A stretch of DNA of 64,000 bases from Craterostigma plantagineum (taxonomy: Eukaryota; Streptophyta; Magnoliopsida; Lamiales; Linderniaceae). The notes beneath the pieces were generated by a model. The model made no database searches. It saw only the letters and a program-made list of their open reading frames with translations, and had not been told where the DNA came from. Where the stretch lies: positions 124,001 through 188,000 of the forward strand of contig JAPQWV010000655.1 in NCBI GenBank assembly GCA_027422505.1, read 5' to 3'. This document shows, in pieces, positions 1 to 64,000 of this stretch. The translations under genes and the position numbers were made by a program. Each line of letters opens with the position of its first letter. Position 1 is the first letter of the stretch.

Positions 1-773
1 CTCGTTAAAACTGATCCAAAAATGTTCTAAAAACATTTTAGGCATAGAATCAATCTGGGGGAAGGTTTTAAACACAACAACGAAGCATTAAAACCCAAAA
101 CGAGCTCAAAATGCCCGAAAGTGAGTTTTTGCCCAAAACACCTTTGATCTTTCTTGGAATCGAACGAAACTGGATTCAAATCAATGCAGATCGATCCACG
201 TTTGCTTTGATACCACTTGTTGGTCCCGATTGCACCAAACAAGGAATCAAAGAGGCTTTGATGGAATGAAAAGGGAGAGGTTCTCACCTTCAAGTGTGTG
301 TATTGTGTGAAAAATAGGTTTAGCCTTTTGATCTTTGATTACTTTGAAAATTGTGTTGGTAAAACCTTATATACCACATTAACCCTAGGTATATTAAGGC
401 CCAAACAATAAAGATTAACTAATTACATTCTAGTCCAAAGCCCAAGCTAAAAGGATAATTACAAAAGATAACCCAAGACTTAAACTGTTGACATAATCTA
501 AGGAATCAAAGAGGCTTTGATGGAATGAAAAGGGAGAGGTTCTCACCTTCAAGTGTGTGTATTGTGTGAAAAATAGGTCTAGCTTTTTGATCTTTGATTA
601 CTTTGAAAATTGTGTTGGTAAAACCTTATATACCACATTAACCCTAGGTATATTAAGGCCCAAACAATAAAGATTAACTAATTACATTATAGTCCAAAGC
701 CCAAGCTAAAAGGATAATTACAAAAGATAACCCAAGACTTAAACTATTGACACAATCTGTAAATATCCTAACA
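1..773 (-). mobile_element. Ty1/copia-like element fragment: LTR, PBS and start of internal region
   Basis: On the minus strand a putative LTR spans about 773 down to 218. It starts TGTTAGGATATT and ends GGGACCAACA. Two bases later comes a primer-binding site complementary to initiator tRNA-Met, TGGTATCAAAGC (plus positions 204-215). The internal region runs to the window edge and has an open minus frame at 27-293 that may be leader or gag. The LTR is unusual in containing a tandem duplication of 259 bp. No matching second LTR is in the window, so the element continues to the left. Assignment to copia rests only on the LTR/PBS pattern. Confidence 0.55.
241..758. repeat. Tandem duplication, 259-bp unit, two copies
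   Basis: Bases 241-499 are repeated at 500-758 with only a few substitutions; both copies begin AAGGAATCAAAGAGG and end near AAACTGTTGACATAATC. The duplication lies inside the putative LTR and probably arose by slippage or unequal exchange. Confidence 0.9.
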
Positions 774-870
774 CAACCCAAGATGTTCAAGTAGATATTG
801 CATGGTGTGTAATGTCTTACCAAAAGCGTGGTTGAAAAATCTCATATTTATATCACACGTTTGGTATGAA

Positions 871-1233
871 TCATGAACAACAACAATCTGTGCTTTGTAG
901 TCCACTATTGTAACAACCCAATGACACTGATTGACGTTCACTGGCACGATAATTAATCAGTTTCTTTCCATGGTGTTGCGGGCCAATCAGCAACATTCCT
1001 TCAGCATAAGGTTTGATCACAGAAAGGTTGTGTTGCCCTTCCAATAGGTATTCTGATGTAAATATGTTGTTGAATGCAGTATTCATAAATGTAATGGAGC
1101 GGCGTGCAAGGCTTGTCTTTTGTTGAAGTTCAATAAATCCGCGCAAGCATTCATCCATATGCTGCATGAAACCTGTCAGGAACCGGAACCTTCTATCATT
1201 TTCATGCATATACATTAATTCATGCACTTGCAT
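871..1233 (-). pseudogene. Unrecognised minus-strand coding fragment (120 codons)
   Basis: An open frame of 120 codons with a fairly ordinary protein composition. I do not recognise the family. The central part, from about residue 20 (GFMQHMDECLRGF) onward, looks more protein-like than the serine/cysteine-rich tail. On the minus strand an acceptor-like CTGACAG lies just before the GFMQH codons, so only the part below about 1173 may be exon. That point is also the inferred left edge of the gypsy remnant at 1174-5245, which may separate this exon from the minus-strand frames at 5256-5990. It could be part of a disrupted cellular gene or of a transposon gene. Confidence 0.3.
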
Positions 1234-1889
1234 AATTAATTTTATGGTTCATACACACACATATATATATGACGATATTAATATTTGACTATAGTATTAT
1301 AAGTTATAGTATGGAAATAGGTAATGAAAATAAATCTATTAGTAAGAAGTTTTGATAGGTACCTTAAGAAATATTTTTCGATAAATGATATATATAAATA
1401 TAAATATTGTGGATAAGGTTTACATAGTTCTTGGTGGAAGCATGCATGAAGTTAAAAGTCTTCGATAGAAAACTTAGTCACCAAGGAAGTAACTATACTA
1501 ATAATATAATGTGTATTAGATAACTTATGATAAGTATTAACAAAACATCTATGTCTCTTAGTTATCATTACACGCAAGCTACAAAGTAAATAAAGGAGAT
1601 ATTAATTCAATTATAAAACTATCAAACCCCACATTAGAAAGGAAACGAGGAACTCAAGCCATAAATCAGCATTAAAAAGGGTATGGATTAATGTTATGAT
1701 TTTTAGGTTGCTAGTTATGATTATATCTTAGAAGTTTTCGTAAGCTTGGGCATATTAGGGTTTTTCCTCTGAGGTTTTGAAAGGATTAAATACCTGTTTA
1801 TGTTGGATAATTTTTGGTATTCGAACATGTTAAGGTTTGACATATTATGGGGTTACGATATATTCATGTTCTTAAGAAGGCTAGGTTTG

Positions 1890-2420
1890 ATCGAATTTTG
1901 GAGAAATGTCGATAAGGAAAGGTGTTTTAACTTTTTAGGGTATTGCAGTTATAAGATGTCAAAACAATTCGATATTTAAAGAGGAAAATCTCGAGTTAGA
2001 TAAGATCTCGAGTTAGATAAATATCGAAGCATGATATCGAGATTTAGAAATTTTATTAGATGGAATATCGAGTTAGCTTGAGTAAAAAGATATGTCAAGA
2101 CGTGTTAAATGTCGAGAGAAGCTACAGTGAATATCGCAATTTAGAAAACCTTAAAGCAAATGTCGAAGACCTATGTAGATTAAGGAAGTAAATGGAAATT
2201 GTCGAGTTGAATGTCGAGAACTTGTGTGGGATTAAAAATAAAATGTCGAGTTATAATGTTGAAAGAAAACAGATGAATCTCGAAATGAGATTCCAAGACA
2301 CATGTCGACATTAGAAAGGAAAAATCTCGTTATAATAACGAGTGATAATTTCGAGTTGTGTCAAATAGAATGTCGAGATTTTAATATCTAACTTGATAAG
2401 AATATCGAGATTAAGAAATT
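1890..2420. repeat. Cluster of WTCGAG / ATGTCGAG motifs
   Basis: Within about 530 bp the hexamers ATCGAG, CTCGAG, GTCGAG or close variants occur roughly 15 times, often as ATGTCGAG or AATATCGAG at irregular 20-50-bp spacing. The surrounding DNA is AT-rich, so the clustering is not expected from composition. It lies in the inferred 5' half of the gypsy LTR. Function is unknown. Confidence 0.6.
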
Positions 2421-2567
2421 TTGATTGGTTAGCAATTTAAAAGTGAATATACGTGTTGCATAGTAAACTCATTGCTAATAATTACTAATAAACAATTTCT
2501 TAGCCTCAAATATAATAGACATCTTCAATAATAAAATACTTATATATATATATATAATAGTACGATA

Positions 2568-3880
2568 TACATATATATGTAGGAATTAGGGTTTTCTAAA
2601 TTTGGAGGAACCTTATATATATGTGTGTTATTTTCATATAAGGTTTTCGGTATGATACGGATTTTTAGAAATCAGTAAGTTTCAATGTTTTTAGGGTTTT
2701 AACAAAATAAGAATTAGGGTTTTCAATGATATTTTCGGTATAATATAGTTACCAATTTTTAATGCAGGTTTTGACATTGATAAAAAAATATAACTTCTAA
2801 GCTAAGAATATAATGTATTATAAGTAATGAACAAAAAGGTAAAGGCTACGGATAGGAACGACCATGCATAATAAAACATGCATATGACGCACGCATGTCA
2901 TTATAGGATTTTATATTTACCAGATAAATAATTGTATAGGTCAGGAGTCCGATAAGGGCAAGGACAAGGTCGGTTAAGCGAACGAAGAAAATAGGCAAAA
3001 CTTGTGAGTATGATTTGCAACATGTACCTTATGTGCCTTATGTGCTTACATGATTTATATGGATTAATTGACTAATGTGTGCTTTATATGCTATTCATGA
3101 GTTTATGTGAATTAAGTGATGGTAAAGTGCCTTTATATGATTTCTGTGTTATATAAAGTATTTTATATAGCATTGCGTACATATAAATAAAAGGAGAAAC
3201 CGTTATGACTGCTACGACTACGGACGGTACGATACGGGTGCTACGACATACTTCCCTCTAAATCGGGGGATGACAGTTACTTCACTTCAAATCGGGGGAT
3301 GACAGAGTCCTATACAGGCACATACAGATATTACAGTATTGACAGAGTCCCATGCATGGGCGCCGACTGGGCTTACAGAATACGAGTCTAGCTAGTCTAT
3401 AACGGGAGTATCAAAATAAACGGACATATAGAATGGCATGTGATCTACGGATCGTATGAATAACGATTATGTGAACGATGATTTCATGATTGAAAATGGC
3501 TACTGCTTACTTTACTACTTGTATGTTTCTAGCTAACATGTTGCGATCATACTCTGAATCGGTGTCTTGACAGTTGTTGTAGATAATTAGCAGACTGCGT
3601 AGAAAGCATCAACATAAAGCATGGATTCAAGGTTGGCCGACTACGCTCTCCTCCTGCTCCCCACTGGTTCATCGTTAGCATATAGAATAGAAACGGATTT
3701 AGACTGTTACATTTTGTGACTCATATGATAGGTACATATATGTACATTATTGTGAAAGGAACTAGATCGGATGTACGCACCCGTTTATGTTCGAAAGGAA
3801 ATGGTTATGGAAATCGCGAAAAAATTTTATATGAATATTTTATAGTTGCGTAAAAAGGTAATAGGAAACGGGGCGCTACA
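2568..3880 (+). repeat. Direct repeat copy 1 (3' half of the first LTR)
   Basis: Matches 3934-5245 over its whole length with only scattered substitutions. It contains twin segments with CTTCAAATCGGGGGATGACAG-like cores. It ends at GCTACA immediately before the primer-binding site, which fixes it as the 3' end of an LTR. Confidence 0.9.
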
Positions 3881-3933
3881 TGTAGTGGTATCAGAGCCTA
3901 GGCTTTAGGTTCTGTAGACATTTGCATAGTAGG

Positions 3934-5245
3934 TACATATATATGTAGGAATTAGGGTTTTCTAAATTTGGAGGAACCTTATATATATGTGTGTTATTTT
4001 CATATAAGGTTTTCGATATGATACGGATTTTTAGAAATCAGTAAGTTTCAATGTTTTTAGGGTTTTAACATAATAAGAATTAGGGTTTTCAATGATATTT
4101 TCGGTATAATATAGTTACCAATTTTTAATGCAGGTTTTGACATTGATAAAAAAAATATAACTTCTAAGCTAAGAATATAATGTATTATAAGTAATGAACA
4201 GAAAGGCAAAGGCTACGGATAGGAACGATCATGCATAATAAAACATGCATATCACGCACGCATGTCATTATAGGATTTTATATTTACCAGATAAATAATT
4301 GTATGGGTCAGGAGTCCGATAAGGGCAAGGACAAGGTCGGTTAAGCGAACGAAGAAAATAGGCAAATCTTGTGAGTATGATTTGCAACATTTACCTTATG
4401 TGCCTTATGTGCTTACTTGATTTATATGGATTAATTGACTAATGTGTGCTTTATATGATATTCATGAGTTTATGTGAATTAGTGATGGTAAAGTGCCTTT
4501 ATATGATTTATGTGTTATATAAAGTATTTTATATAGCATTGCGTACATATAAATAAAAGGAGAAACCGTTATGACTGCTACGACTACGGACGGTATGATA
4601 CGGGTGCTACGGCATACTTCCCTCTAAATCGGGGGATGACAGTTACTTCCCTTCAAATCGGGGGATGACAGAGTCCTGTACAGGCACATACAGATATTAC
4701 AGTATCGACAGAGTCCCATGCATAGGCGCCGACTGGACTTACAGAATACGAGTCTAGCTAGTCTATAACGGGAGTATCAAAATAAACGGACATATAGAAT
4801 GGCATGTGATCTACGGATCGTATGAATAACGATTATGTGAACGATGATTTCATGATTGAAAATGGCTACTGCTTACTTTATTACTTGTATGTTTCCAGCT
4901 AACATGTTGCTATCATACTCTGAATCGGTGTCTTCACAGTTGTTGTAGATAATTAGCAGACTGCGTAGACAGCATCAACATAAAGCATGGATTCAAGGTT
5001 GGCCGACTACGCTCTCCTCCTGCTCCCCTCTGGTTCATCGTTAGCATATAGAATAGAAACGGATTTAGACTGTTACATTTTGTGACTCATATGATAGGTA
5101 CATATATGTACATTATTGTGAAAGGAACTAGATCGGATGTACGCACCCGTTTATGTTCGAAAGGAAATGGTTATGTAAATCGCGAAAAATTTTATATGAA
5201 TATTTTATTGTTGCGTAAAAAGGTAATAGGAAACGGGGCGCTACA
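3934..5245 (+). repeat. Direct repeat copy 2 (truncated second LTR)
   Basis: Second copy of the 1.3-kb repeat. It starts abruptly after 35 bp of internal sequence and ends GCTACA at 5245. The near identity of the copies suggests a fairly recent insertion, because the two LTRs of an element are identical when it inserts. Confidence 0.9.
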
Positions 5246-5255
5246 AAACCAATTT

Positions 5256-5990
5256 TCATTCAAGCATATTACGACAAATATGGCTAGAAAGTATCACATG
5301 ACATATCTCATCAAGCAGCCATGCAGCATTTGTCATCATGGTTGTTAGAAACTGCTTGTCGCGCTGCATACGTAAATATCCAGTAACGTACACATCCACG
5401 CTCATATTTTCAATGTTTGTGGATATATGAGGGAACATATCAAAATTCGACTGATACGAATATCAAATGCAGTTCTGACAGAACTACTTCTTCCAGCAGC
5501 AGAAACGAAGTTTGGCGATGAATTCGTGGGAATGACTGTATGCTTCCTTTTTTTACCATTACTGGAACTGTTTGTTGTTTTTTGGGCTGTTGTTATTGCT
5601 TCTTTGGCGGATGCACATCAGTTCTTGTTGATCGGAGAGGATTATGCAGTTCTGTAGGGAATGTGTTCCTGAACATTGATGACTAAGAAGGTTAATAGCA
5701 AGATAAAAATGTAATGATGTTTCTATATATTGTCAGGAAACAGTCTCGATTTTTTTCTCTATTGTCAGCAATTTGTGATTCATTTGTTGAAAATGTTGAT
5801 CAATCATTGTCCCCATACTCTTCAGCATAGCGGCATGAACGTCGTATCTTGTCTGTAACGCATCAAACCTCTGCGAAGCATGTTGTGCATAATCATCGAT
5901 CTTCCTGTCAATACGGCCAATCATCTGGCTTATTGCACTCTGCGATTCCCCAAAAGTTCTTTGTAAGAAACTTCGAATGTCATTCATCAT
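5256..5990 (-). pseudogene. Unrecognised minus-strand coding fragments, one coiled-coil
   Basis: Minus-strand frames at 5733-5990 (85 codons) and 5256-5438 (60 codons) flank a serine/asparagine-rich stretch readable near 5440-5650. The first is rich in Q, D, R and hydrophobic residues in a heptad-like pattern (QMIGRIDRKIDDY, then FDALQTRYDV), so a coiled coil is likely. The second contains NAAWLLDEICHVI. The order and shared strand suggest exons of one gene that continues at 871-1173 across the gypsy insertion, but splice sites were not established. I do not recognise the family. Confidence 0.3.
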
Positions 5991-7168
5991 GCGAGTTTGT
6001 GTAAAAGTTACTATGATTATTTTCTCCTACAACAATGAGATCTATATATGCAAAATGGTAACCTACATAGATTGGTCAACAATAAATCCTCTACAAACAC
6101 GTCCATATGAAATTATTAATGACTAATGAAGAGAAGCTAATATGATCAACCCAATGCTGAAAAGTTTCCAAATGGAAAAATTAGTGCATGAATAATGAAG
6201 GACTGGAAGCCTACCGGTTTCTCCACCCCACTCCCCCTGAGAACAAATTCATTTCTACAGTAATTAATTAGCTAGTTATGCATGGAATTTTAATGACTGG
6301 ATGAGCTTATACAAATACAACGGTTCATTGTCTAATAATGAGATATACGTTATCCAGATAAAGCGCTCGAAATTTGATCCATGAATAAGCTCATAACACG
6401 TAATTTTGTTAAATACTGACGTCTTAAGCTGCAAAAATGTTTGACAATAATCATATACTCATAAGCCCTAAACTCATAATATCAACCGATGAACCAATTG
6501 TTCTCTCTCGTTTTGCTCGTTTCCTCAATTACATCGACCGCGAGGAAGCAACTATCGATTGAAAGAGTGGTGGGTTGTTTTCACGTAAGATAAAAGGGAC
6601 AACCACAATAAAATGGTCGGTAGTGTGTAATTCGGTAGGCAGTATCCAAAAGTTCAAACTATTCAAGTGTATAATTCGGTAGTGTGTAATTCATTAGTGC
6701 ATTACGGCTAACATTTATTCAGTTAACAATATTTACAACGTTTCCCTATTTCGAACAATATCATTTGAAAATGAAAAACGGTAATTTGTCCGATCGCTGT
6801 AATAATATCTGTTTTAATTTCTAAGAAAATGGTTAGTAGTGTGCAATTCGGTAGTGCATTATGGAGAAGTAACTCGTAAGGCTTGAAATTGCAAGAGCGA
6901 GACCGCAAGCGTCCAATTCGCACGACGGCTATTTTGCACGACTGTATTGCTGAAATTATTGCTGTAAGTTGCACTACTGCAGCTTCATCGGCGTATGACT
7001 ACTTACAGAAACACACCATTATTGTCCCATACATTGATCAGACGTCACGTTAAATATAGTGTTAGGATTTAAACACCAAGAAGTGATACGCAGGAAGGTA
7101 AAGACATGCAACATCATTAAAATAAAATCCCATCTTGCAGGATTCTCAATGATAACATTTAACGATCA
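5991..7168. other. Intergenic AT-rich DNA with short GGTAGTGTGTAATTC repeats
   Basis: No coding segment is supported here. Between about 6620 and 6870 the phrase TCGGTAGTGTGTAATTC and shortened variants recur four or five times, suggesting a small degenerate repeat. The minus frame at 6723-6974 shows no recognisable features. Confidence 0.4.
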
Positions 7169-8916
7169 TCACCACAATGGTTTCCAATCTAAAAACCACT
7201 TCAACTTCTCAATCTTTTTCTCCTTTATCTTCTTACTTCTGACATGTGGAATGCGATCGGTGTCAACATGCTTAGGTTTTTTTAACGTTGACAGAACCAT
7301 ATCGAAATCATCCGGGGCGTTTTCTGTTAAAATGAGATCTTTTGGACCACCAACAGACTCCACAACGCTTTTATGAACAACGTCCTTAGGCATTTCTATA
7401 CAGTATCTCGATTCTTCCGGAGGACGCATTCAACCGGAGATACCACTTCCGATAGAGCCTGTGCAACCTGAAGAGAACTTATGAATCCACTAAGCTGTAT
7501 ATAATACACCGACACATTAGACCATAATTATTATAGTAATAAATGTTATCTACGATGTTTACCTCAACAGAATTCTCCTCATCAGGCACGCCTTTAATAG
7601 GATGAATCTCGACCATACGGGTCACCGTCAAGCTTTTATAAGAACTTCGAAAATCAAAAGGTTTGATCCTCAAATAAAAGTCGAAAATTTTCCCGACCAA
7701 TGAACGAATACATTCAGGAAGTTCTTCTTCATCAACGTTTTTGCCATCCATTACACTTTTCTGAGACAATTGAAGCACTGATTATGATACCACTATTCAC
7801 ATAATACTGTCAGGAATTCTCGCTTACCAAGCCGTTCTTCAAATCTTCAGCCATTATGTTTGTGTATTTTTTGGCTGGCCCATCAAATATAACGAATGTA
7901 CCGGTATGAGTTCCTTCATCAATGATCGTCTCAATACGGAACCTACACAAAGTAAGAAAACAAAAAATGAATATTCACAATATGTCACTTTAACAGAAAT
8001 TAACTTCCTCCATTACAGTGCACAATACCGCAAAACACCCAAAGCATTCATATTGTCGCATTTGTTGCAGGTAAGTGCGCTTTCGGACTTTCTCAACTTT
8101 GACGAACACCTCGAGCAAGAAATGTAGTTCCAACCACTCCGGCTAACGACATCGGTTATCTTCGCTTGACATAAAAATAATGGTCTTGTGGAACAAAAAA
8201 CATTTAAAGCAACGGAAAGGCGATTCATGAGACCATATGAATACATGAATAGTACCTGCTCGACTTCTGTACGGAGAATCATGTATATATCGGACAGATT
8301 GCTTTTTGTTGCTTGCCTCACACTGCTAAATGACTGTATAGCTGTGGAAGTAACATGTACGTTCATCCTAAGAAAAATAAATATAACGTATGAGAGCATC
8401 GCACGGTTTAATGCACGAATTTATTGGATACAACAGTGTTCTAAATACTGTTAAACAACATGTCACCGTTTGCGGAAATTCGAGACGGATGCACTATCTC
8501 CATTAATATAAAGAGTAGTTGCAGAAGTTGTATTCAAATACAAACCGCCTGCGGGAGAAATATAGTCAGAAAATATTTTGTTGAAGAAAGAATCACGTGC
8601 AGATGGGAATAACCTGAAAATATCTTTGGATTGATATTCGTCACGATAACCACAATAACGTCCCCAAAAGTTCCTTTCAACCTCTTATAAAACTCAAGTG
8701 CTTTATCATATCAAGCTGTAATAGTTGCATGGTGCCCACTGCAAAGAAAAGTATTGTCATATCACTATAACCCACACAACAGAGACAATCAATGAGAACG
8801 GGAAAAAACATCGGAAACTAAAACGCACCCTTCCAAAATTATATTCACCATCATACGAGCTGAATTACTATTGTTATCTGGCTCAACAATGGACGGAACC
8901 ACCTCAATTACATCTA
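7169..8916 (-). CDS. RPA1-like single-stranded-DNA-binding protein (replication protein A large subunit family), partial
   Basis: On the minus strand a series of exons with consensus GT-AG borders encodes the middle and C-terminal OB folds of an RPA70-type protein. Likely exons (plus coordinates, in transcription order): about 8829-8916 (DVIEVV), 8614-8706 (GDVIVVIVTNINPKIF), 8467-8548 (LYLNTTSATTLYING, end of DBD-B), 8256-8367, 8029-8164 (zinc finger: CSRCSSKLRK then CNKC), 7828-7942 (FRIETIIDEG then GTFVIFDG), 7563-7760 and 7169-7467. The Cys4 finger inside a C-terminal OB fold is the family signature. In family members this binds ssDNA in replication and repair; plant Helitrons also carry such genes. 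The 5' part (DBD-F/A) is missing and is cut off near the copia element at 9553. In the last exon the frame reaches a stop near 7396, whereas a lysine-rich tail (KKIKEKKIEKL) is open in another frame, so the 3' end may be shifted. Whether it is expressed is unknown. Confidence 0.7.
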
Positions 8917-9552
8917 CTCAAAGATAAATTAAAATATTAACTGATAAACCACATGAGGGCTACATTAAAAAATAAAGCAGATACACATATTTTATAGAGA
9001 TAAAGATGCAAATCTGGTAAATAATTACGCCCACCAGCGTTTGATTCTAAATATTCAAAAGAACGTAACTGAAATTTGTAGCTCTCCAGTAACGAAGCAG
9101 CCTAACAATGATTGTATTGTGCCCCATCCCAGGACTCAAATCACTAAGTACAGAATGATTATTCGGTGCAGCCATCATGAAAGAAATTATATTGTATTTA
9201 ATAATAGCCGGGAATAATATAAATTGTAACAAAATAGTTATACAGTTCTATATATATAATGGCAACATTAAAAAATTTATTGTTATAATTATAAGCCAAA
9301 CCCTTCAACTATAATAGGATAAGATTCACTGAAAGTTTAATAAAAGAACATTCATTTCTTCAAACGTTTTAGTTCGCTACAATACATGTATAAGGCTACA
9401 AAATCATATATTGCGTTATATGAAACGATTTTGTGGTATATTTTAAAGGCAAACCTTTGAGTTACAGTAAGATAAGATTAATCAAAGAATTTTTAAACGG
9501 TTATAGAACTCTATCACAAACCAATCACTAACATTTGATTAATGTTTCACAC
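8917..9552. other. AT-rich DNA without recognised genes
   Basis: No conserved coding was recognised. It separates the RPA1-like exons from the copia 5' LTR and probably held the upstream exons or an intron of that gene before disruption. Confidence 0.4.
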
Positions 9553-10048
9553 TAACGTTCGGACATGTAGACGTACATGTATTGCGGGTATTAGTCGTGC
9601 CAAAATATTGTAATTAAGTTAAAAGGACCCATTCGGTGATCAATTATATTTAAGGGGGTCTGTCGCAATTAAATAAGATGTGTGGGTTAATTATATTTGT
9701 GTAGAATTCGTGGGGGTTGGAACGTAAATATCTGATGGGCTTATTTACGAGCCAGCCCATTATGACATCTATATATATGGGTGTGGTCCCTAAGTGCTGT
9801 ACAACGAAACACACAGGTTGCTCTCGTAAAACCCTAGCGACTGCCGTCTAAAGATCTTTGGGATACCCATCTTCCCCAAGCAAAAGGCACGTTCGCGTAC
9901 TTGGAAGATCCACATATCCGGTTCTCAATAAGAACGCTATGGAATTCCCAGGTACGTTTTCTATTTCTGCTGTATTTGGTTAATTGCGTTAATTAATCCA
10001 ATCAAGGTTAAAATCATTTTCGGATCCATACGGTCACGGATCCCAACA
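9553..10048 (+). repeat. copia 5' LTR (5' end eroded)
   Basis: Aligns with 17127-17631 from AACGTTCGGACATGTAG to the terminal ATCCCAACA, with perhaps 5-7% differences including small indels. It carries a TATATATATGGG segment and the downstream sequence CTCTCGTAAAACCCTA, plausible promoter/leader elements. The primer-binding site starts directly after 10048. Confidence 0.85.
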
Positions 10049-11399
10049 AGTAGTATCAGAGCCACCTTGCTTTGGATTGATTAGGATTTATGAATTTGAG
10101 CAAACGTTAGGCAGCGATGTGGGCTCAACTGGACAGAATTGCTCGGCTGCGACCCCATCTGCACTCCAGCGCCGTTGCGCGTCGCATCTGGTAGTTGCAG
10201 ATCGGGGTCGTCGGGTGCTTATTACGGCAGCAAAAGCTACTGAAGGGCAGCGCCGTTGGGCTCTACAAGGTGGCTGCGCAGCTGTGTCCACAACACCGTT
10301 TGGACGCCGTGTGCCACACGGTTAAGCGCCGTTGGGTGTCGCCGAGTTGCGCACCGGCTGCGGTGCGATTAAGTGGCCGTTGGGCGCTAGATGGCTCAGA
10401 TTTCGAGGTTGTCCGACTTGTTGATGCACGGCAGCGACGTGGTGGCTTCCATACAGGCGCCGTTGTTGGGAGCCCCCGGGCTGAGTCGCGAAGCACAGTT
10501 TGGTGTTGAGCTGAGTGTCATCGTTGGCGGCTGATAATGCTTCTGCATTAGGGTTTATCATGGGCCCAATAGTGGGCCTATTGTTACTTGTGCCACATCA
10601 ATTTTTATTAAGTAGCTGCCTAGGAATTCGTGCGTTTCCTTTTACTTGTTCGGCATGTTTTGTGAGGGCTACGCTAGGTTTGTTAATGGGCCAAACTTTC
10701 GGCCCACATCAGGTTATAAAAAAAAAAATTTTGGGCCATTTAAGTTTTTCTTGGGCTGCATAGGTTTAGTAAATGGGCCGTATTAATTCTAGAATAATTT
10801 TAGCTACACTTCAGAATTTTGGGCTAATTTAATTTTATTAGATCCAATAAATGTGTTATAGTTGGCTATTTTCCGTGGCTATTCGGGGTGCTTTTAAAGT
10901 CAGAAGTATTCGGAAAAATTGCGACTTTTAACGGACAGTGATTATTAAATTTAATAACGGCATAAAGATGCTTATTTTAGCATATCGATTATTAGAGATA
11001 CTTTATTGAAGCTATAGTCACCTTCGTGACCGCTGCTGTGGAGGATTTATAACTGATAGTCGGGTCGGGGCGTAACATGACGCATACGGATATTTCGACC
11101 GGCTTCGGAAGGAGATTATCTGGCAGTGGCTTGTGTACGTCTGTGACGGTAAGCTGAAGTAACTGAAGGTCTTTCCATTGCGAGTAGTTGATCGGCCCTT
11201 GGAAGGCGACTACTTGGCTGGAATAGGGTACAGACGCTTGATCGTTGCACCGGTTTGATCACTCGTGGATTGACTACCTAACCTTCGTTAGGCTCTTTGC
11301 ACAACGATTAAGCTGAAGATGGGTTATTATTTAATTTTTTAATCATTATTAAAGCTAAAATTGTGAGTTAATTCAATCATCGTTCGCTTTTCAGCTGAG
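10049..11399 (+). other. copia leader region with GC-rich repeats of GCGCCGTTG
   Basis: Between the primer-binding site and the gag start is an unusually long 1.35-kb leader. Its first part (about 10110-10530) is strikingly GC-rich and holds repeated variants of GCGCCGTTG (cagcgccgttgcg, cagcgccgttggg, aagcgccgttggg, aggcgccgttgtt). Overlapping open frames here exist on both strands, which fits absence of stop codons in GC-rich repeat rather than genes. The remainder, to 11399, is AT-rich and has nothing recognised. Confidence 0.6.
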
Positions 11400-13838
11400 A
11401 TGGTCGGTGTTGCGACCACGAACTCTGCCGTGAATATAATATCCACAGCTAATGGTACAATATTTTATGCTTGGAAAAAATAAAGCACCTAAGGAAATTG
11501 CAGTTAAACAGAGGAAGCTTAAGGACTCTCACAAAGAGCATAAAGAAAAATTAATTCGATGCTTCTTCTGCAAGAAAACTTCTCATATAAAGAAGGATTG
11601 TGCCAAATATCATGCTTGGCGTCTAACGAAAAATTTGATTTTTGTAAGCGCTGAAATCAATTTGATTCCCGTTCAGAGACATACTTGGTGGGTTGATTCT
11701 GCTGCTACAACTCATATAAGTATGTCTATGAAGGACTGCCTAAACTGTCGAAAGCCAAGTGATGTCGAACGATTCATCTATATGGGGGCTGGAGAAGCAG
11801 TTGAAGTTCAAGGCGTCGGGACATTTAGATTAATGTTAAGCTCTGTGTTCTTTTTGGATCCGAATAACACTTTCGTCGTTCCGTCGTTTAGACGGAACTT
11901 GATTTCGGTTTCTGTTTTGGACAAAGAAGGTTATTTTTGTTCATTTGGTAACAGAAAGTGTGTTATTCATTTTAAATCTTCGGCTATTGGAACCAGTAAC
12001 TTATCTGAACATGATAATCTGTATCTACTTGATACAGTAAACTACAGAGAGTCCCATAATGTGGAAACTAGAGGAACTAAGCGCAAGTTTCCATCCGAGA
12101 ATTCATTTGGTTTATGGCATAAGCGTTTGGGTCATATATCCGAAAGGAGAATTGATAAGCTTCTGTCTGATGGAATTCTAGAAACACTTGATAAATCCGG
12201 AGATTATTTATGTATCGAGTGTGTAAAGGGTAAAACAACAAATAAAAGAAAACTAAATGCTGAGAGAGCTAAGGAAGTCTTAGAACTGATTCATACGGAT
12301 GTGTGTGGTCCATTCCCTATGGTTTCTTGGAATGGACAATGCTATTTTATCATGTTCATCGATGATTACTCTCGTTACGGTTATTTGTACATAATTCATG
12401 AGAAGTCTGAAGCACTTGACGTTTTAAGGTGTTTAAAGCCGAAGTCAAAAATCGACACGGCAAAACGATTAAGGCTGTCAGATCCAACCGTGGTGGAGAA
12501 TACTACGGGAGGCATGACGGATCAGGTGAACAAAGTTCAGGGCCGTTTGCTAAGTTTCTAGAGGAGTGTGGGATCGTCCTCAGTACACCATGCCAGGAAG
12601 TCCAAATGTACGGTGTTGCTGAGAGACGAAATAGAACCCTTCAGGATATGGTGAGAAGTATGATTGCTCGTACGACTTTACCTCACTCTCTCTGGGGCGA
12701 CGCATTAAGAACTGCAGCCTACATTCTTAACAGAGTCCCTACTAAAGCTACGAACAGTAACCCTTACGAGTTATGGACGGGTAAAAGGCCGTTCTTAGGC
12801 ATTTACGAGTTTGGGGACGTCCTACTGAGGCACGGCCTTACAGGCCGGGCGAGAGAAATTGGACTCAAGGACTGTTAGTAGCTACTTCGTAGGTTATCCG
12901 GAAAAATCACGAGGCTATAAATTTTATGATCCCACATCAAGAACATTTTTCGAGACAGGAAATGCCAGGTTCTTTGAGGATCTTGAGTTTGGGGAGGATA
13001 AGGATAATCGAAATGATTTTCTATTCGAAGAAGAGGGTTCAAAAATTCCTCTTCATACAGCTCAGGTCGGTCAGGACGAAATTTTTGTCCCTATGGTTAT
13101 CCGACCCCGAGATATAGACGAAGATGAAATCGTTCCTCCAGCATACCTCACCTGTAGCTGTTCATCACGATCAGTCTTATGAAGGTGAAGCTGAAGCTGA
13201 TCATCAAGTACAAACTCATGAACCTCAGATTGAACCGGCGCCTCTACGGAGGTCAACGCGAGAAAGGAGAAATGCAATTCCGGATGATTACTGTGTATTT
13301 CTTCACGAGCATGAGGATACCATTGATTTAGTGGGAGATGATCCCCTTACTTACCGAGAGGCAATGGAAAGCTCTAAGGCTTGCGAATGGACCAATGCCA
13401 TAAAGGAGGAAATCCAGTCCATGAAGGACAACGACGTTTGGGATCTCGTCTCATTACCTGAAGGCGTAAACCGATTGGTTGCAAATGGGTATTTAAAACC
13501 AAACGGGATTCACTGGGTAACATTGAGAGATATAAAGCTCGTCTTGTCGCGAAAGGATTTACTCAGAGGGAAGGCATAGATTATAAAGAGACTTTCTCTC
13601 CAGTTTCATCGAAAGACTCTTTTAGAATTATCATGGCGCTTGTGGCACATTTTGACCTTGAGTTGCATCAAATGGATGTAAAGACAACTTTCCTCAATGG
13701 AGATCTCGAGGAAACTATATATATGTTGCAGTGGGTTTAGCTTCGGACAACTCTAGCCCACTGGTCTGTAAACTAAAGAAATCCATCTACGGACTCAAGC
13801 ATGCTTCTCGTCAGTGGTTCAAAAGCTTCACCACACTA
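11400..13838 (+). pseudogene. copia gag-pol, 5' half (gag, protease, integrase, start of RT)
   Basis: An ATG at 11400 opens a gag-like N-terminus (MVGVATTNSAVNII) that is joined after some 15 codons to the gag C-terminus, so most of gag is deleted. A zinc knuckle of form CX2CX4HX4C is encoded at about 11560-11612, followed by the aspartic protease motif DSAATTH (near 11691) and the integrase HHCC zinc domain (HKRLGH then CIEC, 12118-12230). The integrase core begins HTDVCGPF near 12290. A frameshift at about 12430 moves the rest of integrase (GVAERRNRTLQDM) to another frame, and further shifts occur near 12860 and 13560. RT begins near 13380 (WTNAIKEEIQSM) and continues to 13740 (HQMDVKTTFLNGDLEE). 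The reading frame is clearly dead. Confidence 0.9.
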
Positions 13839-13840
13839 TT

Positions 13841-15581
13841 TTTTTGGTAAATGAAAGATTCATTAACCACCGGGCCTGGTTTTTTACTTACAAATATCTC
13901 ACCAAACCATAACCTCTAACAGTTAACAGATAACAAAATACGATTATAAATGTCTAAGTCAGATGCACCCTTTGCCCTGCAAACACTCCTAATCCTGTAA
14001 TTCATCTCCATTGCAATCTGATGAAAAATCTGCTCCTCCGTCAGAGAACCCACATCATGCAATCGCCTGTTTCGCTCCTTCCAAATATGATATACCACTG
14101 CTGAAAAACAAGCTAATAAAATCCAGTTATAGGTCTTCTTCCTCCTTCCTGTGCAGATCAACCACTCACAGCATTCTTCCCATGAAGAGAAATCTAATCT
14201 GCAATTTAACCATACATTCAACTTTTGCAACAGAGCTTTGCTGAACCTACAGTTTACAATCAGGTGCTCTAATGTTTCCTCCTCCATCTTACATAACGGG
14301 CAGCTTGTGTCACTAATCGTCATCCCCCAGTTACGCATCCTGTCCTTAGTAAGCAATCTCCTATGTACCGTTAACCATAAAATGAAAGAATGTTTTGGAA
14401 TGTTGTACCTGTTCCATACAGCATTACAAGCTGGAAATCTGGTTCCTTCTCCTTTAATCCATTCATACCCAGACTTAACCGTATATCGCCCATCAGCCGA
14501 CTGAGCCCAATCTTCTCCCCTGTATCCCAGTTGAAATCTACTCTTGATCCGATGTAGTTTTTTCCAATACCAACACGAGTCAGTTGCTGGTATGAATTCC
14601 CAGAAATTGGACCCCTTCAAATAAATTACATGAATCCACTTGATCCACAGTGTATCCGTCTTCTTTGTTATCTCCCAAATTTGTTTCCCTGCTAGTGCCA
14701 CATTCCAGGATACACAATCTCTGATATTTAGGCCTCCAAGCTTCTTTGGTAAGCACACCCTGTCCCAGTTGAGTAGTGGGACAGCTTTCCCACTCGACTT
14801 CCATCCCCACAAAAACCGTCGACATATCCGATCCACCTCCTTGGATACAGCTGTAGGCAGCAAGAAAATAGAGCCCCAATAGCCGTGCGTTGCCAGCAGG
14901 ACATAGTTGATAAGGCACAGTCGACCCGCATATGACAAATTTCTTGTTGACCAGCATTTAATACGTGTAGTAATCTTCTCAACCAGTGTGTGGCACGCCT
15001 GTTGGGTCCATTTTGTGGGTGCTAAAGGCACTCCCAAATATCGCATGGGGTAGCTGCCCATTTGGAAACCAGTAATCTCCATAATTTGCTGCGCCTTGTG
15101 AGGAGATATGCCAGCCAGATATAGGCTGGACTTCTGTTTATTTGCCTCCAGTCCGGACACTTTCTTGAATTGATCCAAGGCTTCCTTAACCACAGACACA
15201 GCTTGTTCCTGGCCTTTGCAGAAAATCATGAGATCGTCAGCGAAGCATAGGTTAATCAGTCCAATGTTTTTGCATAGAGGGTGAAATATGAATCTGGGAT
15301 CATACTTGAGGCTTGCAGCTGTCTGGTGAAGTATTCCATCACTATAGCAAAAAGGAGAGGAGACATGGGATCACCTTGTCTAAGTCCCCGATTTCCTTTA
15401 AACAGTCCCTCTCTTGCCCCATTCAGGGAGATGGTATAGGATACCGTGGAAACACATTCCATGATCCACCCGACAAACTTCTTAGGAAATCTAAGAAGGC
15501 TTAACCATTGCTCCAGAAACCTCCATTCCACAGTATCATAAGCCTTCAGCAGATCCACCTTGAGGAGCGCCCTAGCATAAG
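13841..15581 (-). mobile_element. 5'-truncated LINE (non-LTR retrotransposon) inserted in copia RT
   Basis: A 1.74-kb minus-strand insert is flanked by a perfect 16-bp target-site duplication, GCTTCACCACACTATT (13825-13840 and 15582-15597). The 3' end shows only a short T run on the plus strand. It encodes the later half of a plant L1-type ORF2: RT motifs LKVDLLKAYDTVEW and GLRQGDPMSPLLF (15256-15645 frame), the catalytic FADDL near 15233-15247, then a thumb/connection region and the zf-RVT domain (CPLCKMEEETLEHLIVNC) ending at 13916. A frameshift lies just upstream of FADD. Truncation at the 5' end and a long duplication are the hallmarks of target-primed reverse transcription. Confidence 0.93.
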
Positions 15582-15597
15582 GCTTCACCACACTATT

Positions 15598-16450
15598 ACC
15601 TCTTTTGGTTTTGAGGCTAACTCTGTTGAGGATTGTGTGTATCACAAATTCAGTGGGAGCAGGTTTATCTTTTTGGTCTTGTACGTAGACGACATCTTAC
15701 TAGCTAGCAGCGATATTAATTTACTTCGGGACACCAAGAGATTTCTTTCGGGTAATTTTGACATGAAAGATCTAGGGGAAGCTTCTTTTGTATTAGGGAT
15801 CCAGATTCACCGTGATCGCTCACAGGGAACTCTTGGATTTATCACAAAAGAGCTACATTGAAAAGGTACTGCAAAGGTTTAGCATGGAAAATTGTCGTCC
15901 ACATGACACTCCAGTCTCAAAAGGTGATAAATTCAGCCTCAAACAGTGTCCGGATAACATTTTAGAATCCAAGCACATGAAGGATATACCATATGCGTCG
16001 GCAGTGGGAAGTTTAATGTACGCACAGGTTTGCACCAGACCTGATTTGGCGTTCATTGTAGGACTGCTTGGTCGATACCAAAGCAATCTGGGTAGAGAAC
16101 ATTGGGTAGCAGCCAAAAGGGTCTTTCGATATCTTCAAAAGACGAATGATTATATGCTCACATACAGAAAGTCAGAGTATTTGGAGATCATTGGGTATTG
16201 TGACACTGATTTTGCGGGATGCCTGGACAGCCGCAAATCGACATCTGGTTATGTTTTTATGTTGGCTGGGGGAGCGATTTCTTGGAGGAGTGTCAAACAG
16301 ACACTTATCGCTTCATCTACGATGGAGGCAGAATTTATAGCTTGCTACGAGGCCTCCAACCAGGCTGTTTGGCTCCGCAATTTAGTGACAGGACTTAAAG
16401 TTGTCAATTCTGTTGAACGATCAATAAAGCTATTCTGTGACAACAATTAG
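15598..16450 (+). pseudogene. copia pol, 3' half (RT catalytic region and RNase H)
   Basis: Downstream of the LINE the copia reverse transcriptase resumes with the catalytic YVDD motif (15682-15693, LYVDDILLASSD) and continues through LGIQIHRDRSQGTL to the RNase H domain (GYCDTDFAGCLDSRKSTSGY, then SSTMEAEF). One frame change lies near 15830. A TAG stop interrupts the RNase H C-terminus at 16448-16450. The same stop is present in the right-arm copy, so it predates the duplication. Residual coding-like sequence continues to about 16657. Confidence 0.9.
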
Positions 16451-17088
16451 GCACTCCTGTATTCCAATAACAACAGAAGCTCTTCTGGGTCTACGCACAT
16501 AGACATTAAGTTCCTGGTCGTGAAAGAACGAGTTCAGAGTAGATATATAATCATTGAGCATATAGGAACGAATTTTATGATTGCAGATCCACTTACTAAA
16601 GCGTTAGCGCCCGCTACATTTCATGAGCATGTTGCTCGTATGGGTGTAACGAATTAAGTTTTATGTCTTATCGTGGATTCTGTTATTCTGTGTTTAATGA
16701 TTATTGAATAAAGTTTCTTTAATACATGTTTGTGTCATGACATTTGGGTTTTTCAGATATCCATTAGTTTATCTCTGAATTCTGATCTCACTAAATTAGG
16801 ACAAGTTGGAAATAAACATGCGTGATCAACTGAGCATGTAATTTCCATGCTACACATCCACACTTGGTCTATGTCGTTCGATGGAGTTGGTGTCCGTGAT
16901 TACTGTGGGTTGAGTTACGATAAATGTATAACGACTACCCCTCTTTAGTTCTTGCATCGACAATATTGGTGGACGAGATTGGTTTCATATGCGACACTTT
17001 GGTTATAGCTATATATCGGTACGATATTAAGTATACGACGAAGAGTGCTTATTGGATAAATACAACGTCTTATAGTCCAATGGGAGAT

Positions 17089-17631
17089 TGTTAGGTTGGG
17101 ACTATTCGACTATGTATTTCTAACACGATTAACGTTCGGACATGTAGACGTACATGTATTGTGGTATTAGTCGTATGCCAAATATTGTAACTAAGTCAAA
17201 AGGACCCATTCGGTGATTAATTAAATTTAAGGGGGTCTGTCGCAATTAAATAAGATGTGTGGGGTTAATTAATATTTGTGTAGAATTCTTGGGGGTTGGA
17301 ACGTAAATATCTGATGGGCTTATTTACGGGCCAGCCCATTATGACATCTATATATATGGGTGTGGTCCCTAAGCGCTGTACAACGAAACACACATCCGTC
17401 GCTCTCGTAAAACCCTATCGACTGTCGTCTAAAGATCTTTGGGGTACCCATCTTCCCCAAGCTAAAGGTTTCCCGTACGCGTACTTGGAAGATCACATAC
17501 CCGGTTCTCAATAAGAATGCTATGGAATTCTCAGGTACGTTTTCTATTTCCGCTGTATTTGATTAATTGTCTTAATTAATCCAATCAAGGTTAAAGTCGT
17601 TTTCGGATCCATACGGTCACGAATCCCAACA
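17089..17631 (+). repeat. copia 3' LTR
   Basis: 543 bp beginning TGTTAGGTTGGGA directly after the purine tract and ending ATCCCAACA. It ends only 510 bp upstream of the synaptotagmin start codon, so it may affect that gene's transcription. The mirror copy is 62646-63188. Confidence 0.9.
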
Positions 17632-17903
17632 AATTCCACAACACTCAGACCCAAAATGATAATTGTACTTTTGAGTGCTGACACGATTGGCTATAGGGGG
17701 TCAATGAGAAGTCAAAGATTTTATTTTTAACAAGTATATGATTGGAAGTAGATATCGTAATTAAACCAGAATCGCAAAATCCCCAATTTATATTTTACTA
17801 GCGATTGTCCTCTCCGAACTTCTGCGTCGCGACCACACAATGGAGTGACACGTGTCCTTTCTTTGGGCGGGTTTCAGTTGAGCCTCTTCGTAACTTTCAA
17901 AAG

Positions 17904-17929
17904 CTCTCTCTCTCTCTCTCTCTCTCTCT
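17904..17929. repeat. (CT)13 microsatellite in the synaptotagmin 5' region
   Basis: Pure CT run about 213 bp upstream of the start codon, probably within the 5' UTR or promoter. The other arm has a longer tract (62341-62373), so the two copies differ here. Confidence 0.95.
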
Positions 17930-18141
17930 TTCAATGGCTATTCAATAAATTTCCTTCTCTAGTTTATAACGTTACTAAGAACCACCCTCCCCCTATACAA
18001 CCACTGTTTGTAGTTTTCCCATTCAATTAAGTTTGCTGTTGTCAACTCTTTTTTTCCATTTTTAACTTTCAAAATAATTTCTGTTCATTTCATCGATTCA
18101 TTTCCATTTCTGCGCTTTTTTATCTAACAACACAGAAAAAG

Positions 18142-21100
18142 ATGGGATTACTGAGCAGTTTACTGGGAATTTTCGGCTTTGGAATTGGTTTTCTCTTTGG
18201 TCTCTTGACTGGGTTTTTCTGTTTCCTGTACCCTCCATCAGAAGACATGAACGTGCGCACCCTCAAATTCTCAATCAGTTCTACATTAATTTTTTTTTTC
18301 AAATTAATTCAACTTAAAAATCTTTCTGATATCAGAATGGTACTTCATTTTTTCCATATTTTTTTTTGGTTTAGGAAGCTGAAACGAAGCCAATCAGTGA
18401 AGTTGATGATGCACTTATGTTAGAAGATATGATGTCTGAGATTCCTCTGTGGGTAAAAAGCCCTGATTATGAACGAGTGAGCATCTCCTCCTCAACCTTT
18501 CTATATCCCAAATTAAATCTTCTTTTTTTCTTTTACTTTTTTTTATTGGAATCTGTTTTGGTTCTTCCTTAGGTTGATTGGCTGAACAGATTCCTTCTAA
18601 ACATGTGGCCTTTCCTTGACAAGGTACATATGTTTATGTGGCATGTGTTTGTGTGTGTTTAAACGCAGGGAGCACTAATTTTTCTATTTCTCAGGCGATT
18701 TGTAAAGTGATTAGAACCACTACAGAACCAATATTTGCTGATTACATTGGGAAATATAATATTGAATCGATCGAATTCAAGAACCTTAGCCTCGGAAATC
18801 TTCCGCCAACTATTCATGGTGAGGTTGTCCACCAACTTCTTTCGATGGTAAAGAGTTATTGTAAGAAAACGAAAATTTCTTCGCCTCTATTCGACAGGGC
18901 TTAAGGTGATGGAGACAAACGAGAGGGAATTAGTTATGGAACCAGCAATGAAATGGGCAGGAAATCCAAACATTGTTGTTGCTATAACTATTGTATCTAT
19001 ACAAATCAGAATTCAGGTGATGATCATCTTCATCATTATTCATATGATATTTCCTTATTTTACATTTTTCTTCTTGTATTGTGCTTCTGATGAATCGCAA
19101 TACCTCACTCAGTTGGTGGATTTGCAAGTGTTTGCTGCTCCGAGGATTACTTTGAAGCCTCTTGTGCCAAATATTCCCTGTTTCGCAAACGTAGTTGTAT
19201 CATTGATGGACAAGGTTGCAATTAAATTAAGCTTTCTTTAATTAATAAGCTCTTCGACTCAATACAGTTCGAGTTTTTCTTGATCGATTCGATGTTAAAA
19301 AAATCCTGCAGCCACATATAGACTTTGGAATAAAGGTATTAGGTGCTGATATCATGTCCATCCCTGGCCTTTATAGATACATTCAGGTAATAATTATCCA
19401 TTACTTCTGATCACAGTATCATTATCATATATATTTGCTCTTTGTAAATTTTCTTTAATTTATTTTCCTCAGGAGAGAATCAAGAAAGAAGTTGCAAGTC
19501 TGTATCTCTGGCCAAAGTGTCTCGAATTGCCTGTTCTCGATGCCTCAGCGTAATTTGTTCGACTTCAATTTCTCTCAACAACACTCTAATTCTTTGATTA
19601 ATTTCTTACATCCTCACAATAATGAAAATATATATATGAAATGTGTGTGTGTTATTTACATTTTCTTTTTGCAGTGTGGCTGTGAAAAAGCCAGTCGGGA
19701 TTTTACACGTGAAAGTGTTGCGTGCATCGAAGCTTCTGAAGATGGATTTGCTAGGCTTATCCGATCCTTACGTGAAGCTAAGCCTAAGCGGCGACAAACG
19801 ACCTTCGTCGAAGAAAACGACCGTAAAGAAGAAGACATTAAACCCCGTTTGGAACGAGGACTTTAAGCTCTCCGTAAAAGACCCTCAGTCTCAAATTCTC
19901 CTCATAGACGTCTTCGATTGGGACAAGGTTCACTTCAGTTCATATTCAACCATTGAAAGAATAAGAATTTTTCGTTCTTTTGAAGCTCAATATTAACATT
20001 TTTGTATGTATAAAAGGTGGGCACACATGATAGATTGGGAAGTCAAATGTACCCAACGAAGCTGCTAACGGCGAACGAGCCAAAGGAAGTAACCCTCGAA
20101 CTGTTGAAGGACACGAGCAAATCGATCGAGCCTCACGGCGGAAGCAAGAAACAGAGAGGGTTGTTAACGCTTGAGCTCAAGTATGCGCCTTTCAGAGAGG
20201 ATTTACTAAGCGATAGTTTTAGTGGAGTTATTGCGGAAGGGTATAATCGTAAAAGCAGCGTTCTCCAACGGGATGATCCAAGTGGAGCTGGCTTACTTCT
20301 CGTGACAGTGCAAGGCGCTCACGACGTGGAGGGTTCGCGCCATAATAATCCTTACGTCGCGGTGATTTTCAGGGGAGAGACTAAAAAATCAAAGGTAATT
20401 TTTTATTATTATTTTCTTAACAAGGGCGTAGTCTCCAGTGTTAGGGGTATGGGTGATTCTGCTCCCTCATATTTCGAAATGTCACTTGTTAAATGTGCTG
20501 CGTAACGATGCTCACGTGCGTTTAAGTCAAAGAAGAAGAGTTATGAGAGTTTTAAGTTGATTAAAATGAAATTCTCTTACGTATTAAATTCATCTCAACT
20601 AGCGGTTACATTAATGTTTTGGCCCAAATAGGTTCATTGGTGATTAAAAGCGACATTTTAGAATATGGAAACTAGAACGGAAACGCCCATACCCCAAACA
20701 CTGAACTAAAAACGTGGTCATTCCTTTTAATAAACCATATGTTGACAGTTCACGGTTGATTTTACATATTTGAATAGCCGTAGCAGATGAAACTTTTCGC
20801 ACATTTGCAGATGATGAGGAAGACTCGAAACCCACTGTGGAACGAAGAGTTCCAATTCTTGCTCGAAGAACCTCCATTGAAGGACAACATCCATATCGAA
20901 GTTGTCAGCAAAAGGACGAGCTTTAGCCTCTATTCGAAGGTACGTTACTTACAAAATATATGATTGAAAGTCGCATCATAACTGCAGTAATCACAATCTT
21001 GAAACTGCACTTAAGAAAGATCATATTATACATACAGTAGAAACTCTATAAATTAATACGGTTGGGACAGGCCAAATTTATTAATTAAAAGAGTTATTAA

Positions 21101-21703
21101 TTAATCGATAAATTAATAATTATTAATTTATCGATAAATTAATATTTTATTAATTTATAGTGTATATAACTTTCAAACTTCCCAAACATCAAATGCAAGG
21201 GGAAATTTCTTGTTGACCTATGAGAAAACAATGCCAGGAATTCTTACAATGATAAGGACAACTAGAGATAATGTGCAAGGGTAAATTGATTTCAACAAAA
21301 AACAAATGACAATTGATTCATTTTTCAAGTAATCTTTGTTCATGTAATATGAGAATGTTTTTACTTATGGAATTATTAATTTATAATTTATACGGGACCT
21401 ATAGAATTATCAAAAGTCTATTATCTTATAATTTTAGAGAATTATTAATTTAGTACGTTATCCCCAAGTCGGGACCGGCCGGAAATATTATATTAAAGAG
21501 TTTATTAAATTATCGAGTATTAATTTATAGAGTTTTTACTGTATATAGTTCAATTAGTACTTTTATTATTGCAGGAATCTTTAGGGCATGTGGACATTCA
21601 TCTTGGTGATGTCGTGCACAACGGTCGTATCAATCAGAAGTACCATTTGATAGATTCAAAGAATGGTGTTATTCATGTTGAGCTAAGGTGGAAATCCATA
21701 TGA
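18142..21703 (+). CDS. SYT: Plant synaptotagmin (SYT2/SYT3-like), TM-SMP-C2A-C2B, left-arm copy
   Basis: Twelve exons with GT-AG borders and matching phases: 18142-18252, 18375-18476, 18573-18623, 18695-18818, 18898-19016, 19113-19214, 19312-19386, 19473-19549, 19675-19927, 20017-20394, 20811-20939, 21575-21703; 1650 nt, 549 residues, no internal stop. Residues 3-30 are a glycine-rich membrane anchor. The SMP lipid-transfer domain lies at about 65-250 (PLWVKSPDYERVDWLN, then PLVPNIPCFA). C2A at about 258-375 keeps five acidic Ca2+ ligands (D278, D284, D335, D337, D343). C2B at about 430-535 has E443/N449 and serine/lysine in place of ligands, as is usual for the plant family. Family members tether ER to plasma membrane and bind acidic lipids. 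Intron 11 holds an Emigrant-like MITE, and a copia LTR ends 510 bp upstream. Length matches the family. Exact paralogue number is not certain. Confidence 0.93.
21035..21541. mobile_element. Emigrant-like MITE (pogo/Tc1-mariner type) in synaptotagmin intron 11, left arm
   Basis: About 507 bp with terminal inverted repeats CAGTAGAAACTCTATAAATT / CAGTAAAAACTCTATAAATT and TA at both ends (21033-21034, 21542-21543). This end sequence and the TA duplication match the Emigrant family known from Arabidopsis. The interior is very AT-rich with nested TTAATTAAT/ATTAATTAA palindromes and has no coding. It sits wholly inside an intron. Confidence 0.85.
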
Positions 21704-22483
21704 TCCATTGTTAGAAGCAACTATGATATCCTCCATATATATGAAGGTTTTGCATGTAGAGCGTTCAATTTTAATTCATAAGACGAGAAGATTTCTGAAT
21801 ATCGGTTAAGCCAAGTGTTGGAAGACATATAACAATTAATTGGAAGACTGTTATTATAAAGTTTCCTATTCATAATACTAGTGTGTTTATCACACCCAAT
21901 AAGTGTGCAAATAATTTAAGTATTTATATTTTGAAGATTTTATTAAGTTATTTAAAAAATAAAATTTTATTTTAAGGATACAATTGCAATAAATTAAAGG
22001 GTAAAGTCCGCTATACCCCTACGTAGTTTTACTAAAATGCAAGATATGATTTTTTATAAACATCCTTATGATTTTGAATAGCACGGTCAACACTTTCCAC
22101 GCGTGTTTGCATCACATCCGCTGCTACTGCGACTACGATAGGATTTTACCACATATATTTGAAAGAATATGACTAAAAGACCCCTCTAAGTCATCATGTT
22201 CTTCCCAATGATTATTTAAAAAAATGGCATTTGACATAGTCAACGTTAAAAAATAGCCTCCTAAATGGTAAAAGACCAATGTACACTTACTTTGCGTGAA
22301 AGACTATTTTACCCTTCTTTAGTGGCAATCAACAACACTTAACGAGAATCTGAAAAGGCAACAGTAAATAAAAAAGCACCCATTAACCCTTTCACTTTAC
22401 ATTCACGGGCCTTTGCAAAATCGATCAAGATTCCCTCTTCTCTTCACACCTTTCTTCACAGTCGAATTTCAAGCTCCGAATCC
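21704..22483. other. Interval between synaptotagmin and the DUF1985 remnant
   Basis: The first part is the likely 3' UTR of synaptotagmin. From about 21995 the text changes to GGTAAAGTCCGCTATACCCC and later AAAGACTATTTTACCC-like phrases, which resemble long terminal repeats of Mutator-like elements. No matching inverted partner was found beyond the DUF1985 remnant, so this is only a suspicion. No gene is seen. Confidence 0.4.
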
Positions 22484-22599
22484 ATGGCATTTCAGGCGAG
22501 ATCCCAAACAGTGAAGGTAATTTTTTTAATTTATGAAGAATCCGTCGGCAATTGAAGCTCCGAATTGCACGGGATCCTAATTTGAGGTCGCAGGCTACC

Positions 22600-23310
22600 C
22601 TAATTCGAAGCACAGGGTACTCGTACTTGCAATGGTAGGGGACCCGTGCTTTGAAGGTCAGGGATTCGTGTGGAAGTGCAGGGGATCCGTGGGGCAAAGC
22701 GCAGGGGTCCATGCAATGGACTCGTGCTTTGTCGCGCTGGGGACATTTGAAGCATAGCACAGGACCCATGCTTGCTAGCGCTAGAGACCCGTGCGATGCC
22801 GCGCTGGGGACCCGTGCGTGCCAGCGCGGGACGCTCGCAACATAGCACGGGACCCGTGCGCGCTATCGAGGGACCCGTGCGCGCTATCGAGGGACCCGTG
22901 CGTGCCAACGCGGGGACCCGTGCTTTGTCGCGCTGGGGACCCTCGAAGCATAGCACGGGACCCGCGCGCATAAGCACGGGACCCATGCTTGCTGTGCTGG
23001 GGACCCGTGCGCGCTAGCGAGGGACTCTCGCAACATGCGCGCGGGATCCATGCTTGCTGTGCTAGGGACCCGTGCGCGCTAGCGAGGGACCCGTGCTACA
23101 TAGCACGGGACCCGTGCTTGCTAGTGTTGCGGACCCATGCGTGCAACTGCTGTGGACCCGCACATAAGAGCAGGGGTCCTGCGCAGCACGCACGGGTCCC
23201 CAGCGCAGCATAGCTGAGAGTCCCACTTGAGGGCGTTGTGGACCAGTACGTGCATGGCACTAGCCCCGTACGTAAGCTCAGGGTCCCCGCACAGCATGGC
23301 AGGGAACCCG
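22600..23310. repeat. GC-rich minisatellite, GGGACCCGTGC core, left arm
   Basis: About 700 bp of imperfect tandem units of roughly 20-30 bp with core GGGACCCGTGC followed by variable GCGCTAGCGA, GTGCCAGCGC or TTTGTCGCGCTG. Two adjacent 21-bp units (GGGACCCGTGCGCGCTATCGA) are exact. The GC content is far above the surrounding DNA. Long open frames on both strands here are a by-product of the repeat. It occupies the first intron of the DUF1985 remnant. Confidence 0.9.
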
Positions 23311-24659
23311 TGCTTTAAATAACTTATCATTCGATCTAATTAGCTTACATTTCTTTTTTTAGGTTACATTAAATAAGCAAATTGCCGGAGGCAACGATGA
23401 CCGTGATTGCCGGCTACATATCACGTCACGCTACTGCGAAACGAGCTAGAAGATTGTCGATTGGCTAAACGAGGATGAGCTGGCAGTGCTTAAGGAAGGG
23501 AGTCCGTTCGACAATCTCGTCGACGCTGCCGCCGGTTTCAATCTATCGACGTAGATGTTGTGGTATCTCATAAAGAGACAAGCAGAGCTTCACGATCGTG
23601 ATGAGCTTTGGATGATCCTCGGGAAGAAACCACTCTGTTTTTCAAAAACGGAGTATTGCCTAATCACGGGGCTGAAGTTCGCAGCCGAACCGGCAGTGAA
23701 CGCCCGGGAGGAATTCATCCAGCGACATTTCCCGACAAAAACAGCGGTGACGATTCATTTGTCGAACGTTGAGCAGCGGTTGGAGGAGTTGGCTGCCAAC
23801 AATATGGTTCGCGTCAACGACGAGAAGTTAAAGTTGGCGAACCTCTACTTTGCCGGCTCCGTCTTGCTGTCCCGACGTTCCAAGAAGGATACCACCCTTC
23901 CTTCTTGGATTGTTTATTTGGTCGAAGACTCGGCGTCCTTCGACGGTTACCCTTGGGGCACCGTGGCTTTCCAAGCGGCAATAAGATCGCTAAAACGAGA
24001 TCTAAAGGAAGTTAAGGAGAGTCTGTTGGTCCGAGGATTCGTACATCCACTTCAGGTTAGGGTTTTATCTTTGAATGATCTTGTGAGGTTAGGATTTTGT
24101 CTGGTTGCTAAAATTGTTTGTTTCTTTGGTCTTCAGATATTAGCGTACGAATGCGTACCGAAGCTCGCTGAGAAATACGATGAAGTAGAGAGTTGAGCAT
24201 GTGAGGCCGCATAATGCATGGCCGCGTATATGCTGGTGGGTGACGAGGGAGTGGCATAGGAAGGGATGTCCGAAGTTGTCCGCTATTGCCAAGGCCGCGC
24301 ATGGGTCCCAAGTACGAGGGTTATTAATGCCGATCGGAGAAGAGACGCAGGCCGGCTATCTTCGGGACAACGACTTGGGCGGCGGCGAGCGAGACGATGT
24401 GTACGATAGGGTGGTGACCCTACTCATGGACAGAGTGGACGTTACGTGCACTCGGCGGGCGGGGTTGCAATAGAAGCCAATTATGAGGCAGAATCCGTCC
24501 CTCATCTCCCTATTAGATCACGGCAAGACGAAGAGAGGGGCATGAGCTCTGATTATGTGCCGCCGTCCATTCATGGAGGCCACTTCGATATGCCGCCAAG
24601 ATCGCCGCCACACGCAGGGCCATCGCACGGGTATGGGTATCCCTCGTCGGAGCAATTCG

Positions 24660-24830
24660 ACGAATTTTCACGCCGCATGGACGGACAGTTCGACGAATTT
24701 GGCGGTCGGTTCAACACACTTAGAGGTAGGTTCGAGCAGTTCAGAAACGACTTTGCGCAATTTCGAGACGACTTCTCGCAATTCCGAGACGATTACGCTC
24801 GACGCTTCGAGACGTACGAGGAGCGATTGA
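24660..24830 (+). other. Coiled-coil heptad repeat segment in the DUF1985 remnant
   Basis: The frame starting at 24446 encodes successive seven-residue units of the form RFxxFRx/DFxQFRD (for example DFAQFRD, DFSQFRD), with phenylalanine at fixed heptad positions. This predicts a phenylalanine-rich coiled coil. The DNA itself repeats with 21-bp periodicity, so the protein repeat grew by DNA duplication. Confidence 0.75.
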
Positions 24831-25443
24831 ACTCGATGCAAGGGTTGGGGAAAGCATCGGAGTAGTTGCGCAGTCGTTGCAAGAGCTACGGAACGACTGG
24901 ACAAGTTTATTCGGTCCATACACACATACCGACGCGCCGTATCATGGTAACTATCTTTACCCCTAATTCAAATTTAATTACGGGCGTAGCTTACAATATA
25001 ATATGCATCGTAGGCGACGAGCCGACCGAAGGGGCGTGGGATGCATTTGTGATACCGGATCCACCCAGTTCGACGACCACGTGGGGATGGGATGGGGCCG
25101 TGGATGGGACTCGGCGTCTTACGTTGCACCTCAATGGGATGATGACGTCGACCGACACAGCGAGCATTATCATGAGGTGGACCCATCGACTTGGAGGGGC
25201 GTTGACTGGGATCAGTCGACTGGTGCGACTACGGCAGACAAGGGAAAAGCTGTGGTCGAGGCGACCCCGGAGGAGCGGCAGAAAAATCCGTCGAGGTGGC
25301 TGCAGTCGCCATACACTGAGCCTCCCTCGACTGGTCATGTGGATGTGAGGCTCTCAGCCGTGGATGTTCATCTTTCCAAAAAACTCCTTATGTGGGGGGC
25401 CGTAGAGCACAATACAGGCCTTGGCGGACGACGACTACGTTAG

Positions 25444-25800
25444 AACTGGGTTAAAAAATTTTTATATAGCCTAGAATTTCAAAGAAGAACCTCTCCTTAA
25501 CATCGTAATGGTCTTCCACTAGAATTTTTTATGTACTTGAATAACGTCAAAGTGCTCATTGCTTAGCAGAAGGAAAAAAGAAAATAGAATTCATATTCAA
25601 AATAAGTAAATACAAAACAAGCAACCCTGACCAGCAAAACCGTTTCTACGTAAGAATAGTCGTTCTATGAAGGAACTATGTAATTCCTGAAAACTATATT
25701 CATTCTACGTAAGATTTCATTTGATTGCACTTGTTGTAGATTAATTTCACCATTTTCTCTATCTCATGTGTAAAGAAAAATTTAGGTGAAATATGTTTTG
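25444..25800. other. Non-coding stretch between DUF1985 remnant and copia remnant
   Basis: AT-rich, with inverted short phrases GTTTCTACGTAAGAATAGTC and ATTCTACGTAAGATTTC. No gene is recognised. It may include the decayed 3' end of the copia element that lies beside it. Confidence 0.4.
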
Positions 25801-28124
25801 TTCTGTCACCTTTAATATATCCTTCCTTTAATTGAGCAATAATGCTGCATTATTTTCATATAAAATCGTTGGGAGTAATTCTTTCGATAACAACCCACAA
25901 CAATGTCGTATATGTTTAATCACTGATCGCCAAACACATCCTCGGCTGGCTTCACAAATAGCTAGAATTTCTGCATGATTAGATGGAGTAGTCATTAAAA
26001 CTTTGTTTAACTGATCGCCACGAAATAGTGGTTCCACCATATGCAAATAAATAACCAGTTTGCGATCGAGCATTATGTGAGTCGGGAAACCCAGGATCAA
26101 CATGCCCAACGAAATCTACTTGTAACTCATCAAAATAGAACAATCACATATCAGTTGTTCCTTGAAGGCACCAGAATCTTCATTTAACTCCGTTCCAATG
26201 TCTAAGAATTAAAGAGAACTGTATCTTGACAATAAATTTACAACAAATGCTATATCAGGTCGCGTATGACTCGTAAGATACATTAGTGCTCCAATGACAC
26301 TAAGATATGGTACTTTAGGACCAAGTAATTCCTCATCATTTTCACGTGGTCTGAACGGATCCCTATTCACATCTAATGATCGAACAATTATTGGAGTATC
26401 CGATGGATGAGTTTTGTCCATGTGAAATCTCTTTAGCACCTTCGTATAAGTCTGTTGATGGACAAATATACGGTTTTTTAGATACTCAATTTGGAGTCCA
26501 AGATTAAATTTTGTTTTGCCTAGATATTTCATTTCGAACTCCTTTTTCAAACAATCAACAGCTTTCGATAACTCATCAGGAGTTCCGATTATATTGATAT
26601 CATCAACATATACTGCAATAATAACAAACTCTTTTTCAGACCTTCTCATAAAGATGCAGGGGCAAATTTGATCATTTTTATACCCCTCTTTCAATAAATA
26701 TTCACTTAGGCGTTATACCACATTTGTCCAGATTGCTTTAATCCATATTTGTTTAGTATAATTGAGTACTCATCTCGATGTCCCGAATTTTCAGGCAACT
26801 TAAATCCCTCGGGAAGTTATATATATCGCTATCAAGTGTACCATTTACATACGCAATTACAACATCCATAAGATACATATCGAGCCCTTCACGTACTACC
26901 AGAATTAAATAACGAAAAGTAGTTGCATCCACCACACGAAAATATGTCGGCTCATAATCAATACCAGGTCATTATGAAAAACATTGTGCAATAAGGCGTG
27001 CTTTGTATCTTACAATTTCACCGTTTTCAATTCTCTTGGAAAACCCAAACAGGCTCCACATTTCCTGGTATACAGACTACAGGCTCGAAAACTTTTCGTT
27101 TCTCAAGTGATTTTAATTTTTGCCTCGATCGTATCTTTCCATTTTGGCCAATCTTTTCGTTGTCTGCATTCGTTTACAGACCTTGTTCATAATCCTCATT
27201 CTCATTCATCTCATTCATTTCATTAGTTTCATGTAGTGCTACGTTAAATGAGAATTTATTTGATGCATCAACCAATAGCAGAAAATATTTAAACGATCCA
27301 CATGATGGAGGTATTGGCCCACAGTCACCATGTATACGTTCCAAAAATACAATAAATCCATTCTTTACTTTCATTGGTGATGATCGAATAATTAACTTCT
27401 CTTTGGAGCAAGCGGCACAAGATAATTCATAGATTGAAGAATCCTCTGGTTCTTTATAAAATGATCATATGAATTTTCAATTATCTTTCGCATCATAATT
27501 GAACCGGGATGGCCTGATCGGTCATGCCAAACACTAAATATACTATCATCGGTAAACTTCTGGTTTATAATAGCATATGATTCAAGTTTTCTCAGATATG
27601 CATAATATAACCCGGAGTCAAATGAAGGTAAGATTTCAACGATTCTTTTACCATTCGAAATCGCTGTCATGTGCAAATATTCAACGTCTCATTTTCCTGC
27701 TGTCTCAACAAAATATTCGTTATTTCTAATAACTTTAAAGTTTAATAAATTTCTTTGAGATTTTGGAGAATATAAGACATTTTCAATTATTAGCCTTATT
27801 CCTCTAAGTAATAAAGTACTAGCTCTTTCGGAGCTTTTAATTATACTTTTGCTACCCGATATAGTATTAGCACTCTCTCCTTTTCATTTCAAGAGATCAA
27901 AATATTTCTTATTTCTCCAAATCATATGAGTCGTTGCCGCAGTCTGTATGACATAATTCTCCATTGCACATGCTCGTATACATTGTATAAACATCCTTAA
28001 TAACAAGGACATAATAACCATTATTATTGACACAAAGCACGCAAACATACAAATGACTTAACACAATGATACATGTAAAATAAGCATATAAAACACACAT
28101 AATTAAAGCATATGATAATAACAC
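25801..28124 (-). pseudogene. Ty1/copia pol remnant (protease to RNase H), left arm
   Basis: Read on the minus strand from 28124 down: a decayed protease region (TAAT TH motif near 27920), GAG-pre-integrase/HHCC region (WHDRSGHPGSIMMRKIIENS, 27392-27676), start of integrase core (LERIHGDCGPI, 27174-27374), RT N-terminal part (VREGLDMYLMDVV, 26753-26935), RT catalytic region with YVDD (26209-26694, VYVDDINIIG) and RNase H (25828-26109, ending near 25801 as GDRTKHISPKFFF). Each block is in a different frame, with stops between. Its gag is separated from it by Helitron-type and tandem-repeat DNA (32651-32771 here; 41100-41989 in the spacer). No LTR was recognised at its 3' end. Confidence 0.88.
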
Positions 28125-29535
28125 GTAAGGGAAATCACATCAAACTTATTGGAAATATGCGGCCTCGAAATGGGTACTTTCATCATTGACAACCAGAAGT
28201 AGAGGCAAGTTCGCCGTGAACAAGATTCGTTATTTCTTTCCTTTGTCCTTTCGATAACTAGTAGATAACATGTGCGTTTCATGTGAGAACAGTACTTTTT
28301 TTTGTGTACATGAACGAAGTTTTTATTAATATATACTCAACGCGTATATCAATATTGAAGAAATGAGAGCTATTTTCAGTTGAATTACATACTTTACATT
28401 GCAAGCAAAGCAGAAGATATTTGCATATCTGATGTAATGAAAAACGAATAGGTTCATCATGGTCGTTCATTAGAATGAAACAATTAAAATTTTATAACTG
28501 AACACATCTAGAGGTATACAAAGAAAAAGGTAAAATGTAGTACGACAGCACGGTGATGGCCACTAAAATTCTCAACTAGTAAGATATATGGTTCTAGACT
28601 TGATAACAATTATGCCAAAAGTGTAGCCAGCGTGAGCGCTCTCCTGGCTCCAAAAGAACTTGGGTCATCAACTCCAAAATGCAATGCTTTCGAACTCTGC
28701 AGTCTTAGTAGCAATAGTTAGTCATACCACATAGCTTTGGAAATGACATGAAGGATGAAATATAAATGGCATTGTAACGAAACATACTATTGTTTCATTC
28801 TTTCTCTTCCACGGTTAATGTTGTGACTCTCTATTCGCATATGTTGAGAACTATAATTGCATATTGCCATAGGACTGGATGACCTGGTGTCTACTAACAT
28901 AAAACATAATAACTAATTAGAGTTTAATGTGTTTGCTATTTTGATTTGTCTAGAACAAAATCTAACATAAAAGAAATTGAGCTTTGTAAACTCAAAAACT
29001 GAATGTATGTACGGGTGTTCTTCGTAGCCGGTTAGAAAAAATAAATTTGTCAGAATACAAATAATTTACGCTTCATGTAATACTAACAGAAGAACTTAAA
29101 GAATTATCAGTCGTCTATGTAATGTAACTAATGCAATTCGGATTGTGATGTTTTTCTGAAGATGAAATTTCTTACAAATATAGAAGGCGTACCCTAACTT
29201 ACCATTTAATTAAGAGAAAACAGAACATATTAAAGCAACCAAAAAATACAAATTGATGTAGGATTTAAAGGTTAATTATTAACAATAATTAACACTAATT
29301 AATATATTGCTTCTTTTTATGAAATCCAACTACATTATGATAGACTTAATTGAAAAAGTGGAACCATGCCTTTATTATTAGTGGAACAACAAGTTAATTT
29401 TATCGCATGTGATTTCTCCATATGTCGCACTATTATTATTGTCACAACAACTACCCGCATGTATGTACAGTGATATCCAAAACTTTTTTCAGTAGACAAA
29501 GAGTTATTATTATAAATAAGCTTAATAAAAAAGAA
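28125..29535. other. AT-rich stretch without recognised genes, left arm
   Basis: No conserved coding was recognised on either strand. Position between the copia pol remnant and the helicase tail suggests it is the 3' non-coding part of the Helitron-type insertion, but no CTRR end or terminal hairpin could be fixed. Its mirror image is about 50170-51580. Confidence 0.35.
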
Positions 29536-29740
29536 TTAAAAGAACGTACCACACGTTAGAATGTCGTGGTAAACAACATTTTTGCTCCACGTCCCATCAA
29601 CATCTTGATTCGTCTGTGATTTAATTAAAACTTTATTATTGGACATTGAAGTTCCTCTAGTTAAATGTTGTCCATGGAGAATACAGGCTGTGGAAAGTAA
29701 ACACCAACAAATGGTAATGTTTGCCCTTGTGCTTTTGTCA
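29536..29740 (-). pseudogene. Helitron (Pif1-type) helicase C-terminal remnant, left arm
   Basis: Minus-strand frames encode the conserved end of Helitron/PIF1 helicases: KAQGQTLPFVGVYFPQPVFS in one frame (about 29720 down to 29660) and, after a shift, LTRGTSMSNNKVLIKS then KNVVYHDIL (down to 29540). These correspond to the motif V/VI region that follows the ATPase core. A nearby 80-bp direct duplication repeats AAGCACTTGCCATATCG. No Rep domain or helicase N-terminus was found, so this is a fragment. It adjoins RPA1-like exons on the same strand, the usual Helitron partnership. Confidence 0.72.
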
Positions 29741-30109
29741 TAGCGATATGGCAAGTGCTTGTTTAAACACAGTAATTGTCATAGCGAAACACAGACGCAA
29801 ATGAGAATTGTTCTTTTGTCAAAATCGATATGGCAAGTGCTTGTTTAAAACAAGGGAAAATATTATTATTGGAAACTTATCTCGAACAAATGTAATTTCA
29901 TTACTTTGTACCTCATTGAAGACATCTGTGTTTCGATCAATTGTTTAATCGTGGATTCGCCCGACTCCATTATTTTGTTTACCACTTTTGAAGGTTGTTA
30001 TCACTACAAGTGCTCGTTAACCTATGACACATAATAATTATATTAATATAGAAAACTTTATTTTGGTATGCAAATATTTCTGAAAAACAAAAAAGTCAAT
30101 TACCACGAA

Positions 30110-31115
30110 GTTAGTTCATCTGTTTCATCTGATGGTGGATTGATTAGCAAACATGCAGTAGATGTGGACTTCAATAGAAAAACACCTGAAATCTGTAAAA
30201 AAATTTACGATAGATATTTTCTCAACATGCATGCAATTTAAAAGTATTTGAAAATAATACAAAGAATACCTTGATAAACGTGGCGCCTTAAGTTTGAAAA
30301 GCCTACAATTGTTTGGAAGACATCTTTTGCAAATATTGACCTTCACTCACAGCTAGATCATTCATAAGTTAACTACAATGCTTTGAAACCTGAAAAATGA
30401 TAGCATATCAAAAGAAACATATTTCTAATTATTTCTCTACCTCTCATTCATTGATATAACTTCCCTTTATAGCCTATCGACCCACTCCGCGAGAACTGGA
30501 ACAACGATTTTACCTTCATGATAAGCCCTAACACTCCTGAAAACCAATATATATGTACCAATGTAAAGACACGCACTACTTAAGAAAATGCATTGTAAAA
30601 TGTTTACCTGAAAGTAGGTTCTCTTCCGACTCGCCAATAACATGAGTGAAGCTGAAAAACTTGAAAGATTTGTTCGTGAAATCAAGCGGCTCCTCAACCT
30701 CGGAGACAGTTGTTGATGGATTCAAGATCAACTCTATATTAAGATTAACATTCGGATAGCGAGGGTTTATTTCTTTCACGCTGAGATTTGTTAGAACATA
30801 CGTTTTTTGGTTGCAACGTGCGGTCGAAATGTTTCATAGCGCTTGAAGAAATAACCCCATGAATTGGTGTGCCCTGAATAGTTGGATGTGAAGCGTTAAA
30901 CGAGTTTGATACTCAAAGAGGAAAACAGTTGGAATCAATTAATATGAGTTTCCGTATAATTTTTTATCTTGTCCTGAATCCGCTACCTGCCTAGAGACAA
31001 CAATCTTTATCGCACCACGTCGATCCTCGCTAGGTACAGATTTAACTGGAAGGACCGTGAGACCTAAGTTCCCCTCGTTGTTGTTGTGGATCCGAGTTTC
31101 AGTCGCAAGGAATAC
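30110..31115 (-). pseudogene. Helitron-type RPA1-like remnant (DUF223/OB fold), left arm
   Basis: Minus-strand exons with GT-AG borders: 30987-31115 (GLTVLPVKSVPSEDRRGAIK), 30598-30873 (GTPIHGVISSSTMKHF, then YVLTNLSVKEI and ILNPSTTV), a short exon near 30480-30540 (VLGLIMKVKS), and a downstream exon near 30110-30190 (FLLKSTSTACLLINPP, a DBD-B end). This is the N-terminal OB-fold order of plant RPA1-like proteins found in Helitrons. A one-base shift in a run of A/T near 30800 breaks DBD-A in both arms, so the inactivation predates the duplication. Confidence 0.68.
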
Positions 31116-31345
31116 CTAAATTCGTAAAGTATAGCACATCAACGATGAAACATGCCAACATATACATCTATATATACGTCTGAATTTGTCATTAGTTCAA
31201 CCTTTTCAAAAAAATTTCCTATCAAATTTTCATTAACATGTACACTAACATGCATTGCATCTACATTGATGGACATATATAATAATCAATACATTGCATG
31301 CAACACTAAGGGTGATATGCCCCACTTTACAAATTCCTTTTTTTT

Positions 31346-32700
31346 TACGTACCATGCACACGACATAAGCAACACTAAGGATCGTAAGTGCCGTAAGGGT
31401 CAGAAAGGCAACAATAATTGAATTTACTGACATCTACACATCAATACCTACTTGACTAAAATTATTACAGATAAGTACCCCATGTCAGAAATTTTTACAC
31501 ATAGGTACCCGATTTAATGTTTACCAGTTTCTTCAGTCACGCCGTACCTTCCTGTGTGTGTATGGAGTACCGTAACATGTTGATATATGGTACCTAAATG
31601 TGTTTGTACGACGTACCTTATGTGTTAAAGATGGCGTACCTAAATGTGCTAATACGGCGTACTACTTTCTCAAATGATGTACCACAATACGTTGATATAG
31701 GGTACCTAAATGCGTTGTATGGCGTACCTGCGGCAGATCGGGTACCTATCTGCAAAAAATTTATTCTACTAGGTACTTACATATAAAAAAATCTAACTGG
31801 GTACTAAATTACAAGTTTTTTTCCAGTGGGTATTTTGTGTAAAGACCCTTGAATTTATAGAAACTATTACTTTGTAAATACGCTCTATATATTTTTAATA
31901 ACTGAATTTGAAAATCCAATGAAGGAATGACGTATTTGGGAAGTTGTTTATATTCTAATAACAGTTGAATTAAATAGTTGATTTTCTTATGAATTATTTT
32001 TTATTTTTGATTCATAAATATATAATACAATTTAAGGACATATTGGTCAATTCACAATAGGATAAAACATATTCTCTATTCGCACTTTTAATATATAACA
32101 TGTCCACGGCATAAGTAACACTAAGGACCGTATGTGCCATTACGGGTCATAAAGGCAACAGTAATTGAACTTATAGTATATTACTTTTTAAATACGTTCT
32201 ATATAATATTAGTAATTGAATTTTAAAAGTCCAATGAGAGGGATGGCATATTTGGGAGGTTGTTTATATTCTAGTACCAGTTGAATTAAATAGTTGGTTT
32301 CTTATGAATTATTTTTTATTTGATTCATAATTATAGAATACATATTGGTCAATGCACAATAGGATAAAACATATTCTCTATTCGCACTTTTAATATATAA
32401 CTGTGCACGGCATAAGCAAAACTAAGGATCGTAAGTGCCACTAAGGGTCATAAAGCAACATTAATTGAATTTATAGTATATTACTTTGTAAATACGTTCT
32501 ATATAATATTATTAATTGAATTTTAAAAATCCAATGAAAGGAATGGCTTATATGGGAGGTTGTTTATATTCTAATAAAAGTTGAATTAAATAGTTGGTTT
32601 CTTATGAATTATTTTTTATTCATAAAGAATATAAATTAAGGACATATTGGTCAATTCACAATAGGACAAAATTCTCCATTCGCACTTTCAATATAGAATA
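31346..32700. repeat. Tandem repeat, three units of about 300 bp, left arm
   Basis: Units share ACTTTGTAAATACG-TCTATAT, the phrase AGTTGAATTAAATAGTTG, GACATATTGGTCAATTCACAATAGG and a GGCATAAGCAACACTAAGGATCG stretch. The AAGTGCGAAT phrase recurs at 298- and 301-bp spacing (mirror coordinates 47033, 47331, 47632). One unit is split by the GTACC-rich element. No coding. It may be a short satellite-like array captured within a Helitron-type insertion. Confidence 0.85.
31427..31848. mobile_element. GTACC-rich 422-bp element with 9-bp target-site duplication, left arm
   Basis: Flanked by perfect 9-bp direct repeats TTGAATTTA (31418-31426, 31849-31857) that interrupt a unit of the adjacent 300-bp tandem repeat. 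The ends are imperfect inverted repeats over about 55 bp (CTACACATCAATACC / TTTACACAAAATACC, each followed by a GTACC box). The interior holds about 14 GTACC/GTACT/GTACG boxes in 420 bp, many as GGTACCTAAATG. No coding capacity. A 9-bp duplication is typical of Mutator-like elements, so a non-autonomous MULE is the best guess; I do not recognise the family. Confidence 0.7.
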
Positions 32701-32771
32701 GATTCAACAAGGTGTTTGGGCGTGCGACAAGTTCTCGATCAATGGCCCAAACCACTGCAACGTTAGCATTG
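32651..32771 (-). pseudogene. copia gag zinc-knuckle end, left arm
   Basis: On the minus strand, just beyond the CTCAT target-site duplication, codons read CSGLGH, SRTC and RTPKHLVE, the second half of a copia CX2CX4HX4C knuckle, with two stops. It is the 3' remainder of the gag that was split by the gypsy-type element. The 5' part of that gag is absent from the left arm. Confidence 0.75.
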
Positions 32772-33792
32772 CTCATTGTTACCCCCAGATTTTCCAAGTC
32801 AAAGGCAAAATACTCAAAGTTAGTTATAACGAACCAAACCCACGAATTAGCCAAAGTATGGGACACGGCGCGAGGGAAAACGCTTCGGACCCTTCAAGTA
32901 CCTTCTCCAAGGGGTCTTGAAGTCGAACCTTTGAGCCGCGGGGATGTCTCGAGAACATTTCCCGTGGAGGCACACCACGTTGTTTCAGCCTTCAAAGGGT
33001 GAACTCATCTTTCGAAGACGAGCGTCGAGAGGTCATCTGGAGAAGTGCCCTCTTGGGGTTCAAGAAAGTAAAGGGATACACGGATTGAGGAAAGTCGTTC
33101 GTCCTGCGTTGAGAGAGATACCCCTGGAATCCGAAACGGAAGTACAAGTTCGCCACCTCAGACACCCGATCGACCGGGACGAGCCCTTGTTTGAGCATGC
33201 TTCTCAATTTCAAGTTGGGCCTCGACCAGTTGGCTCCGCAGGCGACCGGCTTCTGGGCTTCCTCATAAGCCATCGGTGTCATCTCCATGTTACCGGCTCG
33301 AGAAGAAGTCTCCAGGAGGAATTAAATTTTGAAAAGCGAAGTCGAGGAAATCCACGTGAGGAGCGGCTCGATCTGCTTCATTTTCGGAGAGACCGTTACC
33401 AACACGCTCGAGGAAGGAGTCGCCAGGAAAAATTTGGATTTGAAAGAACGAGTCGAGGAATTGAAGCTTCAGCCAACTCTCTCCTTCGCTACAAAATAAT
33501 CGAGTAAAATGCCTGAAAGGATAATTAAAAATTGAGAAACAAGACTGGTGGATCGACCGCATTGGAAATAAACAGCAAAAACGGAGATTTTCTAGCTGTA
33601 AAACAGCGATTCTAGATTCAGATAAAGAAGTGCGCAAAAGGTTAGATAATACGATAACCGTTAGGTCAAAACATCACTATAGCAAAAGCAAGACCAAATT
33701 ACAGAAAAGAAAAGTCAAGACAAAAGGAGCGCTCTCGGGGCATTGCATATAAGGCCGAGTACGGTCCAAACATTACGAGAAAGCATAAGGGC

Positions 33793-35877
33793 GTCAGTTG
33801 GACCCTCCAGCCGAAGGCTCGGCCACCTCGTCAGGGATAACTGTGGCTATTTCCTCGGTCCTATCTTCCCCATCAGCGTGTGACTCGAGCATATCCTCCT
33901 CAGGAGTGGTAGAGATGGAGGTGACTTCTAAGGGAACCTCGCTTCCTTCGGCTCCGCCTGATAGCCGCCCTCGGGAGTGTCCTTGAGGGTGCGATGCACG
34001 TAGAGGAAGTCGAAGATGTGACAAGAACGATCGTAGCCATGCTTACAAAGTTGGGAGATACATCCATGAAACCCGACGCTGAAGTACTTGAACATCTCAG
34101 CGCGGAAAGTGAGTTTGGAAACGAAGCGTGAGACATGGCCTACTCTAGTTGATGGCGAGTGATCTCCTCTTGCTCTCTCTTTATCTCCTGCTCTTTGCGC
34201 TTGGCCTCCTATTCAGTGCGGGCAGACGCGGCTTGAGCGAATTGGGCGTGGAGACCTTCAAGTTGCTTCAGCAGCTCCTCCCCCTTCTTAATGGCTTGAG
34301 TGTTCGCTTGGTTCGCTTCTTCCAGTTTCTTCTAAGAGTCTTGGCTCGCTCGAACCAACGAACCATGCTTGTCCGAGAGATGGAGAGACGCCTAATCGCC
34401 TCGTAGATGAGAGCAAGGCTCTACGAGAAAGGAGAGAAACCATTAATACTGTAAGAAGATAATTTCATATATGAAGTACCATACCTGTCCCGATGTAAGA
34501 GAGACGTCATGGAGTAAGTCGGGGGTCGACAGGCCCTGAGCTTCAAGCAGTGGAGGGGCCGAGGATTCCGTGGGAGGTTTTGCTCTCTTTGTAGAAATTC
34601 CCCTTGGAGATGATGTGGCCCGATTAGGGGCTGATTTGCGAACACCCAAGGACGATGTCGGCGCTTTACCTTTCCCTTTCGATCACGTAGTTGGGGCTTT
34701 GGCAGCTGTTGGGGCGGCTAGAGGAGCCTCTTCTTCGCCATCGGCCAGGGCGATTACCTCCACTAGATCCATACGCTCGGCTGTCAGGAAAAAGCAAAAA
34801 AAGAATAATAACATAAGTCATAATGGAAAATTAGAAGACGACGATGCACGAGGTTAGAACTAATCAAATACCTAAGGTAGTGGATAGCTGAATTCCCTTC
34901 AAGCAAAACCCAAATCGGCAGAGGAGATCGTACTTAATAAGGTCAGGGGCTAGGAAGCGCCTCTCGCCAACCTTCGCTAAGAAGGTTTTTGCCGAGTCCG
35001 AAGAGTCGGGGGAAAGAGGATGTCGAATATCGATGATCGTTCCAAGTGAATGGAATGAGCTAATTTTCGGGACATTCCACGGGAGAGCGAACGAAGAAGA
35101 ACTTACTCATCCAGCCTCCATGGATAAGCTCTCCAACGTTGGTAGGGGGAAAACAAATTTACCCGCCTCCTTCTGATTTATTCGCATTAGGTAAGTGATC
35201 GTGGGTAGAGACGGAGAAAAACCGAAACGACTCAAATGAATAGCTAAAGAAAGGAGAAGGCCGAAAGAATTGGGAGCAAGCTAAGCAGGCGAGATTTCAT
35301 AATACTTGAAAATGTCAATTAGAAAAGGAGGAAGAGGGAACATAAGCCCCATAGCGACTTGATCTACGAATTAGGTGTCGAAGCCCTCGGGAGAGTCTCT
35401 AGCCACATCTAGAGGTAAAGGACCACGAACTTCGTGCTCGACGGCATCCTAAACGAGCTCGAAGACGAGGAATGTGCAACAAAGTAAAGAATGAGACTTT
35501 AATCCGATGCCACGGAAGACCCCGGCGACCCCTTTCAACCTCCCTAACCAAAATCTTAAAGGCATTCTTAAACTCCTTGAGATCGTAATAAGCTTCTTCG
35601 AGAGGAAGGGGAGGTAAAGGGGTCAAAAGGGAAGAAAGAGACGTGGCCGCGGCCACGGCTGAAGAGGCGGCCGCGCGTGAATCGCCTGGGCACTGGCGAC
35701 CTTACCCGACGAAATTGAAATCCTATCACTTTCTAAAACAGCCCCATCTCCACTCAAATAATCCTTAGCGCTACTTAAATTAACCGATCGCTACCCACCG
35801 AGACCATATCGCTATTTGAAGAAGCCCTGTCATTGCCCGACCCAGAGGAAGAACTACTACTGTCGCTACGAGACATA
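33793..35877 (-). pseudogene. Decayed gag-like gene (putative gypsy-type transposon domain), left arm
   Basis: Minus-strand reading starts MSRSDSSSSSSGSG near 35877 and passes through a block with FPLPPFLIDIFKYY, LAPNSFGLLLSLAI and LESLSMEAG, which matches the pattern of the plant PF04195-type gag-like domain. Downstream are basic and coiled-coil stretches (WFERAKTLRRNWKKR). Several stops and frame changes separate the parts. No protease, RT or integrase was found, so it depends on other elements for movement. Confidence 0.6.
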
Positions 35878-36157
35878 ACTAAGGAAAAGAAAGTGAGATG
35901 AGTGCGTACATAGTATGGAGTTCGAATTGGCGGCGAGGGATAACTCTGGAGCTCGACAAAATCAGTGGATGGTGAACAGTGAAGAGGAGAAATGAGAAAG
36001 ATGAAAGGGCATATAGGTACTAGAAGATGAAGATGGACCGTTGGATGAGATTAAGATCGATGGTGAGCAAGTGCTAGGACGATTGGAAAATTTTTGGGGG
36101 GAATCTTCCCGCCTAAAGTAGTCTCCATGCGAGCCCGCGCAGATCGACACATGGCGG

Positions 36158-36573
36158 GCTGGAAAAATTATTTTTTGTTCGGGAAATTATATTTCTATGT
36201 GCGGGAAATCACCTCCTCTGGTCCGGAAATTATACCCTCTGGTCGATAATATTTTCAGTTAGGGAATTATATTCTATGTACGGGAAATCACATCCTCTGC
36301 TCCGAAAATTATACCTCTGGTCGATAATAGTTTCTGCTCGGGAAATTATATTCTATGTGCGGCAAATCATCTCCTCTGGTCCTAAAATATACCCTCTGGT
36401 CGGGAATATGTTTTCGAGAAATTATATTCTGTGCGGGAAATCATCTCCTTTGGCCTGGAAGCTAAGCCTCTGGTCGGAAATTCGTTTTCTGACCTGGAAA
36501 TCATGGCTTCGGGCCTGGAAATCATTCCTCTGGTCGGGAAATCATACCCTCTGAGGAGGAAACATGAGTTCAG
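36158..36573. repeat. Leader minisatellite, CGGGAAATCAT-CCTCTGGT units, left arm
   Basis: About 15 or more degenerate units of roughly 20-28 bp alternating CGGGAAATTATA and CCTCTGGTC phrases. They lie between the LTR and the gag-like gene, i.e. in the untranslated leader of the gypsy-type element. The mirror copy is 43150-43565. Confidence 0.8.
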
Positions 36574-37972
36574 TCGGAGGGAAGAAAAGGGCCCCTATTT
36601 TGCCATGACCACTCAACGTCCAAAATTTACAACTCTTTTGGACATTAAAGGGGACTGTTGTTACCCCCGGATTTTTTCGGTCAAAGGCAAAATACTCAAA
36701 GTTAGTTATATAACGAACCAAACCCACAAATTTAGCCAACTTATGGGACAGGGTCGAGGGGAAAACGCTTTGTACCCTTCAAGCCCTACCTTTCCCAAGG
36801 CGTCGTGAAGGTCGAACCTTTGACCCGCGGCGATGTCTCGAGAACATTTCCCGAGGAGCCACAGCACGTCGTTTTAGTCTTCAAAGGGTGAAGTCATCTT
36901 TCGGGAAGCCAGTCTGAGGAGCCGGCGGTGCCAAACCTTCAGCTCTCGAGGAACCGTGGACGTCTACCCAGCGAGCCGCAAGAAACGCCGTGAGGTAGGT
37001 TCTCGAGACCTTTTCCCAAGGAGCCCTATGATTCCACCTTTGAGTCGCTAGAGAGGCTCTCGTAGGACATCCTCGAGCCCTGTACTAATACCTTTTGAGC
37101 CGCGAGGGCAGCCACGAAGGAAGTCCTTGGATTAATTACCCGAGGAGCCGTAGACCCCGAAGCCTTCACAAAGCAAGGGCGGCCGCGAGAGGGGACCTCG
37201 GGAAAGAAGCCCGAGGAGCAAGGAAAGGCAATTCCTGATGGTCCCAAGGCATACCGCGACTCCTAGCGAGAACGAAGGAAAGAAACAAGATTGTGGCCGC
37301 CACCAAATGACCCTACCATGCATAAGCCGGCCGATAAGAAACCGTACCAGGAAACCGATACAATATTGTTCATTTATTTCAATCAAGGAGTTCGTAGTCG
37401 ACAGGCCAAAATCCACGAATAAGTAATTCTGAATTTTTAGTTACTTACAATCTCATTCTCGGCCATAAGATCATATATAATTGAATATGATCAGGAATTC
37501 TCTTATGACGAAGAGACATTTCTTTTCTAAACTCAACGAAATTATTCAATTTAATAGCATGTATTAATGACAAGAAAATGCAAAGGAGCTTAGTTTGTTC
37601 TCAGTTATTTTTTAACAACCTTCAAATCATAGAATAACTGAGTTTAATGAATATACACATCTATAGAGAAAAGAAGTCATTGTTATTTTCAATACAATGT
37701 TGTTGATATAACGACTCGATCTCATTGGCATTGCCACTACCATAGCTGCAAACGATTACAACAACTGAAAATATGTCCACATATAATGATCTGTTCTGAT
37801 TAGCAATTTCATACCGCGGGACACGCAGTTCTATTTGGCCGATAACCGAATATATAAAATAATATATAATACAATAATATATATACTATAATGAATGCTA
37901 TAATAATGATTTATAAGATTAATAGAATATTAGTATGCTAATTATTGGAAACAACCATAATTAATATATTAA

Positions 37973-38395
37973 TGGTCTGTTTGGTTTCGAAGATTAACCC
38001 ATATAATATAAATAATAAGGTGTAATATTGTGTTTGGTTTTTTATTTACTGCCCGGTATTAATAACTGAGACCATTAATAGAGTAGAAATGCTATATCTT
38101 AACTGAGTTGAAGAGGTCAGATTAATTATAATGGGCTTTTATATAATTGAATTATGTTGGGCTTTATATATGCTATTGTAACCAAACGGACCCTACTATC
38201 TAATATAAGCCCAGATAATAGAAATAATTATAGATAATAGAGTGTTTGGTTTCTTTATTACGGCCCAAAATTAATTCATCCGCCCGTGAAGCCTAATATA
38301 AATAACTTGTTATATGGAGTAAGATAAATAATCCTCGACTTATTAAATTAAATTTATATTGGGCCTTATTGCTGATCTTATAACCAAACAAAGCA
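37973..38395. mobile_element. Tourist-like MITE (PIF/Harbinger type)
   Basis: 423 bp with ends TGGTCTGTTTGGTTTCG and TGCTTTGTTTGGTTATA (inverted) flanked by TAA/TAA (37970-37972, 38396-38398). A second GTTTGGTTACAATAG-type end lies inside, so it may be composite or nested. No coding. Confidence 0.75.
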
Positions 38396-39005
38396 TAAAA
38401 ATATTAGATTAGACGTAATTAATGCTTAATTTAATGAATTGAACACTAATTAAGTCATTTGAAATTGATGAAATATAACTAAAAAATATTCAGCGGGCTC
38501 CAGGCCCATAACTGGCCCGTTGGTCTTTATTTAGGTCAAGATGCAATTTTCATTACTATTTTTTGTTATTAAAATAAGCCAAATGACCTAACACCCCTTC
38601 TTTAATCTCGTCTCAATCTCAAAATAAGGACATAAATGAGAATTAGAAATAGTGTAGGCAATCATTTCCTAGGTTATAGATTACGACAAAGAGCACTATT
38701 CATAGTAACCATACACACTTATAAGTTATAAGATATATGTAACTATATACAAGAGTTTTTATATTAAAGGTCATCACTACGTTAATTCGTCCAATATTAC
38801 ATGTACAATCAATAATCTTTATGATGATACTCTTGAAGTAAAAGATTTATATATATTTTTTTCAATTAATTTTTAATGATATTTTTTCTTTCTTTCCTTT
38901 TCCTTGTTTATGGATCCAATACCAAAGCCTAAATATGTCTTTTTTCGTAGCATTTACAATGTTCCCGTTACAATGAGAGGCCGCTATACTTGTTGGATTA
39001 TAATA

Positions 39006-39241
39006 CTCCCTCCGTCCCGTTAATTTTATCATTTTCTATTTCGGGCGTTCCAATAATTATATCACATTTCCTATTTAGCAAAAAACTATCACAAACAATC
39101 AATATAATAATATTAAACATTCTTAAATGACGAGTCAAAATATACATTTTTTTTCCTTTTCATTTTACTATATTATTATAATAATACTATCCTAATTTGC
39201 GTGCCCACCAATATGTGATAAAGATAACGGGACAGAGGGAG
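39006..39241. mobile_element. Stowaway-like MITE (Tc1/mariner type)
   Basis: 236 bp with terminal inverted repeats CTCCCTCCGTCCCGTTA / CTCCCTCTGTCCCGTTA and TA target duplications (39004-39005, 39242-39243). This is the classical Stowaway end. No coding. Confidence 0.92.
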
Positions 39242-39249
39242 TATCTAGT

Positions 39250-39760
39250 AATCAAGTTTTGATGAACACAAAACTTATTATTGTGTTAGTAACATATTTA
39301 ATTACTGTGTAGATGAGCTCAGTACGAAAAACAGATATTAATACCTCAGGGCAACAACCGAGTGGGTCAACTGCCGGTCAACGCGGTCAACTGACAGTCA
39401 ACCGGTCTCGGTCTCGGTCCCCGTCTGAGACTCCGAACTTCCATAAATAAATAGTGTGTTCCTTGCGTTGCATTCACATATCTAGCATGTGCATTGTTGA
39501 AGTATTTTAATTGTTCGATAAAATGCTTCAACGAAAACCGGTTTTCAACTTGCATTGTTTTAAAGTGGATTTAACTGGCTTTCATAAAACCGATTTATGA
39601 GGATTGAGTAGAGTATTTTTCGCTTGGTTTAAAACCCAAACTCGCTTAATCCCTCAATGCTAAAATATTTTCAAGACCTCGAGTTATTACAACTATGTAT
39701 TTTAAAAGTTTTCAAAAGTGTTTGTTCACCCCCTTCTGAACAGTAAACTGGTCCTAACAA
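39250..39760 (+). mobile_element. Probable solo LTR or LTR fragment
   Basis: The segment ends GTTTGTTCACCCCCTTCTGAAC ... CTGGTCCTAACA, split here for length, a wording common at 3' ends of plant copia LTRs. It is not followed by a primer-binding site. It includes four GTCAAC boxes (39366-39402) and a GGTCTCGGTCTCGGTC run. No second copy is in the window, so the assignment rests on resemblance. Confidence 0.4.
39366..39402. promoter_or_regulatory. Cluster of four GTCAAC (W-box-type) motifs
   Basis: GGTCAAC, GGTCAAC, GGTCAAC and AGTCAAC occur within about 37 bp. Reverse complements read TTGACC/TTGACT, the WRKY-binding W-box core. In an LTR such a cluster could confer stress-responsive transcription; this is inference only. 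Confidence 0.45.
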
Positions 39761-40535
39761 TGTCTAACTGACACTTGAATATTCTCTATTCGATGTTAAT
39801 TATATGGATTATAATCGAAATTTATTATAAAATATTTAATCTATAATTTGATGACATAAATGTGAGAGTTCACATTCAAAAGGAGATCAATCTGTTTTTG
39901 CCCTTTGGTTTTCTCTCACGTAGCACTAGCAAATTACTATTCCAACTTCATCTGAATAACTCAAACTAAAAAAAAAAAAAAAAAAACCACCACCAGACGA
40001 AACAGATCACAAATTAACAGTATTATCAATTAGAAGCTCAAAATGTAGTATGCATTTTTTCTAGCATCGGCCAAAATTTTTGGTGATCGAGAAACTGAAC
40101 AAACCGAAGGATTAAGCCACCTTTCATTTGATTGCCTCGTCGATTGGAGGATCTCTTCATGAAAAACAGGTAAGTTCCAGAAATAAGATGTGAATGGAAC
40201 ATTCTATACGTAATGGTTTTAGATAATGGAAATCTGCAGATTTTGGGACGATGAATGTTGTAACGAAAATTGTTATGGTTGCAGGAAAAATTGGCAGTGG
40301 AGAAAGAAAAGATTGAGAATGTTGGGAGAGAGAAAGAGGCACATGAAGAGCAAGAAATACGAAGTTTATGATACTTTTATTTTATGTACCGTGACGATCA
40401 ATCTACGTCGAAGATCTTCTAAGAGTATATAATCGATGTATGTAATTTTTATTTTGTATACGGTAAATTTATTTATAAAATTTGTACACTTATATTACGA
40501 ATAGTTTAAAATTTTATAGATTTAACATATTTACG

Positions 40536-40625
40536 ACTAAACGCCTTAGCCCGAATGGTTTCGCGGCATCATCACTACAAGTGACGTGAGATCCAGATTT
40601 CGATTCCCCTTCGTGGAATTTGAAT
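40536..40625 (+). other. tRNA-like sequence, possible SINE head
   Basis: An A-box-like TAGCCCGAATGG (40547-40558) and a B-box-like ATTTCGATTCC (40597-40607) are spaced as in tRNA-derived pol III promoters, followed by CCTTCGTGGAATTTG. No clover-leaf with intact acceptor stem could be drawn, so this is not a functional tRNA. A tRNA-derived SINE head is likely. The 3' tail was not defined. Confidence 0.45.
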
Positions 40626-41099
40626 ATTTTTGACAAGTTTTACAAAAATCATATTAAAATAATTGTTATTATATTATTGTTATATTTTGATTTTGCGAAT
40701 TAACTTATTATGATTTTAAATTTTATATGATCTCATTTTGTACAAAGATGGATCTCATGCTCCTAACTTTATTTACGGTGATCGTTACAGCTAATAGATA
40801 ATATTTTTACGAAATTTTCCAGTATATTATTATAATTGTAATTTTTCCTTAATAAAATGTAATTCTCCTTTAAAATTATTATGACCCAAAATATATTTTA
40901 TTTTGAAAGATGTTGCTCTGTCCGATGTTTGAACTATTGCTTATGTTAATTACTACGGGAGCACTTATCTGGATCTAGATATTTTTTTCGTAAGATTTTT
41001 TTCAAAAGAAGATACTGAGAAGAAACTAACGAAGATATTAAGAAGAGAAGATATAAGTTTCTTTAAATATTTGTTGTGTCTTTTTATTGTTAAATGTTT

Positions 41100-41989
41100 T
41101 TGTATTTTATAATAACAAGCAAGCCTCGAATTTGTTGCACTTGATATTAATGGCAAGAACTATTTAGCTTGGGTACTGATGACGAAGTTCACCTGAAAGC
41201 CAAAGGTTTAGGTGACACCATTATCGTTGGGAATGCTACAACAAATAACGGCACATGCCCATCCGACGCCAGTGGCACAATAATATCCACCACCGCTCAG
41301 GATAAGGCAAAAGCCTTGATATTTCTTCGCCATCATATTCATGAATGTATGAAAACTGAATACTTAAACGAAAAGGATCCGGCTGAGTTGTGGAACAATT
41401 TGAAAGAACGATACGACCACATGACAACTGTTATCCTGCCAAGCGCAAGGTACGTCTGGATAAATTTACGACTACAAGATTTTAAATCGGTGAATAAATA
41501 TCATTTTGCGGTTCATAGAATTATTTTCACATTGAAATTATGTGGAGAAACAATCATCGATGATGATAAGCTCGAAAAACATTCACCACTTTCCATCCAT
41601 CGAATGTAGTGTTACAACAACATATCGTGAACAGCAATTTAAAATGTATTCAGAACTAATATCTGTTTTATTGTTGGCTGAACAAAACAATTAATTGTTG
41701 ATGAAAAACCACTAATCCCGACCGGTCGGTGCGGCTGCGCTCCTTCAAGCGAATGCTATCAGAAGAAATAATAATGATAATAATAGAGGTAATGGTCGTG
41801 AACGTGAACGTGGTGGATATCGCAGCCGAGGTCAAAGCCGAGGTCGTGGCCGGGGATACTACGGTGGTGGTTCTTTTCCGTGGTGGTTATCGTAACTCTC
41901 GTGGCGGTCATCGAAATCTTCTCCAAAAGAGGAAAAGTTACAATATTAAAGATGAAAAGAGGCACACCGAACAAAAGAATAATGATGAG
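41100..41989 (+). pseudogene. copia gag, 5' part (UBN2-type)
   Basis: Codons read LEFVALDINGKNYLAW, then in a shifted frame HLKAKGLGDTI, then HIHECMKTEYLNEKDPAELW, ILPSARYVWINLRLQDFKSV and LKLCGETIIDDDKLEK. This is the gag domain of plant copia elements. It ends in an RGG-rich stretch (GGYRNSRGGHRN). Frameshifts near 41170 and 41600 and a stop break it. The gag is cut at 41989 by the gypsy-type element and its zinc knuckle resumes at 46950, so gag and pol (51.7-53.9 kb) were one plus-strand copia element. Confidence 0.85.
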
Positions 41990-43149
41990 TGATGCGGTCG
42001 AAAAATGACCTACCGCAAATGTGGGCTAAGGAGTTTCTTCCCGCCTTAACTTCGCCGCGCGTCTTGCCTGAAAAACTGCCGCAACAGGGTAAATTTGGGG
42101 GTCGTTCTCCCTCTTGCCTTAGTCAAGAGGGCGTTTCCATTTCAAAGTATAAGTAGCGAAGAATGTTATGTAAAAATGGTGTGAAGTGATAAAAAGTGGC
42201 TAAGTGGTTAGTAATAATGGTAGAGTGACGGTGTCGACGGATGGCGCACCCTAAGGGTGACTAACGATATTTATAGCCTCCCTAAAAGCGTACCTGGTCG
42301 AAGGCGGTTCTTCCACGTTCGCTCCACTCTGTGTTTGTGGAGATCGCATATGGCCACGATCTGGAGCGGTTTCCTGGTACGGTTTCTTACGGCCGGCTAT
42401 GCATGTGTAAGGGTCATGTGTGGCGGCCACAATCTTGTTTCTTTCCTTCGTTCTCGCTAGGAGTCGCGGTATGCCTTGGGACCATCAGGAATTGCCTTTC
42501 CTTGCTCCTCGGGCTTCTTTCCCGAGGTCCCCTCTCGCGGCCGCCCTTGCTTTGTGAAGGCTTCGGGGTCTACGGCTCCTCGGGTAATTAATCCAAGGAC
42601 TTCCTTCGTGGCTGCCCTCGCGGCTCAAAAGGTATTAGTACAGGGCTCGAGGATGTCCTACGAGAGCCTCTCTAGCGACTCAAAGGTGGAATCATAGGGC
42701 TCCTTGGGAAAAGGTCTCGAGAACCTACCTCACGGCGTTTCTTGCGGCTCGCTGGGTAGACGTCCACGGTTCCTCGAGAGCTGAAGGTTTGGCACCGCCG
42801 GCTCCTCAGACTGGCTTCCCGAAAGATGACTTCACCCTTTGAAGACTAAAACGACGTGCTGTGGCTCCTCGGGAAATGTTCTCGAGACATCGCCGCGGGT
42901 CAAAGGTTCGACCTTCACGACGCCTTGGGAAAGGTAGGGCTTGAAGGGTACAAAGCGTTTTCCCCTCGACCCTGTCCCATAAGTTGGCTAAATTTGTGGG
43001 TTTGGTTCGTTATAACTAACTTTGAGTATTTTGCCTTTGACCGAAAAAATCCGGGGGTAACAACAGTCCCCCTTTAATGTCCAAAAGAGTTGTAAATTTT
43101 GGACGTTGAGTGGTCATGGCAAAATAGGGGCCCTTTTCTTCCCTCCGAC

Positions 43150-43565
43150 TGAACTCATGTTTCCTCCTCAGAGGGTATGATTTCCCGACCAGAGGAATGA
43201 TTTCCAGGCCCGAAGCCATGATTTCCAGGTCAGAAAACGAATTTCCGACCAGAGGCTTAGCTTCCAGGCCAAAGGAGATGATTTCCCGCACAGAATATAA
43301 TTTCTCGAAAACATATTCCCGACCAGAGGGTATATTTTAGGACCAGAGGAGATGATTTGCCGCACATAGAATATAATTTCCCGAGCAGAAACTATTATCG
43401 ACCAGAGGTATAATTTTCGGAGCAGAGGATGTGATTTCCCGTACATAGAATATAATTCCCTAACTGAAAATATTATCGACCAGAGGGTATAATTTCCGGA
43501 CCAGAGGAGGTGATTTCCCGCACATAGAATATAATTTCCCGAACAAAAAATATAATTTTCCAGCC
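43150..43565. repeat. Leader minisatellite of gypsy-type element, right arm
   Basis: Reverse complement of 36158-36573: alternating ATGATTTCCCG and ACCAGAGG phrases in degenerate 20-28-bp units. It sits between the 5' LTR and the gag-like start codon. Confidence 0.8.
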
Positions 43566-43845
43566 CGCCATGTGTCGATCTGCGCGGGCTCGCATGGAGA
43601 CTACTTTAGGCGGGAAGATTCCCCCCAAAAATTTTCCAATCGTCCTAGCACTTGCTCACCATCGATCTTAATCTCATCCAACGGTCCATCTTCATCTTCT
43701 AGTACCTATATGCCCTTTCATCTTTCTCATTTCTCCTCTTCACTGTTCACCATCCACTGATTTTGTCGAGCTCCAGAGTTATCCCTCGCCGCCAATTCGA
43801 ACTCCATACTATGTACGCACTCATCTCACTTTCTTTTCCTTAGTT

Positions 43846-45930
43846 ATGTCTCGTAGCGACAGTAGTAGTTCTTCCTCTGGGTCGGGCAATGACAGGGCTT
43901 CTTCAAATAGCGATATGGTCTCGGTGGGTAGCGATCGGGTTAATTTAAGTAGCGCTAAGGATTATTTGAGTGGAGATGGGGCTGTTTTAGAAAGTGATAG
44001 GATTTCAATTTCGTCGGGTAAGGTCGCCAGTGCCCAGGCGATTCACGCGCGGCCGCCTCTTCAGCCGTGGCCGCGGCCACGTCTCTTTCTTCCCTTTTGA
44101 CCCCTTTACCTCCCCTTCCTCTCGAAGAAGCTTATTACGATCTCAAGGAGTTTAAGAATGCCTTTAAGATTTTGGTTAGGGAGGTTGAAAGGGGTCGCCG
44201 GGGTCTTCCGTGGCATCGGATTAAAGTCTCATTCTTTACTTTGTTGCACATTCCTCGTCTTCGAGCTCGTTTAGGATGCCGTCGAGCACGAAGTTCGTGG
44301 TCCTTTACCTCTAGATGTGGCTAGAGACTCTCCCGAGGGCTTCGACACCTAATTCGTAGATCAAGTCGCTATGGGGCTTATGTTCCCTCTTCCTCCTTTT
44401 CTAATTGACATTTTCAAGTATTATGAAATCTCGCCTGCTTAGCTTGCTCCCAATTCTTTCGGCCTTCTCCTTTCTTTAGCTATTCATTTGAGTCGTTTCG
44501 GTTTTTCTCCGTCTCTACCCACGATCACTTACCTAATGCGAATAAATCAGAAGGAGGCGGGTAAATTTGTTTTCCCCCTACCAACGTTGGAGAGCTTATC
44601 CATGGAGGCTGGATGAGTAAGTTCTTCTTCGTTCGCTCTCCCGTGGAATGTCCCGAAAATTAGCTCATTCCATTCACTTGGAACGATCACATCGATATTC
44701 GACATCCTCTTTCCCCCGACTCTTCGGACTCGGCAAAAACCTTCTTAGCGAAGGTTGGCGAGAGGCGCTTCCTAGCCCCTGACCTTATTAAGTACGATCT
44801 CCTCTGCCGATTTGGGTTTTGTTGAAGGGAATTCAGCTATCCACTACCTTAGGTATTTGATTAGTTCTAACCTCGTGCATCGTCGTCTTCTAATTTTCCA
44901 TTATGACTTATGTTATTATTCTTTTTTGCTTTTTCCTGACAGCCGAGCGTATGGATCTAGTGGAGGTAATCGCCCTGGCCGATGGCGAAGAAGAGGCTCC
45001 TCTAGCCGCCCCAACAGCTGCCAAAGCCCCAACTACGTGATCGAAAGGGAAAGGTAAAACGCCGACATCGTCCTTGGGTGTTCGCAAATCAGCCCCTAAT
45101 CGGGCCACATCATCTCCAAGGGGAATTTCTACAAAGAGAGCAAAACCTCCCACGGAATCCTCGGCCCCTCCACTGCTTGAAGCTCAGGGCCTGTCGACCC
45201 CCGACTTACTCCATGACGTCTCTCTTACATCGGGACAGGTATGGTACTTCATATATGAAATTATCTTCTTACAGTATTAATGGTTTCTCTCCTTTCTCGT
45301 AGAGCCTTGCTCTCATCTACGAGGCGATTAGGCGTCTCTCCATCTCTCGGACAAGCATGGTTCGTTGGTTCGAGCGAGCCAAGACTCTTAGAAGAAACTG
45401 GAAGAAGCGAACCAAGCGAACACTCAAGCCATTAAGAAGGGGGAGGAGCTGCTGAAGCAACTTGAAGGTCTCCACGCCCAATTCGCTCAAGCCGCGTCTG
45501 CCCGCACTGAATAGGAGGCCAAGCGCAAAGAGCAGGAGATAAAGAGAGAGCAAGCGGAGATCACTCGCCATCAACTAGAGTAGGCCATGTCTCACGCTTC
45601 GTTTCCAAACTCACTTTCCGCGCTGAGATGTTCAAGTACTTCAGCGTCGGGTTTCATGGATGTATCTCCCAACTTCGTAAGCATGGCTACGATCGTTCTT
45701 GTCACATCTTCGACTTCCTCTACGTGCATCGCACCCTCAAGGACACTCCCGAGGGCGGCTATCAGGCGGAGCCGAAGGGAAGCGAGGTTCCCTTAGAAGT
45801 CACCTCCATCTCTACCACTCCTGAGGAGGATATGCTCGAGTCACACGCTGATGGGGAAGATAGGACCGAGGAAATAGCCACAGTTGTCCCTGACGAGTTG
45901 GCCGAGCCTTCGGCTGGAGGGTCCAACTGA
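43846..45930 (+). pseudogene. Decayed gag-like gene (putative gypsy-type transposon domain), right arm
   Basis: Starts MSRSDSSSSSSGSGNDRAS at 43846. A frame shift near 44066 leads to SLLTPLPPLPLEEAYYDLKE, and further frame changes give FPLPPFLIDIFKYY and LAPNSFGLLLSLAI (44380-44500), the gag-like plant gypsy domain. Proline/serine-rich and basic regions (45060-45240) follow an intron-like or insertion gap, then a coiled-coil-rich region. Several TAG/TGA codons interrupt it. Dead in both arms with the same lesions. Confidence 0.6.
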
Positions 45931-46949
45931 CGCCCTTATGGTTTCTCGTAATGTTTGGACCGTACTCGGCCTTATATGCAATGCCCCGAGAGCGCTCCTT
46001 TTGTCTTGACTTTTCTTTTCTGTAATTTGGTCTTGCTTTTGCTATAGTGATGTTTTGACCGAACGGTTATCGTATTATCTAACCTTTTGCGCACTTCTTT
46101 ATCTGAATCTAGAATCGCTGTTTTACAGCTAGAAAATCTCCGTTTTTGCTGTTTATTTCCAATGCGGTCGATCCACCAGTCTTGTTTCTCAATTTTAATT
46201 ATCCTTTCAGGCATTTTACTCGATTATTTTGTAGCGAAGGAGAGAGTTGGCTGAAGCTTGAATTCCTCGACTCGTTCTTTCAAATCCAAATTTTCCTGGC
46301 GACTCCTTCCTCGAGCGTGTTGGTAACGGTCTCTCCGAAAATGAAGCAGATCGAGCCGCTCCTCACGTGGATTTCCTCGACTTCGCTTTTCAAAATTTAA
46401 TTCCTCCTGGAGACTTCTTCTCGAGCCGGTAACATGGAGATGACACCGATGGCTTATGAGGAAGCCCAGAAGCCGGTCGCCTGCGGAGCCAACTGGTCGA
46501 GGCCCAACTTGAAATTGAGAAGCATGCTCAAACAAGGGCTCGTCCCGGTCGATCGGGTGTCTGAGGTGGCGAACTTGTACTTCCGTTTCGGATTCCAGGG
46601 GTATCTCTCTCAACGCAGGACGAACGACTTTCCTCAATCCGTGTATCCCTTTACTTTCTTGAACCCCAAGAGGGCACTTCTCCAGATGACCTCTCGACGC
46701 TCGTCTTCGAAAGATGAGTTCACCCTTTGAAGGCTGAAACAACGTGGTGTGCCTCCACGGGAATGTTCTCGAGACATCCCCGCGGCTCAAAGGTTCGACT
46801 TCAAGACCCCTTGGAGAAGGTACTTGAAGGGTCCGAAGCGTTTTCCCTCGCGCCGTGTCCCATACTTTGGCTAATTCGTGGGTTTGGTTCGTTATAACTA
46901 ACTTTGAGTATTTTGCCTTTGACTTGGAAAATCTGGGGGTAACAATGAG

Positions 46950-47060
46950 CAATGCTAACGTTGCAGTGGTTTGGGCCATTGATCGAGAACTTGTCGCACG
47001 CCCAAACACCTTGTTGAATCTATTCTATATTGAAAGTGCGAATGGAGAATTTTGTCCTAT
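46950..47060 (+). pseudogene. copia gag zinc-knuckle end, right arm
   Basis: Immediately after the ATGAG duplication, codons read a copia zinc knuckle (C-x2-C, GLGH, SRTC, RTPKHLVE) with TAA and TGA replacing two residues. Continuous with the gag at 41100-41989 if the inserted element is removed. Confidence 0.78.
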
Positions 47061-48376
47061 TGTGAATTGACCAATATGTCCTTAATTTATATTCTTTATG
47101 AATCAAAAATAATTCATAAGAAACCAACTATTTAATTCAACTTTTATTAGAATATAAACAACCTCCCATATAAGCCATTCCTTTCATTGGATTTTTAAAA
47201 TTCAATTAATAATATTATATAGAACGTATTTACAAAGTAATATACTATAAATTCAATTAATGTTGCTTTATGACCCTTAGTGGCACTTACGATCCTTAGT
47301 TTTGCTTATGCCGTGCACAGTTATATATTAAAAGTGCGAATAGAGAATATGTTTTATCCTATTGTGCATTGACCAATATGTATTCTATAATTATGAATCA
47401 AATAAAAAATAATTCATAAGAAACCAACTATTTAATTCAACTGGTACTAGAATATAAACAACCTCCCAAATATGCCATCCCTCTCATTGGACTTTTAAAA
47501 TTCAATTACTAATATTATATAGAACGTATTTAAAAAGTAATATACTATAAGTTCAATTACTGTTGCCTTTATGACCCGTAATGGCACATACGGTCCTTAT
47601 GTTACTTATGCCGTGGACATGTTATATATTAAAAGTGCGAATAGAGAATATGTTTTATCCTATTGTGAATTGACCAATATGTCCTTAAATTGTATTATAT
47701 ATTTATGAATCAAAAATAAAAAATAATTCATAAGAAAATCAACTATTTAATTCAACTGTTATTAGAATATAAACAACTTCCCAAATACGTCATTCCTTTC
47801 ATTGGATTTTCAAATTCAGTTATTAAAAATATATAGAGCGTATTTACAAAGTAATAGTTTCTATAAATTCAAGGGTCTTTACACAAAATACCCACTGGAA
47901 AAAAACTTGTAATTTAGTGCCCAGTTAGATTTTTTTATATGTAAGTACCTAGTAGAATAAATTTTTTGCAGATAGGTACCCGATCTGCCGCAGGTACGCC
48001 ATACAACGCATTTAGGTACCCTATATCAACGTATTGTGGTACATCATTTGAGAAAGTAGTACGCCGTATTAGCACATTTAGGTACGCCATCTTTAACACA
48101 TAAGGTACGTCGTACAAACACATTTAGGTACCATATATCAACATGTTACGGTACTCCATACACACACAGGAAGGTACGGCGTGACTGAAGAAACTGGTAA
48201 ACATTAAATCGGGTACCTATGTGTAAAAATTTCTGACATGGGGTACTTATCTGTAATAATTTTAGTCAAGTAGGTATTGATGTGTAGATGTCAGTAAATT
48301 CAATTATTGTTGCCTTTCTGACCCTTACGACACTTACGATCCTTAGTGTTGCTTATGTCGTGTGCATGGTACGTAA
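47025..48376. repeat. Tandem repeat, three units of about 300 bp, right arm
   Basis: Mirror of 31346-32700. The AAGTGCGAAT phrase recurs at 47033, 47331 and 47632. The third unit is split by the GTACC-rich element at 47873-48294. Confidence 0.85.
47873..48294. mobile_element. GTACC-rich 422-bp element with 9-bp target-site duplication, right arm
   Basis: Mirror of 31427-31848, same length, flanked by TAAATTCAA (47864-47872, 48295-48303). Presence at the same place in both arms shows the insertion predates the arm duplication. Confidence 0.7.
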
Positions 48377-48605
48377 AAAAAAAAGGAATTTGTAAAGTGG
48401 GGCATATCACCCTTAGTGTTGCATGCAATGTATTGATTATTATATATGTCCATCAATGTAGATGCAATGCATGTTAGTGTACATGTTAATGAAAATTTGA
48501 TAGGAAATTTTTTGAAAAGGTTGAACTAATGACAAATTCAGACGTATATATAGATGTATATGTTGGCATGTTTCATCGTTGATGTGCTATACTTTACGAA
48601 TTTAG

Positions 48606-49613
48606 GTATTCCTTGCGACTGAAACTCGGATCCACAACAACAACGAGGGGAACTTAGGTCTCACGGTCCTTCCAGTTAAATCTGTACCTAGCGAGGATCG
48701 ACGTGGTGCGATAAAGATTGTTGTCTCTAGGCAGGTAGCGGATTCAGGACAAGATAAAAAATTATACGGAAACTCATATTAATTGATTCCAACTGTTTTC
48801 CTCTTTGAGTATCAAACTCGTTTAACGCTTCACATCCAACTATTCAGGGCACACCAATTCATGGGGTTATTTCTTCAAGCACTATGAAACATTTCGACCG
48901 CACGTTGCAACCAAAAAACGTATGTTCTAACAAATCTCAGCGTGAAAGAAATAAACCCTCGCTATCCGAATGTTAATCTTAATATAGAGTTGATCTTGAA
49001 TCCATCAACAACTGTCTCCGAGGTTGAGGAGCCGCTTGATTTCACGAACAAATCTTTCAAGTTTTTCAGCTTCACTCATGTTATTGGCGAGTCGGAAGAG
49101 AACCTACTTTCAGGTAAACATTTTACAATGCATTTCTTAAGTAGTGCGTGTCTTTACATTGGTACATATATATTGGTTTTCAGGAGTGTTAGGGCTTATC
49201 ATGAAGGTAAAATCGTTGTTCCAGTTCTCGCGGAGTGGGTCGATAGGCTATAAAGGGAAGTTATATCAATGAATGAGAGGTAGAGAAATAATTAGAAATA
49301 TGTTTCTTTTGATATGCTATCATTTTTCAGGTTTCAAAGCATTGTAGTTAACTTATGAATGATCTAGCTGTGAGTGAAGGTCAATATTTGCAAAAGATGT
49401 CTTCCAAACAATTGTAGGCTTTTCAAACTTAAGGCGCCACGTTTATCAAGGTATTCTTTGTATTATTTTCAAATACTTTTAAATTGCATGCATGTTGAGA
49501 AAATATCTATCGTAAATTTTTTTACAGATTTCAGGTGTTTTTCTATTGAAGTCCACATCTACTGCATGTTTGCTAATCAATCCACCATCAGATGAAACAG
49601 ATGAACTAACTTC
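48606..49613 (+). pseudogene. Helitron-type RPA1-like remnant, right arm
   Basis: Plus-strand exons 48606-48734, 48848-49123, a short exon from 49184 and a later exon ending near 49613 encode the same RPA1-like OB-fold pieces as in the left arm. The one-base shift in the AAAAAA run near 48918 is shared. A one-base difference near 49135 fuses two frames here that are separate in the other arm; it lies in an intron by this model. Confidence 0.68.
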
Positions 49614-49969
49614 GTGGTAATTGACTTTTTTGTTTTTCAGAAATATTTGCATACCAAAATAAAGTTTTCTATATTAATATAATTATTATGTGTCATAGGT
49701 TAACGAGCACTTGTAGTGATAACAACCTTCAAAAGTGGTAAACAAAATAATGGAGTCGGGCGAATCCACGATTAAACAATTGATCGAAACACATTGAAGG
49801 TACAAAGTAATGAAATTACATTTGTTCGAGATAAGTTTCCAATAATAATATTTTCCCTTGTTTTAAACAAGCACTTGCCATATCGATTTTGACAAAAGAA
49901 CAATTCTCATTTGCATCTGTGTTTCGCTATGACAATTACTGTGTTTAAACAAGCACTTGCCATATCGCT

Positions 49970-50170
49970 ATGACAAAAGCACAAGGGCAAACATTACCAT
50001 TTGTTGGTGTTTACTTTCCACAGCCTGTATTCTCCATGGACAACATTTAACTAGAGGAACTTCAATGTCCAATAATAAAGTTTTAATTAAATCACAGACG
50101 AATCAAGATGTTGATGGGACGTGGATGTTGTTTACCACGACATTCTAACGTGTGGTACGTTCTTTTAATT
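49970..50170 (+). pseudogene. Helitron (Pif1-type) helicase C-terminal remnant, right arm
   Basis: Same KAQGQTLPFVGVYFPQPVFS and LTRGTSMSNNKVLIKS blocks as the left arm. A 7-bp deletion near 50124 (relative to GCAAAAA in the other arm) removes the KNVVYHDIL reading frame, so this copy is more decayed. Confidence 0.7.
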
Positions 50171-51739
50171 CTTTTTTTATTAAGCTTATTTATAATAATA
50201 ACTCTTTGTCTACTGAAAAAAGTTTTGGATATCACTGTACATACATGCGGGTAGTTGTTGTGACAATAATAATAGTGCGACATATGGAGAAATCACATGC
50301 GATAAAATAACTTGTTGTTCCACTAATAATAAAGGCATGGTTCCACTTTTTCAATTAAGTCTATCATAATGTAGTTGGATTTCATAAAAAGAAGCAATAT
50401 ATTAATTAGTGTTAATTATTGTTAATAATTAACCTTTAAATCCTACATCAATTTGTATTTTTTGGTTGCTTTAATATGTTCTGTTTTCTCTTAATTAAAT
50501 GGTAAGTTAGGGTACGCCTTCTATATTTGTAAGAAATTTCATCTTCAGAAAAACATCACAATCCGAATTGCATTAGTTACATTACATAGACGACTGATAA
50601 TTCTTTAAGTTCTTCTGTTAGTATTACATGAAGCGTAAATTATTTGTATTCTGACAAATTTATTTTTTCTAACCGGCTACGAAGAACACCCGTACATACA
50701 TTCAGTTTTTGAGTTTACAAAGCTCAATTTCTTTTATGTTAGATTTTGTTCTAGACAAATCAAAATAGCAAACACATTAAACTCTAATTAGTTATTATGT
50801 TTTATGTTAGTAGACACCAGGTCATCCAGTCCTATGGCAATATGCAATTATAGTTCTCAACATATGCGAATAGAGAGTCACAACATTAACCGTGGAAGAG
50901 AAAGAATGAAACAATAGTATGTTTCGTTACAATGCCATTTATATTTCATCCTTCATGTCATTTCCAAAGCTATGTGGTATGACTAACTATTGCTACTAAG
51001 ACTGCAGAGTTCGAAAGCATTGCATTTTGGAGTTGATGACCCAAGTTCTTTTGGAGCCAGGAGAGCGCTCACGCTGGCTACACTTTTGGCATAATTGTTA
51101 TCAAGTCTAGAACCATATATCTTACTAGTTGAGAATTTTAGTGGCCATCACCGTGCTGTCGTACTACATTTTACCTTTTTCTTTGTATACCTCTAGATGT
51201 GTTCAGTTATAAAATTTTAATTGTTTCATTCTAATGAACGACCATGATGAACCTATTCGTTTTCATTACATCAGATATGCAAATATCTTCTGCTTTGCTT
51301 GCAATGTAAAGTATGTAATTCAACTGAAAATAGCTCTCATTTCTTCAATATTGATATACGCGTTGAGTATATATTAATAAAAACTTCGTTCATGTACACA
51401 AAAAAAAGTACTGTTCTCACATGAAACGCACATGTTATCTACTAGTTATCGAAAGGACAAAGGAAAGAAATAACGAATCTTGTTCACGGCGAACTTGCCT
51501 CTACTTCTGGTTGTCAATGATGAAAGTACCCATTTCGAGGCCGCATATTTCCAATAAGTTTGATGTGATTTCCCTTACGTGTTATTATCATATGCTTTAA
51601 TTATGTGTGTTTTATATGCTTATTTTACATGTATCATTGTGTTAAGTCATTGTATGTTTGCGTGCTTTGTGTCAATAATAATGGTTATTATGTCCTTGTT
51701 ATTAAGGATGTTTATACAATGTATACGAGCATGTGCAAT

Positions 51740-53960
51740 GGAGAATTATGTCATACAGACTGCGGCAACGACTCATATGATTTGGAGAAATAAGAAATAT
51801 TTTGATCTCTTGAAATGAAAAGGAGAGAGTGCTAATACTATATCGGGTAGCAAAAGTATAATTAAAAGCTCCGAAAGAGCTAGTACTTTATTACTTAGAG
51901 GAATAAGGCTAATAATTGAAAATGTCTTATATTCTCCAAAATCTCAAAGAAATTTATTAAACTTTAAAGTTATTAGAAATAACGAATATTTTGTTGAAAC
52001 AGCAGGAAAATGAGACGTTGAATATTTGCACATGACAGCGATTTCGAATGGTAAAAGAATCGTTGAAATCTTACCTTCATTTGACTCCGGGTTATATTAT
52101 GCATATCTGAGAAAACTTGAATCATATGCTATTATAAACCAGAAGTTTACCGATGATAGTATATTTAGTGTTTGGCATGACCGATCAGGCCATCCCGGTT
52201 CAATTATGATGCGAAAGATAATTGAAAATTCATATGGACATTTTATAAAGAACCAGAGGATTCTTCAATCTATGAATTATCTTGTGCCGCTTGCTCCAAA
52301 GAGAAGTTAATTATTCGATCATCACCAATGAAAGTAAAGAATGGATTTATTGTATTTTTGGAACGTATACATGGTGACTGTGGGCCAATACCTCCATCAT
52401 GTGGATCGTTTAAATATTTTCTGCTATTGGTTGATGCATCAAATAAATTCTCATTTAACGTAGCACTACATGAAACTAATGAAATGAATGAGATGAATGA
52501 GAATGAGGATTATGAACAAGGTCTGTAAACGAATGCAGACAACGAAAAGATTGGCCAAAATGGAAAGATACGATCGAGGCAAAAATTAAAATCACTTGAG
52601 AAACGAAAAGTTTTCGAGCCTGTAGTCTGTATACCAGGAAATGTGGAGCCTGTTTGGGTTTTCCAAGAGAATTGAAAACGGTGAAATTGTAAGATACAAA
52701 GCACGCCTTATTGCACAATGTTTTTCATAATGACCTGGTATTGATTATGAGCCGACATATTTTCGTGTGGTGGATGCAACTACTTTTCGTTATTTAATTC
52801 TGGTAGTACGTGAAGGGCTCGATATGTATCTTATGGATGTTGTAATTGCGTATGTAAATGGTACACTTGATAGCGATATATATAACTTCCCGAGGGATTT
52901 AAGTTGCCTGAAAATTCGGGACATCGAGATGAGTACTCAATTATACTAAACAAATATGGATTAAAGCAATCTGGACAAATGTGGTATAACGCCTAAGTGA
53001 ATATTTATTGAAAGAGGGGTATAAAAATGATCAAATTTGCCCCTGCATCTTTATGAGAAGGTCTGAAAAAGAGTTTGTTATTATTGCAGTATATGTTGAT
53101 GATATCAATATAATCGGAACTCCTGATGAGTTATCGAAAGCTGTTGATTGTTTGAAAAAGGAGTTCGAAATGAAATATCTAGGCAAAACAAAATTTAATC
53201 TTGGACTCCAAATTGAGTATCTAAAAAACCGTATATTTGTCCATCAACAGACTTATACGAAGGTGCTAAAGAGATTTCACATGGACAAAACTCATCCATC
53301 GGATACTCCAATAATTGTTCGATCATTAGATGTGAATAGGGATCCGTTCAGACCACGTGAAAATGATGAGGAATTACTTGGTCCTAAAGTACCATATCTT
53401 AGTGTCATTGGAGCACTAATGTATCTTACGAGTCATACGCGACCTGATATAGCATTTGTTGTAAATTTATTGTCAAGATACAGTTCTCTTTAATTCTTAG
53501 ACATTGGAACGGAGTTAAATGAAGATTCTGGTGCCTTCAAGGAACAACTGATATGTGATTGTTCTATTTTGATGAGTTACAAGTAGATTTCGTTGGGCAT
53601 GTTGATCCTGGGTTTCCCGACTCACATAATGCTCGATCGCAAACTGGTTATTTATTTGCATATGGTGGAACCACTATTTCGTGGCGATCAGTTAAACAAA
53701 GTTTTAATGACTACTCCATCTAATCATGCAGAAATTCTAGCTATTTGTGAAGCCAGCCGAGGATGTGTTTGGCGATCAGTGATTAAACATATACGACATT
53801 GTTGTGGGTTGTTATCGAAAGAATTACTCCCAACGATTTTATATGAAAATAATGCAGCATTATTGCTCAATTAAAGGAAGGATATATTAAAGGTGACAGA
53901 ACAAAACATATTTCACCTAAATTTTTCTTTACACATGAGATAGAGAAAATGGTGAAATTA
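51740..53960 (+). pseudogene. Ty1/copia pol remnant (protease to RNase H), right arm
   Basis: Mirror of 25801-28124. Blocks in order: protease-like (TAATTHMIW, near 51755), GAG-pre-integrase (52026-52310), integrase core start (52328-52528), RT (52767-52949 and 53008-53493 with VYVDDINIIG) and RNase H (53593-53960). Frames change between blocks. It forms one plus-strand copia element with the gag at 41100, pulled apart by the gypsy-type, tandem-repeat and Helitron-type DNA. Confidence 0.88.
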
Positions 53961-54258
53961 ATCTACAACAAGTGCAATCAAATGAAATCTTACGTAGAAT
54001 GAATATAGTTTTCAGGAATTACATAGTTCCTTCATAGAACGACTATTCTTACGTAGAAACGGTTTTGCTGGTCAGGGTTGCTTGTTTTGTATTTACTTAT
54101 TTTGAATATGAATTCTATTTTCTTTTTTCCTTCTGCTAAGCAATGAGCACTTTGACGTTATTCAAGTACATAAAAAATTCTAGTGGAAGACCATTACGAT
54201 GTTAAGGAGAGGTTCTTCTTTGAAATTCTAGGCTATATAAAAATTTTTTAACCCAGTT

Positions 54259-57217
54259 CTAACGTAGTCGTCGTCCGCCAAGGCCTGTATTGTGCTCTAC
54301 GGCCCCCCACATAAGGAGTTTTTTGGAAAGATGAACATCCACGGCTGAGAGCCTCACATCCACATGACCAGTCGAGGGAGGCTCAGTGTATGGCGACTGC
54401 AGCCACCTCGACGGATTTTTCTGCCGCTCCTCCGGGGTCGCCTCGACCACAGCTTTTCCCTTGTCTGCCGTAGTCGCACCAGTCGACTGATCCCAGTCAA
54501 CGCCCCTCCAAGTCGATGGGTCCACCTCATGATAATGCTCGCTGTGTCGGTCGACGTCATCATCCCATTGAGGTGCAACGTAAGACGCCGAGTCCCATCC
54601 ACGGCCCCATCCCATCCCCACGTGGTCGTCGAACTGGGTGGATCCGGTATCACAAATGCATCCCACGCCCCTTCGGTCGGCTCGTCGCCTACGATGCATA
54701 TTATATTGTAAGCTACGCCCGTAATTAAACTTGAATTAGGGGTAAAGATAGTTACCATGATACGGCGCGTCGGTATGTGTGTATGGACCGAATAAACTTG
54801 TCCAGTCGTTCCGTAGCTCTTGCAACGACTGCGCAACTACTCCGATGCTTTCCCCAACCCTTGCATCGAGTTCAATCGCTCCTCGTACGTCTCGAAGCGT
54901 CGAGCGTAATCGTCTCGGAATTGCGAGAAGTCGTCTCGAAATTGCGCAAAGTCGTTTCTGAACTGCTCGAACCTACCTCTAAGTGTGTTGAACCGACCGC
55001 CAAATTCGTCGAACTGTCCGTCCATGCGGCGTGAAAATTCGTCGAATTGCTCCGACGAGGGATACCCATACCCGTGCGATGGCCCTGCGTGTGGCGGCGA
55101 TCTTGGCGGCATATCGAAGTGGCCTCCATGAATGGACGGCGGCACATAATCAGTGCTCATGCCCCTCTCTTCGTCTTGCCGTGATCTAATAGGGAGATGA
55201 GGGACGGATTCTGCCTCATAATTGGCTTCTATTGCAACCCCGCCCGCCGATGCACGTAACGTCCACTCTGTCCATGAGTAGGGTCACCACCCTATCGTAC
55301 ACATCGTCTCGCTCGCCGCCGCCCAAGTCGTTGTCCCGAAGATAGCCGGCCTGCGTCTCTTCTCCGATCGGCATTAATAACCCTCGTACTTGGGACCCAT
55401 GCGCGGCCTTGGCAATAGCGGACAACTTCGGACATCCCTTCCTATGCCACTCCCTCGTCACCCACCAGCATATACGCGGCCATGCATTATGCGGCCTCAC
55501 ATGCTCAACTCTCTACTTCATCGTATTTCTCAGCGAGCTTCGGTACGCATTCGTACGCTAATATCTGAAGACCAAAGAAACAAACAATTTTAGCAACCAG
55601 ACAAAATCCTAACCTCACAAGATCATTCAAAGATAAAACCCTAACCTGAAGTGGATGTACGAATCCTCGGACTAACAGACTCTCCTTAACTTCCTTTAGA
55701 TCTCGTTTTAGCGATCTTATTGCCGCTTGGAAAGCCACGGTGCCCCAAGGGTAACCGTCGAAGGACGCCGAGTCTTCGACCAAATAAACAATCCAAGAAG
55801 GAAGGGTGGTATCCTTCTTGGAACGTCGGGACAGCAAGACGGAGCCGGCAAAGTAGAGGTTCGCCAACTTTAACTTCTCGTCGTTGACGCGAACCATATT
55901 GTTGGCAGCCAACTCCTCCAACCGCTGCTCAACGTTCGACAAATGAATCGTCACCGCTGTTTTTGTCGGGAAATGTCGCTGGATGAATTCCTCCCGGGCG
56001 TTCACTGCCGGTTCGGCTGCGAACTTCAGCCCCGTGATTAGGCAATACTCCGTTTTTGAAAAATAGAGTGGTTTCTTCCCGAGGATCATCCAAAGCTCAT
56101 CACGATCGTGAAGCTCTGCTTGTCTCTTTATGAGATACCACAACATCTACGTCGATAGATTGAAACCGGCGGCAGCGTCGACGAGATTGTCGAACGGACT
56201 CCCTTCCTTAAGCACTGCCAGCTCATCCTCGTTTAGCCAATCGACAATCTTCTAGCTCGTTTCGCAGTAGCGTGACGTGATATGTAGCCGGCAATCACGG
56301 TCATCGTTGCCTCCGGCAATTTGCTTATTTAATGTAACCTAAAAAAAGAAATGTAAGCTAATTAGATCGAATGATAAGTTATTTAAAGCACGGGTTCCCT
56401 GCCATGCTGTGCGGGGACCCTGAGCTTACGTACGGGGCTAGTGCCATGCACGTACTGGTCCACAACGCCCTCAAGTGGGACTCTCAGCTATGCTGCGCTG
56501 GGGACCCGTGCGTGCTGCGCAGGACCCCTGCTCTTATGTGCGGGTCCACAGCAGTTGCACGCATGGGTCCGCAACACTAGCAAGCACGGGTCCCGTGCTA
56601 TGTAGCACGGGTCCCTCGCTAGCGCGCACGGGTCCCTAGCACAGCAAGCATGGATCCCGCGCGCATGTTGCGAGAGTCCCTCGCTAGCGCGCACGGGTCC
56701 CCAGCACAGCAAGCATGGGTCCCGTGCTTATGCGCGCGGGTCCCGTGCTATGCTTCGAGGGTCCCCAGCGCGACAAAGCACGGGTCCCCGCGTTGGCACG
56801 CACGGGTCCCTCGATAGCGCGCACGGGTCCCTCGATAGCGCGCACGGGTCCCGTGCTATGTTGCGAGCGTCCCGCGCTGGCACGCACGGGTCCCCAGCGC
56901 GGCATCGCACGGGTCTCTAGCGCTAGCAAGCATGGGTCCTGTGCTATGCTTCAAATGTCCCCAGCGCGACAAAGCACGAGTCCATTGCATGGACCCCTGC
57001 GCTTTGCCCCACGGATCCCCTGCACTTCCACACGAATCCCTGACCTTCAAAGCACGGGTCCCCTACCATTGCAAGTACGAGTACCCTGTGCTTCGAATTA
57101 GGGTAGCCTGCGACCTCAAATTAGGATCCCGTGCAATTCGGAGCTTCAATTGCCGACGGATTCTTCATAAATTAAAAAAATTACCTTCACTGTTTGGGAT
57201 CTCGCCTGAAATGCCAT
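54259..57217 (-). pseudogene. DUF1985-type gene remnant, right arm
   Basis: Mirror of 22484-25443 with the same exons, nonsense codons and frameshift. A one-base indel near 55249 changes the frame joining the region before the coiled-coil segment, and one C-to-Y codon difference lies in the DUF1985 core. The Ulp1 peptidase domain is missing here as well. Confidence 0.7.
56390..57100. repeat. GC-rich minisatellite, GCACGGGTCCC core, right arm
   Basis: Reverse complement of 22600-23310, in the first intron of the DUF1985 remnant. The number and order of units appear the same in both arms. Confidence 0.9.
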
Positions 57218-58003
57218 GGATTCGGAGCTTGAAATTCGACTGTGAAGAAAGGTGTGAAGAGAAGAGGGAATCTTGATCGATTTTGCAAAGGGCCCGTGAA
57301 TGTAAAGTGAAAGGGTTAATGGGTGCTTTTTTATTTACTGTTGCCTTTTCAGATTCTCGTTAAGTGTTGTTGATTGCCATTAAAGAAGGGTAAAATAGTC
57401 TTTCACGCAAAGTAAGTAAGGGTACATTGGTCTTTTACCATTTAGGATGCTATTTTTTAACGTTGACTATGTCAAAGGCCATTTTTTTAAATAATCATTG
57501 GGAAGAACATGATGACTTAGAGGGGTCTTTTAGTCATATTCTTTCAAATATATGTGGTAAAATCCTATCGTAGTCGCAGTAGCAGCGGATGTGATGCAAA
57601 CACGCGTGGAAAGTGTTGACCGTGCTATTCAAAATCATAAGGATGTTTATAAAAAATCATATCTTGCATTTTAGTAAAACTACGTAGGGGTATAGCGGAC
57701 TTTACCCTTTAATTTATTGCAATTGTATCCTTAAAATAAAATTTTATTTTTTTAAATAACTTAATAAAATCTTCAAAATATAAATACTTAAATTATTTGC
57801 ACACTTATTGGGTGTGATAAACACACTAGTATTATGAATAGGAAACTTTATAATAACAGTCTTCCAATTAATTGTTATATGTCTTCCAACACTTGGCTTA
57901 ACCGATATTCAGAAATCTTCTCGTCTTATGAATTAAAATTGAACGCTCTACATGCAAAACCTTCATATATATGGAGGATATCATAGTTGCTTCTAACAAT
58001 GGA

Positions 58004-61000
58004 TCATATGGATTTCCACCTTAGCTCAACATGAATAACACCATTCTTTGAATCTATCAAATGGTACTTCTGATTGATACGACCGTTGTGCACGACATCA
58101 CCAAGATGAATGTCCACATGCCCTAAAGATTCCTGCAATAATAAAAGTACTAATTGAACTATATACAGTAGAAACTCTATAAATTAATACTCGATAATTT
58201 AATAAACTCTTTAATATAATATTTCCGGCCGGTCCCGACTTGGGGATAACGTACTAAATTAATAATTCTCTAAAATTATAAGATAATAGACTTTTGATAA
58301 TTCTATAGGTCCCGTATAAATTATAAATTAATAATTCCATAAGTAAAAACATTCTCATATTACATGAACAAAGATTACTTGAAAAATGAATCAATTGTCA
58401 TTTGTTTTTTGTTGAAATCAATTTACCCTTGCACATTATCTCTAGTTGTCCTTATCATTGTAAGAATTCCTAGCATTGTTTTCTCATAGGTCAACAAGAA
58501 ATTTCCCCTTGCATTTGATGTTTGGGAAGTTTGAAAGTTATATACACTATTAATTTATCGATTAATAATTATTAATTTATCGATTAATTAATAACTCTTT
58601 TAATTAATAAATTTGGCCTGTCCCAACCGTATTAATTTATAGAGTTTCTACTGTATGTATAATATGATCTTTCTTAAGTGCAGTTTCAAGATTGTGATTA
58701 CTGCAGTTATGATGCGACTTTCAATCATATATTTTGTAAGTAACGTACCTTCGAATAGAGGCTAAAGCTCGTCCTTTTGCTGACAACTTCGATATGGATG
58801 TTGTCCTTCAATGGAGGTTCTTCGAGCAAGAATTGGAACTCTTCGTTCCACAGTGGGTTTCGAGTCTTCCTCATCATCTGCAAATGTGCGAAAAGTTTCA
58901 TCTGCTACGGCTATTCAAATATGTAAAATCAACCGTGAACTGTCAACATATGGTTTATTAAAAGGAATGACCACGTTTTTAGTTCAGTGTTTGGGGTATG
59001 GGCGTTTCCGTTCTAGTTTCCATATTCTAAAATGTCGCTTTTAATCACCAATGAACTTATTTGGGCCAAAACATTAATGTAACCGCTAGTTGAGATGAAT
59101 TTTAATACGTAAGAGAATTTCATTTTAATCAACTTAAAACTCTCATAACTCTTCTTCTTTGACTTAAACGCACGTGAGCATCGTTACGCAGCACATTTAA
59201 CAAGTGACATTTCGAAATATGAGGGAGCAGAATCACCCATACCCCTAACGCTGGAGACTACGCCCTTGTTAAGAAAATAATAATAAAAAATTACCTTTGA
59301 TTTTTTAGTCTCTCCCCTGAAAATCACCGCGACGTAAGGATTATTATGGCGCGAACCCTCCACGTCGTGAGCGCCTTGCACTGTCACGAGAAGTAAGCCA
59401 GCTCCACTTGGATCATCCCGTTGGAGAACGCTGCTTTTACGATTATACCCTTCCGCAATAACTCCACTAAAACTATCGCTTAGTAAATCCTCTCTGAAAG
59501 GCGCATACTTGAGCTCAAGCGTTAACAACCCTCTCTGTTTCTTGCTTCCGCCGTGAGGCTCGATCGATTTGCTCGTGTCCTTCAACAGTTCGAGGGTTAC
59601 TTCCTTTGGCTCGTTCGCCGTTAGCAGCTTCGTTGGGTACATTTGACTTCCCAATCTATCATGTGTGCCCACCTTTTATACATACAAAAATGTTAATATT
59701 GAGCTTCAAAAGAACGAAAAATTCTTATTCTTTCAATGGTTGAATATGAACTGAAGTGAACCTTGTCCCAATCGAAGACGTCTATGAGGAGAATTTGAGA
59801 CTGAGGGTCTTTTACGGAGAGCTTAAAGTCCTCGTTCCAAACGGGGTTTAATGTCTTCTTCTTTACGGTCGTTTTCTTCGACGAAGGTCGTTTGTCGCCG
59901 CTTAGGCTTAGCTTCACGTAAGGATCGGATAAGCCTAGCAAATCCATCTTCAGAAGCTTCGATGCACGCAACACTTTCACGTGTAAAATCCCGACTGGCT
60001 TTTTCACAGCCACACTGCAAAAAGAAAATGTAAATAACACACACACATTTCATATATATATTTTCATTATTGTGAGGATGTAAGAAATTAATCAAAGAAT
60101 TAGAGTGTTGTTGAGAGAAATTGAAGTCGAACAAATTACGCTGAGGCATCGAGAACAGGCAATTCGAGACACTTTGGCCAGAGATACAGACTTGCAACTT
60201 CTTTCTTGATTCTCTCCTGAGGAAAATAAATTAAGGTTGCGTTTGGATTGGTGTATTTGAATTGAAATCCGTGATTTGAAATTATGAATTCTGAAATCCA
60301 AATTTTAAATACAAATCCACCGTTTGGCAAACGTTAGGATTTCGGAAATCCGAATTTCAAAATGTGCTCGAGCTCTCGAGCCGGCTTGAGCCATCGGTCA
60401 TCGAGCTCGAGCTGGCTCACCGAGTTCGCGAGCCGACTTGACTCATCGATCGTCGAGTTCGCAAGCCGGCTCGACTCATCGGTCGTCGAGCTCGCGACTT
60501 GACTTGACTCACGTCGTCGAGCTCGTCGGCCGACTCGACTCGTCGTTCGTCGAGCTCGCTGGTCGGTTCGACTCATCGTTTGTCAATAATAATAATACTA
60601 ATAATTATTATTATTATTATTTAAGAAAATAATCACGGCAAGATTTGGTATTTCGAAAACGGACCGTTTCCGATCGAATTTCAAATCCATCAAAAGACAA
60701 GCGCTCGGATTCTCCTCGGATTTGGATGAAATCGAAATCCAAATCCGAGCGGTTGCCAAACGGGTGATTTGAATGAAATTCGGATTTCAAATCGAAATCC
60801 CCCGATCCAAACGTAGCATAAAGAAAATTTACAAAGAGCAAATATATATGATACTGTGATCAGAAGTAATGGATAATTATTACCTGAATGTATCTATAAA
60901 GGCCAGGGATGGACATGATATCAGCACCTAATACCTTTATTCCAAAGTCTATATGTGGCTGCAGGATTTTTTTAACATCGAATCGATCAAGAAAAACTCG

Positions 61001-62127
61001 AACTGTATTGAGTCGAAGAGCTTATTAATTAAAGAAAGCTTAATTTAATTGCAACCTTGTCCATCAATGATACAACTACGTTTGCGAAACAGGGAATATT
61101 TGGCACAAGAGGCTTCAAAGTAATCCTCGGAGCAGCAAACACTTGCAAATCCACCAACTGAGTGAGGTATTGCGATTCATCAGAAGCACAATACAAGAAG
61201 AAAAATGTAAAATAAGGAAATATCATATGAATAATGATGAAGATGATCATCACCTGAATTCTGATTTGTATAGATACAATAGTTATAGCAACAACAATGT
61301 TTGGATTTCCTGCCCATTTCATTGCTGGTTCCATAACTAATTCCCTCTCGTTTGTCTCCATCACCTTAAGCCCTGTCGAATAGAGGCGAAGAAATTTTCG
61401 TTTTCTTACAATAACTCTTTACCATCGAAAGAAGTTGGTGGACAACCTCACCATGAATAGTTGGCGGAAGATTTCCGAGGCTAAGGTTCTTGAATTCGAT
61501 CGATTCAATATTATATTTCCCAATGTAATCAGCAAATATTGGTTCTGTAGTGGTTCTAATCACTTTACAAATCGCCTGAGAAATAGAAAAATTAGTGCTC
61601 CCTGCGTTTAAACACACACAAACACATGCCACATAAACATATGTACCTTGTCAAGGAAAGGCCACATGTTTAGAAGGAATCTGTTCAGCCAATCAACCTA
61701 AGGAAGAACCAAAACAGATTCCAATAAAAAAAAGTAAAAGAAAAAAAGAAGATTTAATTTGGGATATAGAAAGGTTGAGGAGGAGATGCTCACTCGTTCA
61801 TAATCAGGGCTTTTTACCCACAGAGGAATCTCAGACATCATATCTTCTAACATAAGTGCATCATCAACTTCACTGATTGGCTTCGTTTCAGCTTCCTAAA
61901 CCAAAAAAAAATATGGAAAAAATGAAGTACCATTCTGATATCAGAAAGATTTTTAAGTTGAATTAATTTGAAAAAAAAATTAATGTAGAACTGATTGAGA
62001 ATTTGAGGGTGCGCACGTTCATGTCTTCTGATGGAGGGTACAGGAAACAGAAAAACCCAGTCAAGAGACCAAAGAGAAAACCAATTCCAAAGCCGAAAAT
62101 TCCCAGTAAACTGCTCAGTAATCCCAT
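58004..62127 (-). CDS. SYT: Plant synaptotagmin (SYT2/SYT3-like), right-arm copy
   Basis: Complement of exons 62017-62127, 61794-61895, 61647-61697, 61452-61575, 61254-61372, 61056-61157, 60884-60958, 60140-60216, 59762-60014, 59295-59672, 58749-58877 and 58004-58132. All splice borders checked match those of the left copy and no stop or frameshift was seen, so it encodes the same 549-residue TM-SMP-C2A-C2B protein. It differs by having a 584-bp Tourist-like MITE in intron 7 and a slightly shorter Emigrant-like MITE in intron 11. The two genes face each other across about 36 kb. Both keep the five C2A aspartates. Both also share the copia LTR upstream, so their promoters should behave alike unless position matters. 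Confidence 0.92.
58166..58653. mobile_element. Emigrant-like MITE in synaptotagmin intron 11, right arm
   Basis: 488 bp with the same TIRs and TA flanks as the left copy. It lacks about 19 bp of the nested TTAATT palindrome near the 3' TIR, which may reflect slippage in the palindrome. Confidence 0.85.
60235..60818. mobile_element. Tourist-like MITE present only in the right arm
   Basis: 584 bp with terminal inverted repeats GGTTGCGTTTGGATTGG / TGCTACGTTTGGATCGG and TAA duplications (60232-60234, 60819-60821). The left arm has the exact empty site (AAATTAAAGAAAAT near 19456). The interior has subterminal GAAATCCGAATTTC-type inverted repeats and a GTCGAGCTCG-rich centre (60365-60580) with repeated CGAGCTCG and GACTCATCG units. 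It lies in synaptotagmin intron 7. TSD TAA and the GTTTGGAT ends fit PIF/Harbinger. Confidence 0.88.
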
Positions 62128-62336
62128 CTTTTTCTGTGTTGTTAGATAAAAAAGCGCAGAAATGGAAATGAATCGATGAAATGAACAGAAATTATTTTGA
62201 AAGTTAAAAATGGAAAAAAAGAGTTGACAACAGCAAACTTAATTGAATGGGAAAACTACAAACAGTGGTTGTATAGGGGGAGGGTGGTTCTTAGTAACGT
62301 TATAAACTAGAGAAGGAAATTTATTGAATAGCCATT

Positions 62337-62340
<4 letters not shown>

Positions 62341-62373
<33 letters not shown>
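62341..62373. repeat. (GA)n microsatellite, right-arm synaptotagmin 5' region
   Basis: Pure GA run about 33 bp long, 7 bp longer than its left-arm partner. About 213 bp upstream of the start codon of the minus-strand gene. Confidence 0.95.
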
Positions 62374-62376
<3 letters not shown>

Positions 62377-62645
62377 TTGAAAGTTACGAAGAGGCTCAAC
62401 TGAAACCCGCCCAAAGAAAGGACACGTGTCACTCCATTGTGTGGTCGCGACGCAGAAGTTCGGAGAGGACAATCGCTAGTAAAATATAAATTGGGGATTT
62501 TGCGATTCTGGTTTAATTACGATATCTACTTCCAATCATATACTTGTTAAAAGTAAAATCTTTGACTTCTCATTGACCCTCTATAGCCAATCGTATCAGC
62601 ACTCAAAAGTACAATTATCATTTTGGGTCTGAGTGTTGTGGAATT

Positions 62646-63188
62646 TGTTGGGATTCGTGACCGTATGGATCCGAAAACGACTTTAACCTTGATTGGATTA
62701 ATTAAGACAATTAATCAAATACAGCGGAAATAGAAAACGTACCTGAGAATTCCATAGCATTCTTATTGAGAACCGGGTATGTGATCTTCCAAGTACGCGT
62801 ACGGGAAACCTTTAGCTTGGGGAAGATGGGTACCCCAAAGATCTTTAGACGACAGTCGATAGGGTTTTACGAGAGCGACGGATGTGTGTTTCGTTGTACA
62901 GCGCTTAGGGACCACACCCATATATATAGATGTCATAATGGGCTGGCCCGTAAATAAGCCCATCAGATATTTACGTTCCAACCCCCAAGAATTCTACACA
63001 AATATTAATTAACCCCACACATCTTATTTAATTGCGACAGACCCCCTTAAATTTAATTAATCACCGAATGGGTCCTTTTGACTTAGTTACAATATTTGGC
63101 ATACGACTAATACCACAATACATGTACGTCTACATGTCCGAACGTTAATCGTGTTAGAAATACATAGTCGAATAGTCCCAACCTAACA
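62646..63188 (-). repeat. copia 3' LTR, right arm
   Basis: Mirror of 17089-17631, with TGTTGGGATTCG at 62646 on the plus strand and CCTAACA at 63188. It ends about 520 bp from the right-arm synaptotagmin start codon. Confidence 0.9.
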
Positions 63189-64000
63189 ATCTCCCATTGG
63201 ACTATAAGACGTTGTATTTATCCAATAAGCACTCTTCGTCGTATACTTAATATCGTACCGATATATAGCTATAACCAAAGTGTCGCATATGAAACCAATC
63301 TCGTCCACCAATATTGTCGATGCAAGAACTAAAGAGGGGTAGTCGTTATACATTTATCGTAACTCAACCCACAGTAATCACGGACACCAACTCCATCGAA
63401 CGACATAGACCAAGTGTGGATGTGTAGCATGGAAATTACATGCTCAGTTGATCACGCATGTTTATTTCCAACTTGTCCTAATTTAGTGAGATCAGAATTC
63501 AGAGATAAACTAATGGATATCTGAAAAACCCAAATGTCATGACACAAACATGTATTAAAGAAACTTTATTCAATAATCATTAAACACAGAATAACAGAAT
63601 CCACGATAAGACATAAAACTTAATTCGTTACACCCATACGAGCAACATGCTCATGAAATGTAGCGGGCGCTAACGCTTTAGTAAGTGGATCTGCAATCAT
63701 AAAATTCGTTCCTATATGCTCAATGATTATATATATACTCTGAACTCGTTCTTTCACGACCAGGAACTTAATGTCTATGTGCGTAGACCCAGAAGAGCTC
63801 CTGTTGTTATTGGAATACAGGAGTGCCTAATTGTTGTCACAGAATAGCTTTATTGATCGTTCAACAGAATTGACAACTTTAAGTCCTGTCACTAAATTGC
63901 GGAGCCAAACAGCCTGGTTGGAGGCCTCGTAGCAAGCTATAAATTCTGCCTCCATCGTAGATGAAGCGATAAGTGTCTGTTTGACACTCCTCCAAGAAAT
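63189..64000 (-). pseudogene. copia RNase H end, right arm (cut by window)
   Basis: Mirror of 16277-17088, including the 3' non-coding region, the TAG stop in RNase H (near 63829) and the SSTMEAEF region close to the window end. The element continues outside the window, so whether the nested LINE is also duplicated cannot be seen. Confidence 0.88.

Follow-up and report, generated by a model that had tools for sequence, protein, structure and literature searches.

The palindrome in the window, meaning the whole 64,000-nucleotide stretch of DNA analyzed, has an asymmetric center: its two inner edges are not equivalent, and 37357|37358 is the only new inner junction seen. This asymmetry and the single new inner junction go beyond the initial annotation, which had proposed two possible origins, a genuine segmental duplication in inverted orientation and a head-to-head joining of two haplotypes by the assembler. 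Both origins survive, and both fit the variants between the arms, but the anatomy needed revision, since the edge at 42366/42367 lies inside an intact LTR. Judging from the sequence, we consider it probable (roughly 0.6) that the arms are two haplotypes of one locus joined head to head during assembly, which we hold to be likelier than a real inverted duplication. The features on which this argument is built are collected in Table 1.

Table 1. Features of the palindrome and its center (window coordinates)
Feature	Position	Strand	Description
Left arm	16277..37357	+	Inverted match to 42367-64000, 99.4%; outer limit 16277 set by the window edge at 64000
Right arm	42367..64000	-	Reverse complement of left arm; continues past the window edge
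Single-copy segment between arms	37358..42366		5,009 bp; at least its right part, 41151-42366, is flanking sequence native to the right arm
New inner junction	37357..37358		Homology ends here, inside an LTR
Difference patch	37303..37340	+	Five one-base indels and one substitution relative to the right arm
LTR retroelement T, right copy	41990..46944	-	Both termini complete; 3' LTR 41990-43065 (1,076 bp)
Target-site repeat CTCAT	41985..41989		At 3' end of T, right copy
Target-site repeat CTCAT	46945..46949		At 5' end of T, right copy
T, left copy	32777..37357	+	Same start as right copy; CTCAT at 32772-32776; cut 702 bases into 3' LTR
Decayed copia gag, first part	41151..41984	+	Inside spacer; frame read across the empty site of T
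Copia gag continuation, zinc-knuckle-like	46950..47024	+	Right arm, far side of T; frame across the empty site
Synaptotagmin-3-like gene, left copy	18142..21703	+	12 exons, 549 aa, 11 GT-AG introns, open CDS, C2 domain, homologs
Synaptotagmin-3-like gene, right copy	58004..62127	-	Complete; all 12 exons identical to left copy
MITE-like insertion	60235..60821	-	Right arm only; 587 bp including TTA repeat; intron 7 of synaptotagmin-3-like gene

Extent and Divergence of the Arms

Comparison of the window with itself yields two inverted matches, one pairing 16277-19457 with 60819-64000 (99.37% identity) and the other pairing 19455-37357 with 42367-60234 (99.44% identity). These bear out the earlier claim that the left arm recurs in mirror order in the right arm, and a match of 21 kb is beyond chance. 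The homology reaches base 64000, and the arms are at least 21.1 kb (left) and at least 21.6 kb (right) long. Paired coordinate sums, also given previously, amount to 80276-80277 on the outer side of the right-arm insertion and to 79689-79724 on its inner side, one higher at the end than had been claimed. The shift in these sums had been attributed to a MITE and is indeed due to the 587-bp insertion, which is flanked by a doubled TTA and whose empty site in the left arm is 19454/19455. The termini of the insertion carry imperfect terminal repeats that agree at 14 of the first 20 end positions, and we take the element to be a Harbinger-like MITE.

The initial annotation was also right that the two arms are not the product of reading one sequence twice, as substitutions fill 52 rows of the arm alignment and indels 35. 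In the divergence count, all rows at or beyond 37303 (the last 55 bp; 15 substitution rows and 1 indel row) were left out, as were 4 substitution rows beside a 9-bp indel at 29914, one of the adjacent pair 27464/27465, and position 36167 (an alignment shift). After this filtering, 31 SNPs (21 transitions and 10 transversions) remain, equivalent to an SNP divergence of 0.15%. The remaining indels number 34 and include the 587-bp insertion; 24 are of 1 bp, with the extra base on the left in 14 cases and on the right in 10. The kinds of variant include the MITE-like insertion, a microsatellite, and SNPs. In our judgment, an SNP divergence of this size together with a polymorphic insertion falls within ordinary heterozygosity. 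The same divergence also fits a real inverted duplication with an age of about 50 to 115 thousand years if 1.5e-8 to 6.5e-9 substitutions per site per year are assumed.

Ten differences were examined for polarity by using other repeat copies within the arm. The derived state lies on the left in 3 and on the right in 3, with 4 being weak or unresolved, and the presence of derived changes on both arms counts in favor of a haplotype join. We also considered whether one arm is simply the bad copy, and we rejected this idea on the same counts.

Another explanation is that the palindrome is old, and that gene conversion between its arms has kept them alike, as happens on sex chromosomes. Such a history would produce arms that are more than 99% identical around a short single-copy center with a gene inside, and the window shares the high arm identity and the enclosed gene with the gene-converting palindromes of mammalian sex chromosomes (PMC8981503). 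However, the window differs from those palindromes in its asymmetric center, in having nothing that indicates a sex chromosome, and in the SNP spacing, in which no clear conversion tracts are seen (chi-square 18.4 for 31 SNPs in 10 bins, P = 0.03; no SNP-free stretch exceeds 2.7 kb). Moreover, identical exons next to introns that differ, as are found in the gene described below, are not what gene conversion would leave. We regard this explanation as highly improbable.

The Two Inner Edges of the Palindrome

The status of each inner edge can be read from T, an LTR retroelement carried by both arms. In the orientation of the left arm, the right copy of T starts with TGTTACCCCC at 46944 directly after one CTCAT and ends with GACCGCATCA at 41990 directly before the other. 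Its 3' LTR contains TATAAATA, and the polypurine-like sequence AAAGGGGGAC lies upstream of this LTR. Because T, with its matching CTCAT repeats, crosses 42366/42367 unbroken, this edge is native, ancestral sequence. The possibility that 42366/42367 is itself a junction was thus rejected, and only 37357|37358 needs to be explained at the center. There, the left copy of T breaks off in the middle of its LTR, with 702 of 1,076 bases retained and unrelated sequence following; 377 bp of the right-copy LTR are without a counterpart in the left arm.

The insertion site of T was a copia gag, and the right copy of T splits this decayed frame such that gag parts flank it on both sides. Within the first part, 41151-41609 matches the Pfam family Retrotran_gag_2 with an E value of 1.8e-5 and 24.7 bits, which is below the curated cut-off of 27. 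When the short flanks of T are joined at the empty site, they form one frame, NNDEQC*RCSGLGH*SRTCRTPKHL, which from its motif we take to be the decayed zinc knuckle of a copia gag. The starts of the two LTRs of T align over 272 bp with 231 identical positions, 34 mismatches, and gaps at 14 positions, and because they differ to this extent, T must be far older than the divergence of the arms.

Of the 31 counted SNPs, 8 fall within one portion of T, 33141-35248, and 5 of these 8 are transversions, compared with 18 transitions and 5 transversions elsewhere. This cluster could reflect mis-polishing of a repeat or conversion from another copy.

The earlier description of a 5-kb spacer holds insofar as the segment between the arms is single-copy, but at least its right part is the right arm's own flank, as indicated by T and the continuity of the copia gag. 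We infer that the remaining part, 37358-41150, is native as well. No second copy of the spacer occurs in the window, and the only repeats within it are two short pairs, one direct (77 bp) and one inverted (29 bp). A terminal-repeat transposon spanning the whole spacer was considered and rejected, since in comparison with the window the spacer matches only itself and these two short internal pairs. At 39003-39244, the 29-bp inverted pair, which starts with CTCCCTCCGTCCC, encloses a 242-bp stretch that presumably resembles a Stowaway-type MITE.

Origin of the New Inner Junction

At 37357|37358, the extent of microhomology is 0 bp, comparison of the sequence on both sides gives no inserted bases, and no words of 6 or more nucleotides are shared between the last 60 nucleotides of the spacer end and the 80 nucleotides around the copied start. 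Just before the junction lies a patch of differences between the arms (37303 to about 37340), after which the last 23 bases up to the junction are identical. At the arm-wide rate, only 0.19 differences would be expected in 60 bp, and the probability of five or more is 1.6e-6, a value calculated post hoc. The edit distance near the junction is 7 when one base at the outer limit of the comparison is included.

If the arms are haplotypes, then the spacer, T, and the right arm would be contiguous sequence of one haplotype, and the left arm would be the other haplotype, reversed, with the source probably being a heterozygous Lamiales plant. The contig path would in this case have turned at 37357|37358, perhaps because of a chimeric long read or because a contig end had been left unpolished. 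We infer that the arms represent alleles and that the junction arose technically. That the junction lies inside an LTR and meets unrelated sequence without microhomology or insert counts for such a join, and the concentration of six differences in 60 bp, five one-base indels and a substitution, looks like uncorrected long-read error. Retained haplotypes are a recognized problem of long-read assemblies, as stated in PMC8178825. The window resembles the uncollapsed haplotypes and chimeric joins described in PMC8178825 and PMC12870357 in its near-identical, possibly allelic copies, its abrupt turn without homology, and the indel patch nearby. One Lamiaceae assembly paper (PMC11979756) reports haplotigs as well as possible misassembly where heterozygosity was 0.6%, although we claim no link to the window.

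Several features count against a haplotype join. The sequence is continuous with no Ns at the join, and the turn leaves the LTR midway rather than following a repeat. The 23 bases adjacent to the junction are identical, although raw-read error should extend to the junction itself. In addition, the account of fold-back artifacts in PMC12870357 gives frequencies of about 0.55-0.6% of ONT genomic reads and virtually none for PacBio HiFi, and defines these artifacts by a return within 200 bp, with one pictured read having ~2 kb between segments. In contrast, the palindrome in the window returns 5 kb away.

The main alternative is a real and young inverted duplication, which we hold to be a serious possibility but the less probable one. 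According to this explanation, a chromosome end broken at 37358 was joined to, or copied from, position 42367, located 5 kb inside itself or its sister, either through fold-back priming or through fusion of two unequally trimmed sister ends. The outcome would be that the 5,009-bp segment is left single-copy, and that the arm is copied in inverted orientation with a second synaptotagmin-3-like gene. One new inner junction, a single-copy spacer native to one arm, and continuous sequence without Ns are all in accord with such an event. The comparison with the human disomy-inversion junctions described in PMC3907307 points in the same direction and counts against a haplotype join: a single-copy spacer was present in 21 of the 21 sequenced, with sizes of 766-70,466 bp and a median of 3,428 bp, compared to 5,009 bp here. 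The window is thus like these human fold-back inverted duplications in having near-identical inverted arms, a spacer of a few kilobases derived from one side, and one new inner junction.

However, the human junctions in that same data set show microhomology of 2-8 bp in 13 cases, insertions in 5, and homologous repeats in 3, and the junction in the window is unlike all 21 in that it has none of these features. The window also differs from these cases in coming from a plant and in having arm ends that lie outside it. Furthermore, the sister-fusion (U-type) model, as outlined in PMC3907307, predicts no spacer, and unequal trimming must be added to explain one.

The patch beside the junction is compatible with both origins, being either uncorrected long-read error near a contig turn or the product of error-prone repair synthesis following a real break. 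In our judgment, error-prone repair would more often yield substitutions or templated inserts. Extra mutations within 4 Mb of junctions are noted in PMC9609164, a scale that is too coarse for the patch in the window.

A Synaptotagmin-3-Like Gene in Both Arms

The coding sequence of the synaptotagmin-3-like gene is without a difference between the arms over 1,650 bp, and the 1,912 bp of its introns carry 4 SNPs along with 6 indels. This distribution of 0 versus 10 differences yields P = 0.002, or P = 0.08 for SNPs alone. Similarly, at the whole-arm rate 5.5 differences would be expected in the coding sequence and none is seen (P 0.004), with SNPs alone giving an expectation of 2.6 (P 0.07). Because the coding sequence is unchanged beside 10 intron differences, alleles fit somewhat better than a redundant duplicate. 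Identical coding sequence with variable introns is as expected for two constrained alleles and is less expected for an inverted duplication, in which one copy would be redundant. However, a young duplicate could show the same pattern, and it counts against a haplotype join that SNPs alone do not separate coding sequence from introns and that several of the intron indels lie in low-complexity sequence.

In the right gene, the acceptor of intron 7 (exon 8 at 60140-60216) is preceded at a distance of 18 bp by the MITE-like insertion, which is absent from the left copy. Given this location, the insertion might disturb splicing of the right gene.

A protein homolog search, in which the 7,996 best candidates were scored, gave 1,901 hits, and the best 120 of these are considered here. 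The top-scoring match among these 120 is a 952-aa rice protein with 51% identity, and the next is from Buddleja with 76% identity; none of the 120 exceeds 77%. Apart from the rice protein, the best of these 120 matches are synaptotagmin-3-like proteins, chiefly from Lamiales. In a tree of 33 rows, comprising the window protein and 32 proteins chosen from the 120, the window protein falls within a group of 21 rows, without a resolved sister, whose named members are all Lamiales. Its end branch of 0.3 is the joint longest in this tree together with Ipomoea, and the longest among Lamiales rows.

Other Features of the Window

Both arms contain an open 213-aa reading frame for DUF1985 (23555-24196 and 55505-56146; Pfam E 1.6e-19 for the left copy), which lies beside a GC-rich array at 22.7-23.1 kb with repeat units of roughly 21-129 bp. 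Outside the compared arm, the region 11440-16450 holds a copia-like element whose gag_pre-integrs, Pol_BBD, and rve domains lie at 11440-12561. A LINE-like reverse transcriptase (13916-15370), which is accompanied by zf-RVT and lies on the opposite strand, apparently interrupts this element. The left flank also contains tandem direct duplications, namely 2568-3880 with 3934-5245 (97.7%) and 241-499 with 500-758 (98.1%). No Pfam family matched 15797-16450, and searches of the window with Rfam (gathering score) and a tRNA scan gave no matches.

Implications

If the palindrome results from a misjoin, then the synaptotagmin-3-like gene would be falsely doubled in the assembly. In this case, the window would also provide a simple sequence test for the genuine side of a palindrome, which is a nested transposon with matching target repeats that crosses the edge intact.

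It is also possible, although we lean against it, that the window holds a very young fold-back or sister-fusion palindrome with two intact convergent genes, whose primary junction can still be read together with its mutation patch. If real, the palindrome would be an early snapshot of a large plant inverted duplication, including its one junction, its native flank, the mutation patch, and the doubled gene, and would thus offer a natural example from plants of an inverted duplication with a native spacer.
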